Positions 1 to 64,000 of a stretch of DNA of 64,000 nucleotides are shown in pieces; within the stretch, counting starts at the first letter, position 1; each line of letters begins with the position of its first letter. The stretch covers positions 124,001 through 188,000 of the forward strand of contig CANGYR010000001.1 in the NCBI GenBank assembly GCA_947458275.1, read 5' to 3'. This stretch comes from Chitinophagaceae bacterium (lineage in GTDB: Bacteria > Bacteroidota > Bacteroidia > Chitinophagales > Chitinophagaceae). The translations under genes and the position numbers were made by a program. The notes under the pieces are model-generated. The model was not told the origin of the DNA. It was given only the letters and a program-made list of their open reading frames with translations, and did not search any database.

Positions 1-483
1 TTCAATCTTCCTTCTGAAATCAGTAAATACATTAGGGATGTCATTTAACGAAAAAGGTAAATCGTCTTGATGATATAAAGTATCTGTGGAATAGGATTCA
101 AAAAGACAGTCAATGTTTGCTAATGCATGCTCTACATTATTTTGAGTAATCAGCTCTTCATGAACAAATTCTTTTTTGGCAAAAACTTTATCTACTTTGT
201 ATTTAATGACCAATGCAGGTATTTCAATTTCAGGCTTACCTCTCACCACAATTAATCCGGAACCAATCGACCGAAGGCTTTTATCCAAATCTATCAATGA
301 CTCGAGTAAGAATTGCGCTCTGAAATTGCCGTTTTTTTTAAACCCATATTCGGATGTGGTGAAATGGACATCATCTATACAATATACAGGTATGATCTCA
401 TCGGATTGCTCCATTGCCCTGAACAATGTCTCATTATCATGCGATCTTATATCCGTTTTAAACCAAACAATCGCTCTCTTCAT
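1..483 (-). CDS. Cryptochrome DASH / photolyase, N-terminal part (cut by window edge)
   Basis: The first 161 codons of a gene that runs off the left edge. It opens MKRAIVWFKTDIRSHDNETL, the photolyase N-terminal alpha/beta (antenna-binding) signature, followed by PVYCIDD and an NFRAQFLLESL helix typical of the DASH group. DASH proteins bind FAD and usually a folate antenna and repair pyrimidine dimers mainly in single-stranded or looped DNA. The start ATG touches the stop of the upstream gene with no gap, so it is the last visible member of a five-gene minus-strand photoreactivation operon. The FAD-binding domain is not visible, so the DASH assignment rests on the N-terminus and is less sure than the superfamily. 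Confidence 0.8.
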   Translation of the reverse strand, partial: MKRAIVWFKTDIRSHDNETLFRAMEQSDEIIPVYCIDDVHFTTSEYGFKKNGNFRAQFLLESLIDLDKSLRSIGSGLIVVRGKPEIEIPALVIKYKVDKVFAKKEFVHEELITQNNVEHALANIDCLFESYSTDTLYHQDDLPFSLNDIPNVFTDFRRKIE

Positions 484-2034
484 TTATAACTCATTGATAT
501 TTTTCAAATAATAATCAGCCTGTTCCAGTATTGATGCTCTTGCATCCGGACTCATTTTTCTCCAGACATTGTACATCATTCCTATGCGCGGATTATTGGC
601 AAGTTTGTCTTCATGTTTGTTGTAAAAGTTCCAATATAAACTATTGAAAGGACAGGCCTTCTCTCCTGTCTTTTGAGCATGATTGTAATGACATCCCTCA
701 CAATAGCTGCTCATCTTGTGTATATAAGCGGCGGAACTTACATATGGCTTGGTGGCAACGATGCCTCCATCAGCAAACTGGCTCATCCCTCTCGTATTGG
801 TGATCTCCACCCATTCAATTGCATCGATATAAATCCCCAGATACCACTGATCCACTTCATCAGGATGAATGCCTGCTAGTAACGCAAAATTGCCTGTAAT
901 CATTAATCGCTGTATATGATGCGCATATGCATAATCAAGCGATTGGCTGATGGCATTTTTAAGACAACTCATTTTTGTGTTACCCGTCCAAAACCAATCG
1001 GGCAATTTCGCTTTATAATTGAAAAAATTCAGCTTGTTGTATTCCGGCATCTTTAACCAATAAATACCACGCATGTATTCACGCCATCCGATAATTTGTC
1101 TGACAAATCCTTCTAACTGATGATAGGCAATTTCTTCAGGATTATTGAAATGCGCTTCAATAGCCTTGTTTACAACTTCCTTAGGAGAAAGTAATTTTAT
1201 GTTAAGAGAAAAAGATAATCTGGAATGATACAATGACCATTCATTGGGAGCCATGGCATCTTGAAAAGTCCCAAACAATGGCAGACAATGCTCTACAAAG
1301 AAATCCAACAACTTCAATGATTGCAATCTGTTCACCGGCCATATGAAATCTTCACTATTGACCGTGCCAATAGTTTTAATTTTTGATTGAACAATTTCTT
1401 TTTCAATTTCCGATACATTATTAGAAAACAATAAAGGAGCAATGGGCTTATGTTTTTTAGGAAGCTTTTGGCGATTGGATTCGTCGAAATTCCATTTACC
1501 ATTTAACGGCTTGTCCTCATCATCAACGAGTACGCTATTTTTTTTCCGCATGTAACGGTAGAACGTTTCCATTAAATAAGATTTCTTACCTGCAAACAGC
1601 TCATTTAATTCATTGCGGGAGGTATAGAAATGCTCTGTATCATAAACCGAAGATGGTATTTTCAGATTTTTTACAAACGACTTCAAATGCTTATCCAATC
1701 TGTATTCATCGGGAAGTTGATATTCGAATTTGGCAAAATTGTATTGCTCAATTAAAGATGCGCAGTTCTTATCAAAACGCTGTTGATTATTTTTATCATT
1801 CAGATGAATGTATAAAACCTGATGTTTCTGTTTTTGTAGTTCTTTTGCAAAATTTCGCATGGCTGCAAAAAAGCCGACGACTTTCTGAATGTGATGATTG
1901 GCGTAATCTGTTTCACTTCTGATTTCCATCAATACATAAGTAACGGATTTGTCAACAGTCTTAAACCAACTGTGATGTATATTCAATTGATCACCCAGTA
2001 TGAGACGGAGTGTTTTATCTTTATTACTCATCAT
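484..2034 (-). CDS. Iron-sulfur bacterial cryptochrome/photolyase (FeS-BCP, PhrB-like)
   Basis: 516 residues, the usual length of the FeS-BCP family, whose studied members repair (6-4) photoproducts with FAD, a lumazine-type antenna and a [4Fe-4S] cluster. The N-terminus [16 protein letters not shown] is the family's antenna domain. The C-terminal half holds [16 protein letters not shown] and the hallmark block with Cys445, Cys448 and Cys461 ([17 protein letters not shown]), which with Cys357 gives the four cluster ligands expected. The gene overlaps the end of the DUF2256 gene by 11 bp and abuts the DASH gene. Two tandem start codons occur (MMSNK); either fits. Repair specificity is inferred from family, not from the sequence alone. 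Confidence 0.92.
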
Positions 2035-2176
2035 TTTTATTTTTTAGCCCTCTGCATTTCTCACTGCAATATTTTACTTCATTCCAGTTTTTCTCCCATT
2101 TCTTTCTCCAGGTAAAAGGCCTGTTGCATACCAAACAAATCTTGGAAGGGAGATTTTCCTTTTTTACGTTCTTCAT
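2024..2176 (-). CDS. DUF2256 small zinc-ribbon-like protein, 50 aa
   Basis: A 50-residue frame squeezed between two photolyase genes (9 bp after the first, overlapping the second by 11 bp). It has Cys14-x2-Cys17 and Cys37-x3-Cys41 around a basic, aromatic core ([11 protein letters not shown]), which is the conserved pattern of the DUF2256 family; the spacing suggests one bound zinc. Members are often found beside cryptochrome/photolyase genes, and their role is unknown. Length, cysteine spacing and tight operon position make it a real gene despite its size. Possible roles (DNA-end or partner binding for the photolyases) are inference only. Confidence 0.88.
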
Positions 2177-2185
2177 ATACGATGG

Positions 2186-3668
2186 TTATACGCTCATATC
2201 AGATGCAGATACATTTACATGCATCTCCAGTATTTTTTTCGCCTCTTTTTTAACTTCATTATTTTTTCTGAAACTCCACATGATATCACTTGCACTCTTT
2301 CTGGTTTCTTCTATATCTACAATCGGAGCAGGATAATCTTTGCCAATGATACAATTGTATAACTTTTGTTCAATCAACGTAAACTTATGTGGTTCGTGAA
2401 TTAAGTCAGAAGGCACGTCTTTAAGTTCCGGAATCCATTTTTTAATAAACATTCCGTCTTTATCATATTTTTCTGAATTCTTTACCGGATTATAAATCCT
2501 GATGGTATTGATTCCGGTAGTACCACTCTGCATTTGCAATTGGGGATAATGTATACCCGGCTCATAATCCAAAAATTGCCTGGCTAAAAAATGTAATTCT
2601 CTCCAGTCTTGCCACAAATTATAAGCAAAAAAAGAAACGACCATGGCCCTCATCCTGAAATTAAGATAGCCGGTTGCCACTACACAACGCATACAGGCAT
2701 CTACAATTGGTACGCCTGTTTGTCCGGTTTGCCATGCTTTAATGTATGACTCATTTCTGGGCTTGACCAGACTATTGTATGCACGGTTGATATTTTCAAA
2801 TTCGTAACGGCATTCTGATTCAAATTTTTGAATAAAATGACAATGCCAGTGCAGACGGGAAATAAAATTTGAGAGCGCTCTTTTATTAACTGAGGTGCTG
2901 TAATGTTGTAAGGTAAACTGATAAACCATTCGCATGCTTATGTTGCCGTAAGCCAGATATGGTGAGAGGCGACTGCAGCTTTTTCTGCTCAATAAAGGAC
3001 TACTGATATATTTACTGTAATCAACATGTCTTTCATTGATAAAGTTCTCCAGATATCTCCATGCCCAATATTCACCGCCTTGCTGGAAATTTGGATTTCG
3101 GGTGGTGATAGCAGTATCTAATTCATTCCCTTTAAGTTGATTGTAAAGACTTTCGTCCAATTTTACGAAACTTAATTCTTTTAGATCAGCAGTTTTCGGC
3201 TGAGTAGCCATATTTTCCTTCCAGCGTTTTTGCCAGTCTTTACGGGATTTTAATCCGCGTATTATGCCGTTTGTCTGACATTCCTTCCAATTAATATTGT
3301 TGTCCCGAAACCAGGCCTTCATCATTTTATCCCGGACATATGTAATCTGATTTCCTGTTTCTTCTGATGAAAATACTGTTTGTATAGAATAAGTATTTGC
3401 AAGCTTTTCAAAAACAGGTTTTACGTCGTCATGAAATGTGTACAGCTCAGCGTTGATGTCTTTTAACTTATTTTTCATTTCAGTTAAAGACTCATAAACA
3501 AATCGCCAATGTCTGACATCGCTGTCTTCATATCTCATTACAGATGGCTCAAAAAAAGAAAATAAGTAAAACAGGGAGATTTGATTGATTTGCCAGATAA
3601 AGAGGTTCATGATCAGTAAAACGCAAGTCGCGCTTGAACCAAACAATATTTACAGGCGGTTTTGGCAT
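2186..3668 (-). CDS. Photolyase/cryptochrome family protein, broken by a +1 frameshift
   Basis: From the ATG at 3668 the frame reads [20 protein letters not shown], a classic photolyase N-terminus, for 39 residues up to LLIFFF and then a stop. The rest of the protein ([15 protein letters not shown] onward, 454 residues) continues in the next frame. The shift lies in a run of seven A at 3551-3557 (seven T in the mRNA); six would restore a 493-residue protein. The C-terminal FAD domain is intact ([29 protein letters not shown]) but the usual FAD-loop GTGTD is replaced by GTTGINT, as in a distinct bacterial subgroup. A start at 3646 in the second frame gives a non-homologous N-terminus and is not real. 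Either a homopolymer sequencing error, a slippery site, or a recent pseudogene. Confidence 0.85.
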
Positions 3669-3674
3669 GCGATC

Positions 3675-4316
3675 TTACAATATTTCAGTTGGGAATTTAT
3701 CAGTTTTGGCATAAGACAATCTTGCCAGCTTACCAGTAGAATGATAACTATCTAATCCCGAAATAGCAATGGTTTCTGCTGCCTCAATATCTATCGCTCC
3801 GTCAGTCATCAAAGAAGATTCGGGGAGTATAACTTCTACTATTTTTCCTATAACAAGAATAGTTCCGTTTATTTTCAGCTCATGCTTTTCTGCAAATTCC
3901 ACTCCAAATTTGATGTGACTTTCTTTTACAAAAGGAGCTATAAACCCTTTAATAAACTCAGAAGTCAATTCAGTTGCTTCAAATTCAGATATATTTTTTG
4001 GATAACGAGCCGATGTTTGATGCGCTTGTTTAAATATGTTTTTATTGATATGATTGATGGTATAGAAGCCGGTCTCATAAATGTTTTCAAGTGTATGTCT
4101 TTCGGTTGTATCGGGTCGGTTGATAAACCCAACCAAAGCAGGATTTGATCCCAAATGAACGACAGAACTGAAAATAGAAAGATTGGTTTGTTGGTTTTTA
4201 TCGATTGTTCCGATTAAAGAAGCGCTTTTGAAACCGGTAAGGGAATTCATCAATGCCGCTCTGTATCGGGATTCCATAGTTTCGAAATCACTTGAGGTTA
4301 AATGGATATGGTTCAT
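3675..4316 (-). CDS. Flavin reductase family protein (FMN-binding split barrel)
   Basis: 213 residues with the flavin-reductase-like split-barrel pattern: a start at the beginning of the domain (MESRYRAALMNSLTGFKSASLIG), then VHLGSNPALVGFINRPD and a TLENIYETGFYTIN segment that forms the FMN phosphate and dimer regions in relatives. The family reduces or uses FMN/FAD with NAD(P)H in the cytoplasm. It is the first gene of the photolyase operon (6 bp before the frameshifted photolyase), so a role in supplying or re-reducing flavin for the photolyases is plausible but inferred. No signal peptide. Confidence 0.8.
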   Translation of the reverse strand: MNHIHLTSSDFETMESRYRAALMNSLTGFKSASLIGTIDKNQQTNLSIFSSVVHLGSNPALVGFINRPDTTERHTLENIYETGFYTINHINKNIFKQAHQTSARYPKNISEFEATELTSEFIKGFIAPFVKESHIKFGVEFAEKHELKINGTILVIGKIVEVILPESSLMTDGAIDIEAAETIAISGLDSYHSTGKLARLSYAKTDKFPTEIL

Positions 4317-4556
4317 TAAATGAGTTGAATTTGTAATAGGTTATAACAAATTGAAATGTGATTTGTTCTGATAAATAAAGGAAGTTAAAAAAGTATTCAA
4401 TTTTAATCAGGGATTAAAATTTTTGACTAGAAAAAGGGGATATACTTGCTACTTCAAAAAAAAGGGCAAAAATTACTCCTATTTGAAGAACGAGGGTAAA
4501 TTTTATAATTTTTTACCCTTGAAAAAATAGTTATAATTCGGATTGATGTAACCCCA

Positions 4557-4709
4557 TTAATATAAGCATCCAAAGATCCACAATGGCAAATCATTTCCAA
4601 CAGGATATTCCAAATCATCTTTAACAACCCACGCATTTTTTATTCCTACAATCTGTTTTTTTGATTTGTCCTTACCCCCTACTTCAAAAGTGTATTTATT
4701 GGCATACAT
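4557..4709 (-). pseudogene. C-terminal remnant of an AAA+ ATPase (DUF4143-type)
   Basis: A 50-codon frame encodes YTFEVGGKDKSKKQIVG followed by NAWVVKDDLEYPVGND and ends LPLWIFGCLY. This matches from memory the extreme C-terminus of the large Bacteroidota AAA ATPase/DUF4143 family (...FEVGGKxK...Q(I)xG...DDxExGxxxxIPLWxFGxLY-stop). The rest of the protein (about 330 residues) is missing; the frame meets a stop about 35 bases upstream of the ATG. A decayed accessory gene, transferred and largely deleted, is the simplest reading. A different overlapping 60-codon frame here has no recognisable features. Confidence 0.62.
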
Positions 4710-4800
4710 TTTAAGAAAGAATTTAAATTCAATTATTTAATAACCAATTAGTTATGTTGCTTTCCGACACAGAACTTTAAAACCCTTACCAGTAAAGGTT

Positions 4801-4881
4801 TTCAGAGGCGAGTTGCAAATGGGGTACAAGGATGGAAAATTAGAAATGGTGGATGTAGAATTGCATTAACTCGCCTCTGAA
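4801..4881. repeat. 14-bp perfect inverted repeat around a 53-bp core
   Basis: TTCAGAGGCGAGTT at 4801-4814 is exactly complementary to 4868-4881. The core shows no frame. The 81-bp unit could be a small MITE-like element, a scar of the ATPase gene loss, or a transcript hairpin upstream of the RhuM-Fic gene. It has no T-run on the plus side, so it is not a typical terminator. Confidence 0.7.
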
Positions 4882-4977
4882 CTTTCTTTATTTAAAAAGA
4901 TGAATATCTTCTCTAACTTTATCCTTAATTGAAATTTGAACCATTTTTAACAATTATACATTAATTAATGCGTCCTC

Positions 4978-5940
4978 ATGAAGGAAATAATTATTTATAA
5001 AACAAAAGATAAACAAACACAGATTGAGGTCAATTTTGAAAATGACACGGTTTGGCTGACACAACAGCAAATGGCATTACTTTTTGGTCAAACTAAGCAA
5101 AACATCAGTTTACACGTTAATAACTGCTTCAAAGAGAAGGAGTTAAAGCCCTCTTCAGTTGTCAAGGAATCCTTGACAACTGCTTCAGATGGAAAAAGGT
5201 ATAAAACAAAATATTATAACCTGGATGTTATCATTTCAGTAGGGTATCGGGTTAAATCAGTTCGGGGAACTCAATTTCGTCAGTGGGCTACACAACGATT
5301 AAAAGACTACCTCGTAGAAGGTGTTATAATAAATGAAAAACGCTTAACACAAAAGAACAAAGAAATTCAAATTTTGCATGATGGAATAAGAATTCTCAGC
5401 AGAGCGATTGAAGAAAAAGCCAATGCCGGAGAATTTGAGTGGCTTCAGCAATTTAGTCTTGGATTAAAATTGTTAGATGATTATGATCATGAAGCCTTGG
5501 ATAAAATCGGAAAGCATAAAAGAAAAGCCAAATATCCTGCATTGAAAGAATACATGGAATTGGTTGAGCAAATGAAAATGGATTTCAATTCTGATGTATT
5601 CGGAAAAGAAAAAGACGAAGGATTTAAAAGTGCGGTCACATTAATTCAACAACAATTTGGCAAAAAGGATATTTACTTAAGTATCGAAGAAAAAGCATCG
5701 ATGCTCCTTTATTTAATAGTCAAGAATCATGCTTTTGTGGATGGTAATAAAAGAATTGCTGCAGCCTGTTTCCTATTATTTTTAGAAAGAAATAATTTAT
5801 TATATAGCGATCAAGGACAAACGATTATTAGCAACGAAGCATTAGCCAGTTTGACTTTATTTGTTGCTTCTAGTAAGGCAGAAGAAATGGGAACGGTCAA
5901 ACAATTACTGGTGAGTATTTTAAATAGAAATATGCCTTAA
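4978..5940 (+). CDS. RhuM family DNA-binding-like domain fused to a Fic/Doc domain
   Basis: 320 residues. The N-terminal 110 residues match the RhuM virulence-protein family (VWLTQQQMALLFGQTKQNIS; YYNLDVIISVGYRVKSVRGTQFRQWAT), thought to be a winged-helix-like nucleic-acid-binding unit. The C-terminal third carries the Fic/Doc motif HAFVDGNKR at residues 251-259 in the expected fold context (LLYLIVKNHAF...), with the catalytic His251 and the phosphate-binding GNKR intact, so an AMP- or phosphoryl-transferase toxin-like activity is expected. No separate antitoxin gene is seen next to it; a self-inhibitory helix or the RhuM part may restrain it. Lone, AT-rich and beside a decayed gene, it looks horizontally acquired. 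Confidence 0.87.
   Translation: MKEIIIYKTKDKQTQIEVNFENDTVWLTQQQMALLFGQTKQNISLHVNNCFKEKELKPSSVVKESLTTASDGKRYKTKYYNLDVIISVGYRVKSVRGTQFRQWATQRLKDYLVEGVIINEKRLTQKNKEIQILHDGIRILSRAIEEKANAGEFEWLQQFSLGLKLLDDYDHEALDKIGKHKRKAKYPALKEYMELVEQMKMDFNSDVFGKEKDEGFKSAVTLIQQQFGKKDIYLSIEEKASMLLYLIVKNHAFVDGNKRIAAACFLLFLERNNLLYSDQGQTIISNEALASLTLFVASSKAEEMGTVKQLLVSILNRNMP
5156..5182. repeat. 27-bp perfect palindrome inside the RhuM-Fic gene
   Basis: Thirteen-base arms starting CAGTTGTCAAGGA at 5156 mirror TCCTTGACAACTG ending at 5182, with a single A at the centre. It encodes the VVKESLTTA stretch of the RhuM domain. A perfect palindrome this long in coding DNA is rare by chance and could be a binding site for the encoded dimeric protein. 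Confidence 0.85.
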
Positions 5941-5998
5941 AACTAAGGGAAATTCAAAGGCAAATTAGGCATAATTAATTGACAGTCAATTATTTACA

Positions 5999-7375
5999 CT
6001 ATTTTCCGATACAAAACTTCGAAAAAATATAATCCAACTTATCTTCACTGGTCACCTCTCCGGTAATTTCACCCAAATGAAATAATGCCGTGCGGATTTC
6101 TATTGCCAGTAAATCGCCGGGCAACTGATTGTCTAGTCCATGGCGGACAGATTCAATGGAGGTTTTTATTTGCATCAATGATTGTAAATGACGAGCATTT
6201 GTAATGATAGTCTGGTCGGTATCTACAGCCCCCTCCACCGCCGAGTCATATATCATCTTACGTAATGCATCTATCCCGCGATTAAGCATTGCCGTTATGT
6301 ATACACAATTTTTATCTTTATCATCAACAGCATTCTCATTAATTAAATCGGATTTATTGGCAACAAGAATATATCTTATCCCCTCTTTTTCAAAAAGATC
6401 AACCTGTTCTTTTAATTCATCCTCCGTTTCGGCATTCACATCATATACATATAACACCAAATCCGCCGAACGCATTTTCTCCAAACTCTTCCCTATTCCT
6501 ATGTTTTCAATTACATCACCCGCATGTTGACGAATACCTGCCGTATCAATTAACCTGAACAATACACCATTGATGTTTATCGTTTCTTCAATGGTATCTC
6601 TCGTTGTACCGGCAATCTCACTCACAATGGCCCTCTCCTCATTTAGCAAACAATTCAATAAAGTAGATTTACCTGCATTGGGCTTTCCAATAATGGCCAC
6701 ACTCACGCCGTGTTTTATAACATTGCCCAGTTTAAAGGATTCTATCAACAACTGCGTAACCGATTCTATCTGCTGTAATAATGAATAAAATTTTGTTCGG
6801 TCGGCAAACTCCACATCCTCCGTAGCAAAATCCAACTCAAGTTCTATAAGCGATGCAAACTGAATGAGCTGCTCGCGCATGTGCTTCAACTGATTTGAAA
6901 ATCCACCTCTAATATTATGTAATGCAGTGCGCTGACCGGCAGAAGTATTCGCAGCAATCAAATCCGCTACCGACTCGGCCTGAGTTAAATCCAACTTGCC
7001 ATTCAAAAAAGCGCGCTGCGTAAACTCTCCGGGCTTAGCCATACGCGCTCCGTATTTTATGCATGCATGCACAATTTGTTGCTGCACAAACGGACTGCCA
7101 TGTCCGCTGATTTCAATAGTATCTTCTCCGGTATAACTTTTGGGACCTTTGAATAAAGACAATACTACCTCATCAATTACCTGTTCGCCATCTTTCAACC
7201 AACCAACATGAAGGGTATGCGAAGACTGATCTGCTAAATTTTTTGAAGGAAATAAATGCTGAACAACAGAAAATGCTTGCTTGCCTGTTACACGAACTAC
7301 TCCAATGGCAGAGACTGCCGCAGCAGTGGCAGGAGCCACAATGGTATCATCCCATCCTGATAGCTTGTTGTTCAT
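5999..7375 (-). CDS. mnmE: tRNA modification GTPase MnmE
   Basis: 458 residues, normal length. With MnmG it installs the aminomethyl/carboxymethylaminomethyl group on wobble U34 of tRNAs. The N-terminal folate-binding domain is present (APATAAAVSAIGVVRVTG), then the inserted G domain with G1 GKPNAGKST at 230-238, G2-like GTTRDT near 256, G3 DTAG near 278 and G4 NKSD near 339. The C-terminal FCIGK carries the functionally required cysteine. Convergent with the RhuM-Fic gene 58 bp away and 28 bp downstream of the beta-CASP nuclease gene, likely in one transcript with it. Confidence 0.98.
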   Translation of the reverse strand: MNNKLSGWDDTIVAPATAAAVSAIGVVRVTGKQAFSVVQHLFPSKNLADQSSHTLHVGWLKDGEQVIDEVVLSLFKGPKSYTGEDTIEISGHGSPFVQQQIVHACIKYGARMAKPGEFTQRAFLNGKLDLTQAESVADLIAANTSAGQRTALHNIRGGFSNQLKHMREQLIQFASLIELELDFATEDVEFADRTKFYSLLQQIESVTQLLIESFKLGNVIKHGVSVAIIGKPNAGKSTLLNCLLNEERAIVSEIAGTTRDTIEETININGVLFRLIDTAGIRQHAGDVIENIGIGKSLEKMRSADLVLYVYDVNAETEDELKEQVDLFEKEGIRYILVANKSDLINENAVDDKDKNCVYITAMLNRGIDALRKMIYDSAVEGAVDTDQTIITNARHLQSLMQIKTSIESVRHGLDNQLPGDLLAIEIRTALFHLGEITGEVTSEDKLDYIFSKFCIGK

Positions 7376-7403
7376 GCTGCAAAGATACTTGATATAAACA
7401 ATG

Positions 7404-8807
7404 CTATCCCAATCCTATCTCCTCGTGTTGCGAAGGAATAATCACATCATGAAATCCTTTTCTCAATAGTCTTTGCTGAAAATCAACTTGTACCGGATAT
7501 TCACCGTGAACCAAAAAAAGTTTTTTCACCAAACGTGGCTCCTGGCAGGCAAGGAACTGGCACAAATCATCATAATCACCATGGGCACTCATGCTGCGCA
7601 TCTCTCCAATTTCCGCATTGACCTCATGCGGTTGCCCGAATATGTTTATGTGCTCTGGCTTCTTCATGAGTTTTCCTCCCAGTGAACGCGGCTCACAATA
7701 TCCGGTAAACAAAATGGTATTGCGGCTGTTTTCAATGTTATTGCTAATGTGATGTTTTATTCTTCCGGCCTCCGCCATTCCACTGGCAGAAATAATGACA
7801 CAAGGCGCCTTATAATAATTAAGCATTTTAGATTCCTCCACAGTCTTCACAAACTTCAGCCCTTTGAAACTAAAGGGATCACTGTCGCTCTGTAATACTT
7901 TCTGAATGCGGCTGTTAAAATATTTCGGATAGCTTTTTATTATCTGTGTAGCTTTTGTACTAAGCGGACTGTCAACAAAATATTCCAAAGGAGGCAATAG
8001 ATTTTCCAGCTCCAGTTGATTCAATGCGTATAAAACTTCCTGCGTACGTCCAACGCTGAATGCGGGGATAATCAACTTTCCTTTTTTCTTCAAACAAGTA
8101 TGCTCAATCCATTTGAGCATCATATCGGAAGTAGGATGGTGTTCATCATGCAGACTGTTACCATAGGTAGATTCCAGAATTATATAATCTGCCTGATCAA
8201 ATGTTGCAGGTGATTTCAAAATAACATCTCTGTATCTGCCCACGTCGCCACTGAAAGTAATGCGCGTCGTGTTGCCATTTTCTTTTATCTTCAAATGCAC
8301 CACTGCACTGCCAATGATATGCCCTGCATCAGTATAACAAAATTCAATCTCGTCATCAATCTTATGCCAGACATTATATTCTACTTTTACAAATTTCCCG
8401 GCGGCAATCAAGGCGTCATCTGTTGTATACAAGGGTTTCAATAAAGGCAAACCTAAAAGCGCCCTTCTTTTATTTTCATATTTCACATCATTTTCCTGAA
8501 TGCCCGCAGAATCTTCCATAAGAATAGATGCCAGATCTTTGGTGGCAGGCGTTGCATAAATCACTCCCTTATAACCATCTTTAATTAGTTTTGGAATCAA
8601 CCCCGAATGATCTATATGCGCATGAGATAGAATAAAGTAAGTGACATCGGCCGGATTAAACCCAAAATCATTGTTCAGATCATTGGTTTCTTTTCCCATC
8701 CCCTGAAACATACCGCAATCAAGAAGAATTTTTTTTCCGTTTTTTAGAGTGATGATGTGCTTGGAACCGGTAACGGTTCTTGCGGCGCCGTGGAAACTTA
8801 TTTTCAA
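7404..8807 (-). CDS. Metallo-beta-lactamase/beta-CASP RNA-processing nuclease
   Basis: 467 residues. The metallo-beta-lactamase motif HAHIDH at 62-67 supplies zinc ligands, then GDVGR and a beta-CASP insert (LILESTYGNSLHDEHH; GRTQEVLYALNQLE) and the C-terminal RNA-metabolising domain with SASGMAEAGRIKHH and a final LVHGE histidine. These are the features of the CPSF73-like bacterial YSH1/RNase family that cleaves RNA or degrades it exonucleolytically in the cytoplasm. Substrate is unknown. Lies between the M20 gene and mnmE, all on the minus strand. Confidence 0.92.
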   Translation of the reverse strand: MKISFHGAARTVTGSKHIITLKNGKKILLDCGMFQGMGKETNDLNNDFGFNPADVTYFILSHAHIDHSGLIPKLIKDGYKGVIYATPATKDLASILMEDSAGIQENDVKYENKRRALLGLPLLKPLYTTDDALIAAGKFVKVEYNVWHKIDDEIEFCYTDAGHIIGSAVVHLKIKENGNTTRITFSGDVGRYRDVILKSPATFDQADYIILESTYGNSLHDEHHPTSDMMLKWIEHTCLKKKGKLIIPAFSVGRTQEVLYALNQLELENLLPPLEYFVDSPLSTKATQIIKSYPKYFNSRIQKVLQSDSDPFSFKGLKFVKTVEESKMLNYYKAPCVIISASGMAEAGRIKHHISNNIENSRNTILFTGYCEPRSLGGKLMKKPEHINIFGQPHEVNAEIGEMRSMSAHGDYDDLCQFLACQEPRLVKKLFLVHGEYPVQVDFQQRLLRKGFHDVIIPSQHEEIGLG

Positions 8808-8859
8808 TGTTGGTGGATTTAGTATGAGTTTAATGATTACAATTCTATTGAAAGATACC

Positions 8860-8934
8860 GTTTAATAGTTTAGCAGATTAGGGGTTTAGGATTTTAGTAT
8901 GCATCTAAACTTCTAAACACCTAAACGTCTAAAC
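8860..8934. repeat. Paired intercistronic repeat: GTTTAG arm and CTAAAC arm
   Basis: Between the M20 gene and the beta-CASP gene. On the plus strand 8905-8934 is four CTAAAC units with an 8-bp period; 8860-8897 is a degenerate complementary array (GTTTA, GTTTAG, TTTAG). Read in the direction of the minus-strand mRNA, the G-bearing arm comes first, touching the stop codon of the M20 gene, and the C-bearing arm follows. Imperfect hairpin potential. Confidence 0.8.
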
Positions 8935-10107
8935 TCAAGCATTCACTCCCATCCACGCCATCATTCCTATCCCCTGCTCAATAGCTCTTTCGTCTATATT
9001 GAATGTGGGGGTGTGCACGCTGCTGGTTATTCCTTTCTCTTTATTGCCTGCGCCGAGGCGATAAAAACATCCGGGTATTTTATGTGTATAGAACGCGAAG
9101 TCTTCCGCCCCCATGCGCAATTCTGTTTCAAACACATTGGATGCGCCCGCATATTCTTCAGCCAGCTTTCTTGCTTTTTCAGATAGTTCAACATCATTTA
9201 AAACAAAAGGATACCCAACATCTATTCTTGCATCTACCGTTGCACCCATGGATGCTACCAACGTTCTGGTATGATTAAGAATGAGATCGTGTGCTTTGAA
9301 ACGCCATTCTTCATTCATGGCTCTCAAAGTACCCATGAGCTTAACTTCAGAAGGAATGACATTGGTTGTGTAACCGCCGTTGAATGCTGTGATGGATAAA
9401 ACGGACGGATTAAACGGATCGTTGTTCCTGCTGATGATTTGCTGCAAACTGATGACCAGATGTGAGGCAATAAGAATAGGATCAACGGTATGATGGGGAT
9501 AAGCAGCATGTCCACCTTTGGATTTAATAGAGATGTAAATTTCGTCCGCACTGGCCATCACCATGCCACCGCGAAAACTAAATGTGCCCACTTCCATTCC
9601 CGGATGCACATGCAATCCGAAAATTTTCTCAGGAGCAGGATTTTCCAGTACACCGGCTTTTATCATCAAGCTGGCACCACCGGGATTTTTTTCCTCGCCC
9701 GGCTGAAAAATTAATTTTATTGTTCCTTCCCAATCTGATTTAGTTTCATTTAATATTTTAGCAGCACCCAGCAGACAAGTAGTATGTACATCATGACCGC
9801 AGGCATGCATAACACCTGCGTTTTTTGATTTATAAGGAACTTCGTTTGCTTCAGTTATCGGAAGCGCATCAATATCAGCACGTAAAGCAACCACTCTTTT
9901 ATCCGGATTCTTTCCCTTTATCAATCCTACCACACCGGTTTCGGCCGTTACCTGAAAAGGTATCTGCCACTCGGTTAGTTTTTGCTGAATAAACTTAGAT
10001 GTCTCAAATTCAACAAAACTCAATTCAGGATTTGCATGTAAATGATTTCGGACAGCTATGAATTCTGCAGCATAATCAGAAGCGAGTTTTTTTATCGTTG
10101 ATAACAT
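8935..10107 (-). CDS. M20D family amidohydrolase/peptidase
   Basis: 390 residues, matching N-acyl-amino-acid / hippurate-type amidohydrolases. The di-metal site motif HACGHDVH is at 101-108 (Cys103, His105 ligands), the catalytic PGEEKNPGG with the general-base Glu near 138, and a metal-ligand GAEDFAFY near 353. These cytoplasmic enzymes remove acyl groups from amino acids or related amides. Exact substrate cannot be read. The stop codon directly abuts the simple-repeat tract downstream. Confidence 0.93.
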   Translation of the reverse strand: MLSTIKKLASDYAAEFIAVRNHLHANPELSFVEFETSKFIQQKLTEWQIPFQVTAETGVVGLIKGKNPDKRVVALRADIDALPITEANEVPYKSKNAGVMHACGHDVHTTCLLGAAKILNETKSDWEGTIKLIFQPGEEKNPGGASLMIKAGVLENPAPEKIFGLHVHPGMEVGTFSFRGGMVMASADEIYISIKSKGGHAAYPHHTVDPILIASHLVISLQQIISRNNDPFNPSVLSITAFNGGYTTNVIPSEVKLMGTLRAMNEEWRFKAHDLILNHTRTLVASMGATVDARIDVGYPFVLNDVELSEKARKLAEEYAGASNVFETELRMGAEDFAFYTHKIPGCFYRLGAGNKEKGITSSVHTPTFNIDERAIEQGIGMMAWMGVNA

Positions 10108-10187
10108 AGCTTTTTCTTTACTGATGTGAATTTACTTATTGTCTGCGTACAAAAAAAGTTCCGTTGACCGGAATCATATCATATCCC

Positions 10188-10646
10188 CTATTCTTCTGCA
10201 GCATTTTTATCAGATTTCACCTCCACCATTTCCGGTAAAAGATAAACATTGCCCGTTACAATTTTGGAAGCTAGAATCTGATTTCTTGTTTTTTCCGCTT
10301 CACTTTTATCTGTGAAGTTGCCGAATTTTAATTTGATGTAGGGCGACATGAAAATCATATACACTTTCTCATCAGGATACTGCTGCAACAGAGAAGATCT
10401 TACCTGCATAGCGAGTGCGCGATCGGTAGTATTGAGCAGCATCAGACGATACCCTCTTTCTGACTTTACCCTGTTTGCCAATCCCTCGTTATAATCAGCC
10501 AATTTTTTTGAAAGCAAATCAACGCGACTGTCTTTAATCAACGTAGCGTTTCCGGAAATAACCGTATCCATTTTTACTTTCTGAGAAAATAATGCAGATG
10601 ATATTAATACTGACAACAAAAACAAAAAGACTTTCCTGCAGTTCAT
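10188..10646 (-). CDS. SPOR-domain protein with signal peptide
   Basis: 152 residues. An N-terminal signal peptide (MNCRKVFLFLLSVLISSALFSQ) is followed by a SPOR-like repeat: YRLMLLNTTDRALAMQVRSS then IKLKFGNFTDKSEAEKTRNQ, the pattern of the peptidoglycan-binding fold. Probably periplasmic and septal or envelope-associated. It lies 29 bp downstream of secA on the same strand, likely co-transcribed. Confidence 0.8.
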   Translation of the reverse strand: MNCRKVFLFLLSVLISSALFSQKVKMDTVISGNATLIKDSRVDLLSKKLADYNEGLANRVKSERGYRLMLLNTTDRALAMQVRSSLLQQYPDEKVYMIFMSPYIKLKFGNFTDKSEAEKTRNQILASKIVTGNVYLLPEMVEVKSDKNAAEE

Positions 10647-10675
10647 TTTATTGATTTAATGCAATCCCGGATAAA

Positions 10676-13600
10676 TTATTTACCGTGACATTGTTTGTAT
10701 TTCTTCCCGCTGCCGCATGGACACGGATCGTTTCTCCCAATTCTCGGCTCTACCCTTACAGGCTCCTGTTTCACCGGTGTTGAAGGATCATAATAGTCAT
10801 TTTCATTGGCCGCATAATCAGCACCGGCAGCATCTATCTCCGCTTTATTCACATTCATCTTGCTCATGTCTGTCTTCTGCGTTCTGCCTTCTCTGATACC
10901 TGCAGTATTGGTCTGCTCTATGGGTATGCCGGAGTGACACAAGAAACTGACGATATTTTTATTCACTTCATCATTCATCTGTTTGAAGGCATTGAATGCT
11001 TCAATTTTATAAATGACGAGCGGATCTTTTTGTTCATACCCTGCTGTCTGTACACTGTGACGCAAATCGTCCATATTGCGCAAATGTTCTTTCCAGGCAT
11101 CATCAATCAAAGCCAACGTGACTCCCCTTTCCAACGCACTCATGAGTTCTCTTCCTTCTGTCTCGAAATATTTATCGAGATTGGCAATGGCCTGAATACC
11201 ACGCTTGCCATCTGTGAAAGGAACAGATACATTTTCAATGTGAGCACCTTGCTCCTTACGGATATTTTTGATGATAGGCAGTGTCTGCTCCGTGATGTTT
11301 TTTCTTTTCTGATTGTAATGCTCAATGGCCTCGTTGTATAATTTATTGATTACTTCAGCGTCATCAGATTTATCCAGCTCTTCTTGGGCTATGGAAGTAT
11401 CAATACCAAAATTCAAAATAGCGGACAGTTTGAAATCCTCATGATTACCGGTTTCTTTAGCTGCTATCGCCAATCCTTCTGCTACAGAGTAAAAAGCATT
11501 GTCAAGATCAAGTGCCAGTCTTTCTCCAAACAAAGCATGGTTTCTTCTGCCATAAACAACATGACGCTGTTTGTTCATCACATCATCATATTCGAGTAGG
11601 CGTTTCCGTATGCCGAAGTTGTTTTCCTCTACTTTCTTCTGAGCACGCTCGATACTTTTGGTAATCATGCTGTGCTGAATCACCTCTCCTTCTTTGTATC
11701 CCATTCTGTCCATCAGCCCTGCGATACGCTCACTTCCAAACATTCGCATGAGGTCATCTTCCAGTGATACATAAAAATTACTTGTTCCGGGATCTCCCTG
11801 TCTACCGGCCCTACCGCGCAACTGCCTGTCTACACGACGGCTCTCATGACGCTCCGTACCAATTATAGCCAAACCACCCGCCTCTTTCACCCCGGGACCA
11901 AGCTTGATATCCGTACCTCTACCCGCCATGTTTGTTGCAATGGTAACCGCTCCTGCCAGTCCGGCTTCAGCAACTACCTGCGCTTCTTTGGAGTGCTGTT
12001 TAGCATTCAGTACGTTATGAGGAATATTTTTTTGCTTCATCATCCTGCTCAGCAACTCACTCACCTCAACTGATGTAGTACCCACCAAACAAGGCCTTCC
12101 GGCCGCACGAAGTGCCTCCACCTCTTCAATCACCGCTTTGTATTTTTCGCGTTTTGTCTTGTATACTTTATCCTGCTCATCCTTACGGACAGCTTTTACA
12201 TTGGTTGGAATACTTACCACATCTAATTTATAAATGCTCCACAACTCTGCTGCTTCAGTCTCCGCAGTACCCGTCATGCCAGCCAATTTGTGGTACATCC
12301 TGAAATAGTTTTGAAGCGTAACCGTTGCATAAGTCTGTGTGGATGCTTCAATCTTTACATTCTCCTTGGCTTCCAATGCCTGGTGCAGTCCGTCGGAATA
12401 CCTTCTTCCTTCCATTATACGACCGGTTTGTTCATCAACAATTTTAACAGCGGCGTCCATCACTACATACTCAACATCTTTATCAAATAAGGTGTATGCT
12501 TTAAGTAATTGCTGAACGGTATGAATGCGTTCTGCTTTCAAAGAATATTCATTCAGCAGCTGCTCTTTTTTCTGCAGTTTTTCATCTGCATCAAGCGTTG
12601 ATTTTTCAATAGCTCCCAGTTTGGTAGCAATATCTGGCAATACAAAGAATTCGGGATCTTCACCGCTTCTTGTAATCAGAGACAATCCGTTTTCGGTGAG
12701 CTCTACCTGATTATTTTTTTCATCGATAGAAAAATACAAACCCTCATCCACTTTTGGCATTTCCTTTTGCTGATCGGCGAGATAATAATTCTCACTCTTC
12801 TGCAATTTCACTCTCATACCCGATTCGCTGAGGAATTTGATGAGCGCTCCGTTTTTAGGCAACCCTCTGTGTGCACGCATCAGTGCCAGTCCGCCATCTT
12901 TAGGGTCATCATTGCCTTCGGCAATTTTTTTCTTTGCCTCAATCAAAAACTGATTCACAGCTTTTTTCTGCGCATCTACCAATTTTTCAATTCTTGGCTT
13001 CAAATCAAAAAACTGTTGTGTGTTATCACTGTGACCGACAGGGCCGCTAATGATCAAAGGCGTTCTTGCATCATCAATCAATACACTATCCACCTCATCC
13101 ACCATGGCAAAATGGTGTTTGCGTTGTACCATTTCATCCGGACGATGCACCATGTTATCTCTCAGATAATCGAAGCCGAACTCATTGTTTGTTCCGTAAG
13201 TAATGTCTGCATTATATGCTTTGCGACGGGCATCGCTGTTGGGTTCATGCTTGTCTATACAATCTACACGAAGTCCAAGCCATTCAAAAATTGGTCCGTT
13301 CCACTCACTATCCCTGCGGGCCAGATAATCATTCACTGTTACAATATGTACGCCTTCGCCCGCCAATGCATTCAGATAGGCCGGCAGTGTACTTACCAGC
13401 GTCTTACCTTCACCGGTAGCCATCTCAGCAATTTTTCCGGAGTGCAATACAGCACCACCAATCAACTGAACATCATAATGCACCATGTTCCATTTTACAA
13501 TATTGCCGGCGGCATTCCAGGAGTTCTTATAAATGGCGCGGTCACCTGAAATCGTTATGTGATCTTTTTTGGCTGCCAGTTCCTTGTCGAGTTCCGTTGC

Positions 13601-13996
13601 GGCAGATTCTACGTTTTCATTTTCCTTAAATCTGCGACCGGTTTCTTTTACCACGGCAAATGCTTCGGGTAAAATTTGCTCCAATATCTCTTCAATTTTC
13701 TTATCCCTTTGCTTCTTCATTTCATCCACCTCTCTGTATAATTCATCTCTGCCGGAAATGTCCTCTACCGGCAAATTTTCTGCCTGTTTGTTTTTCTCGG
13801 CAATTTCCTGATCTATTTGAGTAAGATGTGATTGGATACGGGCTCTGAACTCGTGCGTCTTGCCTCTCAGCTCATCATTGGAAATAGATTGATACTCGGC
13901 AAAAAAGCGACTCACTTTTTCAATGACTGGTGTAATTTTTTTTACGTCTTTCTCGCTCTTGCTGCCACCAAATAATTTTGATATTATGCCTAACAT
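10676..13996 (-). CDS. secA: Preprotein translocase ATPase SecA
   Basis: 1106 residues, long as usual for Bacteroidota (insertions in NBD1 and the C-terminal linker). The Walker A MATGEGKT is near 192-199, the DEVD box (FAMVDEVDSVLIDDARTPL) near 295, MAGRGTDIKLGPGV and QLRGRAGRQGDPG mark the second nucleotide-binding fold, and the C-terminal zinc SEC-C motif CPCGSGKKYKQCHG is intact for SecB/lipid contact. Drives protein export through SecYEG at the inner membrane. The start is near a divergent promoter region shared with atpG. Confidence 0.99.
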   Translation of the reverse strand: MLGIISKLFGGSKSEKDVKKITPVIEKVSRFFAEYQSISNDELRGKTHEFRARIQSHLTQIDQEIAEKNKQAENLPVEDISGRDELYREVDEMKKQRDKKIEEILEQILPEAFAVVKETGRRFKENENVESAATELDKELAAKKDHITISGDRAIYKNSWNAAGNIVKWNMVHYDVQLIGGAVLHSGKIAEMATGEGKTLVSTLPAYLNALAGEGVHIVTVNDYLARRDSEWNGPIFEWLGLRVDCIDKHEPNSDARRKAYNADITYGTNNEFGFDYLRDNMVHRPDEMVQRKHHFAMVDEVDSVLIDDARTPLIISGPVGHSDNTQQFFDLKPRIEKLVDAQKKAVNQFLIEAKKKIAEGNDDPKDGGLALMRAHRGLPKNGALIKFLSESGMRVKLQKSENYYLADQQKEMPKVDEGLYFSIDEKNNQVELTENGLSLITRSGEDPEFFVLPDIATKLGAIEKSTLDADEKLQKKEQLLNEYSLKAERIHTVQQLLKAYTLFDKDVEYVVMDAAVKIVDEQTGRIMEGRRYSDGLHQALEAKENVKIEASTQTYATVTLQNYFRMYHKLAGMTGTAETEAAELWSIYKLDVVSIPTNVKAVRKDEQDKVYKTKREKYKAVIEEVEALRAAGRPCLVGTTSVEVSELLSRMMKQKNIPHNVLNAKQHSKEAQVVAEAGLAGAVTIATNMAGRGTDIKLGPGVKEAGGLAIIGTERHESRRVDRQLRGRAGRQGDPGTSNFYVSLEDDLMRMFGSERIAGLMDRMGYKEGEVIQHSMITKSIERAQKKVEENNFGIRKRLLEYDDVMNKQRHVVYGRRNHALFGERLALDLDNAFYSVAEGLAIAAKETGNHEDFKLSAILNFGIDTSIAQEELDKSDDAEVINKLYNEAIEHYNQKRKNITEQTLPIIKNIRKEQGAHIENVSVPFTDGKRGIQAIANLDKYFETEGRELMSALERGVTLALIDDAWKEHLRNMDDLRHSVQTAGYEQKDPLVIYKIEAFNAFKQMNDEVNKNIVSFLCHSGIPIEQTNTAGIREGRTQKTDMSKMNVNKAEIDAAGADYAANENDYYDPSTPVKQEPVRVEPRIGRNDPCPCGSGKKYKQCHGK

Positions 13997-14089
13997 ATAT
14001 TCAGGTTGTATAAATAAGATTAATGCTTTAACTGTTCAATGTTGACAAATACAATGCTATATGCAAAAATTCGCCAAATTGACAGTGCG

Positions 14090-14120
14090 CAAAGGTAATG
14101 CAACTCGGGGGTTATTCAAA
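14090..14120 (-). promoter_or_regulatory. secA promoter (Bacteroidota type)
   Basis: On the minus strand TTTG (14120-14117), a 19-bp spacer and TACCTTTG (14097-14090) match the Bacteroidota -33/-7 consensus TTTG-N19-TAnnTTTG. The predicted leader to the secA ATG is about 85 nt. Confidence 0.75.
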
Positions 14121-14157
14121 TTTCAGACAAAACGTGGTTGTTTTTGGAAAATCCCCC

Positions 14158-14187
14158 TTGAATTTCAGTGCTTTTCTCCTACCTTCG
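14158..14187 (+). promoter_or_regulatory. atpG promoter (Bacteroidota type)
   Basis: TTG at 14158-14160, a 19-bp spacer and TACCTTCG at 14180-14187, one base off the TAnnTTTG consensus. It is divergent from the secA promoter, the two core elements being about 40 bp apart, and suggests that atpG has its own transcript. Confidence 0.65.
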
Positions 14188-14249
14188 CAGCCAAAATTTA
14201 CCCTATGCGATATCATTGCTTAGGGACTTATTAAAATATTTTTTCTACT

Positions 14250-15131
14250 ATGAGTGGTGCATTAAAAGAAGTAAGACTTCGGATAAAAAGTGTTCAAAGC
14301 ACGCAACAAATCACCAAGGCCATGAAAATGGTTAGTGCCGCCAAACTCCGCCGTGCACAGGATGCGATTACACAAATGCGTCCTTACGCTATAAAACTGC
14401 AGGAAATGTTGAGCAATATTGTCAGCTCAAGTGAAGGAGAAGTCTCTATGAATTTGGCTGCAGAGAGACCGGTTGAAAAAGTCCTGATTATTGTGGTAAC
14501 AAGCGACAGAGGTCTTTGTGGCGGATATAACAGCAATCTGATTAAACTAACAAAGCAGACCATCCGTGAGAAATATGCTGATCAAAACAGCAAAGGAAAT
14601 GTTCAAGTACTGCCGATTGGTAAAAAAGGATATGAACATTTTACTAAAAACGGATTTAAGGTAGTGAGCGATTATTGGGATATATTTTCTGATTTGAAAT
14701 TTGAACGTGTTCAGGCCGCTGCAAAATATGCGATGGATTTATTTTCCGCAAAGGAACTGGATGCTGTTGAAGTTATTTACAGCGAATTCAAAAATGCCGC
14801 CTCTCAGGTATATATTGCTGAACAGTTTTTGCCCGTTCAGAAAGTGCAGGCAACTGAAAACAAGAAAAAATCAGATTTCATCTTTGAGCCCGACAGATCT
14901 GTATTAATTGCAGAACTGATGCCAAAGATTTTGAATACTCAATTATATAAAGCAGTATTGGATGCCAATGCCAGTGAGCATGGCGCAAGAATGACGGCAA
15001 TGGATAAAGCAAGTGATAACGCCAACGAACTGTTGAAATCATTGAAAATCAGTTACAACAGAGCGCGTCAGGCGGCTATCACTACAGAGTTGACAGAGAT
15101 TGTGAGTGGGGCGGCAGCGCTTAAAGGTTAG
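14250..15131 (+). CDS. atpG: ATP synthase F1 gamma subunit
   Basis: 293 residues with both conserved ends of the rotary shaft: the N-terminal coiled coil (LRIKSVQSTQQITKAMKMVSAAKLRRAQ, residues about 9-36) and the C-terminal helix (YNRARQAAITTELTEIVSGAAAL). The middle SDRGLCGGYN motif is present. It is alone here: no atpA, atpD, atpH or atpC beside it, unlike the usual atpA-atpG order, and it has its own promoter. Start ATG follows the promoter by about 60 nt. Confidence 0.98.
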   Translation: MSGALKEVRLRIKSVQSTQQITKAMKMVSAAKLRRAQDAITQMRPYAIKLQEMLSNIVSSSEGEVSMNLAAERPVEKVLIIVVTSDRGLCGGYNSNLIKLTKQTIREKYADQNSKGNVQVLPIGKKGYEHFTKNGFKVVSDYWDIFSDLKFERVQAAAKYAMDLFSAKELDAVEVIYSEFKNAASQVYIAEQFLPVQKVQATENKKKSDFIFEPDRSVLIAELMPKILNTQLYKAVLDANASEHGARMTAMDKASDNANELLKSLKISYNRARQAAITTELTEIVSGAAALKG

Positions 15132-15135
15132 AACC

Positions 15136-15252
15136 TGCCTCCGGCAGGTAGTTTGGGGTTTGGGGTTCGAGGTTGGGGGTTATTTTTACCGCGAACGCCA
15201 AACACTGCGAAGCAGTAACCCAAACGCCGCGAAGCGGCAACCAAACACCAAA
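15136..15252. repeat. Paired intercistronic repeat with micro-hairpins (atpG/scpB)
   Basis: After the atpG stop come a small hairpin CCTGCC-tcc-GGCAGG (15136-15150) and a G-rich tract of GTTTGGG/GGTTGGG units (about 15151-15182). Before scpB comes a C-bearing tract in which CCAAAC units alternate with tiny hairpins CTGC-gaa-GCAG and GCCGC-gaa-GCGGC (about 15196-15252). The order is G arm then C arm along the mRNA. Confidence 0.8.
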
Positions 15253-15262
15253 TAAAAAAGTA

Positions 15263-15967
15263 ATGGAAATATCCGAAATCATACCACATATCGAGGCGCT
15301 CATTTTCGCAAGTGAGCGTGCATTAACTTCTGCAGAAATAAATGAGCTGGTGAATACCGCTTTGGGCTTCATTGAAGACCGGGCAACACTGGAGCAGGTG
15401 GAAGCTGCCATTGAAGGTATCAAAGAAAAATACAACACTGAATTTTATGCATTTGAGCTGAGACAAATCGGCGGCGGATGGCAATTCCTTACCAAGCCTG
15501 CCTATCATAAAACTGTAGCGCTTCTTAATGGTGATAGATTTATGAAGCGTCTTTCTGCCGCTTCCATGGAAACGCTTGCCATCATTGCCTATAAACAACC
15601 GATTACAAAAAGCGAAATTGAGTCTATCAGAGGAGTGAACTGCGATTATGCCGTTCAAAAATTACTGGAGAAAGATTTGATTATTATTTCAGGAAGAAAT
15701 GAGGATGCGGTAGGTAAACCATTGCTCTATTCTACCTCCAAATCATTTATGGATTATTTTGGTATCAACAGCTCTGAGGAGCTTCCTAAAATCAATGAAG
15801 TGCTGATGGAAGAACTGGTGAAAGCTACAATTGTAAATCCGGAAGCAGATTCAGAAGTTGTTGACGCTGATGAAGCCGATTCGTCAACAAATGAAAATAT
15901 TGAAATCACTGAACAGGCCGATTCTGAGGACAGCGCTGAAGATAAACAGATTGCTCCTGAAGAGTAA
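15263..15967 (+). CDS. scpB: Chromosome segregation/condensation protein ScpB
   Basis: 234 residues from the ATG at 15263 (MEISEIIPHIEALIFASE); an in-frame upstream start at 15173 would translate the repeat tract and is rejected. Two winged-helix domains are visible (SAASMETLAIIAYKQPITKSEIESIRG near 95-120 is the family signature). Partner of ScpA and SMC in the condensin complex. The tail is acidic (many E/D from 200 on). No scpA nearby. Ends at a good terminator. Confidence 0.95.
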   Translation: MEISEIIPHIEALIFASERALTSAEINELVNTALGFIEDRATLEQVEAAIEGIKEKYNTEFYAFELRQIGGGWQFLTKPAYHKTVALLNGDRFMKRLSAASMETLAIIAYKQPITKSEIESIRGVNCDYAVQKLLEKDLIIISGRNEDAVGKPLLYSTSKSFMDYFGINSSEELPKINEVLMEELVKATIVNPEADSEVVDADEADSSTNENIEITEQADSEDSAEDKQIAPEE

Positions 15968-15995
15968 GCCTTGTGCATTTGAATAAACATATTTG

Positions 15996-16026
15996 AACGA
16001 GGCATTGCAAGGTGCCTCGTTTTTAA
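15996..16026 (+). terminator. Rho-independent terminator after scpB
   Basis: Nine-base stem AACGAGGCA (15996-16004) and TGCCTCGTT (16013-16021) with an 8-nt loop, followed by a T-rich run. Confidence 0.88.
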
Positions 16027-16049
16027 TTTAACAATAAAAATCAAGCAAA

Positions 16050-17255
16050 GTGGATCAATTAACCAACCAACAACTGATTGAAATCGCCAATGAATTTGGA
16101 ACACCTGTCTATGTGTATCATGCTGAAAAAATTTCAGCGCAATATCAAAAGCTTTCGAATGCATTTAGTGGAATTCAAAATAAAATTTTCTACGCATGCA
16201 AAGCGCTCACCAACATCAACATTCTCAAGCACCTGCTTTCATTAGGTGCTTGCCTGGATTGCGTGAGCATCAACGAAGTGAAAATTGGTCTGCTTGCAGG
16301 CTTCTCGCCAAAAAATATTCTCTTTACCCCAAACTGTGTAGATTTCAGCGAAATCACCGAAGCCAAAGAGCTCGGCGTAAACATCAACATAGACAATATT
16401 TCCATTCTGGAACAATTCGGCAATACTTACGGTAACAGCTACCCGCTTTGCATTCGCCTGAATCCTCACATCATGGCAGGAGGAAATGTAAAAATCTCTA
16501 CCGGTCACATCGACAGTAAATTCGGTATTTCCATTCATCAACTGAGACATATAGAAAGAATTGTAAAAACAACCAATCTCAATATAGAAGGCATTCACAT
16601 GCATACCGGCAGTGAAATCAAAGACATCAATGTGTTTTTGATGGGACTGGAGGTAATGTTTAATGTGGCTGAGCATTTTCCCAATTTAAAATACATCGAC
16701 ATGGGAAGTGGTTTTAAAGTACCCTATCAACCGGGAGATAAAGAAACTGACGTGGAATTATTGGGTAGCAAAGTGGCAGAAGCATTTTCTAAACTGGAAA
16801 AAGAAACGGGCAAAAAACTGGAAGTATGGTTTGAGCCCGGAAAATATCTGGTAAGTCAATCGGGATACTTTTTAGTAAAAGCCAATGTCATCAAGCAAAC
16901 TCCGGCTACGGTTTTTGTGGGAGTAAACAGCGGGTTCAATCATTTGATACGCCCGATGATGTATGATGCTTATCACCAGATTGAAAATATCTCCAATGCC
17001 GGCGGCACTCCCAGAATCTACACTGTTGTGGGTAATATCTGTGAAACCGACACTTTTGCGTGGGACCGAACCATCAGCGAAGTGAGAGAAGGCGATATTC
17101 TGGTAATGTACAATGCAGGTGCTTACGGCTTTGAAATGTCTTCTAATTTCAACTCCAGACTCAAGCCGGCAGAGGTTTTGGTGAAAGATGGCCAATATAC
17201 ACTTATCAGAAAAAGAGACTCCCTGGAAGACATGCTCAAAAATCAAATTTATTAA
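16050..17255 (+). CDS. lysA: Diaminopimelate decarboxylase
   Basis: 401 residues. Last step of lysine synthesis: decarboxylates meso-diaminopimelate with PLP. The PLP lysine is Lys51 in FYACKALTN, followed by HMHTGSEI (phosphate loop region), GSGFKVPY, EPGKYLVS and the active-site CETDTFAWDR near the C-terminus (Cys331 region). The frame starts with GTG at 16050, directly in register with the family start; no ATG lies upstream in frame before the scpB terminator. Short class typical of Bacteroidota. Confidence 0.95.
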   Translation: MDQLTNQQLIEIANEFGTPVYVYHAEKISAQYQKLSNAFSGIQNKIFYACKALTNINILKHLLSLGACLDCVSINEVKIGLLAGFSPKNILFTPNCVDFSEITEAKELGVNINIDNISILEQFGNTYGNSYPLCIRLNPHIMAGGNVKISTGHIDSKFGISIHQLRHIERIVKTTNLNIEGIHMHTGSEIKDINVFLMGLEVMFNVAEHFPNLKYIDMGSGFKVPYQPGDKETDVELLGSKVAEAFSKLEKETGKKLEVWFEPGKYLVSQSGYFLVKANVIKQTPATVFVGVNSGFNHLIRPMMYDAYHQIENISNAGGTPRIYTVVGNICETDTFAWDRTISEVREGDILVMYNAGAYGFEMSSNFNSRLKPAEVLVKDGQYTLIRKRDSLEDMLKNQIY

Positions 17256-17502
17256 CTTCAGAGCGGAGGTCCTATATAGCGCCTGACTGAGAGAAAAATG
17301 GTTTAGATGGTTGAGAGATTTAGGAGTGTAGGGAGAATACACAAATATTTAACCTAAACCATCTAAACTTCTAAACAGCTAAACCTTATAGTGAGGAGCC
17401 TGTGTGAGGTAAAAGGCATTATTCACTCCTATTTCTTAAATTGCAACACTTTATGTGCGGCGGTATACAATTGCTGTGCTTTTTTTAACCAATCATTGCA
17501 TA
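17256..17502. other. lysA-maeB spacer
   Basis: 247 bp without a gene. It holds the paired repeat described separately and an AT-rich segment before maeB. No convincing promoter or terminator was recognised. Confidence 0.5.
17301..17385. repeat. Paired intercistronic repeat: GTTTAGATGGTT hairpin (lysA/maeB)
   Basis: GTTTAGATGGTT at 17301-17312 is perfectly complementary to 17357-17368. Around it the first arm continues with GAGAGATTTAGGAG and the second is a CTAAAC array with 8- to 9-bp period up to 17385. G-bearing arm first, C-bearing arm second along the plus-strand mRNA. No gene inside the loop. Confidence 0.82.
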
Positions 17503-19851
17503 ATGGCTAAAAACGTCAGAAAACAGGAAGCGCTGGAATACCATGCCAAGGGCAGACCGGGAAAAATAGAAGTAGTACCTACCAAAGAAACCAAAACACA
17601 GCGTGACCTGACGCTGGCATATTCTCCGGGAGTAGCAGAACCCTGTCTGGAGATAAAGAATAACCCCGATGATGCTTACAAATACACCTCCAAAGGAAAT
17701 CTGGTGGGAGTAATCACCAACGGCTCGGCCGTTCTGGGATTGGGCAACATTGGTCCCCTGGCCGGAAAGCCTGTCATGGAAGGAAAAGGCGTTTTATTTA
17801 AAATATTTGCAGACATAGATGTCTTTGACATAGAAATCAATGAAAGCGATCCAGAAAAATTTGTTCAGATTGTAAAATCCCTTGAGCCCACTTTCGGTGG
17901 CATCAATTTAGAGGATATCAAAGCTCCTGAATGTTTTTACATTGAGCAGCAACTTAAAGAACAGTGCAACATTCCGGTGATGCATGATGACCAGCACGGC
18001 ACAGCTATCATCTCCGCAGCCGCTCTACTGAATGCGCTTGAAATACAAAAGAAAAAAATTGATAAGGTTACATTTGTTGTCAATGGCGCAGGCGCCGCCG
18101 CGATGGCATGTATTCAGTTGTATGTTTCTCTTGGTGCCAAAATGAAAAATTTTATGCTGTTCGACCGGGATGGCATCATCTATAAAGGAAGGCCGGACAC
18201 AGACGACATTAAAAAGCCTTTTGCCACCGATGAAAAATTTAAAGATTACACGCTCGCAAAAGCACTCAAAGACGCAGATGTATTTGTAGGACTCAGTGTA
18301 GGTAATGTGGTTACCCCGGAAATGGTAAAAAGCATGGCTAAAAATCCCATCGTTTTTGCCATGGCGAATCCTGACCCTGAAATTACCTACGATGCAGCTT
18401 CCGCGGTAAGAAAAGACATCATCATGGCCACGGGAAGGAGCGATTTTCCTAATCAGGTGAATAATGTACTGGGATTCCCATACATATTCCGTGGTGCACT
18501 CGATGTTAGGGCGAAGCAAATCAATGAAGCCATGAAACTGGCTGCAGTAAAAGCTTTAGCCGAATTGGCTAAAACACCGGTGCCGGATATTGTAAACCTT
18601 GCCTACAATGAAAAAACCATTTCTTTTGGTCCGAATTATATCATCCCCAAACCGGTAGATCCGAGATTGTTATCAGCCGTAGCTCCTGCCGTTGCAAAAG
18701 CTGCCATGGAAAGCGGTGTGGCGCGCATCAATATTACTGACTGGGACGCATACACGATAGAACTGAACAAGCGACTGGGCCTTGATAATCAACTGAGCAG
18801 AGCGCTGGGTAACAAAGCCAAAAGAGATCCGAAAAGAATTTTATTTGCCGATGCGGAAAATGCGAAAATCCTGAAAACGGCGCAAATGATACTCGAAGAA
18901 AAAATCGGGTACCCTATACTGTTAGGTGATGAAAATAAGATAAAGGCAATAGCAGAAGAAAACTCCATTGATATAGAGGAAATGCCCATCATCAATCCTA
19001 AAAATGATGATACCGAAGAAATACGTAAATCTTTCGGGGATATTTTCTTTGAAAAAAGAAAAAGAAAAGGAATCAATAAATACGAAGCGTATAAATTGAT
19101 GAAGGAAAGAAACCATTTCGGTTGTATGATGGTGGAAACAGGAGAAGCAGACTGCATGATCAGCGGACTCAGCAGAAACTATCCCGATACGATTCGTCCG
19201 GCCATACAAATCATTGGCATTGAAGAAGGGGTGAAAAAAATTGCCGGCATGTACCTGCTCTTCACAAAAAAAGGGCCGCTCTTTTTGGCGGATACTACCG
19301 TCAACTTCAGTCCAACTGCCGAAGAACTGGCAGAGATTACAATGCTTGTGGCAAAAGAGGTAAAGCAATTCAACATCGTTCCCAAAATTGCCATGCTATC
19401 CTATTCCAATTTCGGCAGCAGCAATTCACCTGAAGCTATCCTGGTAAGAAAAGCAAGAGAAATCGTAAAACAAAAAAATCCTTCTCTGATTTGCGATGGA
19501 GAAATACAGGGAATGCTTGCCTTTAACAAAGAAGTGCTGAAAGAAAATTATCCATTTACCGAATTAATCAACGGAGAGGTCAATACACTGATTTTCCCCA
19601 ATCTCTCTGCAGGAAATATTGCACATAATCTTTTACAAGAAATCGGTGGCGCAGACAGTATAGGCCCTATTGTACTTGGATTGAAAAAGCCGGTGCACGT
19701 TTTGCAATTAGGAAGTTCGATTCGTTCCATCTACAACATGGCGGTAATTGCCGTAGTGGATGCGCAGGCTAAAAACAAATCCAACACCCCCACTCAGGAA
19801 GCTATCAAAAAAAGCAGGTGGTGGAAAAGAAAACCGAAAACCAATAACTGA
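17503..19851 (+). CDS. maeB: NADP-dependent malic enzyme with phosphotransacetylase-like C-terminus
   Basis: 782 residues from the ATG at 17503 ([20 protein letters not shown]); an upstream in-frame ATG at 17455 adds 16 non-conserved residues. Oxidatively decarboxylates malate to pyruvate and makes NADPH. The malic domain (1 to about 430) holds [10 protein letters not shown], the catalytic-lysine region [11 protein letters not shown], the metal-binding [10 protein letters not shown] and the nucleotide-binding VVNGAGAAA. The C-terminal half (about 450-770) resembles phosphotransacetylase ([10 protein letters not shown]), a regulatory domain in MaeB proteins. MlaE follows 12 bp later. Confidence 0.95.
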
Positions 19852-19863
19852 CAAAAAACATAA

Positions 19864-20601
19864 ATGAAGTTTTTAGCTCATTTTGGAAAATACATGCTGA
19901 TGCTTAAAGGCATGCTGAGCAAACCTGAAAATCCTAAACTCTACTGGAAAGAGTTTATGCATCAGTGCTCTGAAATTGGCATTGGATCTCTGGGGATTGT
20001 CAGTATCATTTCTGTATTTATGGGGGCCGTGAGCACACTGCAAACGGCTTATCAAATCAGCAACCCGCTGATATCAAAAGTAATCATCGCTCAGATTGTA
20101 AGAGACACCGTCATACTTGAATTTTCTCCAACGCTGGTCTGTATCGTTCTCGCCGGTGTAGTAGGAAGCAAGATTGCCAGCGAGTTAGGGAATATGCGTG
20201 TGAGTGAACAGATAGACGCACTGGAGATCATGGGGATCAATTCTAAAACATATTTGATTTTACCTAAAATTCTTGCGGCGATCACCACCATCCCTTTGCT
20301 GGTTATTCTTTCAATGGTACTCGGTATTGTCGGAGGCAGACTAACCGGAACGCTTGCAGGTATTATTTCCGCTGAAACATTTGATTCCGGTCTGATGGAA
20401 AATTTTGTGCCCTACAACGTAACTTTTGCATTAATGAAGGCCTACACTTTCTCTTTCATCATAAGCTCTGTTCCTGCATATTATGGCTATCATGTAAAAG
20501 GAGGTTCTTTGGAAATAGGCAGAAATAGTACAACTTCAGTTGTAGTAAGCTGTATTACCATTTTATTGGCCGATTACGTTCTTGCAGCAATATTGTTGTA
20601 A
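19864..20601 (+). CDS. mlaE: ABC transporter permease MlaE/YrbE type
   Basis: 245 residues, five to six hydrophobic segments. The family signature is present: FMGAVSTLQTAYQ near 56-68, then ASELGNMRVSEQIDALEIMGI near 110-130, the cytoplasmic coupling loop that contacts the ATPase. Part of the retrograde phospholipid transport system maintaining outer-membrane asymmetry. Overlap-free, 16 bp before the ATPase gene. No MCE-domain (MlaD) gene follows in the window, so the substrate-binding partner must be elsewhere. Confidence 0.92.
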   Translation: MKFLAHFGKYMLMLKGMLSKPENPKLYWKEFMHQCSEIGIGSLGIVSIISVFMGAVSTLQTAYQISNPLISKVIIAQIVRDTVILEFSPTLVCIVLAGVVGSKIASELGNMRVSEQIDALEIMGINSKTYLILPKILAAITTIPLLVILSMVLGIVGGRLTGTLAGIISAETFDSGLMENFVPYNVTFALMKAYTFSFIISSVPAYYGYHVKGGSLEIGRNSTTSVVVSCITILLADYVLAAILL

Positions 20602-20617
20602 GAAAAAAAATATTCAC

Positions 20618-21388
20618 ATGATTGAATTCAAAAACATAAAGAAAAGCTTTGGCGAAAAAATGGTACTCAATGGCGTTAGTCATGTGATGGAAAGCGGCAA
20701 AGCAAATTTGATTATTGGTACAAGCGGAAGCGGCAAAACGGTGTTGCAAAAATGTCTGGTAGGATTATTTGAGCCCGATGAAGGAGAAATTATTTACGAC
20801 GGTGTAAGTTTTACTGAAATGAGTGAAGAAGACAGAAAACTCCTCAGGCAACAGATTGGGATGCTGTTTCAGGGCTCCGCACTTTTCGACAGTATGAATG
20901 TGGAAGAAAATATTCGTTTCCCATTGGATATGTTTACAAAAGACAATCTTACTGTCAAAACCAAAAGAGTAAACGAAGTATTGGAAAGAGTCAATCTTAC
21001 CGGCAGCAATAAAAAATTCCCTTCAGAAATCAGCGGGGGTATGAAAAAAAGAGTCGGAATTGCGAGAGCGATTGTGCTAAATCCGAAATTTCTTTTCTGC
21101 GACGAGCCTAACTCGGGACTAGACCCTCAGACTTCTATGCTGATTGACAAACTTATCTACGATATCACCAGAGAGTTCAACATGACGACGATTATCAATA
21201 CGCACGATATGAACAGCGTAATGGAAATCGGCGACAATATTCTCTACATGAAAGAGGGAAGAAAAGAATGGACCGGCTCCAGCAAAGACATCATCTTCTC
21301 CGACAACCAATCACTCAATCAATTCATCTTCGCCTCTGAGTTTTTGCAGGATGCCAAGCAAATGAGGATGATGGAAGCGAAACGATAA
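20618..21388 (+). CDS. mlaF: ABC transporter ATP-binding protein MlaF type
   Basis: 256 residues from the ATG at 20618 ([19 protein letters not shown]). Walker [15 protein letters not shown] near 34-47, Q loop [11 protein letters not shown] near 88, signature [16 protein letters not shown] near 136-151 (SGGM, as usual in Mla ATPases), Walker [13 protein letters not shown] near 159-170 and H-loop NTHDM. Energises the MlaE permease. The G-type repeat tract starts about 20 bp after its stop. Confidence 0.94.
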
Positions 21389-21389
21389 C

Positions 21390-21624
21390 GCCTGCCGAAG
21401 GCAGACGGGTTTGGGGCAACTCCGTTGCGTTTGGTTGCGCTTTGCGCGTTTGGAGTTTGAGGTTTGTAGGATCCCCCCCTTTCTTATTTCTTATTTCTTA
21501 TTTCTTATTTCTTATTTCTTATTTCTTATTTCTTATTTCTTATTTCTTATTTCTTATTCCTTATTCCTTATTCCTTATTTCTTATTCCTTATTCCTTATT
21601 CCTTATTTTTTGTTTCTTATTTCA
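21390..21624. repeat. G-tract with micro-hairpins, then about 20 heptamers TTCTTAT (mlaF/sucD)
   Basis: After the mlaF stop: a hairpin CTGCC-gaa-GGCAG, then GTTTGG units alternating with tiny hairpins GCAAC-tcc-GTTGC and GCGC-ttt-GCGC up to about 21468. Then from about 21479 to 21624 a nearly perfect heptamer array TTCTTAT / TCCTTAT (roughly 20 copies). The array reads through as a LISYFLF protein repeat only if translated in an upstream sucD frame, which is rejected. Copy number probably varies between strains. Confidence 0.9.
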
Positions 21625-21721
21625 GCCAAAAGCCGCTCGTGAAAACACGAGGCGGCAGCATCTCCACATCCCCAAATTTTCAAATTATCACATCGGCACA
21701 TCTCCACATCAATTATCTCCC

Positions 21722-21729
21722 TATCTTTG
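21722..21729 (+). promoter_or_regulatory. Putative sucD -7 element
   Basis: TATCTTTG matches TAnnTTTG and lies 20 nt before the sucD ATG. No good -33 TTTG is seen at the right spacing, so confidence is moderate. Confidence 0.5.
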
Positions 21730-21749
21730 CGAAAATTTCAATTACACAC

Positions 21750-22625
21750 ATGTCAGTTTTAGTTAATAAAAATTCAAAGATTATTGTACAGGGTTTTACC
21801 GGTACAGAAGGTACATTCCATGCCACTCAAATGATTGAGTACGGAACCAATGTTGTTGGTGGTGTTACCCCCGGAAAAGGTGGCAGCAAGCACCTCGACA
21901 GACCTGTATTTAATACTGTAGCCGATGCGGTAAAAGCTACCGGTGCAGATGTGAGCATCATCTTCGTGCCGCCGGCATTTGCAGCAGATGCCATCATGGA
22001 AGCAGCTGAAGCCGGAATCGGATTGGCTGTTTGTATTACGGAAGGAATTCCCGTGCAGGATATGGTAAAGGCGAAAAACTATTTACAAGGAAGCAAAACA
22101 AGATTAATCGGGCCGAATTGCCCCGGAGTGATTACCGCCGAAGAATGTAAAGTGGGCATCATGCCTGGCTTTATCTTCAAAAAAGGTCGCATTGGTATCG
22201 TTTCCAAATCAGGTACACTTACATACGAAGCTGCTGATCAGGTGGCTAAAGCCGGACTGGGTATCTCTACCGCCATCGGTATTGGTGGCGATCCCATCAT
22301 TGGTACTACCACTAAAGAAGCAGTAGAATTGCTGATGAATGACCCCGAAACCGATGCCATCGTAATGATTGGTGAAATCGGTGGAGGAATGGAAGCCGAA
22401 GCTGCCAATTACATCAAATCTACCGGCAATAAAAAACCCGTTGTAGGCTTCATTGCAGGACAAACGGCTCCTCCCGGAAGACGTATGGGACACGCCGGAG
22501 CCATCGTTGGCGGTGCCGATGATACAGCTGCTGCAAAAATGAAAATCATGGGAGAATGTGGCATCCACGTGGTGGCTAGTCCCGCCGACATAGGTAAAAC
22601 TATGCTGGAAGCTCTGAAAAAATAA
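21750..22625 (+). CDS. sucD: Succinyl-CoA synthetase alpha subunit
   Basis: 291 residues from the ATG at 21750 ([18 protein letters not shown]), the normal family length; an open frame extending 113 codons upstream is translated simple repeat. CoA-binding Rossmann part ([19 protein letters not shown]) and ligase part with the phosphohistidine His248 in RRMGHAGAI. Forms succinyl-CoA synthetase of the TCA cycle with SucC, whose gene is not adjacent, a common arrangement in Bacteroidota. Followed by a strong terminator. Confidence 0.97.
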
Positions 22626-22641
22626 CTTTAATTGGAATCAG

Positions 22642-22675
22642 AAAAAGGCGTTAATCATTGGTTAACGCCTTTTTT
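22642..22675 (+). terminator. Rho-independent terminator after sucD
   Basis: Eight-base stem GGCGTTAA (22647-22654) and TTAACGCC (22662-22669), 7-nt loop, preceded by five A and followed by six T. Confidence 0.95.
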
Positions 22676-22795
22676 ATTGCTTAAAATTCAGGCGGGATAA
22701 TTTAAATTACACAGTGTCCGCCGAAAAATCAGCAGCATACCAATAACTTTGAAAAATAGGGAAACAGTGATCAATTTTATTAAAAACAACATAGT

Positions 22796-25700
22796 ATGAA
22801 GATTGGAACAATCAAATTATTCATAACCTCTCTGTTAATAATTCTATTACAAATGAATGCAAACGCCCAACGACCAAACAATTATTCTAAAGAATGGGCA
22901 AAAATTGAAGCCCTTGAAAAAAATGGGCTTTATGCAAGTTCCGATAAGCTGGTAAAGGAAATTTTAAAATCCACCATCTCCGAAAAGAATGATGTGCAGC
23001 TTTTAAAAGCATCCATGTACCACATGAATTATCAAAATCAGATAGAAGAAGAAAGCGAATTAAAAAATGTTCTCTATCTGGATACGCTGTTAGAAAAAAT
23101 AAAAAATCCTGCACGCAGCATCGTACTGAGTATGAAAGCCGAATTGCTCTGGAATTATGTACAAAACAATCGATATGATTTATACGATCAGACAGCATTG
23201 CTATCAGAAAAAAGCAATGATTACAATACCTGGGGGCTTCAAACTTTACATGAAAACATTAGCGATTTATATCTCGCTTCAATTAAAGATGAAGAAATAC
23301 TGCAAAAAACTTCCTTAGATGGCATGGAAGAAATCATACAAAAAGGAACAAATACCAGGCAACTTCGACCTACCCTTTTTGATTTGCTGGCTTTCAGGGC
23401 TTTTGAGTATTTCAAAGATGATGAAGCTAACATAACAAAACCTGCGTACAAATTTATCATCAACGATCCGGCTTATTTCGGAGGAGTTAATTCTTTTATC
23501 AATCTGAACATTCAATCGGCAGACAGCAGTTCAAATCACTTGCAGGCGCTGAAGATTTTGCAAAAGATATTAAAGTTCCATTCCGACGAAAATATAACCG
23601 CTCCTTTTATAGATGCAGACTTAGCCCGGCTGGAGTTCGTAAATGAATATGGCAGTTTCACTGAAAAAGAAAAATTATATGAACAGGCATTAATAGAGGC
23701 GGAAAAATCATACAAAAACAATCACGGCGCAGCTCAGTTCATGTACCTGCGGGCATTGTTGTATAATGAGCAGGGTGAAAAATACAAAGTAAACACCAAT
23801 CCGGCCCCACAGTTTAAATTGAAGGTATCAAAAATTCTATGCGAAGAAATCATCTCCGGTTTTCCCAAATCGGAAGCTGCCGACAAAGCAAGCAATCTTC
23901 TTGCCGAAATCACAAAACCGAATATCAGCATTCAGAACGAACAGGTAAATATTCCCGGCAAACCTTTCAGGGCACTGGTTAAATATAAAAATGCCCCAAC
24001 GATTCATTTCTTTATTCTGAAGATTAAAAATGAAGATGTGAAATACTTTAATGACTACAATAACAGTTGGGTGGAAAAGGTTTTACAACCACAGGCAAAT
24101 AATCCAATCATTAAAAAATTTAAGATTGACATGCCGGATATGAAAGATCACCAGGAGCATTCCGTGGAAATGAAAATCGATGCTTTGCCTGTCGGCACTT
24201 ATGCTCTGTTGGCTTCTCTGGAACCTACTTTGAATATTGATAAAAACCTCATTACAAAAAATATCATTTATGTAAGCAACATCAGTTATTTGGTCAACAA
24301 TCAAAATGAGCTGTATGTGCTGAACAGAGAGACCGGCTTCCCTCTGGCTAAAGCTGCCGTTCAGTTATGGCAAAATTCATACAATAGCAATTACGGATAC
24401 TATGAATTGATAAAAAAAGAAAATTACGTTTCTGATAATAACGGCCTGGTTAAACTGCAGAAAGATCAATCACACCAGACAAGACTGATTGAAATAAATT
24501 ATCAGTCGGATCGATTATTTACAGAAGACAATTTATACAGCTATCCTGATTACAGTCAGCGAAACGATTCCACAGTAAGAACATTTCTTTTTACAGACAG
24601 ATCTATTTACCGTCCCGGTCAGGCCGTTTTTTTCAAAGGAATCGTGGTAAAGCAGACGGAAGGACTTAAAAAATCAGTAATTGTTGAAAATTATAAAACC
24701 TCTTTGATTTTACTCGATGCGAACAGACAAAAAATTGCGGAGGTTCAAACTACCACCAACCAATACGGCTCCTATAACGGCAAATTCCAGCTTCCTGAAG
24801 GTTTGCTGAACGGCGTTTTCACTATCAGAGATTCCGTCAACGGATCTGAACAGACTATCAGCGTGGAGGAATATAAAAGACCGAAGTTTTATGCTGAAAT
24901 AAAAAAACCGGAAGGTACCTATCGCGTAAATGATCTTATCAATGTAACCGGATTTGCAAAAGCTTATGCAGGAAATAATATCTCTGATGCGAAGGTAACA
25001 TACAGGGTTACCCGAAAAGTACAATATCCAATCTGGTGGGGCTGGGGTGGATTTTATCGCATTCCTTACCCTATGAGTAACGAGCCCATGGAAATAACCA
25101 ACGGCGAAACAAAAACCAATGATAAAGGTGAATTCAGTTTGAGTTTCAAGGCAATACCGGATGAACAGACGGACAAAAAAAATCAGCCAACATTTTATTA
25201 TGAAGTGACTGCTGATGTTACGGATTTAAATGGCGAGACCAGAGCCACCTCAAACACTATTGCAGTTGCCTATCAAATGATACAACTCGACATTGAAAGT
25301 CCTGCGTTGATTTACAATGATAATATAAACACTATTAAAGTCAGAAGTACCAACTACAATGGTTTATTTGAAAAAACCAACACACGCATTGTTATTCAGC
25401 AATTAGATAAACCTAATAAGATTTTCAGAGAAAGATACTGGGATGCTCCCGATCTTTTTGTGATGAGCAAAGAAGAAAGTTATGCGGCTTTTCCAAATGA
25501 TCCTTATGCGGATGAAGACAAAATAACTAAATGGCCTTTGGGCAAGACACTTGCTGACAGAAATGATTCCACTAGCAACGATGGAAAAATCAATCTCGGT
25601 CTCACAAAATTAAATCCGGGATGGTATAAGTTTTCTGTTTTTGCAAAAGACAAAAACGGCGAAGATGTATATGCTGAAAAATTCATTCAGGTAGTTACTA

Positions 25701-28700
25701 AGGACGCTAAAACATCCGACAAGCCGATTGAAATAATTGCTCAGCAAAAAAAAGCAGAACCGGGCCAGCAAATCAACTATCAGTTTGCCACCGGATTTGA
25801 CAAAATCTGGCTGATTCAATCAGTCATCAGATCTGAAAAAAATACAAATACCAACTATCCAGTTATTGCAAACAAAAATTTTTACTCAAATAAACTTGAC
25901 ATCTCAGAACAGGACAGAGGCGGTATCAATGTATGTTACGCATTCATAAAAAACAACAGAACATATAATGGCAGTGAGAGTTTTGAAATCCCCTGGAGCA
26001 ATAAAGAGTTGAGCATTCAATATGAAACATTCAGAGATAAGCTTTTACCGGGAAGCAGCGAAAAATGGAAAATAAAGATTAAAGGAGACAAAGCCGAAAA
26101 AATTGCTACGGAGACTTTAATCAGCATGTATGACACATCGCTTGATCAGTTTAAGCCCCACAGCTGGAGCAATCTGCAATCATTATGGCCCACGCTACTT
26201 GATTTAACTACCTGGTATAAATATACTTTTGGTGCTGCCCACTCTCATCTAAGCGATAAGATTCCAATGAATTTTATTGAAGAAAAAGAAAAGTTGTACG
26301 ATGATTTGCTGCACAATGGCTGGAGCGAAAAGTATTTGATTTCACATGACTATATGATGAGCGAAGCAGCGCCGAATAAACTCATGATGGCCGGACGTCC
26401 TGCTAATAGAGAAATCATGGCAGACGGACTTGTCGCTGATTCTTCCGTTATAGATAAAAACAAATCACTAAAAGCAGATGCAGATACTTCACGTTCTAAA
26501 TTGCAACAAAAAAAATCCGGTGACGGAAAAATGCAAATCAGGAAAAATTTCAACGAAACCGCATTTTTCTTTCCAACCTTAATGAATGATGAAGCCGGCA
26601 ATATTGAATTTTCATTTACCATTCCCGAAGCACTCACCGAATGGAAAATGATGAGTCTCGCTCACACTAAGGAACTTTCAAGCGGCTACAGCGAAAAGAA
26701 GATTATCACCCAGAAAGAATTGATGATTCAACCCAATGTCCCACGCTTTCTACGCGGAGGAGATAAAGTAGAACTGCCTGCCAAACTGGTCAATTTGAGC
26801 GACAATGAATTAACCGGAAACATTCAGCTTGAATTGTTTGATGCTGCAACAAACAAATCTATCCAAAGTGGATTTGACAACCAACTTTCATCACAATCAT
26901 TCACTCTTGCAGCCGGACATAGCAAAGCGGTATTCTTTCCAATAAGTATACCCGTTTCTTTCACTTCCATATTGGGATACCGTTTTAAGGCATCTACCAT
27001 TGACATGAAATTCAGTGATGGAGAAGAGTCTGCCATACCTGTATTAAGCAACAGAATAATGGTCACTGAATCTGTTCCGCTTTACATGAATGCTGTATCA
27101 AACAAAACTTTTGCATTTGATAAACTGCTCAAAAGTGGTAAAAGTAAGACGTTGCAACATCAGTCTGTAACTGTAGAATATTCCTCCAATCCTGCTTGGT
27201 ATGCCGTTCAGGCACTCCCCTACATGATGGAATATCCTTACGAATGTGCCGAACAGCAATTCAACAGATACTATTCAAATGCACTTGCCGCCTATATATG
27301 CGAACAAAACCCCTCCATAAAATCAGTATTTGAAAAATGGAAAACAACTGATACCTCTGCGCTCTTGAGCAATCTTCAAAAAAATGAAGAACTGAAATCT
27401 GCTTTATTGCAGGAAACGCCATGGGTTCTGGAAGCAACAGATGAAGCTACACAAAAGAAAAATATTGCACTGCTGTTTGATTTGCAAAAACTCAGCAGTC
27501 AAAAGGAAAATGTCGTAAAAAAACTTACCGAGTCGCAAAATAGTAGCGGAGGATTCAGCTGGTTCAAAGGAGGAAGCGACAATCGTTTCATCACTCAATA
27601 CATTATAACGGGCATCGGCCATCTGCTAAAATTAAATGTACTCAATCAGCAGAACTATGGCGATTTGAAACCTATCGTTGACAAAGCAATCCCCTATCTG
27701 GACAAAGAACTGCAAAGAGAATACGATTATCTGTTGAAAAATAAGTCGAACCTCAAAAGCAACAACCTCTCATATAGTGCTATTCAATACCTCTACATGC
27801 GAAGCTTTTTCCCTGAAATGGGAACTGATAAAAAATATAAAAAAGCCGTCGCTTATTATCACAAACAGGCACAACAATACTGGCTTAGCTATAACAAATA
27901 CATGCAGGGAATGATGGCGCTTTCCTTGCACCGAATGGGAGATAAAAAAACGCCTAAATCAATCATCAAATCCTTAAAAGAAACATCGCTCAGCAATGAG
28001 AGCGGAGAAATGTACTGGAAAGAATTCAACACCGGAGGTTACTACTGGCATCAGGCACCGATAGAAAGCCAGGCAATGATGATTGAAACTTTTTCTGATA
28101 TTGATAAAGATGAAAAATTGATTGATGCAATGAAGACCTGGCTGCTCAGAAATAAACAAACTCAAAATTGGAAGACCACCAAAGCCACGGCTGAAGCATG
28201 TTATGCGTTGTTATTATCCGGCAGCAAATGGCTCAACACGAGCAATACAGTTTCAATTAAACTGGGAGACCAACAATTCAGTTCTGATGACAATTTGGAA
28301 GCCGGAACAGGATATTTCAAAAACAGGATTTCCGGAGATCAGGTGCTGAGAGAAATGGGGAATATCAGCGTAAGCATCAAGAGCGAAAATAAAAATCCTA
28401 CTCCTTCCTGGGGCGCTGTCTACTGGCAGTACTGGGAAGAGATGGATAAAATTGAATCATCTGCAACCGGGAACAAACTGCCTATAGAATTGAACAAGAA
28501 ACTATATATTGAAAAACTTTCCGACAGAGGAGCGGTTTTAGTGGAATTAAAAGATGGTGATAAACTGCAAGTTGGCGACAAAGTCAAAGTCCGTATCATT
28601 TTAAAAGCAGACCGCGATATGGAATACCTGCATATGAAAGATTTGAGGGCTGCATGTCTGGAGCCGGTAAATGTATTGAGTGAATACAAATGGCAGGGTG

Positions 28701-28900
28701 GACTCGGTTATTATGAATCAACTAAAGACGCATCAACCAATTTCTTTTTTGATTACATGAGAAAAGGTACTTACGTCTTCGAATACCCGCTGTTTGTAAA
28801 TCAAAAAGGCACTTACAGCAATGGCATCACCACCATCTGCAACATGTACGCTCCTGAATTCAGCAGCCATAGTGAAGGATTAAAAATAATATCTGAATAA
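22796..28900 (+). CDS. Alpha-2-macroglobulin family protein, 2034 aa
   Basis: A signal peptide (hydrophobic from residue 8, cleaved after NANA) precedes a very large secreted or periplasmic protein. About 100-370 is helical and repeat-like, 560-700 holds the MG2-type region (FTDRSIYRPGQAVFFKGIVV), the macroglobulin domain with the bait-like segment lies near 1180-1260, then the A2M family core (FFPTLMNDEAGNIEFSFTIPE near 1258). The thioester motif is CAEQ at 1484-1487 in YPYECAEQQFNRY; the Cys and Gln needed for the thioester are kept. Traps proteases by covalent capture in known relatives. No pbpC partner is beside it. The next gene starts 1 bp after its stop. Confidence 0.93.
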   Translation: MKIGTIKLFITSLLIILLQMNANAQRPNNYSKEWAKIEALEKNGLYASSDKLVKEILKSTISEKNDVQLLKASMYHMNYQNQIEEESELKNVLYLDTLLEKIKNPARSIVLSMKAELLWNYVQNNRYDLYDQTALLSEKSNDYNTWGLQTLHENISDLYLASIKDEEILQKTSLDGMEEIIQKGTNTRQLRPTLFDLLAFRAFEYFKDDEANITKPAYKFIINDPAYFGGVNSFINLNIQSADSSSNHLQALKILQKILKFHSDENITAPFIDADLARLEFVNEYGSFTEKEKLYEQALIEAEKSYKNNHGAAQFMYLRALLYNEQGEKYKVNTNPAPQFKLKVSKILCEEIISGFPKSEAADKASNLLAEITKPNISIQNEQVNIPGKPFRALVKYKNAPTIHFFILKIKNEDVKYFNDYNNSWVEKVLQPQANNPIIKKFKIDMPDMKDHQEHSVEMKIDALPVGTYALLASLEPTLNIDKNLITKNIIYVSNISYLVNNQNELYVLNRETGFPLAKAAVQLWQNSYNSNYGYYELIKKENYVSDNNGLVKLQKDQSHQTRLIEINYQSDRLFTEDNLYSYPDYSQRNDSTVRTFLFTDRSIYRPGQAVFFKGIVVKQTEGLKKSVIVENYKTSLILLDANRQKIAEVQTTTNQYGSYNGKFQLPEGLLNGVFTIRDSVNGSEQTISVEEYKRPKFYAEIKKPEGTYRVNDLINVTGFAKAYAGNNISDAKVTYRVTRKVQYPIWWGWGGFYRIPYPMSNEPMEITNGETKTNDKGEFSLSFKAIPDEQTDKKNQPTFYYEVTADVTDLNGETRATSNTIAVAYQMIQLDIESPALIYNDNINTIKVRSTNYNGLFEKTNTRIVIQQLDKPNKIFRERYWDAPDLFVMSKEESYAAFPNDPYADEDKITKWPLGKTLADRNDSTSNDGKINLGLTKLNPGWYKFSVFAKDKNGEDVYAEKFIQVVTKDAKTSDKPIEIIAQQKKAEPGQQINYQFATGFDKIWLIQSVIRSEKNTNTNYPVIANKNFYSNKLDISEQDRGGINVCYAFIKNNRTYNGSESFEIPWSNKELSIQYETFRDKLLPGSSEKWKIKIKGDKAEKIATETLISMYDTSLDQFKPHSWSNLQSLWPTLLDLTTWYKYTFGAAHSHLSDKIPMNFIEEKEKLYDDLLHNGWSEKYLISHDYMMSEAAPNKLMMAGRPANREIMADGLVADSSVIDKNKSLKADADTSRSKLQQKKSGDGKMQIRKNFNETAFFFPTLMNDEAGNIEFSFTIPEALTEWKMMSLAHTKELSSGYSEKKIITQKELMIQPNVPRFLRGGDKVELPAKLVNLSDNELTGNIQLELFDAATNKSIQSGFDNQLSSQSFTLAAGHSKAVFFPISIPVSFTSILGYRFKASTIDMKFSDGEESAIPVLSNRIMVTESVPLYMNAVSNKTFAFDKLLKSGKSKTLQHQSVTVEYSSNPAWYAVQALPYMMEYPYECAEQQFNRYYSNALAAYICEQNPSIKSVFEKWKTTDTSALLSNLQKNEELKSALLQETPWVLEATDEATQKKNIALLFDLQKLSSQKENVVKKLTESQNSSGGFSWFKGGSDNRFITQYIITGIGHLLKLNVLNQQNYGDLKPIVDKAIPYLDKELQREYDYLLKNKSNLKSNNLSYSAIQYLYMRSFFPEMGTDKKYKKAVAYYHKQAQQYWLSYNKYMQGMMALSLHRMGDKKTPKSIIKSLKETSLSNESGEMYWKEFNTGGYYWHQAPIESQAMMIETFSDIDKDEKLIDAMKTWLLRNKQTQNWKTTKATAEACYALLLSGSKWLNTSNTVSIKLGDQQFSSDDNLEAGTGYFKNRISGDQVLREMGNISVSIKSENKNPTPSWGAVYWQYWEEMDKIESSATGNKLPIELNKKLYIEKLSDRGAVLVELKDGDKLQVGDKVKVRIILKADRDMEYLHMKDLRAACLEPVNVLSEYKWQGGLGYYESTKDASTNFFFDYMRKGTYVFEYPLFVNQKGTYSNGITTICNMYAPEFSSHSEGLKIISE

Positions 28901-28901
28901 A

Positions 28902-29300
28902 ATGAAACCGGAAGCCGTTTATAACATCCCCCTCCGATTCAGGCGAATGGAAAACCTCCATATCGTCTTCTGGCTGTTTAAAGATATCTCCTGGTGTATG
29001 ATCTGGAAGCCACTCGGAATCATAATGATTATTCCCACACTGGTTATTGCCATTGTCATCGCCTGGCGCAATCGGCATCTCACCAGTGAGCTCTGCCATA
29101 ACCTCGCCATTGCGTTTTGGATCAGCGCCAACAGCTACTGGATGGTCAGCGAATTCCTGGAATTTGACAAAATGATTGTCTGGGGCGACTTCACCTACAA
29201 ACACCTGGCCATCATCCCGTTTACCATTGGTATCCTTCTGCTGGCTTATTATTATATCCTCTGGAAACCCAGACATGCAGACGAAATAGAAACCATGTAA
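28902..29300 (+). CDS. Small multi-pass membrane protein, unknown function
   Basis: 132 residues, not recognised. Three to four hydrophobic stretches: about 23-56 (FWLFKDISWCMIWKPLG then IIMIIPTLVIAIVIAW), 66-86 (HNLAIAFWISANSYWMVSEF) and 100-121 (HLAIIPFTIGILLLAYYYIL). Starts 1 bp after the alpha-2-macroglobulin stop, so translationally coupled; the protein could be an accessory of it, but that is inference. Many Trp and Tyr residues. Confidence 0.72.
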   Translation: MKPEAVYNIPLRFRRMENLHIVFWLFKDISWCMIWKPLGIIMIIPTLVIAIVIAWRNRHLTSELCHNLAIAFWISANSYWMVSEFLEFDKMIVWGDFTYKHLAIIPFTIGILLLAYYYILWKPRHADEIETM

Positions 29301-29329
29301 TTGGAGTTTTCAGGCGCGTCAGATTGACT

Positions 29330-29337
29330 TATATTTG
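29330..29337 (+). promoter_or_regulatory. Putative -7 element upstream of aspS
   Basis: TATATTTG matches TAnnTTTG exactly, with a TTTT at the -33 position (19-bp spacer). It lies 170 bp before aspS, so the palindrome and a simple-repeat tract would be in the leader. Confidence 0.45.
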
Positions 29338-29370
29338 CATTCCGAAAGACTATTTCAGTATTGTTTTGAC

Positions 29371-29405
29371 CTCACCCCCAACCCCCTCTCCAATTGGAGA
29401 GGGGC
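29371..29405. repeat. Palindromic repeat CCCCTCTCCAATTGGAGAGGGG
   Basis: The segment ACCTCACCCCCAACCCC runs into a perfect 22-bp palindrome at 29383-29404 with centre CAATTG. This is the shape of a widespread intergenic repeat in Bacteroidota genomes (from memory). It could form a strong hairpin in either transcript. Confidence 0.75.
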
Positions 29406-29468
29406 AGAAAGTACAATTAATAATAAGGTTTTAACAAGAAAACTATATAGTTTAATTCGGGCGATTTT

Positions 29469-29502
29469 TACTTTTAACTTTTAACTTTTAACTTTTGACT
29501 TA
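29469..29502. repeat. C-type simple repeat (AACTTTT)n directly before aspS
   Basis: Four to five 7-bp units of the form TTAACTTT end 6-8 bp before the aspS ATG. It resembles the second arm of the paired repeats elsewhere; only a weak A/G-rich counterpart (AATAATAAGGTTTTAACAAG) precedes it. Confidence 0.7.
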
Positions 29503-29507
29503 ACACT

Positions 29508-31337
29508 ATGTTCAGAACTCATACCTGCGGAGAATTAAGATTATCAGATGTAAATAAAACCACAACCCTTGCCGGATGGGTGCAAACGGTAAGGAAATTT
29601 GGTAGCATCACTTTCGTTGACCTGAGAGACCGTTATGGCATCACCCAATTACTGTTTTCAGAATCCCTGAATGAAAAGTTGGAAGCCAATCCACTCGGCA
29701 GAGAATATGTATTGCAAGTAACAGGAAAAGTTAACGAAAGAAGCAATAAGAATACCAACATTCCCACAGGGGAAATAGAAATACTGGTATCTGACTTCAG
29801 CATTCTCAACAAATCTATCACTCCGCCTTTCACCATTCAGGATGATACCGATGGCGGAGATGATTTGAGAATGAAATACCGTTTTCTCGATTTGAGAAGA
29901 AATGCCGTGAAGAGAAACCTGGAACTCAGGTATGCCGTTGGAAGAAGCACCAGAAATTATTTACACGAAAATAATTTCATGGATATTGAAACGCCTTTCC
30001 TCATCAAATCAACTCCGGAAGGCGCAAGAGATTTCGTGGTCCCCAGCAGAATGAATCCGGGACAATTTTATGCACTGCCTCAGTCGCCTCAAACATTTAA
30101 GCAACTATTAATGGTAAGCGGATACGACCGTTACTATCAGATTGTAAAATGTTTCAGGGATGAAGACTTGCGTGCCGACAGACAGCCGGAGTTTACACAG
30201 ATAGACTGCGAAATGTCTTTTGTAGAGCAGGAAGACATTTTGAATATGTTTGAGAGTCTCATCAAACGCATTTTTAAAGATGTAAAAAACATCGACTACA
30301 CAGAGAACGTAGAAAGAATGACCTGGGAGGATGCAATGTGGCAGTACGGAAATGACAAGCCGGATATCCGATTTGACATGAAGCTATGCAATCTGAAATT
30401 TCCCGGACATACATTCCCTTCGAAGCCGGTGATTTCTGCATTGATAGACGGAGCAGACTTCAAAGTATTTGATGAGGCGGAAACCGTTATCGCCATTGCC
30501 GCTTCCGGATGCAGTGAATATACCCGAAAACAAATTGATGAACTAACGGAATGGGTTAAACGCCCTCAAATAGGCATGAAAGGTTTGGCCTATATCAAAT
30601 ACAATAATGACGGAACATTAAAAAGCAGTATAGATAAATTTTATCCGGAAGAAAAATTAAAGGCAATAGCCGAAGCTGTTAATGCCAAACCCGGTGATTT
30701 AATTTTTATTCTCGCCGGAGCGGAAGAACGCACCAGAAAAGCTACCAGCGAATTGCGTCTGCATCTAGGTCAGTTTCTTGGTTTGCGTAAAGCAGATGAA
30801 TTTAAATTACTTTGGGTACTCGATTTTCCATTGTTTGAATATGCGGAAGATGATAACAGATGGGTTGCGCGTCACCATCCTTTCACTTCGCCCAAGCCTT
30901 CGGATATTGAAATCATGATTAATAATAACCCGGTGATTGACAACCCCGCAGAATACCTCAAACATCCCTACGCCAATATCAAAGCCAATGCTTACGATAT
31001 GGTGCTCAACGGAAATGAAATCGGTGGCGGTAGTATTCGTATATTCCAAAAAGAGCTTCAGCAAAAAATGTTTGCCGCATTGGGCATGGATGAAGCAGAA
31101 CAACAACATAAATTCGGATTCCTGCTGGGAGCATTTGAATACGGAGCGCCGCCACACGGCGGTCTGGCCTTCGGCTTCGACAGGCTCTGTGCCATACTTG
31201 GTGGCAGTGAGAGCATCAGAGACTTTATCGCATTCCCTAAAAACAACAGCGGCAGAGATGTGATGATAGACGCCCCTTCTACTATTGACGATAAACAATT
31301 TGATGAACTGCAGATTAAATTAGATTTAAAGCAGTAG
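29508..31337 (+). CDS. aspS: Aspartyl-tRNA synthetase
   Basis: 609 residues, bacterial type. OB-fold anticodon domain at the N-terminus ([22 protein letters not shown]), class II motif 2 ([20 protein letters not shown] near 211-230), the bacterial GAD insertion (about 290-430) and motif 3 ([14 protein letters not shown] near 546-559). Charges tRNA-Asp in the cytoplasm. The start ATG follows an AT-rich simple repeat. rarA follows 19 bp later, probably in the same transcript. Confidence 0.98.
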
Positions 31338-31356
31338 AAAATTTGTAATTTCAATA

Positions 31357-32616
31357 ATGACTTCTACGCCATTAGCAGAACGGCTTCGTCCGGCAACACT
31401 GGATGAATTAGTCGGGCAAGAACACCTGACCGGCAAGGGAAGCATTCTAAGAACTGCCATTGAAAAAGGGAAAATCCCCTCCATCATCTTATGGGGACCT
31501 CCGGGCGTGGGCAAAACTACCATTGCTTCCATCATTGCCAATACATTGTCGGTCCCATTTTACACACTCAATGCCATTGCATCAGGCGTGAAAGAAATCC
31601 GTGAAGTCATTGAAGATGCTAAAACAAAATCCGGCGCTATTCTTTTTATAGATGAGATTCATCGTTTCAATAAATCACAACAAGATGCTTTATTAGGTGC
31701 GGTGGAAAAAGGCATTATAACACTCATTGGTGCTACTACCGAAAACCCTTCCTTTGAAGTGAACAGCGCTTTGCTCAGTCGCGCGCAGGTATATGTATTG
31801 AAACCGCTTCAGCAAGAAGAACTGGAAGATGTATTACACAATGCATTGAAAAAAGATAGTTTTTTATCCGGTAAAAATATTCAACTCAAAGAAACAGAAT
31901 CTCTGATACGTCTTTCCGGCGGTGATGCAAGAAAATTATTGAACCTGCTGGAGTTGGTCTGCGATAACATTGAAGACAATAGCATCATCACAGATGAACT
32001 CGTGATGCAGATTGCGCAGAAAAAAATTGCGCTCTATGATAAAAAAGGCGAGCAGCATTACGATATCATTTCTGCATTTATAAAAAGCATGAGAGGCAGC
32101 GATCCCAATGCGGCCGTATATTGGCTCGCAAGAATGATAGAAGGCGGCGAAGAGGTTTCTTTCATAGCAAGAAGAATGCTGATTTTTGCCAGTGAAGACA
32201 TCGGTAATGCCAATCCCAATGCGCTGTTGCTCGCCAATAGTACTTTTCAGGCGGTGAATGTCATCGGCTATCCTGAAAGCAGAATTATTTTATCGCAGTG
32301 CGCTATTTACCTTGCTACCTCGGCTAAAAGCAATGCCTCTTATGCAGCCATCAACGATGCACAGGATATAGTAAGAAAAAAAGGCGACCTGCCCGTTCCA
32401 CTTCATCTTAGAAATGCACCAACAAAAATGATGAAGCAAATGGATTACGGTAAAGACTATAAATATGCGCATCAATATGAAAATAATTTCATCCTGCAGG
32501 AATTTCTTCCCGAAGCTATAACGGGGACAAGAATCTATTCTCCGCAAAAAAATGCAAGAGAAGAAGAGCTTAGGAAATTTCTGAAAGAAAGATGGAAGGA
32601 ACGATATGGGTATTAG
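31357..32616 (+). CDS. rarA: Replication-associated recombination protein A (RarA/MgsA)
   Basis: 419 residues of the clamp-loader-like AAA+ family. Walker A GPPGVGKT at 47-54, Walker B LFIDEIHRFNK near 93-103, sensor-like TENPSFEVNSALLSR. The C-terminal tetramerisation part (RNAPTKMMKQMDYGKDYKYA) is conserved. Acts at stalled replication forks. The G-type repeat array starts within 10 bp of the stop. Confidence 0.96.
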   Translation: MTSTPLAERLRPATLDELVGQEHLTGKGSILRTAIEKGKIPSIILWGPPGVGKTTIASIIANTLSVPFYTLNAIASGVKEIREVIEDAKTKSGAILFIDEIHRFNKSQQDALLGAVEKGIITLIGATTENPSFEVNSALLSRAQVYVLKPLQQEELEDVLHNALKKDSFLSGKNIQLKETESLIRLSGGDARKLLNLLELVCDNIEDNSIITDELVMQIAQKKIALYDKKGEQHYDIISAFIKSMRGSDPNAAVYWLARMIEGGEEVSFIARRMLIFASEDIGNANPNALLLANSTFQAVNVIGYPESRIILSQCAIYLATSAKSNASYAAINDAQDIVRKKGDLPVPLHLRNAPTKMMKQMDYGKDYKYAHQYENNFILQEFLPEAITGTRIYSPQKNAREEELRKFLKERWKERYGY

Positions 32617-32619
32617 GGT

Positions 32620-32674
32620 TGAAGAAGTTGAAGAAGTTGAAAAGGTTCAAGAGGTTCAAGAGGTTCAAGAGGTT
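32620..32674. repeat. G-type 9-bp tandem repeats after rarA
   Basis: Units GTTGAAGAA (two to three) followed by GGTTCAAGA (three to four), a 9-bp period. The matching C-type tract is the pyrimidine-rich TTATTCC / TTTTTTATT array at about 32822-32868 just before elaA, so the polarised order is kept although the arms are not complementary base for base. Confidence 0.8.
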
Positions 32675-32702
32675 AATTTCTGGTGACTTTCTTATTTCTT
32701 TC

Positions 32703-32783
32703 ACCGCAGAGAACCAGAGTCAAAAGAGTTTTCGCAGAGGAAATCTTCTCCGCGTGACCTCTGCGCTCTTATTTCTCAGCGGT
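32703..32783. repeat. 81-bp interspersed element, copy 1
   Basis: Begins ACCGCAGAGAA and ends TTTCTCAGCGGT (imperfect outer inverted repeat), with an inner perfect pair CGCAGAGG / CCTCTGCG. Three further copies lie at 33383-33463, 33512-33592 and 33632-33712. No open frame inside; MITE-like or REP-like. Confidence 0.85.
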
Positions 32784-32874
32784 AAATTTAATTTTAAGAA
32801 GCTCAAGATGTTGATTCCTCTCGACTTTCTTATTCCTTATTTATTATTTTTTATTCCTTATTTTTTATCCGATT

Positions 32875-33372
32875 ATGATCTGGACATTCAAACATTTCAA
32901 AGAACTCACTACTAGCGAGCTATATGATATTTTGACTTTAAGAAACAAAGTATTTGTAGTAGAGCAGAACTGCGTTTACAACGACACCGACGGGAAGGAT
33001 AAAGAAAGCTGGCATTTGTCTGGTCACATTGACAATATGTTAGTCGCCTATGTAAGAATTTTACCTCCCGGTCTCAGTTATACCGAAGCCAGCATCGGCA
33101 GAGTAGTCACCGACCCTGCGTACAGGTCACATGGTCATGGTATTGAATTAATGAAAATGGCTATTGAAAAAACACTCTCTCATTTTAATGTCAAAAACAT
33201 CCGTATAAGCGCTCAATGCTATTTGCTCAAATTTTACAGCGACTTGGGTTTTACTGCTGTCGGAGAGGAATATCTGGAAGACGACATTCCACATATTGAG
33301 ATGCTCTTTGGAGAAGAAGGAGGTTTGAATCAACCATTAAACAATCAAACCCTCAGACCTTTAAACCCTTAA
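32875..33372 (+). CDS. elaA: ElaA-type GNAT acetyltransferase
   Basis: 165 residues. The ElaA signature is clear: LYDILTLRNKVFVVEQNC near 16-33, IGRVVTDPAYRSHGHGIELM (acetyl-CoA loop R/Q-x-x-G-H-G-x) near 83-102, and SAQCYLLKFYSDLGF near 123-137. Substrate unknown. The normal protein should end near HIEMLFGEE; the last 9-15 residues (through [11 protein letters not shown]) are encoded by the first unit of the downstream tandem repeat, so the repeat has replaced the original C-terminus and stop. Confidence 0.9.
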   Translation: MIWTFKHFKELTTSELYDILTLRNKVFVVEQNCVYNDTDGKDKESWHLSGHIDNMLVAYVRILPPGLSYTEASIGRVVTDPAYRSHGHGIELMKMAIEKTLSHFNVKNIRISAQCYLLKFYSDLGFTAVGEEYLEDDIPHIEMLFGEEGGLNQPLNNQTLRPLNP

Positions 33373-33752
33373 ACCACCTTTTACCGCAGAGAACCAGAGT
33401 TAAAAGAGTTTTCGCAGAGGAAACCATCTCCGCGTGACCTCTGCGCTCTTATTTCTCAGCGGTTAAATAACCTTCAAACCCTCAGACCTTTAAACCCTTA
33501 AACCACCTTTTACCGCAGAGAACCAGAGTTAAAAGAGTTTTCGCAGAGGAAACCATCTCCGCGTCGCCTCTGCGCTCTTATTTCTCAGCGGTTAAATAAC
33601 CATCAAACCCTCAGACCTTTAACCACCTTTTACCGCAGAGAACCAGAGTTAAAAGAGTTTTCGCAGAGGAAACCATCTCCGCGTCACCTCTGCGCTCTTA
33701 TTTCTCAGCGGTTAAATAACCTTCAAACCCTCAGACCTTTAAACCCTTAAAC
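33345..33752. repeat. Tandem array of a 129-bp composite unit
   Basis: Units begin TCAAACCCTCAGACC at 33345, 33474, 33603 and (partial) 33723, spacing 129, 129 and 120 bp; the third unit lacks 9 bp. Each full unit is a C-type leader (AAACCCTTAAACC) plus one copy of the 81-bp element that also occurs alone at 32703. Copies differ at a few bases (GTGACC, GTCGCC, GTCACC). It fills the whole elaA-thyA spacer; I see no gene in it. Confidence 0.93.
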
Positions 33753-33787
33753 CTCCGTTTTTCCAAAAGATTTCTTTTCTTTGCACC

Positions 33788-34600
33788 ATGCAGCAATATC
33801 ATCAATTACTCCAGCATATAATAGCCACAGGCGCGGATAAAAACGACCGCACCGGAACAGGTACGCGCAGTGTTTTCGGCTATCAAATGAGATTTGACCT
33901 CTCGGAGGGTTTCCCTTTGGTGACCACCAAAAAAACACATTTAAAAAGTATTATTTACGAGCTGCTTTGGTTTCTGAAAGGCGAGACCAATATCGCTTAT
34001 CTGAAGGAAAATAATGTCTCGATCTGGGATGAATGGGCCGATGAGAACGGCAACCTGGGGCCCGTATACGGCAAACAATGGCGAAGCTGGCAAGGTGCCG
34101 ACGGCATTGAGGTAGATCAGGTGAAAGATTTGATTCATCAGATAAAAACAAATCCCGATAGCCGCCGCATGATCATCAGCGCATGGAATGTGGCCGATTT
34201 ACCCAAAATGAAACTGATGCCTTGCCATTGTCTGTTTCAGTTTTATGTGAGTCCCGGTAAAAACGGCGGCCGCGGCAAACTCAGTTGTCAACTCTACCAA
34301 CGCAGTGCAGACGTATTCCTTGGTGTTCCTTTCAATATAGCTTCATACGCATTACTCACCATGATGATTGCGCAGGTCTGCGACCTCGACTATGGCGATT
34401 TCGTTCATTCATTCGGTGATGCACATTTATACAGCAATCATTTTGAACAGGCCCATCTGCAATTAAGTCGCACTCCTTTCCCATTACCTCAAATGAAAAT
34501 CAATCTCGAGGTAAAAGATATTTTTGATTTCAAATTTGAAGATTTTGAACTGGTGAATTATCAGTGTCATCCGGGAATTAAGGCGCCGGTAGCGGTTTGA
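33788..34600 (+). CDS. thyA: Thymidylate synthase
   Basis: 270 residues. Converts dUMP to dTMP using methylene-tetrahydrofolate. The catalytic cysteine is Cys146 in [12 protein letters not shown], numbered as in E. coli Thy[11 protein letters not shown] (phosphate-binding arginines), [20 protein letters not shown] and the C-terminal APVAV are all present. Stop is followed 3 bp later by the first arm of the four-helix-bundle cassette that separates it from folA. Confidence 0.98.
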
Positions 34601-34603
34601 GAA

Positions 34604-35186
34604 ATGTAAAATATTAAATGTAAAATATCCAATTTAAAAGGAGAATTAAGGAAAAGGAATAAATGTAAATTTTATTTCAGAGGATTTCACCTTTATTTCT
34701 CGTTGATTTACCCGTGATTTTCCTAATTATGCTTTTTATTTTCATGTAATGGAAATAAAAAGAACCAAATATGATCTTGAAGACAGGTTAGTCAAGTTTG
34801 CATGTGTTTGTTTAGAGATTTGCGATATTCTTCCCAATACCAAATCAGCAAATAATTTAGAGTATCAATTATCCAGAAGCGGAATTGCCCCTGCATTGCT
34901 ATACGGAGAAGCTCAGGCTGCAGAAAGCAGAGCCGATTTTATACACAAGATGAAAATAGCACACAAGGAACTAAGGGAAACCCGAATAAACCTTAGAATA
35001 ATAATGGAAAAGCCGGTGATATCAAATGAAAAGCTAAATAACTGTTTGAAAGAAGCAAATGAGTTAATTGCCATATTGTCAACAAGTATCTTGACTGCAA
35101 AAACAAATCAAAAAGTAGATAAGAATAAATAAAAGGATAGTAATCACGACTTCTACATTCGATATTTTACATTTAATATTTTACAT
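34604..35186 (+). mobile_element. IVS-like cassette 1: four-helix-bundle gene inside 26-bp inverted repeats
   Basis: A perfect 26-bp inverted repeat (34604-34629, beginning ATGTAAAATATT; and 35161-35186, ending AATATTTTACAT) encloses 531 bp with one co-oriented gene of the four-helix-bundle family. Each arm is itself two 14-bp units. The left arm starts 3 bp after the thyA stop and the right arm ends 22 bp before the folA ATG. No transposase is present. Interpretation as a mobile or processed cassette is inference from the arms, the gene family and a second similar locus (50785-51408). Confidence 0.6.
34749..35132 (+). CDS. Four-helix-bundle protein (23S rRNA intervening-sequence protein family)
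   Basis: 127 residues, nearly all helical. Family marks are YQLSRSGIAPALLYGEAQ (the relatives' R-S-xx-S-I-xx-N-I-x-E-G region, near 44-60) and FIHKMKIAHKELRETR near 68-83, with the usual E-xx-E/T-R helix. Members are found as open frames in 23S rRNA intervening sequences and scattered in Bacteroidota chromosomes; the related Avd protein binds nucleic acid and reverse transcriptase in diversity-generating retroelements. The function here is unknown. It lies between thyA and folA and is flanked by a perfect inverted repeat. Confidence 0.85.
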   Translation: MEIKRTKYDLEDRLVKFACVCLEICDILPNTKSANNLEYQLSRSGIAPALLYGEAQAAESRADFIHKMKIAHKELRETRINLRIIMEKPVISNEKLNNCLKEANELIAILSTSILTAKTNQKVDKNK

Positions 35187-35195
35187 TAATTATTC

Positions 35196-35203
35196 TACAT
35201 TTG
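35196..35203 (+). promoter_or_regulatory. Putative folA -7 element
   Basis: TACATTTG fits TAnnTTTG and sits 5 nt before the folA ATG. The -33 region would lie within the right arm of cassette 1, so the cassette either brought or replaced the upstream promoter half. Confidence 0.5.
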
Positions 35204-35208
35204 CCTTC

Positions 35209-35703
35209 ATGCTTTCCATCCTCGTCGCTGCCGCATCTAACAACTCAATTGGTAAAAACAACCAACTGCTCTGGCATCTGCCCAATGATCTGAAATTTTT
35301 TAAAAATACCACCTGGGGCGGTGTGGTAATCATGGGCAGAAAGACTTTTGAATCGGTCAACAAGCCCTTGCCGGGAAGGTTAAATATTGTTATTACAAGA
35401 CAAAAAAACTGGCAGGCGGAAAATGTAACAACAGCCGGCAGTCTTGATGAAGCTGTTGAAAAAGCAAAAAAACTGCATTACAAAGAAATATTCATTATCG
35501 GCGGTGGAGAAATATATAAAGAGGCTTTACCTAAAACCGACAAAATATATTTGACACGCGTAAACGCAGAAATAGAAGGAGATACTTTTTTTCCGGCTAT
35601 AAATAATAAAGAATGGAAACTCACTTCTCAGAATGATTTCAAGATAGATGAAAAACATGCGTATGATTATTCTTTTGAGGTCTGGGAGAGAGTGGAGAAA
35701 TAA
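35209..35703 (+). CDS. folA: Dihydrofolate reductase
   Basis: 164 residues. Reduces dihydrofolate, the product of the ThyA reaction, with NADPH. The N-terminal LVAAASNNSIGKNNQLLWHLPNDLKFFK holds the Met20-like loop and the substrate-binding acidic residue Asp27-equivalent; GRKTFESVNKPLPGR and FIIGGGEIYKEAL are the cofactor motifs. thyA and folA normally sit together, here split by the cassette. Confidence 0.97.
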   Translation: MLSILVAAASNNSIGKNNQLLWHLPNDLKFFKNTTWGGVVIMGRKTFESVNKPLPGRLNIVITRQKNWQAENVTTAGSLDEAVEKAKKLHYKEIFIIGGGEIYKEALPKTDKIYLTRVNAEIEGDTFFPAINNKEWKLTSQNDFKIDEKHAYDYSFEVWERVEK

Positions 35704-35800
35704 GGAATAAGAAATAAATAATAAGAAATGTAAAATATTGAATACTGAATGTAAATGTTTTACCATTAAACCATTAAACCGTTAAACCTTTAAACCAACC
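35704..35800. repeat. Paired simple-repeat spacer folA/methyltransferase
   Basis: First A/G-bearing units (AAGGAATAAGAAATAAATAATAAG, then AATGTAAAATATTGAATACTGAATG), next C-bearing units ATTAAACC, GTTAAACC, TTTAAACC up to about 35797. The motif AATGTAAAATATT is shared with the arms of cassette 1. Same G-first, C-second order. Confidence 0.75.
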
Positions 35801-36598
35801 CTGTATTCAACATTCACCATAGCATCTAAATACCTCCGCTACCTAGTCACCTCGTCTAACGGCAAGGGACACGGCGTACACTCACCTTTTGTGTTTGAGT
35901 TCATCGAAAAAGTACTGAACGACAAAAATCAATACGACTGCTATCATCCAATAGAAAGTATCAGAAAAAAATTACTGCAGAACAACAACAGTATTGAGGT
36001 AGAAGATTTTGGAGCCGGCTCTTCTGTCATAAAAACAAATCAGAGAAAAATCAGCGCCATAGCAGCATCTTCTCTCAAGCCGAAAAAATATGCGCAACTG
36101 CTTTATCGCATTGTCAAGTATTATCAGCCAAAACATATTATCGAATTAGGCACTTCTCTCGGTATCACTGCATCTTATTTGTCAAGTGCTTGTCCCAATG
36201 GAAAATTATCCAGTTTTGAAGGTTCGAAAGCAATTGCAGAAATCGCAAAAATGAATTTAGAAAACACAGGTAGTAAAAATTCAGAAGTATACACAGGTGA
36301 GTTCAACCAAACACTCCCCGATTATCTCAATCATAATTCACCCGTTGATTTTGCATTTATAGATGGCAATCACAGAAAAGAGCCTACCCTTACCTACTTC
36401 AAGTGGCTGCTTGAGCACAGCAACGATTACACGATAATGGTTTTTGACGATATTCATTGGAGCAAAGAAATGGAAGAGGCCTGGGAGGCAGTTAAACAAA
36501 ATGCTATAGTTACACTTACTATTGATTTATTTTTCATCGGTATAGTTTTTTTCAGAAAAGAATTTAAAGTAAAACAACATTTCAGCATTCGTTATTAA
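35801..36598 (+). CDS. Class I SAM-dependent O-methyltransferase-like protein, probable CTG start
   Basis: The Rossmann core is clear (HIIELGTSLGITASYLSSA near the middle, FEGSKAIAEIAKMNLE, VDFAFIDGNHRKEPTLTYF). A GTG start at 35891 would cut into the conserved N-terminal block YLRYLVTSSNGKGHGVHSPF, which relatives have after a short M-Y-S-x-F start. The frame is open from 35786, and the only start-like codon in the right place is CTG at 35801 (CTG TAT TCA ACA TTC), just behind the simple repeat. Length would be 265 residues. Substrate unknown. Confidence 0.75.
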   Translation: MYSTFTIASKYLRYLVTSSNGKGHGVHSPFVFEFIEKVLNDKNQYDCYHPIESIRKKLLQNNNSIEVEDFGAGSSVIKTNQRKISAIAASSLKPKKYAQLLYRIVKYYQPKHIIELGTSLGITASYLSSACPNGKLSSFEGSKAIAEIAKMNLENTGSKNSEVYTGEFNQTLPDYLNHNSPVDFAFIDGNHRKEPTLTYFKWLLEHSNDYTIMVFDDIHWSKEMEEAWEAVKQNAIVTLTIDLFFIGIVFFRKEFKVKQHFSIRY

Positions 36599-36631
36599 TT
36601 TTGCTTAACTTCGGATTAATTAATAATTGAT

Positions 36632-37753
36632 ATGATTATTGGCTTGTTAAAAGAACCGGCTCACGAAACGCGCGTGAGTCTTCTACCCGAACATGTTGTT
36701 GCGCTTAAAAAATTAAATGTACATGTGTTGGTGGAAAAAGATGCGGGACAAACCGCCTTTGCCAACGACGAAAAATATTCAGAAGCAGGCGCAGAAATCT
36801 CCAGCAGAAATTCAATTTTCGAAAAAGCCGATGTGCTGCTTTGCATAAATCCATTGGATGCAAACGAAACCAATTCCTGCAAGGGGAAAATATTGATTGG
36901 TTTCTATCAGGCATTATTTAATGCCAACTTAATTTCTCAATGGAATTCAAACAACTGCACAGTGTTCAGCATGGACATGCTTCCACGCACTACCCGTGCT
37001 CAGAGTATGGATGTGCTGAGTAGCCAGGCTAATATTGCCGGTTATAAAGCTGTTTTACTTGCAGCCAATCTCTTTCCGCGTTACTTCCCTATGTTTATGA
37101 CGGCAGCGGGCAGTATAGCTCCGGCCAAACTGCTGATTCTCGGAGCGGGTGTAGCAGGATTGCAAGCCATCGCCACCGGAAAAAGATTAGGTGCCGTGGT
37201 AGAGGTGTTTGATACCCGACCCGCTGTTAAAGAAGAAGTGATGAGTCTGGGTGCCAAATTTATTGAAGTGGAAGGAGCAGCAGATGCCTCCAAAGCAGGA
37301 GGTTATGCCGTTGAACAGACAGAAGAATTTTTACAAAGACAAAAAGCAAAAATCGCAGAGAGTGTTGCCAAGTCAGACATCATCATCACCACAGCACAAA
37401 TACCGGGCAAAAAAGCTCCGGTGCTGATTACAAAAGAGATGATTGCCCAAATGAAAAATGGCTCCATAATCATAGATCTTGCTGCAGCCACAGGTGGAAA
37501 TACGGAATGTACGGTCAATGATCAGATAATAAACGTGGATGGCGTAACCATTGCAGGCAATTCCAAACTTCCCTGCTCTATGCCCAGTGATGCCAGTAAA
37601 TTGTATGGAAAAAATATCTTGAACTTTTTACAACTGATTATTAATAAAGAAGGACAACTGAACCTGAATTTTGAAGATGATTTGGTTGCCGGCACTTGCG
37701 TTGCGCACGCCGGAAATATTACGAATGACAGAGTAAAACAATTGATCAATTGA
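36632..37753 (+). CDS. pntAA: NAD(P) transhydrogenase alpha subunit, part 1
   Basis: 373 residues, the NAD(H)-binding dI domain. Starts MIIGLLKEPAHETRVSLLPE and carries RAQSMDVLSSQANIAGYKAV and the Rossmann ILGAGVAGLQAIATGKRLGA near 171-190, as in alanine dehydrogenase relatives. Together with PntAB and PntB couples hydride transfer from NADH to NADP+ to proton movement across the inner membrane. Three-subunit layout. Confidence 0.95.
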   Translation: MIIGLLKEPAHETRVSLLPEHVVALKKLNVHVLVEKDAGQTAFANDEKYSEAGAEISSRNSIFEKADVLLCINPLDANETNSCKGKILIGFYQALFNANLISQWNSNNCTVFSMDMLPRTTRAQSMDVLSSQANIAGYKAVLLAANLFPRYFPMFMTAAGSIAPAKLLILGAGVAGLQAIATGKRLGAVVEVFDTRPAVKEEVMSLGAKFIEVEGAADASKAGGYAVEQTEEFLQRQKAKIAESVAKSDIIITTAQIPGKKAPVLITKEMIAQMKNGSIIIDLAAATGGNTECTVNDQIINVDGVTIAGNSKLPCSMPSDASKLYGKNILNFLQLIINKEGQLNLNFEDDLVAGTCVAHAGNITNDRVKQLIN

Positions 37754-37794
37754 TTCATCCAACCATCAAACCTTTAAACCCTTAAACCTCATCC

Positions 37795-38103
37795 ATGAAT
37801 AACATACTACAATGGGTCAGCAATAATCAAGAAATTATTTACATCGTCATCCTAATGATTTTCGTAGGTATTGAAGTCATCGGAAGAGTACCAAGTGTTT
37901 TGCATACCCCGCTCATGAGCGGCGCCAATGCCATTCACGGCGTGGTAATCATCGGAGCCATCATCGTTATGGGAAAAGCGGAAGCAGATAACTATACAGC
38001 TCTTATACTTGGATTCCTGGCAGTCATACTCGGCATGCTCAATGTGGTGGGAGGATTTGTGGTGACAGACAGGATGCTGGAGATGTTCCGGAAGAAGAAG
38101 TAA
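37795..38103 (+). CDS. pntAB: NAD(P) transhydrogenase alpha subunit, part 2 (membrane)
   Basis: 102 residues, three transmembrane segments (FVGIEVIGRVPSVLHTPLMSGANAIHG is the conserved dIIa core, about 22-49). 41 bp after pntAA; that gap is a C-type repeat (AAACCTTTAAACCCTTAAACC). A long simple-repeat spacer separates it from pntB. Confidence 0.94.
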   Translation: MNNILQWVSNNQEIIYIVILMIFVGIEVIGRVPSVLHTPLMSGANAIHGVVIIGAIIVMGKAEADNYTALILGFLAVILGMLNVVGGFVVTDRMLEMFRKKK

Positions 38104-38265
38104 GAAGTAAAAAGTCAAAAGTATAAAGTATAAAGTCAAAAAATGTACTTGAATCAATTCTTGACTTAACCCGAATATCAGAATGAATTTTAACTTTTGA
38201 ATTTTAACTTTTTACTTTTGAATTGTAAACTTTGACTTTTAACTTTTAACTTTTGACTTTATACT
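38104..38265. repeat. Paired intercistronic repeat between pntAB and pntB
   Basis: AGTATAAAGTCAAAA at 38127-38141 is perfectly complementary to 38251-38265. The first arm (38104-38141) is an AAAGT(C/A)-type array, the second (about 38184-38265) a long TTTTAACTTTTGAC-type array ending 2 bp before the pntB ATG. No gene inside the 109-bp loop. Order G arm, then C arm. Confidence 0.85.
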
Positions 38266-38267
38266 CA

Positions 38268-39695
38268 ATGACCCAACATATTCTAAACATCTCTTACCTC
38301 ATCGCTTCGATCACATTTATCGTGGGACTGAAAATGTTGTCTAATCCGGCGAGTGCCCGTAAAGGTAATCTGCTGGCTGCAGCCGGAATGACGATTGCTA
38401 TTCTTGCTACCATTTTTTTATATCAAAACAGCGAGACTGGCGAGCATTTGCATAATCATCTCTGGATATTTGGAGGACTGCTCATCGGCGGGATTGTTGG
38501 GACACTAGCGGCTAAAAAAGTAAAAATGACTGCCATGCCTGAAATGGTGAGTCTGTTCAACGGAATGGGAGGCGCCTGCGCGGCATTAATTTCATTGATT
38601 GAATACAATCATATCTCTCACATCATTTCGTATACTCCCAACAGTGATACACATTCATTTCAATCTACTATTTTAATTATTGCAATCGGCTTAATCATAG
38701 GTTCTGTTTCTTTCTCCGGAAGTATCATCGCATGGGGAAAATTGAATGGTAAGATCAAAGACTATAGTTTCTCAGGTCAGAATATTTTGAATCTTGTTAT
38801 CCTTGCCGTAGCAATAGGTGCCGCCGGATATATTGTTGTGCATCCTCAACATCAACTCATATTCTATACCATCCTTTTATTGTCAATCATATACGGCATA
38901 CTTTTCGTGCTACCCATCGGCGGTGCTGATATGCCCGTAGTGATTTCTTTGCTGAACTCATTCACCGGAGTAGCAGCGGCATGCGGCGGATTTTTGTATG
39001 GTAATAAAGTTATGCTGACCGGAGGTATTCTGGTGGGTGCAGCCGGAACACTTTTAACCATTCTGATGTGCAAGGCGATGAACCGCTCACTCAAAAATGT
39101 ATTGATTGGCTCATTCGGAGGAGGAGCAACAACCGCTTCAGGCGGCGCCGCATCCGGACAGGGAAGTTATAAAGAAATCAGTCTGAGCGACACCGCCATG
39201 ATCATGAGCTATGCCAATAAAGTGATGATTGTCCCCGGTTACGGGCTGGCAGTAGCGCAGGCACAACATACCTGTCACGAGCTGGAAAAAATTCTCACTG
39301 AAAAAGGAGTAGAAGTAAAATATGCCATTCATCCTGTTGCCGGAAGAATGCCCGGACATATGAATGTCCTGCTTGCTGAAGCAGATGTGAGTTATGATAA
39401 GTTGCTGGAAATGGAACAGGCCAATGATGAATTTGCCACAACAGATGTGGTATTGATTCTCGGAGCCAATGATGTGGTAAATCCTGCAGCCAAAACAGAC
39501 CCTTCCTCTCCTATTTATGGCATGCCTATTCTTGATGTGGAGCTGTCAAAAAATGTGGTAGTCAACAAAAGAAGCATGAAGCCTGGTTATGCAGGTATAG
39601 AAAATGAACTGTTCTTCAAACCAAAAACTTCTATGTTGTTTGGAGATGCCAAGAAAGTTTTGCAGGATCTTTGTGCTGAAATAAAAAATATATAA
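38268..39695 (+). CDS. pntB: NAD(P) transhydrogenase beta subunit
   Basis: 475 residues from the ATG at 38268 (MTQHILNISYLIASI); a TTG at 38253 inside the repeat is rejected. About eight transmembrane segments (dIIb) to residue 260, then the NADP(H)-binding dIII with VPGYGLAVAQAQHT, HPVAGRMPGHMNVLLAEA and the GANDVVNPAAKTDPSSP loop. Main NADPH source together with icd and maeB in this window. Confidence 0.95.
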   Translation: MTQHILNISYLIASITFIVGLKMLSNPASARKGNLLAAAGMTIAILATIFLYQNSETGEHLHNHLWIFGGLLIGGIVGTLAAKKVKMTAMPEMVSLFNGMGGACAALISLIEYNHISHIISYTPNSDTHSFQSTILIIAIGLIIGSVSFSGSIIAWGKLNGKIKDYSFSGQNILNLVILAVAIGAAGYIVVHPQHQLIFYTILLLSIIYGILFVLPIGGADMPVVISLLNSFTGVAAACGGFLYGNKVMLTGGILVGAAGTLLTILMCKAMNRSLKNVLIGSFGGGATTASGGAASGQGSYKEISLSDTAMIMSYANKVMIVPGYGLAVAQAQHTCHELEKILTEKGVEVKYAIHPVAGRMPGHMNVLLAEADVSYDKLLEMEQANDEFATTDVVLILGANDVVNPAAKTDPSSPIYGMPILDVELSKNVVVNKRSMKPGYAGIENELFFKPKTSMLFGDAKKVLQDLCAEIKNI

Positions 39696-39725
39696 CGCTG
39701 CCTCAAGCAACATTTCGCAATCAAA

Positions 39726-41102
39726 ATGTCAAAACTTCTTCCTTCAGATTTTTTATTGTCTGTTAAAGATGTAAAAGGTTTTAATGAAGACGAATTTTTA
39801 CGGGTACATCAATCTCCGCATCTTGCCGTTTCAGTCAGACTGAATCCTAATAAAAATATCACGGCAGATAAAACATCTCTCAACATTGAAAGTCTTGTCC
39901 CATGGAGCAGTATGGGATATTATCTCAAGGAGAGACCTTCCTTCACACTTGATCCGCTTTTTCATGCAGGCGCCTACTATGTGCAGGAAGCCAGCAGTAT
40001 GTTTTTGGAAGAAGTGATGAAGCAAACCTGTGAACTACATAAAGATATCAGGGCACTCGATCTCTGCGCCGCACCCGGCGGAAAATCCACATTAATTCAA
40101 TCATTAATCAGCAAAAACAGTCTGCTGGTAGCGAATGAGGTCATCAAATCAAGAGTAAGCGTATTATCTGAAAACATTACCAAATGGGGCGCTGCAAATG
40201 TGGTTGTTACCAATAATGATCCCGCAGATTTCGGTCGGCTGAATGAGTTCTTTGATGTAATTGTAACAGATGCGCCCTGTAGCGGCAGCGGATTATTTCG
40301 CAAAGACCCTGCTGCAATTGATGAATGGAGCTTAGAAAATGTACAAATGTGCAGCAGAAGACAGGAAAGGATTTTGAATGATGTACTCCCCGCTCTGAAA
40401 AAAGACGGCATCCTGATTTATTCCACTTGTTCTTTTTCAATGGAAGAAAATGAAAATATGCTCGACAAGATTATGAAAGAGCATGAAATGGAAAGCATCC
40501 AAATTTCCTTAAATGAAAAATGGAATATTGTTGAGACCACTGCCGAAGAATCCGGAGCGTATGGCTATCGTTTCTTTCCCGACAAATTAAAAGGAGAAGG
40601 ATTTTTTATTGCCGCATTCAGAAAAAAATATGAAGAAGAGAATAGCCCATCAAATAAAAGTGCAGCTAAACTTCAACCGGTCTCGAAATCAAATCTGCAA
40701 ATCCTAAGTCATTGGATTAACCACAATCAGGACTATTCATATTTCAACCATAAGGAAACTATCATTGCAATTCCTTCCGGAATAATTGCTGATTTACCAT
40801 TACTTCAATCAGCATTATACATAAGAAAAGCCGGAATCAAATTGGGTAACATCATAAGAGATGAGATTATTCCGGACCATGAGCTGGCCATGGGTTGCAT
40901 CTTCAGTAATAATATTCCGACCATTGATGTCGAGAAGAATGTCGCCCTTCAATATTTAAGAAAAGAAGAAATACATCTCGAGTCCGAGAAAACAGGATGG
41001 CAGCTTATTTGCTTTAAAGGATTGCCATTGGGATGGGTTAAAATACTGCCCAAGAGAACGAATAATTATTACCCTAAAGAATGGAGGATTCTTAATAAGT
41101 AA
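39726..41102 (+). CDS. NOL1/NOP2/Sun (RsmF-like) RNA cytosine-5 methyltransferase
   Basis: 458 residues. Catalytic domain with SAM motif I LDLCAAPGGKSTLIQ near 114-128, TDAPCSGSGLFRKDP (motif IV, Cys near 180) and YSTCSFSMEENE (motif VI, nucleophile Cys near 234), as in RsmF/RsmB. The C-terminal part (about 310-458) is the RsmF-type PUA-like/ferredoxin extension (FKGLPLGWVKIL). Probably methylates rRNA. 30 bp after pntB. Confidence 0.9.
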   Translation: MSKLLPSDFLLSVKDVKGFNEDEFLRVHQSPHLAVSVRLNPNKNITADKTSLNIESLVPWSSMGYYLKERPSFTLDPLFHAGAYYVQEASSMFLEEVMKQTCELHKDIRALDLCAAPGGKSTLIQSLISKNSLLVANEVIKSRVSVLSENITKWGAANVVVTNNDPADFGRLNEFFDVIVTDAPCSGSGLFRKDPAAIDEWSLENVQMCSRRQERILNDVLPALKKDGILIYSTCSFSMEENENMLDKIMKEHEMESIQISLNEKWNIVETTAEESGAYGYRFFPDKLKGEGFFIAAFRKKYEEENSPSNKSAAKLQPVSKSNLQILSHWINHNQDYSYFNHKETIIAIPSGIIADLPLLQSALYIRKAGIKLGNIIRDEIIPDHELAMGCIFSNNIPTIDVEKNVALQYLRKEEIHLESEKTGWQLICFKGLPLGWVKILPKRTNNYYPKEWRILNK

Positions 41103-41215
41103 TAGGAATTAAAACCAACTATTTTTCTGATATTTGCTGAGATTTTAAATTGCTTTAATGTGACTTTTAGACTGATTTGAAATCACTCGATTTACAGCAA
41201 ATAATATATCCAAAT

Positions 41216-42337
41216 ATGCAGATTCAAAAACTGATTTTTATTTTACTGCTTTGTCCTTTATTTTCTTACAGTCAAAAAAAACATACAGTCGGCGCGAAAG
41301 AAACATTGTTTTCCATCGGTCGTTTGTACAATGTTCATCCGAGAGAGCTGGCTGAATTCAACAATATACCATTTGAAACCGGCTTAACATTAGGTCAGGT
41401 TCTCAAAATTCCAACCGAAAAAAAAATGGCGCCACTTGCGCCTGTTACACCAACTCCTGTCGCAAACAATGAAAGTGCTATAAAAACTGAAGTAAAAAAA
41501 ATCGATCCTCCTATTGTGCAAACTCCTGAGCCAAAGAAAGAAAGTAAAGGTTCAGTTCCCATTTATCATACAGTTCAAAAAAAGGAGACGCTTTATCAAA
41601 TCAGTCGCCTTTATGACAAAGTGCCTGTAAGTGATCTGAAAAAATGGAATAATCTTACTGCGGATGGTGTAAACGAAGGAGCCCGACTCATTGTGGGTTA
41701 TACCAACTCAGTTGCAAAAGAAGAAAAACCAAAAGAGATTATCAAAGCAGTTGAGGAGAAAAAAACTGAACCGGTTAAAGAAATTAAAAAATCAGAAGAA
41801 AAAATTGCTGAAAAGATTGTGGTTAAAAAAGAAGAAAAGCCTGCCGAAGTTGTAACCCGAGATGAAGTAAAAGCAGAAAAAAAAGAAGTCACAAAAGCGG
41901 AGCCAAAACCCTTGGAGGAAAAACCCGTTGAAATTGTAAAACAGAAAGAAGAAACAAAAAAAGCTGAAGTTGCTCAACCGGAAATCAAAACAGAAAAAGT
42001 TGCACTCAGCGGAAAAGATTTTAAAGGTGGTTACTTTAAGTCGGCCTTTGAAGGTCAAAAATCATCCGGCATAGAGGAATCCGGAACAGCAGCAACATTC
42101 AAAAGTACAAGTGGCTGGGACGACGGAAAATATTATTGCCTGTATAATACGGCACCTTCCGGAACAATCCTGAAAATTACCAACAAGAGCAACGGGAAGT
42201 TTGTGTACGCAAAAGTCCTGGATGTAATCCCCGATCTTAAACAAAATGCAGGCCTCCTCCTCCGAATCAGCAATGCCGCTGCCAGTGCGCTGGATGCAAA
42301 AGAAGAGAAATTTGAGATTGAACTGTCTGATAAGTAA
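41216..42337 (+). CDS. LysM-domain envelope protein with RlpA-like C-terminus
   Basis: 373 residues from the ATG at 41216, which opens a signal peptide (MQIQKLIFILLLCPLFSYSQ). Two LysM peptidoglycan-binding motifs: HTVGAKETLFSIGRLYNV (about 22-39) and YHTVQKKETLYQISRLYD (about 117-134). A 100-residue lysine/glutamate-rich, PxxP-rich linker follows, then a double-psi beta-barrel-like C-terminus with GTAATFKSTSG, LYNTAPSGTILKITN, YAKVLDVIPDL. Probable cell-wall-associated or septal enzyme or binder. Followed by mnmA. Confidence 0.82.
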   Translation: MQIQKLIFILLLCPLFSYSQKKHTVGAKETLFSIGRLYNVHPRELAEFNNIPFETGLTLGQVLKIPTEKKMAPLAPVTPTPVANNESAIKTEVKKIDPPIVQTPEPKKESKGSVPIYHTVQKKETLYQISRLYDKVPVSDLKKWNNLTADGVNEGARLIVGYTNSVAKEEKPKEIIKAVEEKKTEPVKEIKKSEEKIAEKIVVKKEEKPAEVVTRDEVKAEKKEVTKAEPKPLEEKPVEIVKQKEETKKAEVAQPEIKTEKVALSGKDFKGGYFKSAFEGQKSSGIEESGTAATFKSTSGWDDGKYYCLYNTAPSGTILKITNKSNGKFVYAKVLDVIPDLKQNAGLLLRISNAAASALDAKEEKFEIELSDK

Positions 42338-42372
42338 GGAATTCCGGCAAATCCCTCCTTATTGAAATGCTG

Positions 42373-42380
42373 TATCTTTG
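42373..42380 (+). promoter_or_regulatory. Putative mnmA -7 element
   Basis: TATCTTTG fits TAnnTTTG and lies 11 nt before the mnmA ATG; no -33 element with the right spacing is obvious. Confidence 0.45.
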
Positions 42381-42391
42381 CAGCTCAAATC

Positions 42392-43492
42392 ATGAGTAAA
42401 AAAGGAAAAGTTTTAATGGCCATGAGCGGCGGTATAGACAGCACCGTGGCCGCTTTAATGCTTCATAAGGAAGGGTATGAAGTGGTGGGTATTACCATGA
42501 AAACCTGGGACTATGCCACCAGTGTGGGCAACAATAAAAAAGAAACCGGCTGCTGCAATCTCGACAGTTTTAATGATGCCAGAACAGCTGCCGTACAGCA
42601 TGGATTTCCTCATTTTATTTTAGATATACGTGATGAATTCGGCGATTTTGTGATAGAAAATTTTGTGGAGGAATATATCGCCGGCAGAACACCTAATCCC
42701 TGTGTGATGTGTAATACACACATCAAATGGAGAGCACTGCTAAAAAGAGCAGATGCTCTGGGATGCGATTATATTGCTACCGGACATTACGCGCAGGTTC
42801 ATCAGCATTCCAACGGAAGATATTTTATCCGAAAAGGAAAAGACGAAAATAAAGACCAGAGTTATGCGCTTTGGGGACTACAGCAGGATTTGCTTAAACG
42901 GACTTTGTTGCCATTGGGCTCCTATCACAAAACAGACATCAGGCAAATGGCGCATGATTTCGGCTATCCCGAACTCGCTAAAAAAAATGAGAGCTATGAG
43001 ATTTGCTTCGTGCCAGATAATGACTACCGCGGTTTCCTAAAACGCCGAGTGGAAGGATTGGAAGAAAAAGTAAACGGCGGCAATTTCGTAGACCCTTCCG
43101 GAAAAATTTTGGGCAAACACAAAGGCTATCCTTTCTATACCGTCGGCCAACGCAAAGGTCTTGATATAGCATTGGGCACTCCTGCTTTTGTAACTGAAAT
43201 TATTCCTGAAACCAATACGGTAGTGCTTGGCTCCGAAGATGATCTCAATAGAACAGAAATGAAAGTAAAAGGCATCAACTGGATAAAGTATGAGGGAATT
43301 TCGGAAGGCATGGAGGCATTGACAAAAATCAGGTATAAAGACAAAGGCGCACTGAGTCAGCTTTTTTCAGACGAAGATGGCATTAAGGTGAAATTTTACT
43401 CAGATGTGAAGGGAGTCGCACCCGGACAAAGCGCTGTATTTTATGAAGGGGATGATGTAATCGGAGGTGGAATCATACAGCGAAATACATAG
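42392..43492 (+). CDS. mnmA: tRNA 2-thiouridylase MnmA
   Basis: 366 residues from the ATG at 42392 (MSKKGKVLMAMSGGIDS). PP-loop SGGIDST for ATP, the first catalytic cysteine in PNPCVMCNTHIKW (about 102-114), the ATGHYA motif and the second catalytic cysteine in ESYEICFVPDNDYRGFL. Adds sulfur to U34 of tRNA-Lys, Glu and Gln. The other U34 enzyme, mnmE, is also in this window. The frame can be extended upstream to a TTG but that has no homology. Confidence 0.97.
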   Translation: MSKKGKVLMAMSGGIDSTVAALMLHKEGYEVVGITMKTWDYATSVGNNKKETGCCNLDSFNDARTAAVQHGFPHFILDIRDEFGDFVIENFVEEYIAGRTPNPCVMCNTHIKWRALLKRADALGCDYIATGHYAQVHQHSNGRYFIRKGKDENKDQSYALWGLQQDLLKRTLLPLGSYHKTDIRQMAHDFGYPELAKKNESYEICFVPDNDYRGFLKRRVEGLEEKVNGGNFVDPSGKILGKHKGYPFYTVGQRKGLDIALGTPAFVTEIIPETNTVVLGSEDDLNRTEMKVKGINWIKYEGISEGMEALTKIRYKDKGALSQLFSDEDGIKVKFYSDVKGVAPGQSAVFYEGDDVIGGGIIQRNT

Positions 43493-43548
43493 AACAGCTA
43501 TTTACATTGTGCGACTATTATATTAAATTGCATTCAACAGTTTTTAAC

Positions 43549-44295
43549 ATGCGACATATAAAATCATTATCCATAGCATTTGCTTTAATTGGCGCAATTA
43601 TCATGTTCAATTCATGCAAAAAAACTACTGAAGACCTCAATCTGCTGAGCATTAACGACTACAACCCTCTTCAGGAAGGGAAGTATATCACTTACAAACT
43701 GGACTCACTTATCTATATCAATTTTGGAAAAAAAGATACTACTGTCAGTTATGAGGTGAAATATTTTATTGATGCTAAAATCAACGACAATCTTGGCAGA
43801 CCGGCATACAGAATAATCCGATACATCAGAAAGTCAAGTGACAAACCCTGGATTCCGGAAGCCACTTTTATGGCCGTCAACACACAAAACAGTCTTGAGT
43901 TTATTGAAAATAATTTAAGATTCATCAAACTAAGTCTTCCGATAAAAGAATACCATAGCTGGAAAGGCAACTCCTTCATAGAAACTTACTCCTCCAACTC
44001 AACACTGAGATATCTGGATAACTGGGATTATACCTACTCATCTATTGGCATTCAGGAAAAAATCGGCGAATTCACACTTGACGATGTTGTTACGATAGAT
44101 CAGCGCAACGAAACTATTGGCAACCCTTCAGATCCTGCAAGCTACAGTGAAATCAACATCGCAGAGGAAAAGTATGCAAAAGGTATCGGACTCGTTTATC
44201 GAAATTTCTTCCACAAAGAATACCAACCCGGACCTCCCGGCTATGTTGCAGATGGCTCTTACGGTGTCATCTACACGATGATTGACCACAACTGA
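43549..44295 (+). CDS. Lipoprotein of unknown function
   Basis: 248 residues from the ATG at 43549 (MRHIKSLSIAFALIGAIIMF), giving a lipoprotein signal with lipobox-like FNSC; Cys22 would carry the lipid, followed by KK. The rest is beta-rich with no family I recognise (LNLLSINDYNPLQEGKYITY; IPEATFMAVNTQNS). Probably outer-membrane or periplasmic lipoprotein. Between mnmA and a GNAT gene, separated by 8 bp from the latter. Confidence 0.72.
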   Translation: MRHIKSLSIAFALIGAIIMFNSCKKTTEDLNLLSINDYNPLQEGKYITYKLDSLIYINFGKKDTTVSYEVKYFIDAKINDNLGRPAYRIIRYIRKSSDKPWIPEATFMAVNTQNSLEFIENNLRFIKLSLPIKEYHSWKGNSFIETYSSNSTLRYLDNWDYTYSSIGIQEKIGEFTLDDVVTIDQRNETIGNPSDPASYSEINIAEEKYAKGIGLVYRNFFHKEYQPGPPGYVADGSYGVIYTMIDHN

Positions 44296-44303
44296 TTTTT
44301 CTT

Positions 44304-44771
44304 ATGAACATCAGCATACGAAAAGTAATTGAAAGCGACTGCCCTCAGATGATGTCGCTGATCAAAGAACTGGCGCTCTATGAAAAAGCTCCGGAAGAAG
44401 TCACCGTAGATTTCAATCATTTTGTTGAAAGTGGATTCGGCGCTAACCCAGTATGGTGGGCGTATGTAGCCGAAGTTGAAAATGAAAATAATCAAAAAGT
44501 CATTGTTGGATTTGCACTCTATTATATTCGATACAGTACATGGAAGGGACAAAGAATGTATCTGGAAGACATCATCGTAACCGAAAAAATGAGAGGCAGA
44601 GGAATCGGTAAAATGCTTTTTGATCAATTGATTGAGGTCTGCAAAGAAAAAAAATACAAAGGCATCACCTGGCAAGTGCTTGACTGGAATGAGCCGGGAA
44701 TCAATTTCTATAAAAAATATGAAGGCGTCAGCTTCGATGGCAGTTGGTTAAATGGGAGTCTGCTCACATAA
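44304..44771 (+). CDS. GNAT family N-acetyltransferase
   Basis: 155 residues with the GNAT acetyl-CoA loop RGRGIGKMLFDQL (about 96-108), the MYLEDIIVTEKMRG strand-loop before it, and WQVLDWNEPGINFYKK near 127-142. The sequence pattern resembles the diamine (spermidine/thialysine) acetyltransferases, but the substrate is not certain. Confidence 0.87.
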   Translation: MNISIRKVIESDCPQMMSLIKELALYEKAPEEVTVDFNHFVESGFGANPVWWAYVAEVENENNQKVIVGFALYYIRYSTWKGQRMYLEDIIVTEKMRGRGIGKMLFDQLIEVCKEKKYKGITWQVLDWNEPGINFYKKYEGVSFDGSWLNGSLLT

Positions 44772-44828
44772 ATCATTTTCCGGTCAACATTTTTCAAAAA
44801 ATTAAGATTTTTAAAAACCCAATTGCGG

Positions 44829-44836
44829 TAACTTTG
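44829..44836 (+). promoter_or_regulatory. Putative icd -7 element
   Basis: TAACTTTG fits TAnnTTTG 32 nt before the icd ATG. A clear -33 TTTG is missing. Confidence 0.5.
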
Positions 44837-44868
44837 CCGCATCAATTTATTTCCTATAAACTATTGTT

Positions 44869-46134
44869 ATGGCTGAGAAAATTTTTATGGGCACTGACGG
44901 CAAATTGGTCGTTCCCAACAACCCCACTATTCCTTTCATTGAAGGCGATGGCATTGGACCCGATATCTGGAATGCAAGTGTTCGTGTATTTGAAGCAGCC
45001 GTGCAAAAAGCTTATGGCGGAACAAAAAAAATTGAGTGGCTGAAAGTACTGGCCGGTGAAGAAGCATTCAATAAAACAGGCGAATGGATGCCAGAATCCA
45101 CCATGCAGGCTTTCAAAGAATATTTGCTGTCTATTAAAGGCCCACTCACTACTCCCGTTGGCGGTGGCATCAGAAGTCTGAATGTGGCACTCAGACAGGA
45201 ACTTGATTTATACGTATGTTTGAGACCAATAAAATATTTCGAAGGCGTTCCTTCTCCTATGTGGCAACCTGAAAAAGTAAACATGGTCATCTTCCGGGAG
45301 AACACCGAAGATATTTATGCAGGTATAGAATACATGACAGGTACCGATGATGCAAAAAAATTGCTGGATTTTCTGGTAAACGAAATGGGTGTGAAAAAAT
45401 TCAGATTCCCTTATTCCACTTCAATAGGTATAAAGCCGGTTAGTAAAGAAGGAAGCGAAAGACTGATTCGTTCAGCCATCAGATATGCTATTGAAAATAA
45501 ACTTCCGTCTGTTACCATTGTACATAAAGGCAATATCATGAAATATACCGAAGGTGCCTTTAAAAACTGGGGATATGAACTGGCAGAAAGAGAATTTCCG
45601 GGTGAAGTTTATACCTGGCAGCAATGGGAAAAAACTAAAAAAGAAAGCGGTGAAAATGTTGCGAATGAAGAAATGAAATTAAGTTCCATCGGAGGAAAAG
45701 TAATCATCAAAGATGCTATAGCTGATAACTTTTTACAACAGGCATTGTTGGCTCCGCAGGATTATAGCGTCATTGCCACACTTAATCTGAATGGGGATTA
45801 TATCAGCGATGCGTTGGCTGCTCAAGTAGGCGGCATTGGCATTGCTCCCGGCGCGAATATTAATTACACAACCGGACATGCTGTTTTTGAAGCCACACAC
45901 GGCACCGCTCCGCGATTCGCGAACACCAACACAATGAACCCCTGTAGCGTAATTCTAAGCGGTGTTATGATGTTTGAATATATGGGCTGGCGCGATGCAG
46001 CCGAACTCATCACGAATGCAGTCGGCAGAACTATTCGCAACAAAACCGTTACGATTGATTTCTACAATCTGATGAAAGAAGGAACATTGTTAAAAACAAG
46101 TGAGTTTGCTGATGAAGTGATTAGGAATATGTAA
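44869..46134 (+). CDS. icd: NADP-dependent isocitrate dehydrogenase
   Basis: 421 residues, homodimeric bacterial type. [14 protein letters not shown] opens the fold, substrate phosphate contacts are in [16 protein letters not shown], the NADP and metal part in [24 protein letters not shown] and the adenine-binding [14 protein letters not shown] cycle and NADPH supply. Followed by a G-type repeat after its stop and convergent with the TPM gene. Confidence 0.97.
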
Positions 46135-46143
46135 AAATCAATC

Positions 46144-46255
46144 TGAAGATGTGGAGATTGGGAGATTTGAAGATTTGAAGATTTGAAGATTTGGAGATTT
46201 GAAGATTTGGAGATGTGGAGATTTGAATGTTAAATTTTCATATTTTCAAATCTTC
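46144..46255. repeat. Paired repeat after icd: GATTTGAA 8-mers and a complementary arm
   Basis: From 46144 to about 46226 runs an 8-bp-period array GATTTGAA/GATTTGGA; at 46245-46255 TTCAAATCTTC is a perfect complement of GAAGATTTGAA in the array. Here the next gene is convergent, so the hairpin may act as a terminator for icd. G arm first relative to icd. Confidence 0.82.
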
Positions 46256-46270
46256 TAATTATCAAATTGG

Positions 46271-47038
46271 CTACCAGCTCCCACTCGCTCCCCCGCCGCC
46301 AAAACTACCGCCACCGAAGCCGCCAAATCCTCCGCCTCCGGAAGATCCTCTGCCCCCTCCAAAACCGCCGCCCATCGGGAAAAATAAAGGGCCGGCTCCT
46401 CTTCTGCTCATAAAAGTACCCCCGCCACCTCCACCCGAACCAGCTGAAAGTAAGAATACAATGATGATAATAATTAAAAGAATTTTCCCTGCCGAAAAAC
46501 CACGCGAACCCTTGTCTCTTGGTGTTTTGTACTCTCCCTTAACCGCTTTTATAATCGCATCAGTCCCCTCATCTATCCCGCGATAATAATCACTCCCCTT
46601 GAAATTAGGTACGATTACATTCCTGATAATATGACCCGCAGTTATATCCGGCAGCGCCCCCTCCAGTCCGTAACCCGGAGATATATTCAGCTTCCTGTCC
46701 TGAACTGCAATCAACAGAATAACACCGCTATTATTTTTTTTGTCACCAATTCCCCATGATCTGCCAATCTTCAAGGCAGCATCAGCAGGATCCATTCCAT
46801 CCAGTGTAGGCACAATCACAACAGCAATCTGAGTAAAAGTGCTATCATCCAGTTTAACCAGTTTATTCTCCAGTGTCTGCTGCTGGTCAGGCGTCAATAC
46901 ACCCGCATAATCATTGACCAGCTTGGGAGGATTGGGCTTATTGCTAATGACACTCTCAATAGAAACTGTTTTGGACTGAGAAAATCCTGTTAGCGAAAAA
47001 GCAACAGTAAATAAAAATATGTAAAGGATTTTTTTCAT
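46271..47038 (-). CDS. TPM-domain protein with Gly-rich tail
   Basis: 255 residues from the ATG at 47038 (MKKILYIFLFTVAFSLTGFSQ, signal peptide); another in-frame ATG at 47059 overlaps the upstream stop and is an alternative start. The TPM domain (about 40-165) has VNDYAGVLTPDQQQTLENKL and YGLEGALPDITAGHIIRNVI. A transmembrane helix (about 196-212) and a low-complexity Gly/Ser-rich tail follow. Family members are envelope-located, linked to photosystem or respiration maintenance, or acid phosphatase; role here unknown. Part of a LemA-TPM-TPM operon. Confidence 0.85.
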   Translation of the reverse strand: MKKILYIFLFTVAFSLTGFSQSKTVSIESVISNKPNPPKLVNDYAGVLTPDQQQTLENKLVKLDDSTFTQIAVVIVPTLDGMDPADAALKIGRSWGIGDKKNNSGVILLIAVQDRKLNISPGYGLEGALPDITAGHIIRNVIVPNFKGSDYYRGIDEGTDAIIKAVKGEYKTPRDKGSRGFSAGKILLIIIIIVFLLSAGSGGGGGGTFMSRRGAGPLFFPMGGGFGGGRGSSGGGGFGGFGGGSFGGGGASGSW

Positions 47039-47055
47039 TAAGGTAGGCGACTTAA

Positions 47056-47511
47056 TCATTTTCCAAAGACGATTTCATCCGGTAATTCATTTTTATCTTC
47101 GTTGCCTTTATAAGGAAATTTTTCGGCCAGCGTTTGACCAATGGTTGTAACGCAGTGAGCAATGCCATCGGCAACATGATTCTGCCTGAATTCTAAAATC
47201 ATATTGTTAACCGCAGCTTTCCAGAATGCATCGTCAAGCAAACGATGAATAGCTTCATCGGCATAAATGGCTATCTCGCGGCTTTTCACAGCAACGTAAA
47301 TCAGTACGCCATTACGGTCTTTTGTCTCATCCATCCTGAGTTGAAAAAATATTTCTGCGGCACGATCAAGAGGATTCACATACGCATTTTTGCTTTCTAC
47401 AAAAACACGTATCTCTCCACTGGTGGATTGCTCTGCACTTCGAATGGCAGAAACAATCTCATTATTTTCCGCAGGACTAAAGAAGGATTTCTTTTTGCGT
47501 AAGCTGAACAT
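47056..47511 (-). CDS. TPM-domain protein, short cytoplasmic-type
   Basis: 151 residues. TPM fold without a signal peptide: IVSAIRSAEQSTSGEIRVFVES near 20-41, DRNGVLIYVAVKSREIAIYAD near 76-96, and a helix QNHVADGIAHCVTTIGQTLAEKF. Lies between LemA and the second TPM gene on the minus strand. Confidence 0.85.
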   Translation of the reverse strand: MFSLRKKKSFFSPAENNEIVSAIRSAEQSTSGEIRVFVESKNAYVNPLDRAAEIFFQLRMDETKDRNGVLIYVAVKSREIAIYADEAIHRLLDDAFWKAAVNNMILEFRQNHVADGIAHCVTTIGQTLAEKFPYKGNEDKNELPDEIVFGK

Positions 47512-47531
47512 CCGTAATCTATTAAAAATTA

Positions 47532-47552
47532 CCCCACTTTATTTGAGTGGGG
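47532..47552 (-). promoter_or_regulatory. Hairpin between lemA and the TPM genes
   Basis: CCCCACT (47532-47538) pairs with AGTGGGG (47546-47552), 7-nt loop, in the 56-bp lemA-TPM spacer. On the minus-strand mRNA the stem is followed by TAATTTTTAATAG, a weak T-run, so it could be an attenuating terminator that lowers TPM expression relative to LemA. Confidence 0.55.
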
Positions 47553-47567
47553 CAATCCATGTTGTAA

Positions 47568-48170
47568 TTATTTTATATCAAATTTGATTTCGGGCGCCTT
47601 TTCAGTTCCGGCATCCGCTTTGTAGAAAGTTTTTTCAGTGAAGCCAAATAATCGAGCAAAAATATTTCTGGGAAAAGTTTTTACTTTGAGATTAAAATTT
47701 TCAATCGCACTATTATAGTCTTGCCTTGCTACATTAATACGATTTTCAGTACCTTCTATCTGAGTCTGAAAATCTCTGAAAGCAGTGGTAGTCTTTAAAT
47801 CCGGATAATTTTCCGCAACAGCCATCAGTCTGCTGAAAGAACCCTGCAGACTGGCCTGTGCTTTTTGATAGGCCTCTAAAGAAGCGGGGTCGTTGATGTC
47901 AACAGTGATGGAAGTAGCTTTAGCTCTTGCTTCCAACACTTCTTTCAAAGTTGATTTTTCAAAGTTGGCAGAACCCTCAATAGTCTTGATCACACTGCCA
48001 TATAAGTCATTTCTTCGCTGATAGTTCGTTTCAACATTACTCCAAGATTTTTTTACAAACTGTTCGGAGGTAACCAACCCATTGTATGTATTACATCCTA
48101 TAAAAGTATTGCATCCTAGAAATCCAAGTAAAAAAAATGCGATTAAAATAATAACGAGAGTTTTATTCAT
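47568..48170 (-). CDS. lemA: LemA family protein
   Basis: 200 residues. An N-terminal membrane anchor (LVIILIAFFLLGFLGCN) then the LemA helical domain: WSNVETNYQRRNDLYGSVIKT near 44-64, the central YPDLKTTTAFRDFQTQIEGTENR (conserved YPxLK...L..QxExxENRI) and DYNSAIENFNLKVKTFPRN. Function unknown; the pairing with TPM-domain proteins is common in many bacteria. Confidence 0.95.
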   Translation of the reverse strand: MNKTLVIILIAFFLLGFLGCNTFIGCNTYNGLVTSEQFVKKSWSNVETNYQRRNDLYGSVIKTIEGSANFEKSTLKEVLEARAKATSITVDINDPASLEAYQKAQASLQGSFSRLMAVAENYPDLKTTTAFRDFQTQIEGTENRINVARQDYNSAIENFNLKVKTFPRNIFARLFGFTEKTFYKADAGTEKAPEIKFDIK

Positions 48171-48270
48171 TTCTATAAATTTTAAATTTTACACAAAATT
48201 AAGTGGAAATATCAGTGAAAATATGTTAAGATTTTTTTTCGTTCCTCAGTTTATATGATATGGATCATAT

Positions 48271-49158
48271 TTAATATCCCGCCTTGGCTCCGCCAATATT
48301 TTCAATAGGATGCCAGGTGGTTTTTACCTCTTGAAAGTCGTTGATAAAATAAGGAGATTCATTCTTTTCCTCTACCCAGTTTTTAGATTCATAAATGACA
48401 GTTCTTTTTACATTCAGTGAAGCTTTCTCCCGTATCAGTTTTTTATTTGCGGCATCATTTTCACCGTAAAAAATTGCATTGACGTCCATGTGATCGGCAA
48501 GGAAGGGTAACAATTCAGCAACTTTTCCGGTAAGAATATTGACCACTCCACCCGGAAGGTCAGAGCTGTTGAGTACTTCAGCAAAAGTCACGGCGCAAAG
48601 GGGTTTGTTTTCCGATGCAAGAATGACGCAGGAGTTTCCTCCCGCAATCACAGGCGCCATCACCGATACCAGTCCAATCAATGAAGTATTTTGAGGTGCT
48701 ACTATTGTCACAACTCCCATCGGTTCGAGCGCAGAAAAATTAAAATGTGAAGAAGCCACAGGATTGACACTGCTGAAAATCTGCTGGTATTTATCACACC
48801 ATCCACTGTAGTATATCAGTCTGTCAATGGAACGATTCACTTCAGTTTCGGCACTTGCTTTTGAGGATCCTTGTTTTACCAGTTCATCAATAAACTGGGC
48901 TTTCCTACCTTCCAGCATCTCTGCAATTCTGTATAATATCTGACCTCGATTGAAAGCAGCCCTGGCACTCCAACCTCCAAAAGCACTGCGGGCACTGCCC
49001 ACCGCATCTCTGACATCTTTTCTGGAACTCAGACAAACATTCGCAAGTTGCTCACCCTTAGGGCTATACGCAATATATGTTCTTCCCGATTCTGTCCTGG
49101 GAAACTGACCGCCGATGTAGATTTTGTAAGTCTTTAGTACTTCAATTCGTTTTGACAT
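48271..49158 (-). CDS. Truncated aldehyde dehydrogenase-like protein lacking the catalytic domain
   Basis: 295 residues. Matches the N-terminal and NAD-binding part of ALDHs (YKIYIGGQFPRTESG; MGVVTIVAPQNTSLIGLVSV; GGNSCVILASENKPLCA; LPGGVVNILTG) but has no catalytic cysteine loop, and the Gly-x-Thr-Gly signature is replaced (IFYGENDAANK). It is complete at both ends, so not a simple deletion. It resembles the non-catalytic second ALDH half of ALDH16-type proteins, encoded here as a separate gene after the full ALDH. It lies at the distal end of the deoxyribose operon. Confidence 0.78.
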   Translation of the reverse strand: MSKRIEVLKTYKIYIGGQFPRTESGRTYIAYSPKGEQLANVCLSSRKDVRDAVGSARSAFGGWSARAAFNRGQILYRIAEMLEGRKAQFIDELVKQGSSKASAETEVNRSIDRLIYYSGWCDKYQQIFSSVNPVASSHFNFSALEPMGVVTIVAPQNTSLIGLVSVMAPVIAGGNSCVILASENKPLCAVTFAEVLNSSDLPGGVVNILTGKVAELLPFLADHMDVNAIFYGENDAANKKLIREKASLNVKRTVIYESKNWVEEKNESPYFINDFQEVKTTWHPIENIGGAKAGY

Positions 49159-49169
49159 ATCTTTTTTAT

Positions 49170-49300
49170 TGTGTTAAACAATTTGAATATTGTTGCAGAA
49201 GTTTCAGATTGAATATTGTTGTAGAAGTTTCAGACGTTTCAGAAGTTAGTGAACTAATTGAAACCCCAAACTCCAAACCCCAAACCATCAAACCTTTAAA
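49170..49300. repeat. Paired simple-repeat spacer between the two ALDH genes
   Basis: On the mRNA (minus) strand the first arm is GGTTTGATGGTTTGGGGTTTGG-like (49255-49300) and the second is a CTGAAACTTCT / ACAACAATATTC array with a 24-26 bp higher-order repeat (49170-49240). Order G-type, then C-type along the transcript. Confidence 0.75.
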
Positions 49301-50763
49301 TAAGCCCCCAATCCATGCAATCCTCCCTCTCTTCCAAAACCACTTTCTTTATACCCTCCGAATGGAGAAACAGGATCAAACTTATTATATGTGTTGGCCC
49401 AAATTACCCCTGCTCTGAGTTTGGATGTCATATTGAAAATCTTTGAACCCTTGTCTGTCCAAACCCCGGCAGACAATCCGAAGGGAGTATTGTTAGCTTT
49501 TTCAATCACTTCATCTTCTGTTCTGAAGGTCTGAATAGCCAATACAGGTCCAAATATTTCTTCCTGTGCTATGCGATTGGATTGAGCTACATTAGTAAAA
49601 ATTGTCGGGCGACAATAAAATCCTTTTTTCGGAATGGCGCATGAACTTTGAAACATCTCTGCACCTTCCTGCTGTCCTATTTTTAAATATTTATGGATGA
49701 CTTCCAGTTGCTGCCTGGAATTAATCGCTCCAACATCTGTATTCTTATCCATAGGATTTCCAACTATCAGAGATTCCATTCTGTCTTTTAATTTTTGCAA
49801 TACAATTTTATAGACAGACTCCTGCACAAATAATCTAGAACCTGCACAACATACATGTCCCTGATTAAAAAATATACCGTTGATAACGCCTTCAACCGCC
49901 TGATCTAGCGGCGCATCATCGAAAATGATGTTCGCAGCTTTACCGCCCAATTCCAACGTCACTTTTTTATCTGAACCTGCAACAGCTCTCTGTATAATTT
50001 TTCCTACATCAGTTGAACCGGTAAAAGCAATTTTATTTATATCAGGATGATTGACAATGGCGGCTCCTGTAGCACCGGCACCGGTGATAATGTTTACCAC
50101 TCCGGGAGGAAGATCTGCCTCTTGAATAATCTCTGCAAGTTTCAACGCTGTAAGCGGAGTTGTCTCTGCGGGCTTCAAAACAACGGTGTTTCCGGTAGCC
50201 AATGCTGGTGCGATTTTCCAGGCCGCCATCAGCAAAGGAAAATTCCAGGGAATGATTTGTCCCGCTACACCTAATGGCTGAGGATTTTTATTGGGAAATG
50301 CATATTCCAGTTTATCAGCCCATCCTGCATAATAAAAAAAGTGATTGGCCGCAGTGGGTACATCAAAATCACGACTTTCTCTTATTGGCTTACCGCCATC
50401 CAGTGTTTCGATCACCGCCAGTTCCCTCGCTCGCTCCTGAATCATTCTGGCAATTCGATAAATATATTTAGCACGCTCTTTAGCAGATGTTTTTTTCCAT
50501 ACTTTCTCGTAAGCTGTTCTGGCGGCAGATACCGCTTTGTTTACATCCGCATTATTTGCTTCCGCAACCGAACTCAATTTTTCCTCCGTAGCCGGATTGA
50601 TGGTATCAAAATATTTTTTTGATGAGGGCTTCTCAAACTTCCCGTTGATAAACAGATCATACCGATCTGCAATGTTCGCAATACTCTTACTTTCCGGAGC
50701 CGGCGCAAGGTTGCGGGAAGAATCGAATTTGAGTCTGAGATTGTTTTTTTTAACTCCAGCCAT
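49288..50763 (-). CDS. Aldehyde dehydrogenase (full-length)
   Basis: 491 residues. NAD-binding and catalytic features are complete: PWNFPLLMAAWKIAPALATG near 173-192, FTGSTDVGKIIQRA near 244, the catalytic Glu in VTLELGGKAANIIF near 273 and the catalytic cysteine in HVCCAGSRLF near 306. In its operon (phosphorylase, DeoC) it likely oxidises acetaldehyde from the DeoC reaction to acetate. Works perhaps as a complex with the truncated ALDH encoded downstream. Confidence 0.93.
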   Translation of the reverse strand: MAGVKKNNLRLKFDSSRNLAPAPESKSIANIADRYDLFINGKFEKPSSKKYFDTINPATEEKLSSVAEANNADVNKAVSAARTAYEKVWKKTSAKERAKYIYRIARMIQERARELAVIETLDGGKPIRESRDFDVPTAANHFFYYAGWADKLEYAFPNKNPQPLGVAGQIIPWNFPLLMAAWKIAPALATGNTVVLKPAETTPLTALKLAEIIQEADLPPGVVNIITGAGATGAAIVNHPDINKIAFTGSTDVGKIIQRAVAGSDKKVTLELGGKAANIIFDDAPLDQAVEGVINGIFFNQGHVCCAGSRLFVQESVYKIVLQKLKDRMESLIVGNPMDKNTDVGAINSRQQLEVIHKYLKIGQQEGAEMFQSSCAIPKKGFYCRPTIFTNVAQSNRIAQEEIFGPVLAIQTFRTEDEVIEKANNTPFGLSAGVWTDKGSKIFNMTSKLRAGVIWANTYNKFDPVSPFGGYKESGFGREGGLHGLGAYLKV

Positions 50764-50784
50764 ATGTTAGTTAGTTAGTTAAAT

Positions 50785-51408
50785 AGGTTCAAAAGGTTCA
50801 ATAAGTTCAAAAGGTTCAATAGGTTCAATAAGTTCAAAAGGTTGACAGATGAGTGTTATTTTTATCAGTTAAATTTCATGCCTTTTTTATCACTATTCTT
50901 CAAATAACTTATTAAGCTATATATCAGTCTGTTTACCTTAGAACATTGTATATAAATATTGTCAAATTCTGTTTTTGAAATGTAATTATCATCCAATGCT
51001 CTGTATGCCTGTGATCTTAGTTCTCCACAAGACCCTCGAGCTATAAATAAAAACTGTATAAACTCCTTATTGCCTCCCCGCTCAAAACCCTCGGCTATAT
51101 TGTCCATTATAGATCCGGCTGATCTTTCAATTTGATTTATAAGCGAATAATTAGTGCCAAATTTTTTCAACCTAATCATTGCGCTTATAGTTTTATTTAA
51201 TTCTCTTGCCTCTTGCCAAGATAATATATCCTCAAATCGCTTTATAGTTGCCATGTGTTTTTAGCAAACGTAAAATCAAAATTGAGGCAAATCAAAAAAT
51301 TTGACTAAATAAATTTTAAACTAAATAAATTCAACTCTTGAACCTCTTGAACCTTTTGAACCTTTTGAACCTCTTGAACTTATTGAACTTATTGAACCTT
51401 TTGAACCT
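50785..51408 (-). mobile_element. IVS-like cassette 2: four-helix-bundle gene inside 26-bp inverted repeats
   Basis: Arms of 9-bp tandem units GGTTCAAAA/GGTTCAATA (50785-50844) and TTGAACCTCT/TTTTGAACC (51331-51426) face each other. The longest perfect complement is 26 bp: 50785-50810 and 51383-51408. They enclose the four-helix-bundle gene, co-oriented with the deo operon, between deoC and the ALDH gene. No transposase. Arm sequence is different from that of cassette 1, architecture the same. Confidence 0.6.
50865..51254 (-). CDS. Four-helix-bundle protein (23S rRNA intervening-sequence protein family), second copy
   Basis: 129 residues, all-helical. Family signature NQIERSAGSIMDNIAEGFER near 40-59 (R-S-x-x-S-I-x-x-N-I-A-E-G), GGNKEFIQFLFIARGSCGELRSQ near 60-82, matching TIGR02436-like proteins better than the thyA/folA copy. 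The two copies are only distantly alike, so they are not a recent duplication. Sits in the deoC-ALDH spacer and is flanked by inverted simple-repeat arms. Confidence 0.9.
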   Translation of the reverse strand: MATIKRFEDILSWQEARELNKTISAMIRLKKFGTNYSLINQIERSAGSIMDNIAEGFERGGNKEFIQFLFIARGSCGELRSQAYRALDDNYISKTEFDNIYIQCSKVNRLIYSLISYLKNSDKKGMKFN

Positions 51409-51424
51409 CTTGAACCTCTTGAAC

Positions 51425-52336
51425 CTAATCAACCGAAAAATAATCCCCCGACTGATACACTCCGCTTCTTTGTTTCTCCAACTGCATTAAAATATCATTA
51501 GCCAGACTGCTCGCTCCGAAACGAAACCATTCGTTATTCATCCAATCCTCTCCCAAAACTTCATTCAGCATAACCAGATAATGCAGCGCCAGTTTTGCTT
51601 TGGATATGCCACCGGCTGGTTTCATAGCAATCTTCTTGCCTGTCTTGTAATAAAAATCTCTGATTGCCTCCAGCATCACCAGCGTTACTGGCATGGTAGC
51701 GGCAGGAGAAATTTTACCTGTAGACGTTTTGATAAAATCAGCGCCGGCATACATCGCAATATCACTTGCTTTTCTTACTTTATCATATGTACCCAACTCA
51801 CCAGTTTCCAGAATGACTTTCAATCTTGCAGTGCCACATGCCTCTTTAATTGCGGCAATTTCATCAAAAACAAAATTGTATTCGCCCTGATGAAATTTCC
51901 CTCTGGAAATCACCATGTCAATTTCGTCAGCACCCTGGCTGATGGCATATTTGGTATCTCTTAATTTTACGTCGCGGGTAGATTGGCCACTGGGGAACGC
52001 TGTGGCCACAGAGGCGACTTTGATACCAGAATTACCCAATGCCTTTTTTGCAACAGCTACCATTGACGGATAGACGCAGACAGCGGCGACAGTAGGAAGT
52101 CCGGGATAAGCATCATGCAAATGAGCAGCCTTGTAACAAAGTTGTTTTATTTTTCCTTCGGTATCTTTTCCCTCCAAAGTAGTAAGGTCAATCATATTTA
52201 ATGCCAGTTTCAGCCCGTTTAGCTTGGTCTCATTCTTAAGACTTCTTTTCGTAAAACGGGATGCGCGCTCCTCCACTCCAACCTGATCAATCCTTGCGGT
52301 TGAAGTGAAATCCGGTATAGTTAGTTTGGCAATCAT
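51425..52336 (-). CDS. deoC: Deoxyribose-phosphate aldolase
   Basis: 303 residues from the ATG at 52336 (MIAKLTIPD); an in-frame ATG 39 bp upstream overlaps the preceding stop and is an alternative. Splits deoxyribose 5-phosphate to glyceraldehyde 3-phosphate and acetaldehyde. Schiff-base lysine in FIKTSTGK, with the second lysine in KKIAMKPAGGISK and the EIDMVISRGKF motif. A long DeoC subtype. Follows the phosphorylase within the operon; cassette 2 lies downstream. Confidence 0.96.
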   Translation of the reverse strand: MIAKLTIPDFTSTARIDQVGVEERASRFTKRSLKNETKLNGLKLALNMIDLTTLEGKDTEGKIKQLCYKAAHLHDAYPGLPTVAAVCVYPSMVAVAKKALGNSGIKVASVATAFPSGQSTRDVKLRDTKYAISQGADEIDMVISRGKFHQGEYNFVFDEIAAIKEACGTARLKVILETGELGTYDKVRKASDIAMYAGADFIKTSTGKISPAATMPVTLVMLEAIRDFYYKTGKKIAMKPAGGISKAKLALHYLVMLNEVLGEDWMNNEWFRFGASSLANDILMQLEKQRSGVYQSGDYFSVD

Positions 52337-52367
52337 CAGCGATTTAAGTTTTGACTGTCTGTTAAAG

Positions 52368-53240
52368 TTAAGCAATTAAATTCTCCAATGCTTTTTTGAT
52401 CATTGTTTCAACTGCTGCATTGCTATCTTTTGAAAACTCCTGTATAACCCTGTTGGCGACGATGACATTTATACTCAGGCATTCATGTCCCAGTAAATTA
52501 CCCAGTCCATAAATTGCCGAAGTCTCCATCTCAAAATTAGTAATGCCGTGATCTCCATAAGAGAAAGAGGTAAGTTTATTGATGAGTCCTTTGCTTTTCA
52601 GATTCAATCGCAATATTCTTCCCTGAGGACCATAAAAACCGGGGCATGTAACCGTAATGCCTTTATGAAAATCATTATTAAATTTACTGAGTAATGAGCG
52701 GCTTCCTTCAAAAATATATGGCATGGCAATGGATGTATCGAGGGATGTTTGATCAACAAATGCCTTGATCAAATTATTTGCATCAACACTTTTTTCATAC
52801 TCATAAAAATTCAGCAAATTGTCCAATCCCAAACCATGAGAAGAAGCAACCAGACTGTCCACAGGAATATCTTTCTGTAATGCCCCCGAAGTACCGAATC
52901 GGATGATATTCAGTTTTTTGAAGGAGGATTTGATCTCTCTTGTTTCAAAGTCTATATTTGCCAGCGCATCTAACTCGTTCAGGACAATATCAATATTATC
53001 CGGCCCAATACCTGTTGACACTACGGAAATACGTTTGTTGCCGATTATACCCGTGTGAGTCACAAACTCTCTGTGTTGCAACTCAAATTCAATACGGTCG
53101 AAATATTGGCTTACTTTTTTTACCCTGCCCGGATCTCCTACCAGTATGATGGTATCTGCGATTTCATCCGGCCTTACATCAAGGTGATAAATAGCGCCGC
53201 GGTTGTTGATGATTAATTCCGACTCTGGAATTTTAGACAT
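52368..53240 (-). CDS. Nucleoside phosphorylase (PNP/UDP family)
   Basis: 290 residues. VGDPGRVKKVSQYFD near the start and the SYGDHGITNFEMETSAIYGLGNLLGHECLSINVIVANR block are typical of uridine/purine phosphorylases. Cleaves nucleosides with phosphate to free base and (deoxy)ribose 1-phosphate. Base preference cannot be read. First gene of a deo-type catabolic operon with deoC and ALDH. No phosphopentomutase gene is seen beside it. Confidence 0.9.
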   Translation of the reverse strand: MSKIPESELIINNRGAIYHLDVRPDEIADTIILVGDPGRVKKVSQYFDRIEFELQHREFVTHTGIIGNKRISVVSTGIGPDNIDIVLNELDALANIDFETREIKSSFKKLNIIRFGTSGALQKDIPVDSLVASSHGLGLDNLLNFYEYEKSVDANNLIKAFVDQTSLDTSIAMPYIFEGSRSLLSKFNNDFHKGITVTCPGFYGPQGRILRLNLKSKGLINKLTSFSYGDHGITNFEMETSAIYGLGNLLGHECLSINVIVANRVIQEFSKDSNAAVETMIKKALENLIA

Positions 53241-53303
53241 AAATATTTTTTTGGTTTATAAATATACGAAAAATGGTCCCGTATATAACAGAAATATCTT
53301 TGG

Positions 53304-53340
53304 ATAAAAAAAGAGACTGCCCTTTCAGACAGTCTCTTAC
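53304..53340 (-). terminator. Rho-independent terminator after the T9SS cargo gene
   Basis: Read on the minus strand, a nine-base stem (53330-53338 and 53311-53319) with a 10-nt loop is followed by a T-run (53304-53310). It lies between the T9SS cargo gene and the phosphorylase gene, separating the two transcripts. Confidence 0.9.
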
Positions 53341-53360
53341 AAATACAATAATATCAATTT

Positions 53361-56300
53361 TTACCTTAGTACAGTCAAATCCGTTCTTGTAACAATTGTT
53401 TTTCCTGAGATTAGCTTAAACTCAATGACGGCATAATATGTACCATCCGGAACTGGCTTGCCATTGTAGCGACCATCCCAGAAATTTCTGTAATCTTTTG
53501 ATTCATAGACCTTACTTCCATAACGGTTGAATACATTCACTTTTACGTTGCTTAGGCAATCATAAGATCCATACACTTTCCACAAATCATTGACCCCATC
53601 ACCATTAGGGGTAAAGGCATTTTCTACTTTTATGCAATAAGAAACTACGGAAACGGTAACATCAGCAGATGCCTTGCAACCTGCAGCATTGGACGCTGTA
53701 AGCGTGTATGTGGTGGTGGCTGTTGGTGTTGCAACAGGATTTAATATGGTAGTTGAACTCAACGTTGTACCTTCCGGTGAAGAAGTCCACAAATAAGTAT
53801 CTGCTCCAGATGCAGTGGCATTAAGTTGTGCAGACTGACCGGAAAGGATTGACTGATCAGCACCTGCATTAATCTGAACAGAAGACTCAGCAGTCACATT
53901 TACGCTGGCTGTTTTTGTACATCCATTTTTAGTTGATGACAATGTATATGTATTTACACCAACATTTGCAGGTGTAGCAACAGGGCTCAACAAAGAGGCA
54001 TTGTCCAGTCCGCTACCAGACCATGAATAGGTATCTCCGTTTGAGTTTGATTCTAAAGTAACTGAAGCACCAATACAAATAGTGGTATCTTTTCTTGTTG
54101 AAACAGTTAGACCATCTTTGCTGATTACATTAATGGTATCCGCTCCGAAAACAAAATTACCTGGATTGTTGATTTGCTCATACTTTGATTTAACCACGTA
54201 AGTAGCATTTCCATTTGGACACACATTCGGGAATGATACTTCAAAAGTGCTGCTATTGATTCTGGTGGTATCTCCGGTAGCAACCAGATTGCCGGCTAAA
54301 TCGTATAGCTCAACTGAACGGTAAAGGGTAGGACCTGCAGAAGGTACAAATCTCCAGCTTTCATTCATATTGATTGAACCCCAAGACGGATCGCTGGCTT
54401 TTCTGCCGGGTGGCAAAACAGCTTTGTCGCGATTGAAGTTTTGAAGACCGGTCATGGTTTTACCGTTGTTCCAATCCGGGCAACTTTCCAAGCTATTGAT
54501 GATAACCTCTATAACCCCCGTTCCTTCGTATAACACAATCTGATGTGTATTCTCAATCAGGTTAGGGCAACTAGGATTAAAGAATGGATCAAAGAATAAT
54601 GGTGCTTTGTAGTAAGTAACTACAAATTTTCTGTGAGGTGCTGTACCGATGACTTCGTATTTATTTCTTTTGTTGGGAGAATTGGATGTACTCAGATCTA
54701 TATCCTGATAAGCGCTCATAATCAATGCGCGGTCATACAAAGTGCTTGGCATGTCCTCTTCTGTGCCATTTAATCCACTTAAACCAAAACCATCGTTCAA
54801 TATTCCGTAATGAGATTCGGTATTAGCTTTGGTGGCATCAAATGATAAATATCCATTAGGACTTACGATGACTGAATTATAAGGCGAACCTGCGTCATCA
54901 AAGAATGGGAAACTGAATGGCAGATTGATGACACCTGAATAATCATCATCTATTTTTAAATCAACCGGAGTGCCGGGAGTATTTGGAATTGCTGAAACAG
55001 GATAGCACCTTCCGGCAGGTGCAATTGGATTGATTTCGTATGAAGATGTAGATGAACGAATATCGGGAATTTTTGCTTTAAGCGTTATGCAACTTGAAAC
55101 ACACTCAATGATGGTATCTTTCGCACAACTGAATGTGAAAGAATTTTTGGGTGCAGGTTCAAGAACAGTTATCGTTCCGGTTACAGTAATCGGCTCGCAA
55201 TTCCCTTTTACTGTCAGGGTATATGTAAATGGAGATCCAACAGTTGTGGTTGGAGTTCCGGTAATTGAAAGAGAAGTAGCTCCGGGTACAGGGAACGCGA
55301 ATGTAACACCATCAGGCAATCCTGTTACGTTTACTGTAACACCGGGAGCACCTGCAGCAGGGAAAAAGCCGTACTTAATTGGTTGTATGGGGCTATTGAC
55401 TGTTACTGTCTGATTATCTGTTCCTGCACCTGACTCAAGTGAAGCAGATGCATTGTTGTTCTCAACCAATACAGTTAAGGTCGTGGGAGTTGCACATTGA
55501 CCCGGCGTATTTGTTGGCGTAAATGTATAGACAATATTACCTGCCACTGCCGTAGATAATGAAGCAGGATTCCATGTCCCATTAATACCATTATTAGATG
55601 TTTCAGGCAAAATGGGTTGTGTTAAAATAGCATCCTTACAAAAAGGTCCTTCAGGATCAAAAGTTGGTGTAACGCTTGACGTGACTTCGATATTTATTGT
55701 CACAGGTGTTGAAGCGCAACCACCCGCCGGTGAAGGACTAAAAGTATAAGTGGTTGTTCCTGCAGTAGAAGTAGAGATGGTGGAGGGATTCCATGTTCCG
55801 TCCACTCCGTTGGTAGATTTCAAAGGCAATGCAGGCGCTGTACTGTTCAAACATAAAGGTCCGATTGGATCAAATGTAGGAGATGGTGCGGAAGCACAGG
55901 TTCCTCCATTACAGTTATTACCGCTGATAGAACGGTCGATATCCCTCTGCCAGGTTGCACCATCCGGAATTCTGCTGAAAGTTTTGCCTGTGGGTGAAGG
56001 AATAGTACCGGCAGTTATATTGGCTTGTCCGACATAAGTAATCTTTTGAGGTGTTGCTTCAAAAATTTGTTTAGCAGACAGTAAAGTAGTAATCCCACTG
56101 GTATTACATGTACCGACAGTTGCAGGGATACATGGGTTGTCATCCAAGTCATCATCAGTAGAGATTTTATTCCCCTGACCTGCAGCAACAGTCCAGTATA
56201 TAGCATCTACCGGAGTACCGGCAGCATCGTATAAAGCAACCCATCCGTCTCCATTAGCCAAAACAAAGTTTCCGGTATTACAGTAACTATTCGTGTTTAA

Positions 56301-56666
56301 ATCTGTTTTGAAATCGACTGCAAGAGGATCAGATGATGAGGAAGATGTCCCGATTACAAAATGTGATTTAGGTTGGATAACTGTACCCTGAGGAAAAACA
56401 ATACTTCCTCCAGTTCTTAAGGTAGAACCGGGATTGGCATTGGGAGCAGCGGCAGTTCCAAGGATATAGCAAGATATATCAACAGGAGAACAACCCGCGT
56501 TATATAGTTCTACATATTCGGTACCGGTTGAAATCAAGCCCTGCGCCGTTGTTGGATAATGCAACACCTCATTTATTACCACCTGTGCCCTTGAAGAGAG
56601 CGAACAAATTAATAATGCAAGGGATAATATGACGATGTTTTTTTTATTCGTAATAGAAGCAAACAT
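53361..56666 (-). CDS. T9SS type B sorted, lamin-tail-domain surface protein, 1101 aa
   Basis: A signal peptide (hydrophobic 10-25, cut after SSRAQ) precedes a lamin-tail domain (VVINEVLHYP, residues about 29-160). Then come repeated Ig-like units with TFDPIGPLCLN/TFDPEGPFCKD sequences (about 263-410), a putative Ig-like fold (420-500), an unannotated region with YDFP-type beta structure (540-800) and PKD-like SNGDTYSWSG/SGADTYLWTS repeats (860-1000). The C-terminus FTPNGDGVNDLWKVYGSYDC ... PVPDGTYYAVIEF is the gliding-motility-type sorting domain. Secreted and fixed to the surface. Paired with PorP 57 bp upstream. Confidence 0.93.
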   Translation of the reverse strand: MFASITNKKNIVILSLALLICSLSSRAQVVINEVLHYPTTAQGLISTGTEYVELYNAGCSPVDISCYILGTAAAPNANPGSTLRTGGSIVFPQGTVIQPKSHFVIGTSSSSSDPLAVDFKTDLNTNSYCNTGNFVLANGDGWVALYDAAGTPVDAIYWTVAAGQGNKISTDDDLDDNPCIPATVGTCNTSGITTLLSAKQIFEATPQKITYVGQANITAGTIPSPTGKTFSRIPDGATWQRDIDRSISGNNCNGGTCASAPSPTFDPIGPLCLNSTAPALPLKSTNGVDGTWNPSTISTSTAGTTTYTFSPSPAGGCASTPVTINIEVTSSVTPTFDPEGPFCKDAILTQPILPETSNNGINGTWNPASLSTAVAGNIVYTFTPTNTPGQCATPTTLTVLVENNNASASLESGAGTDNQTVTVNSPIQPIKYGFFPAAGAPGVTVNVTGLPDGVTFAFPVPGATSLSITGTPTTTVGSPFTYTLTVKGNCEPITVTGTITVLEPAPKNSFTFSCAKDTIIECVSSCITLKAKIPDIRSSTSSYEINPIAPAGRCYPVSAIPNTPGTPVDLKIDDDYSGVINLPFSFPFFDDAGSPYNSVIVSPNGYLSFDATKANTESHYGILNDGFGLSGLNGTEEDMPSTLYDRALIMSAYQDIDLSTSNSPNKRNKYEVIGTAPHRKFVVTYYKAPLFFDPFFNPSCPNLIENTHQIVLYEGTGVIEVIINSLESCPDWNNGKTMTGLQNFNRDKAVLPPGRKASDPSWGSINMNESWRFVPSAGPTLYRSVELYDLAGNLVATGDTTRINSSTFEVSFPNVCPNGNATYVVKSKYEQINNPGNFVFGADTINVISKDGLTVSTRKDTTICIGASVTLESNSNGDTYSWSGSGLDNASLLSPVATPANVGVNTYTLSSTKNGCTKTASVNVTAESSVQINAGADQSILSGQSAQLNATASGADTYLWTSSPEGTTLSSTTILNPVATPTATTTYTLTASNAAGCKASADVTVSVVSYCIKVENAFTPNGDGVNDLWKVYGSYDCLSNVKVNVFNRYGSKVYESKDYRNFWDGRYNGKPVPDGTYYAVIEFKLISGKTIVTRTDLTVLR

Positions 56667-56723
56667 AAATTTCTATTTAGATGATGGATTTGATAAGTTT
56701 AATTTCGGTCGTAATAATGGGAT

Positions 56724-57629
56724 TTATTTTTGATTATTTTTTAAATCAAACTGAATACCCACTTCATGAGCACCGGAACCGCCATTGAAAATGCCTATTG
56801 GCGCATTATAATAGTCATAAGAATATGACGCTCTGATATTATTAAGTATTTTGAATCCTGCTTGAAGACTCCATGATTGTTTTACTCTCCAGTTGATGCT
56901 CCACCATATTTTGTCCTGATAATCAAGTCTTGTACCAAAATCATATTCTGTAGGAGAATTTTCAATCACTCTCACCATAGCATTGGGTATTAAAAAAATG
57001 TCATCACCTGTTTGAATGCGGTAGCTTGCAGTCATGTTGTAATGGCGATAAAGTCTTCCTCTAGTGGCTATATTTGGAACATCCGCCAACTGAAGTTTAG
57101 ATTGTATCAATTGACTAGCCGCGATACCTACACTAAGTTTATCATTGGTCCAGTAAACACCTGCTCCCGCATCAATGGCAAACTTATTGGCTGCACCGGC
57201 AAGGGCAGGGTCTGCACCCAGTGTGGATTGCAATTTAACCTTGTCCAAAGCATATTGAAGACCTCTTAATTCTAACCCAATACCTAAACGACTTTTATTA
57301 TCACGAGAATTGACATGGTAAGAATACCCCAACTGAGCACCTGTACGACTGGTTGGACCTGTCTCATCTCTGTAGACATAAGAAGAAATGCCCGACTGTA
57401 AGCCTTTCAATTGGAAATCTCCGTAAACCATATAGGTTCTTGGGTTTCCGGGAAATGTAGTCCACATATTTCTGTAAGAAACTCCGATACTGCTTTTCTG
57501 AGCGATTCCCGCAGCAGCAGGATTATACATTGGATTGTGTTGCAAGTACTGGCTCATAAAATGCAATTGCTGAGCACCGGCAGTTCCAATAATCATAATC
57601 AAAGACAAGGAGAGTAATAATTTTCTCAT
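56724..57629 (-). CDS. PorP/SprF family T9SS outer-membrane protein
   Basis: 301 residues with a signal peptide (MRKLLLSLSLIMIIGTAGA). QLHFMSQYLQHNPMYNPAAAG is the family start, then a barrel with YHVNSRDNKSRLGIGLELRG and the C-terminal KIWWSINWRVKQSWSLQAGFKILNN and ASYSYDYY. PorP/SprF proteins lie beside type B cargo and are thought to anchor or hold it. Upstream of the cargo gene by 57 bp, same strand, so one operon. Confidence 0.95.
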   Translation of the reverse strand: MRKLLLSLSLIMIIGTAGAQQLHFMSQYLQHNPMYNPAAAGIAQKSSIGVSYRNMWTTFPGNPRTYMVYGDFQLKGLQSGISSYVYRDETGPTSRTGAQLGYSYHVNSRDNKSRLGIGLELRGLQYALDKVKLQSTLGADPALAGAANKFAIDAGAGVYWTNDKLSVGIAASQLIQSKLQLADVPNIATRGRLYRHYNMTASYRIQTGDDIFLIPNAMVRVIENSPTEYDFGTRLDYQDKIWWSINWRVKQSWSLQAGFKILNNIRASYSYDYYNAPIGIFNGGSGAHEVGIQFDLKNNQK

Positions 57630-57823
57630 ATCAATCTGATGTTAAATAGTTTAATTTTAAGTTAAATCGGCACAATATTAGTGAAAAAAATGAGAGACTT
57701 TTTTAATTTTTAGAATTATTTTACGGCAAACACAATAAAAAAGGTAATTATTCGATAGGAAAAATTAACTGTGTTTAATTTTTTTCAATAAAACATAAGA
57801 CAAAATCGTTATTCCGAAAAGTT

Positions 57824-58882
57824 TTAGGAGGAAAAATTTGATCTGATTCTTGCAAATAAATTAATTTCATCATTATCAACCTGATTGCTTTGAATCAATC
57901 GATGGCCGTTCAGAACTGGAGCAGCCACTCCCCGATTAATCCTGATAGATTGGTTGATAATCACTCTCGCTTCATCCCAACAATCTGCATCAATAAAAGA
58001 CTGCAAGAGCTTACTGCCTCCTTCAATTATCAATGTTATAAGTTGCTCATGGTATAACAATTCCATCACCGATGGTATGAGTTCAGATTTGTTCTCAATG
58101 CTGAAATAATGAATGTTATTTATTTTCTCTTCTCTTATTTTATTGATGACAATAGTGGGCACACTGCCATCCAGCAATTTGCTTTCAGCGGGAAGACGGA
58201 GATCCCAGTCTATCGCTACCCTAACCGGATTATTCCCGGGCCATAGTCTGGTTGTAAGTGCCGGATTGTCGGACAAGGCTGTATTGGTCCCCACCATAAT
58301 GGCCGATTCTTCGCTTCTCCATTTGTGCACAAGCCGGTCAGTCATTTCATTACTTATTTTCAATGGTTTTCCTCCTTCCAATCCAATATACCCATCTACG
58401 GTCTGTGCCCATTTTAAAATCACATATGGCCGACGTTCATTATGAAAGGTTAAAAATCTTCTGTTTAAATAAGCTGCTTCTTTTTTCAGCACATCTTCAA
58501 TGACTTCCACCCCCGCATCTTTTAATCTTTGAATACCCGCACCATTTACTTTAGAAAACGAATCTCTGCAACCTGATACCACATGAGGTATCCTGTGTTG
58601 AAGTATCAATTCAGTACATGGTGGCGTTTTGCCATGATGATTGCATGGTTCCAGTGATACATAGAGTGTACTTTTTTCAATCAGACCGATATCTTCCGGC
58701 TTAACACTTTTGATGCAGTTCACTTCGGCATGAGCTTGCCCGTATTGCATATGATATCCTTCGCCAATGATTCGGTCTTCATAAACAAGCACAGCACCCA
58801 CCATAGGATTAGGCGCTACGCTTCCCATCCCCATTTCGGCGAGTTGCAAACATCTTCTCATATACTGTTCATGCCTCATCAT
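57824..58882 (-). CDS. ribD: Bifunctional riboflavin biosynthesis deaminase/reductase RibD
   Basis: 352 residues. Deaminase half holds the zinc site His51, Cys80 and Cys89 with catalytic Glu53 (HAEVNC; LEPCNHHGKTPPC). The reductase half begins near 150 (YVILKWAQTVDGYIGLEGG) and includes MVGTNTALSDNPALTTR. Second and third steps of riboflavin synthesis, which feeds FMN/FAD and, through lumazine, antenna pigment for the photolyases of this window. Divergent from prmC, 61 bp apart. Confidence 0.96.
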   Translation of the reverse strand: MMRHEQYMRRCLQLAEMGMGSVAPNPMVGAVLVYEDRIIGEGYHMQYGQAHAEVNCIKSVKPEDIGLIEKSTLYVSLEPCNHHGKTPPCTELILQHRIPHVVSGCRDSFSKVNGAGIQRLKDAGVEVIEDVLKKEAAYLNRRFLTFHNERRPYVILKWAQTVDGYIGLEGGKPLKISNEMTDRLVHKWRSEESAIMVGTNTALSDNPALTTRLWPGNNPVRVAIDWDLRLPAESKLLDGSVPTIVINKIREEKINNIHYFSIENKSELIPSVMELLYHEQLITLIIEGGSKLLQSFIDADCWDEARVIINQSIRINRGVAAPVLNGHRLIQSNQVDNDEINLFARIRSNFSS

Positions 58883-58943
58883 TGCTTAAAATTCCTTCCC
58901 ACAAATTTACAGTTATGAACTGATTATGCTCGAAAAATAAACT

Positions 58944-59810
58944 ATGTTTGCTTCAATGGTATTAAAGGATTTACACAGAAAGTATTTGAATGAACTGGGA
59001 GAAATTTACCCAAAGGGAGAATCGGAAAACATCACCCGCATCATTTTCGAAGAAATGGCGGATGTCAGTCGCTCTGATTTAATTAAATCCCCATCCCGCA
59101 TCTTACCTGAGCGCACATTGAATTTACTTACAGAATGTCTTGAGCGATTGATGAAACATGAGCCCGTTCAGTACATCACGGGAAATACGTGGTTTTACAA
59201 AATGAAATTTAAAGTATCTCCGGCTGTTTTGATTCCTCGCCCTGAGACCGAAGAGCTGGTGCACGAAGCGATAGCTTTTCTTAAAGAAAAAAACAATCCA
59301 ACCGTTCTTGACATTGGCACGGGCAGTGGCTGTATCCCCGTTGCTGTAAAAAAAAATGCACCACAAGCAATTGTAACGTCTATTGATGTAAGTGCTGATG
59401 CACTGAAAATTGCAAACGAAAACGCAAAATCAAACGAAGTCTCTGTTGATTTTAAACAGATCGATTTTTTACATGAAGAAAACTGGAATACACTTGCTCA
59501 ATTTGACGCCATCATCAGTAACCCTCCATACATACCGCAGGCAGAACAAACAACTATGGATAAAAATGTAGTTGATTTCGAACCCAACATTGCATTGTTT
59601 GTAGAAGACCACAATCCTTTAATTTTTTATAAAAAAATTGCAGCATTTGCAAAATTGCATTTAAAAAAAGAAGGAAGGATATTTATGGAAACGCATGAGA
59701 ACCTCGCTCATGAAGTGTGCGATTTTTTTCAGAGAGAAGGATATGATGCTGTGATAAAAAAAGATCTCTGCGAAAAGAACAGAATGGTAATCGCTAATCT
59801 GTCCCGGTAA
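58944..59810 (+). CDS. prmC: Release-factor glutamine methyltransferase PrmC
   Basis: 288 residues. SAM motif DIGTGSGCIPV at 123-133, catalytic NPPYIPQAE at 193-201, and the N-terminal helical domain with HEPVQYITGNTWFY (71-85) for release-factor binding. Methylates the GGQ glutamine of RF1/RF2. Its 3' end overlaps the end of exbD, convergent, by 17 bp. Confidence 0.96.
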   Translation: MFASMVLKDLHRKYLNELGEIYPKGESENITRIIFEEMADVSRSDLIKSPSRILPERTLNLLTECLERLMKHEPVQYITGNTWFYKMKFKVSPAVLIPRPETEELVHEAIAFLKEKNNPTVLDIGTGSGCIPVAVKKNAPQAIVTSIDVSADALKIANENAKSNEVSVDFKQIDFLHEENWNTLAQFDAIISNPPYIPQAEQTTMDKNVVDFEPNIALFVEDHNPLIFYKKIAAFAKLHLKKEGRIFMETHENLAHEVCDFFQREGYDAVIKKDLCEKNRMVIANLSR

Positions 59811-60201
59811 CCGTAGCAGAAGTAGTAGCGCCGAGCTTTCTGGCCACTTTCATCACTTTCACAATTTCTCCCCAGCTGGCAATAGAATCAGCATTAATTA
59901 CAACGGCAGGTTTGATGCTGTCTCCTTCAATAATATATTTTCTGAGTGCAGATTCAAGAGAATCAGGTACTATTTTTTTCGAACCCACGTAAATGTTTTT
60001 ATCCTTGTCAACACTTACCACCACACTTTGTTTTTGTTTGGTATCGCTTTTGGATTTGGGCACACTCATCTTAATCACATTGGGATTAGCCAACGTAGAA
60101 ATCATCAAAAAAAACATCAGCAGTATGAATAGAATATCATTCAGTGGACCGGTATCCACTTCAGAATGATTATCTCTCCATTTAGTCTTTCTTAAACTCA
60201 T
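59794..60201 (-). CDS. exbD: ExbD/TolR biopolymer transport protein
   Basis: 135 residues, one membrane helix near 24-42 (DILFILLMFFLMISTLANP), with the conserved aspartate (Asp22) of the helix start needed for proton flow, and a periplasmic domain (VVVSVDKDKNIYVGSKK). Partner of ExbB/TolQ; together they energise TonB or Tol. Begins 9 bp after the ExbB gene. Ends overlap prmC convergently. Confidence 0.9.
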   Translation of the reverse strand: MSLRKTKWRDNHSEVDTGPLNDILFILLMFFLMISTLANPNVIKMSVPKSKSDTKQKQSVVVSVDKDKNIYVGSKKIVPDSLESALRKYIIEGDSIKPAVVINADSIASWGEIVKVMKVARKLGATTSATVTGTD

Positions 60202-60210
60202 GCTAATTAA

Positions 60211-60888
60211 TTATTTAGTGGGTTCCTGTAAAATATCAATGAACTCACTGCTGGCAGCTTCCATTTTATTGCCAAGCCTGTTGATTTGTGTATCGAGATA
60301 ACTATGACCGAGAAAAGCCAGCATACCTATGATTAAACCTGTTGCAGAAGTGATGAGCTTAATATACATAGCATCTGCTATCTGGCTGATAGAAGGGTTG
60401 CTGATGGTGGCAAATTCTTTCAATAGAATTACCAGACCGATTATGGTACCAACAAATCCAAATAAAGGCGCAATGCGTGAAATCACAGAAATGGTGCTTA
60501 GATTTTTTTCCAGTTTGTAAATCTCCAGCTTGCCTGCATTCTCCATACTTTTTTCTATAGAGTCGATTGGCTTCCCAATTCTCTGAATTCCTTTGTCGAT
60601 GATTCTTGCTATGGGGTTGTCGGTATTTTTTGCCAGACTCCTTGCTGCGGTTACGTTGCCGTTCACAATATGATCACGAATGATATTCATGAAATTGTCG
60701 TCTGACTTAGAGGCCTTGCTGATTACCAGCCATCTTTCAATACAAAAGAAAACAACCAAGGCAAACAAAATAAACAAGGGAATCATAATTGGTCCGCCCT
60801 TGCTGAGCAGGCTCCAGACAGATTCAACTTTGGCGCCTTCAACAGGGCCTACAGCAGTAGTATCGATTTGCAAAAGAATATTGAACAT
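60211..60888 (-). CDS. exbB: MotA/TolQ/ExbB proton channel family protein
   Basis: 225 residues. TM1 near 33-50 (MIPLFILFALVVFFCIERW), TM2 (RIAPLFGFVGTIIGLVILL, about 132-150) and TM3 (ITSATGLIIGMLAFLGHSYL, about 175-195), with the ExbB/TolQ fingerprint GTIIGLV. First gene of the pair with exbD. Confidence 0.93.
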   Translation of the reverse strand: MFNILLQIDTTAVGPVEGAKVESVWSLLSKGGPIMIPLFILFALVVFFCIERWLVISKASKSDDNFMNIIRDHIVNGNVTAARSLAKNTDNPIARIIDKGIQRIGKPIDSIEKSMENAGKLEIYKLEKNLSTISVISRIAPLFGFVGTIIGLVILLKEFATISNPSISQIADAMYIKLITSATGLIIGMLAFLGHSYLDTQINRLGNKMEAASSEFIDILQEPTK

Positions 60889-60981
60889 AGTGTCAGGTTA
60901 TTTCAAAAAATAAAAGTTACACAAATTTAAAGTAAAGATTAGTTTACTTGGCACACAAAAAAACGTTAATGTTGTTTGAAT

Positions 60982-61902
60982 TTATTTCTCCATCTGTTGC
61001 ATAGCCATAATCTGGCGCATCGTTTTCTCCATGCCTTCGCTGCTGCCATCTAAAAATATCACATTTCCTTTTCCATATTCCGCGAAGTTTTTAATGGCTT
61101 CTGTCCACATACTAAATAATATCACGTTGGTATCCAAATTCGCTTGTTTCATCTGCTCTGCCGCCTGACTCATGCCCTTTGCCACCTCCTCTCTGAAAAG
61201 AGCAACGCCTTGTCCACGGAGCTGAGCTGCTTCTCTTTCCGCCTCTGCCGCTATTTTGATAGAGTTTCCTTCTGCTTCTGCAGCTTTTGTCTTGGTGATT
61301 AATAATGCCTGTCCTTCATTTTCGGCAGCGGCTTTAAGGTTATTGCTTGCCACCACCTTACTCATGCTTTCCATAATGGCCTGATCAAAAGTGATGTCAT
61401 TGATTTGTAGATCCTGCAAATGATAGCCCCATTCCTCCAAAGAAGCATCTACATGCTCTTTTACAAACTCTACAATATCTCTGCGCAAACCTAAAATTTC
61501 CGATTGTTTTTTTGTAGCCACAAACGCACGAATATTTCCTTCAATGGTTCTCACCAGCGCCTGCATCAAATCTTTGTCGCTGATGAATTTAAACGCAACT
61601 TTCTGAATGGTATCTTCCTGTTCGTTTTGTACAGAATACAAAAGCATAGATTTAAAATAAACATTCGCCTGATCAACAGTCACCGCCTGAAACTCCAGTT
61701 CCACCGAACGATTTTGAATGCTTATTCTTTTATAAATCTGCTCTATCAAAGGAATCTTGAAACGCAGCCCCGCTCTTCTGATACCGGCATATTTACCAAA
61801 TCGGGTAATGACAGCAATAGTGCCTTGGTTTACGGTAAACAATCCGCCGAAAAATACGATGGAGACAGGAATCAGCCACCAGTATTGTGATAACATGCTC
61901 AT
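60982..61902 (-). CDS. SPFH-domain membrane protein (stomatin/prohibitin-like)
   Basis: 306 residues. N-terminal membrane segment (YWWLIPVSIVFFGGLFTVNQG, about 7-27), then the SPFH/band-7 domain (GTIAVITRFGKYAGIRRAGLRFKIP; VDASLEEWGYHLQDLQINDI) and a coiled-coil rich in AEAE (about 205-255). Such proteins organise membrane microdomains and bind proteases. 7 to 10-bp repeats fill the spacer to pepT; the gene lies 93 bp upstream of exbB, possibly in one transcript. Confidence 0.88.
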   Translation of the reverse strand: MSMLSQYWWLIPVSIVFFGGLFTVNQGTIAVITRFGKYAGIRRAGLRFKIPLIEQIYKRISIQNRSVELEFQAVTVDQANVYFKSMLLYSVQNEQEDTIQKVAFKFISDKDLMQALVRTIEGNIRAFVATKKQSEILGLRRDIVEFVKEHVDASLEEWGYHLQDLQINDITFDQAIMESMSKVVASNNLKAAAENEGQALLITKTKAAEAEGNSIKIAAEAEREAAQLRGQGVALFREEVAKGMSQAAEQMKQANLDTNVILFSMWTEAIKNFAEYGKGNVIFLDGSSEGMEKTMRQIMAMQQMEK

Positions 61903-61920
61903 AATTGATTGATTTTATTG

Positions 61921-62074
61921 TTGAGTTGAAAATTGTTGAAGATGGTTGAATGTTGTTGAATATTGTTGAAGATGGTTGAAGATGGTTGAAGATGGTTGAA
62001 TATTGTTGAAACGGACTCCTTGATTAAAATTGGAATCTCTTCAACCTCTTGAACATTTTCAACCTATTGAACCA
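61921..62074. repeat. Paired intercistronic repeat with 10-bp period (pepT/SPFH)
   Basis: Eight units NNNNGTTGAA with exact 10-bp spacing (GATGGTTGAA, TATTGTTGAA) at about 61931-62010; a second arm TTCAACCTCTTGAACATTTTC follows at 62040-62074. On the minus-strand mRNA the G-bearing GGTTCAATAGGTTGAA arm comes first, the TTCAACC array second, as in other loci. Confidence 0.85.
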
Positions 62075-62084
62075 ATTCTAAAGA

Positions 62085-63335
62085 TTACATTTTCTCCTCC
62101 CAAATTCCACATAAATGTACGATAGTCTCGGTCGCCTTCACCATATCTTTCACACCTATCCATTCCAGCTTGCTGTGAATATTCTGCATGCCGGTAAAAA
62201 TATTCGGGCAAGGCAATCCCATATAACTCAGTTTACTGCCGTCGGTACCACCACGGATGCTTTCTTTGTTCAATGCTAAACCGCTGCGTTCAATAGCCAT
62301 AGCGGCATACTCCGCCACTTGAGGATGCAAGTCCAAAATTTCTTTCATGTTTCTGTACTGTTCAGAAGCTTCATATACCATAGTCGCACCATTGTATTTT
62401 GACACAACTGATTCAGCAAGTTTTTTTAATCTTTCATGATGCAGTTGTAACCCCTCACGGGTAAAGTCTCTTACAATGAATCTCACAGTAGCTTTTTCAG
62501 CGATGCCGTTTACTGCAACAGGATGAACAAAACCCTGCTTGCCTTCCGTTGTTTCCGGACTCCATTCATTTTTAGGAAGCTGATCTATAATTTCACCGGC
62601 AATTTTGATGGCATTCACCAGCATACCTATTGCATAACCGGGGTGTGCAATCACACCATGAATGGTGATTGAAGCGCCATCAGCACTGAATGTTTCATCT
62701 TCCAGACTTCCTGCTTCACCGCCATCCAACGTATAACCAAATTGAGCACCAACTTTTTGCATATCAATTTTTGCAGTGCCCTTGCCAACTTCTTCATCAG
62801 GAGTAAATACTATTTTAATGTCGCCGTGCTTCACTGATGGATTTTCAATCAGATATTTTGCCGCCTGCATTATCACAGCCACTCCGCTTTTATCATCAGC
62901 GCCGAGCAGCGTCTTACCGCTTGCAGTAATTATATCAGAACCAATTTGTGTTTTTAAATAGGGCGAGTCGCTCACACGCAATACCTGCGTGTTATCATCA
63001 GGTAAAACAATATCAGAGCCATCGTAATTCCTGTGAATGATTGGTCTGACATCCGTGCCACTGCAATCGGGCGCTGTATCTACATGCGAACAAAAACAGA
63101 TAGCGGGAATAGTTTGCTTGGAGGAATTAGACGGGATAGTTGCATACACATAACCAAACTCATCTGTCTGCGCATCTTTTATTCCCATCTGCAGCAATTC
63201 CTGTTGAAGCAATCTGCTGAGGTCTTTCTGCTTTTCAGTAGTAGGATGAGATTCACTTTCAGGATCGCTTTGGGTATCAATCATTACATAACGTACAAAA
63301 CGATTGATTAAATCCTCCTTGTCTATGTTGATCAT
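62085..63335 (-). CDS. pepT: Peptidase T (tripeptide aminopeptidase)
   Basis: 416 residues of the M20B family. Metal ligands: His in CFCSHVDTAPDCSG (about 82), Asp in LLGADDKSG (about 144), Glu in FTPDEEVGKGTAKID (catalytic and ligand pair, about 178), Asp/His farther down (ESIRGGTDGSKLS; QNIHSKLEWI). Cuts N-terminal residue from tripeptides in the cytoplasm. Confidence 0.97.
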   Translation of the reverse strand: MINIDKEDLINRFVRYVMIDTQSDPESESHPTTEKQKDLSRLLQQELLQMGIKDAQTDEFGYVYATIPSNSSKQTIPAICFCSHVDTAPDCSGTDVRPIIHRNYDGSDIVLPDDNTQVLRVSDSPYLKTQIGSDIITASGKTLLGADDKSGVAVIMQAAKYLIENPSVKHGDIKIVFTPDEEVGKGTAKIDMQKVGAQFGYTLDGGEAGSLEDETFSADGASITIHGVIAHPGYAIGMLVNAIKIAGEIIDQLPKNEWSPETTEGKQGFVHPVAVNGIAEKATVRFIVRDFTREGLQLHHERLKKLAESVVSKYNGATMVYEASEQYRNMKEILDLHPQVAEYAAMAIERSGLALNKESIRGGTDGSKLSYMGLPCPNIFTGMQNIHSKLEWIGVKDMVKATETIVHLCGIWEEKM

Positions 63336-63357
63336 TTCTTCAAAAACTTAGTTCATA

Positions 63358-63786
63358 TTATACAATCTCCACCAGCTCAATATCAAAAATCAATTCTTTA
63401 CCGGCGAGAAAATGATTGGCATCCAACACAATCACTTCTTCCTGCACCTCCACAACTACTACAGGAATAGGCTGTCCCGCTTGGTTGCTTAAAGTGAGTT
63501 GCATGCCTGCTTCAAGCTTCATATCAGCAGGGACATTTTCTTTAGGGAATTGGATGATGGCTTCTTCCGTTCTTTCTCCGTAGGCATCAGCCGCGGGTAT
63601 GTTAATTGATTTTTTCTCACCTAAAGTCATGCCCGGCATAGCTGCATCAAATCCTTTAATCATCTGACCGGCACCAACTGTAAATTCCAATGGCTCTCTG
63701 CCTGCGGAAGAATCAAATTGTTCACCTGAAGTCAATTTTCCTGTGTAATGAACTTTTACCACATCGCCAGCTTTTACTTGTTGCAT
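63358..63786 (-). CDS. FKBP-type peptidyl-prolyl isomerase, SlyD-like
   Basis: 142 residues. FKBP half: VKVHYTGKLTSGEQFDSSAGR near 9-29 and GMTLGEKKSINIPAADAYGER; an insert-in-flap segment (about 72-122) and return strand VLDANHFLAGKELIFDIELVEI. Lacks the His-rich metal tail of E. coli SlyD. Assists folding in the cytoplasm. 22 bp upstream of pepT, likely co-transcribed. Confidence 0.93.
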   Translation of the reverse strand: MQQVKAGDVVKVHYTGKLTSGEQFDSSAGREPLEFTVGAGQMIKGFDAAMPGMTLGEKKSINIPAADAYGERTEEAIIQFPKENVPADMKLEAGMQLTLSNQAGQPIPVVVVEVQEEVIVLDANHFLAGKELIFDIELVEIV

Positions 63787-63966
63787 ATTTTTTTATTTAA
63801 TTGTGTTGAAATCTTCCGGGCAACTTACCCTTCAGTATTGTGTAGCATTCCGATACTTTTCTCTGAGTTTTGTGGGAAAAATGAACAAAATGGTTGACAA
63901 TATGCAGCAAATTAAAAATAAATTTTTGAACCGCCCGAATTAAAAAACTTTGCTCAACTTTGACAG

Positions 63967-64000
63967 ATGAAAATCCTTCGATTTCTGACTGTTGCCATCC
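63967..64000 (+). CDS. Start of a gene cut by the window end
   Basis: ATG at 63967 opens MKILRFLTVAI, a basic then hydrophobic start like a signal peptide. Only 11 codons are visible. The upstream region is AT-rich with AACTTTG just before the ATG, consistent with a leader; no more can be said. Confidence 0.4.
   Translation, partial: MKILRFLTVAI

Follow-up and report, generated by a model that had tools for sequence, protein, structure and literature searches.

Two S23 cassettes between protein genes

The window, a stretch of 64,000 nucleotides from a Chitinophagaceae bacterium, contains two S23 genes that lie between protein genes, not in 23S rRNA, each enclosed by AT-rich tandem repeats that can be read directly in the DNA. 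In cassette A, on the minus strand, a 5′ arm of about ten copies of GTTCAAGAG/GTTCAAAAG sits at the stop codon of a DeoC/LacD-like aldolase gene (51335..51426) and is followed by a 129-residue S23 gene (50865..51254; PF05635, 23S_rRNA_IVP, E 4e-30; PDB relative 2gsc, XCC0516) and by a 3′ arm, an CTTTTGAAC/CTTATTGAAC array (50777..50843) that ends 13 nt before an aldehyde dehydrogenase (ALDH) gene. The two arms pair exactly over 26 bp, and the predicted fold of the cassette RNA has an energy of -190.6 kcal/mol, with a z of -10.9 relative to shuffles. Cassette B occupies the plus strand between thyA and folA: AAATGTAAAATATT repeats lie 3′ of the thyA stop (34602..34639), a 127-residue PF05635 gene follows (34749..35132), and ATATTTTACATT repeats (35154..35201), which share a 27-bp exact match with the 5′ arm, end 7 nt before folA. 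The thyA-folA interval holds an S23 gene in 5/18 genomes, where the gaps measure 410 to 684 nt, and is only 15 to 55 nt long in 6/18.

Arrays without an S23 gene

The initial annotation had described degenerate tandem arrays of period 7 to 10 in a series of named spacers, and they are indeed there, with periods of 7 to 10 and multiples thereof. On the minus strand, an GTTTAGAA-type G-array at an M20 peptidase stop (8904..8935; found by repeat search and by reading), similar in its unit to the arms at S23 locus L167, forms an S23-less pair with an CCTAAACC-type C-array (8859..8890; found by reading, below the TRF threshold). The same strand carries a G-array, GGTTTGGGGTTTGG, after an ALDH stop (49261..49286) with a C-array, TCTGAAACTTCTGC, 5′ of the next gene (49183..49234), and a degenerate G-array, GGTTCAATAGGTTGAAAATGTTCAAGAGG, 3′ of the upstream stop (62030..62075; by reading, below the TRF threshold) with a C-array, TTCAACCATC, 5′ of an SPFH gene (61925..62010).

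On the plus strand, a GTTTGGG G-array after atpG (15151..15181) is paired with a C-array of unit CCAAACACCGCGAAGCAGCAAC on the scpB side (15198..15249), within the longest reading frame of scpB (15173-15967). Further along lie a G-array, GTTTAGATGGTTGAGAGATTTAGG (17301..17335), and a C-array, AACCTAAACCATCTAAACTTCTAAAC (17351..17385), both found by reading; a G-array, GGTTGAAGA/GGTTCAAGAG, immediately 3′ of a rarA-like gene (32617..32674), with a C-array, TTTCTTATTCCTTA, 5′ of a GNAT gene (32826..32868); a G-array, AGAAATAAGGAATAAG (35696..35729), overlapping the folA stop, with a C-array, ACCATTAA (35762..35797); and a G-array, AAGTAAAAAGTCAA (38098..38141), with a C-array, TTTTAACTTTTGAATT, 5′ of the next gene (38184..38260). 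A G-array, AGATTTGG (46147..46225), occupies a convergent spacer on the 3′ side of the gene earlier called icd. Some of these arrays, those at 35696-35729 and 38098-38141, run across stop codons and reiterate the end of the gene.

Order and orientation of the arrays

The array survey covered 464 kb of this genome, in which the window is contained, and a separate second 400 kb, 864 kb together. The 464-kb sample holds 113 intergenic arrays, 70 of them between co-directional genes and 43 in convergent or divergent spacers. Across the 864 kb, the G-array comes first and the C-array last in 37 of the 43 spacers with at least two arrays and the order is reversed in none; the phenomenon is wider than had been claimed. 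The 464-kb sample contributes 25/29 such spacers (5/5 in the window and 20/24 outside it) and the second 400 kb 12/14, each with zero reversals. The proposal that this order follows transcription was not confirmed: G-then-C reads identically on both strands and therefore cannot demonstrate dependence on transcription, and convergent spacers (6/8 multi-array cases) and divergent spacers (3/5) share it, again with no reversal.

Where an array lies no more than 15 nt from a gene, its G is on the strand leaving that gene in 46/50 cases in the 464-kb sample (2 ties excluded) and in 27/31 in the second 400 kb (1 tie excluded); strand preference is absent, in the 464-kb sample, from arrays separated from every gene by over 50 nt (18/40). 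In array-free spacers, the skew difference between the two halves is weak, 0.05 to 0.13, the right half being slightly lower. By eye, the repeat units mostly contain a single or double G; the arrays here lack the four or more GGG tracts that define G-rich heptamer (G4) repeats, those of GTTTGGG type coming close. Sequence sampled from nine genomes of the genus (210 kb total) yielded 8 intergenic arrays versus 113 in 464 kb here, and that from six genomes of the same order yielded none, these being small samples, one of them 1,720 masked bases; the ALDH loci of relatives carry many arrays.

Complementary arms accompany S23 genes in several phyla

All seven PF05635 genes found in this genome sit between complementary arrays and score 34 to 97, where the cross-locus median is 16. 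We extended the comparison to 88 S23 loci from Bacteroidota, Cyanobacteria, a Gemmatimonadota plasmid and an Azospirillum 23S rRNA gene, scoring sense-oriented 250-nt flanks and setting each locus's own arms against the 95th percentile of re-paired loci. Complementary arms above this control accompany 60/88 loci: 26/36 in the genus set, which includes the seven of this genome, 17/30 in other Bacteroidota and 17/22 on plasmids (p 0.0002 in each set); at the other 28/88, no arms within the 250-nt flanks exceed the control. The 5′ arm of the 60 armed loci has G in excess of C in 57, is tied in 3 and is C-biased in none, a polarity test that is not independent of general flank skew, since re-paired loci also have G-biased arms. 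Among 193 control genes, 6 scored at least 40, of which three are themselves S23 genes and three are not (Rrf2, HTH/S24 and Bro-N); only 15/36 S23 loci reach that score. The Azospirillum locus lies within 23S rRNA (RF02541, 2139.5 bits), and its arms are likewise of this kind, G-first; no second rRNA copy was encountered, and Rfam matched none of 18 further S23 loci.

Arm sequences differ from one S23 locus to the next, where a MITE would carry fixed terminal inverted repeats with a target duplication, and the two arms of a locus change together. At an ALDH-adjacent site with S23 orthologues in 9 genomes, an arm matches the partner from its own genome more closely than one taken from elsewhere in the set (46.1 versus 26.0, p 0.00015); a second ALDH-adjacent site with orthologues in 12 genomes gave 38.8 versus 26.9 (p 0.0001) and seven further site groups comprising 23 loci gave 33.7 versus 27.0 (p 0.0044), the own partner being the best of all in only 4/9 and 6/12 genomes at the two ALDH-adjacent sites. 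Arm similarity between genomes is predicted by S23 protein similarity (Mantel r 0.45, p 0.0002, 25 loci), which links the type of unit to the S23 lineage. The S23 gene is co-directional with both neighbours at 33/35 genus loci, or 18/20 distinct sites, where random orientation would give about 35% (279/398 pairs co-directional, halved), and, in a count made by eye, at 14/19 plasmid loci where annotation covers the neighbours on both sides. The family is present in 148/198 sampled Bacteroidota genomes.

Similarity and pairing of the S23-less arrays

Most S23-less arrays resemble S23 arms of their own genome: 62/107 match, and the mean best score is 33.3 against own arms compared with 16.3 (maximum 18.3) against 60 foreign-arm sets. 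The 45/107 solo arrays without a match among this genome's S23 arms include the GTTTGGG, AAGAAATA and GTTTAAATCGCTGCGCTG types.

Pairing between S23-less arms is another matter. The initial annotation had reported that in many loci the arms are exactly complementary over 12 to 26 bp; among 14 window spacers tested, one such case remains, a 12-bp inverted repeat (GTTTAGATGGTT, within 17256-17502, partnering the G-array there); in the other 13 the longest exact inverted repeats are 5 to 11 bp, and the matches of 26 and 27 bp connect two separate spacers flanking an S23 gene. Nor are arms within a spacer especially complementary: over 37 pairs, G and C arms of the same spacer score 6.30 against 6.02 for re-paired arms (p 0.30), the first sample alone (25 pairs) having given 6.76 versus 5.77 (p 0.066). 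When the whole remainder of the spacer was searched, an unusually good partner was found for 34/156 arrays, with 8 expected. The two arms of S23-less pairs come mostly from different families, and such arms, mostly unlike and no more complementary than re-paired ones, indicate that many solo arrays cannot be explained simply as elements that have lost the gene.

A model for the element and its alternatives

We consider it likely that the arrays represent arms of intervening sequences (IVSs) of S23 type residing between protein genes, accompanied by relatives from the same families that lack S23. From 5′ to 3′, the complete element would consist of a G-bearing, C-poor tandem array, a leader, a sense S23 (PF05635) gene and a second array, C-bearing and G-poor, whose sequence is the first one's reverse complement. 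In the RNA, pairing of the two arms would form a single long stem that carries the S23 message in its loop, and the elements probably fold into long hairpins of this kind; by analogy with rRNA IVSs, RNase III could cut the stem, freeing the S23 RNA and separating the upstream and downstream messages. We infer that the element spreads as one unit and that S23-less arrays arise through loss of the S23 gene; many S23 genes keep one site across the genus and are thus not very mobile now. The fixed polarity seems to be a property of the element itself, because the rRNA copy, which precedes no start codon, has the same polarity; at a guess, the single-stranded G-repeat arm might be recognized by the S23 pentamer or by an insertion machinery. 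Two earlier ideas, a scaffold for cassette insertion and an intercistronic RNA hairpin, each survive in part and meet in the S23 cassette, with its arms able to form a hairpin.

Slippage alone might instead create arrays at gene edges, with S23 preferring to insert there and fold-back copying keeping the arms alike. The 45/107 solo arrays from families with no S23 partner, the arrays that run over stops and repeat gene ends, and the mostly non-complementary solo pairs would all fit, but slippage gives no reason for G pointing outward at gene edges, for arm type following S23 lineage between genomes or for arms of the same kind in an rRNA IVS, and we judge it improbable. Slighter still is the chance that broken DNA ends in spacers were healed by adding repeats at the two 3′ ends and then rejoined. 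Healing would leave G outward with unrelated units on each side, and so account for G-first order in every gene orientation and for the unlike units of many S23-less pairs, yet it fails for the complementary, co-varying arms around S23 genes and for the rRNA case.

It is just as hard to credit that the arrays are intercistronic hairpins of non-mobile origin, selected as terminators or mRNA stabilizers for message ending or processing. Co-variation of arms at S23 genes, a cassette fold far below shuffles and the majority of arrays in co-directional spacers speak for such a role; against it, most S23-less pairs do not pair, 43/113 arrays lie in convergent or divergent spacers, and the thyA-folA gap measures only 15 to 55 nt in a third of the relatives. 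Selection for hairpins across all spacers was rejected, arm complementarity being no better than in the re-paired control. The leaders that precede start codons in Bacteroidota are G-poor, and base composition could therefore make repeats there C-type and, elsewhere, their complement G-type, in keeping with the slightly lower skew in the right half of array-free spacers. That skew difference is small, however, and we reject this account, which has almost nothing to recommend it, because the order persists in convergent spacers, which hold no start codon, and in the single 23S rRNA copy. If the IVS reading is true, intervening sequences extend beyond rRNA, the widespread S23 family gains a testable role, RNA stems open to possible cutting are built into many bacterial operons, and several puzzling repeat classes described one by one acquire a common origin.

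Relation to known repeats and intervening sequences

The S23 arms on Nostoc-type plasmids are heptamers, for example GGGAACA and CAGGAGT, and seven-nucleotide units lying between genes also make up the STRR sequences of heterocystous cyanobacteria. S23-type IVSs have so far been known mainly from rRNA genes. A study of Coxiella burnetii describes a 23S rRNA IVS in which heptamer repeats of variable copy number precede the S23 ORF, the first repeat marking an RNase III site, and reports excision of rRNA IVSs by RNase III (PMC4990558). A sense S23 ORF and complementary, stem-forming ends are common to that IVS and to the elements described here (PMC4990558); the latter, in contrast, lie between protein genes, both their arms are tandem arrays, and many arrays of the same families occur without an S23 gene.

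The statement that no description of such polarity was known proved too strong. The same polarity was described in 2015 for the intergenic GGGAATC repeats of Xanthomonas and GGGGA(C/T)T repeats of Nostoc, which are sense when near and after stops and antisense before starts, and form 70 and 75 convergent pairs in two Xanthomonas genomes and few in Nostoc; that paper discusses G-quadruplexes (PMC4692102). The outward G strand at an adjoining ORF is a feature of those G-rich heptamers that is found here too, whereas the units here mostly lack GGG, belong to several families and have periods of 7 to 10. Heptamer orientations were likewise on record for TAACTGA direct repeats of Beggiatoaceae, Cyanobacteria and Bacteroidetes, which lie close before start codons, with one set reversed after a stop, and are proposed as binding sites for a translation regulator (PMC4679880); heptamers before starts are the common trait, and a single unit is the difference. 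The terms S23, four helix and intervening have zero mentions in either repeat paper (PMC4692102; PMC4679880), and our literature search found no link between polarised heptamer repeats and S23. It is conceivable, though we would not yet wager on it, that short polarised tandem arrays across bacteria generally, among them the Bacteroidota arrays, the cyanobacterial heptamers and the Xanthomonas GGGAATC repeats, are footprints of one element family that enters messages and rRNA, each S23 pentamer recognizing the unit repeated in its arms. That heptamer repeats are polarised is known; the link to S23 is, as far as our literature search shows, new.

Order and strand of the tandem arrays

The window (positions 124001-188000 of contig C1) belongs to a genome of 2.885 Mb in 87 contigs; relatives of one of its proteins came from 80 named contigs, labeled mostly as Ferruginibacter, other Chitinophagaceae or Bacteroidetes, and in a few cases otherwise. 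A simple codon model supplied the gene calls and TRF the array calls, in a first sample comprising the window plus 400 kb and in a second, separate sample of 400 kb. The initial annotation placed tandem repeats with periods of 7 to 10 in named spacers, and they are present there, also at multiples of the period. TRF gave 146 arrays for the first sample, of which 113 lie between genes, 32 within genes and one at an edge. One heptamer, TTTCTTA, occurs in about twenty copies at 21480-21623, within the longest reading frame (21411-22625); genome-wide, its triple unit matches at 27 overlapping positions, which fall into five arrays, all on the plus strand of their contigs. The excess of G-first order extends beyond the window: read on the plus strand, a G-bearing, C-poor array (G-array) comes first and a C-bearing, G-poor array (C-array) last in 25/29 multi-array spacers of the first sample and 12/14 of the second, and neither sample holds a reversed spacer. 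The remaining spacers are two C+C, one G+G and one with a tie at its start in the first sample, and one C+C and one G+G in the second.

The occurrence of this order on both strands had been taken as a sign that it follows transcription. That argument does not hold: G-then-C reads identically on the opposite strand, and its presence on both therefore gives no tie to transcription; the flanking genes of the 25 spacers are oriented ++ in 9, -- in 9, convergently in 4 and divergently in 3. A rule that fits is that the array adjacent to a gene is G-bearing on the strand leaving that gene. With ties excluded, 46/50 arrays of the first sample and 27/31 of the second that lie at most 15 nt from a gene bear G on its outgoing strand, and those more than 50 nt from genes show no strand preference in the first sample (18/40).

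S23 genes between complementary arms

Complementary arms of 12 to 26 bp, claimed for many loci, are absent from most of the 14 window spacers compared and appear instead across two genes. Exact inverted repeats within a spacer reach 12 bp in one of the 14, and between 5 and 11 bp in the rest. An enrichment over controls is likewise lacking for G/C pairs, same-spacer arms having no advantage in fit over re-paired ones (p 0.30; 37 pairs, both samples), and emerges when the search takes in the whole remaining spacer, an unusually good partner then being present for 34 of 156 arrays (8 expected). Matches of 26 and 27 bp flank the genes at 50865-51254 (minus strand) and 34749-35132 (plus strand), both of the S23 or 23S rRNA intervening-sequence family (PF05635). 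The genome has seven PF05635 matches, and all seven genes carry a G-array on one side and a C-array on the other, mutually complementary. An arm score of at least 40 was reached by 15/36 S23 loci and by 6 of 193 control genes (first sample, each flank at least 40 nt), three of which are themselves S23 genes; the others are an Rrf2 regulator, an HTH/S24 gene and a Bro-N gene. On contig C9, at 63431-63847 (L027 3431-3847), an Rrf2 regulator gene without S23 lies between strongly complementary arrays of a long unit (GTTTAAATCGCTGCGCTG type).

The comparison was widened to 88 S23 loci: 7 from this genome, 29 from other genomes of the genus (the best of each among the matches listed), 30 from other Bacteroidota and 22 from plasmids, hand-picked from 18 and 41 records with Riemerella and near-copies left out. 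With flanks oriented to the sense strand, the arms of 60/88 exceed the 95th percentile of re-paired loci; in 57 of these 60 the 5' arm is G-biased, in three it is tied, and in none does it have a C bias. Most re-paired arms above that percentile have a G bias too (55 to 1, 29 to 5 and 23 to 0); the polarity is thus a general property of these S23 flanks. The S23 match on contig C17 (L171 1480-2349) lies inside a longer open frame of 299 aa adjoining another aldehyde dehydrogenase gene, and similar S23-containing frames of 284-315 aa occur in several relatives.

Arrays without S23 are in part similar to these arms. In the first sample 62/107 resemble an arm of the genome's own S23 loci, with a mean best score of 33.3 against 16.3 (maximum 18.3) for foreign arms (60 sets of seven pairs, drawn at random); 45/107 match none of the genome's own S23 arms.

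Probable insertion sites and co-variation of the arms

Among 30 thyA loci, 18 also contain folA. Measured from where the thyA match ends, the gap is 410 to 684 nt in the five of 18 with S23 inside (one S23 match being partial and on the opposite strand), 15 to 55 nt in six and 101 to 242 nt in seven. An 81-nt element (ACCGCAGAGAACC...CTCAGCGGT) has four copies nearby, one in the rarA-like/GNAT spacer (32703-32783) and three as a 120-129 bp tandem before thyA (33383-33463, 33512-33592 and 33632-33712). S23 is co-directional with both neighbors at 33/35 genus loci, or 18/20 distinct sites; 279/398 neighboring gene pairs are co-directional, and a randomly oriented S23 gene would therefore agree with both neighbors in about 35% of cases.

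Among the 30 best of the loci matching the aldehyde dehydrogenase site, a full-length S23 gene lies upstream of the dehydrogenase gene in 9 and downstream in 12, with S23 on both sides in two genomes and a broken copy in one; ten have no S23 in the available stretch, which in some stops at a contig edge. Upstream and downstream proteins form sister clades (one FastTree tree, midpoint root), and in the two genomes with both (L063 and L078) sister cassettes flank the same gene, as if one had jumped across. The arm unit varies between genomes at these sites, and arms fit their own partner better than that of another genome (46.1 vs 26.0, p 0.00015; 38.8 vs 26.9, p 0.0001). Seven further site groups (23 loci) agree, with 33.7 vs 27.0 (p 0.0044) overall but small differences within single groups. 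Arm similarity between genomes is predicted by S23 similarity (r 0.45, p 0.0002; 25 loci, 279 pairs), a correlation that partly reflects shared site and descent because many close pairs have identical neighbors; some close pairs have different ones.

Folding and relation to known elements

Folded as RNA, the minus strand of 50760-51430 yields -190.6 kcal/mol vs -123.1 for 20 shuffles (z -10.9), and its stem consists of the arms. The plasmid loci come from Cyanobacteria, Azospirillum and Gemmatirosa and are partly similar (L276 to L277, L265 to L272); by eye, S23 is co-directional with both neighbors in 14 of the 19 with both annotated. The Azospirillum gene lies within a 23S rRNA gene (RF02541, 2139.5 bits); its element folds at z -9.3, and its arms have a 7-nt spacing by eye, yet a low period score (0.39). 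On cyanobacterial plasmids, S23 genes also sit within CRISPR-Cas operons (L268 1192-1548, L273 804-1163 and L278 798-1166), in the order cas10/S23/cmr3 once and cas6/S23/cas4 twice; each has repeats on its flanks, L268 scoring below the control level.

Among the titles and abstract beginnings listed by searches of open-access papers, none links S23 genes with intergenic tandem arrays, a weak hint that no such link has been published; the words S23, four helix and intervening are absent from the available text of PMC4692102 and PMC4679880. The S23 relatives with solved structures are XCC0516 of Xanthomonas (2gsc; five subunits, according to a reference title within PMC4990558) and 2rld. The repeats of Borgs, as far as the available text of PMC9879509 describes them, are perfect, unlike the arrays here. 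The initial annotation knew of no description of the arrays, but their polarity is already in print: in the available text of PMC4692102, heptamers of Xanthomonas and Nostoc follow the same rule, the G-bearing repeat lying on the strand that leaves the adjacent gene. The available text of PMC4990558 describes GACAGAT heptamers of varying copy number in the 5' region of the Coxiella rRNA intervening sequence, with an RNase III site at the first repeat. We posit, by analogy, that the intergenic stems may be cut as in Coxiella, at an RNase III site, and that a stem of tandem repeats would tolerate sequence changes because its arms could pair in several registers.
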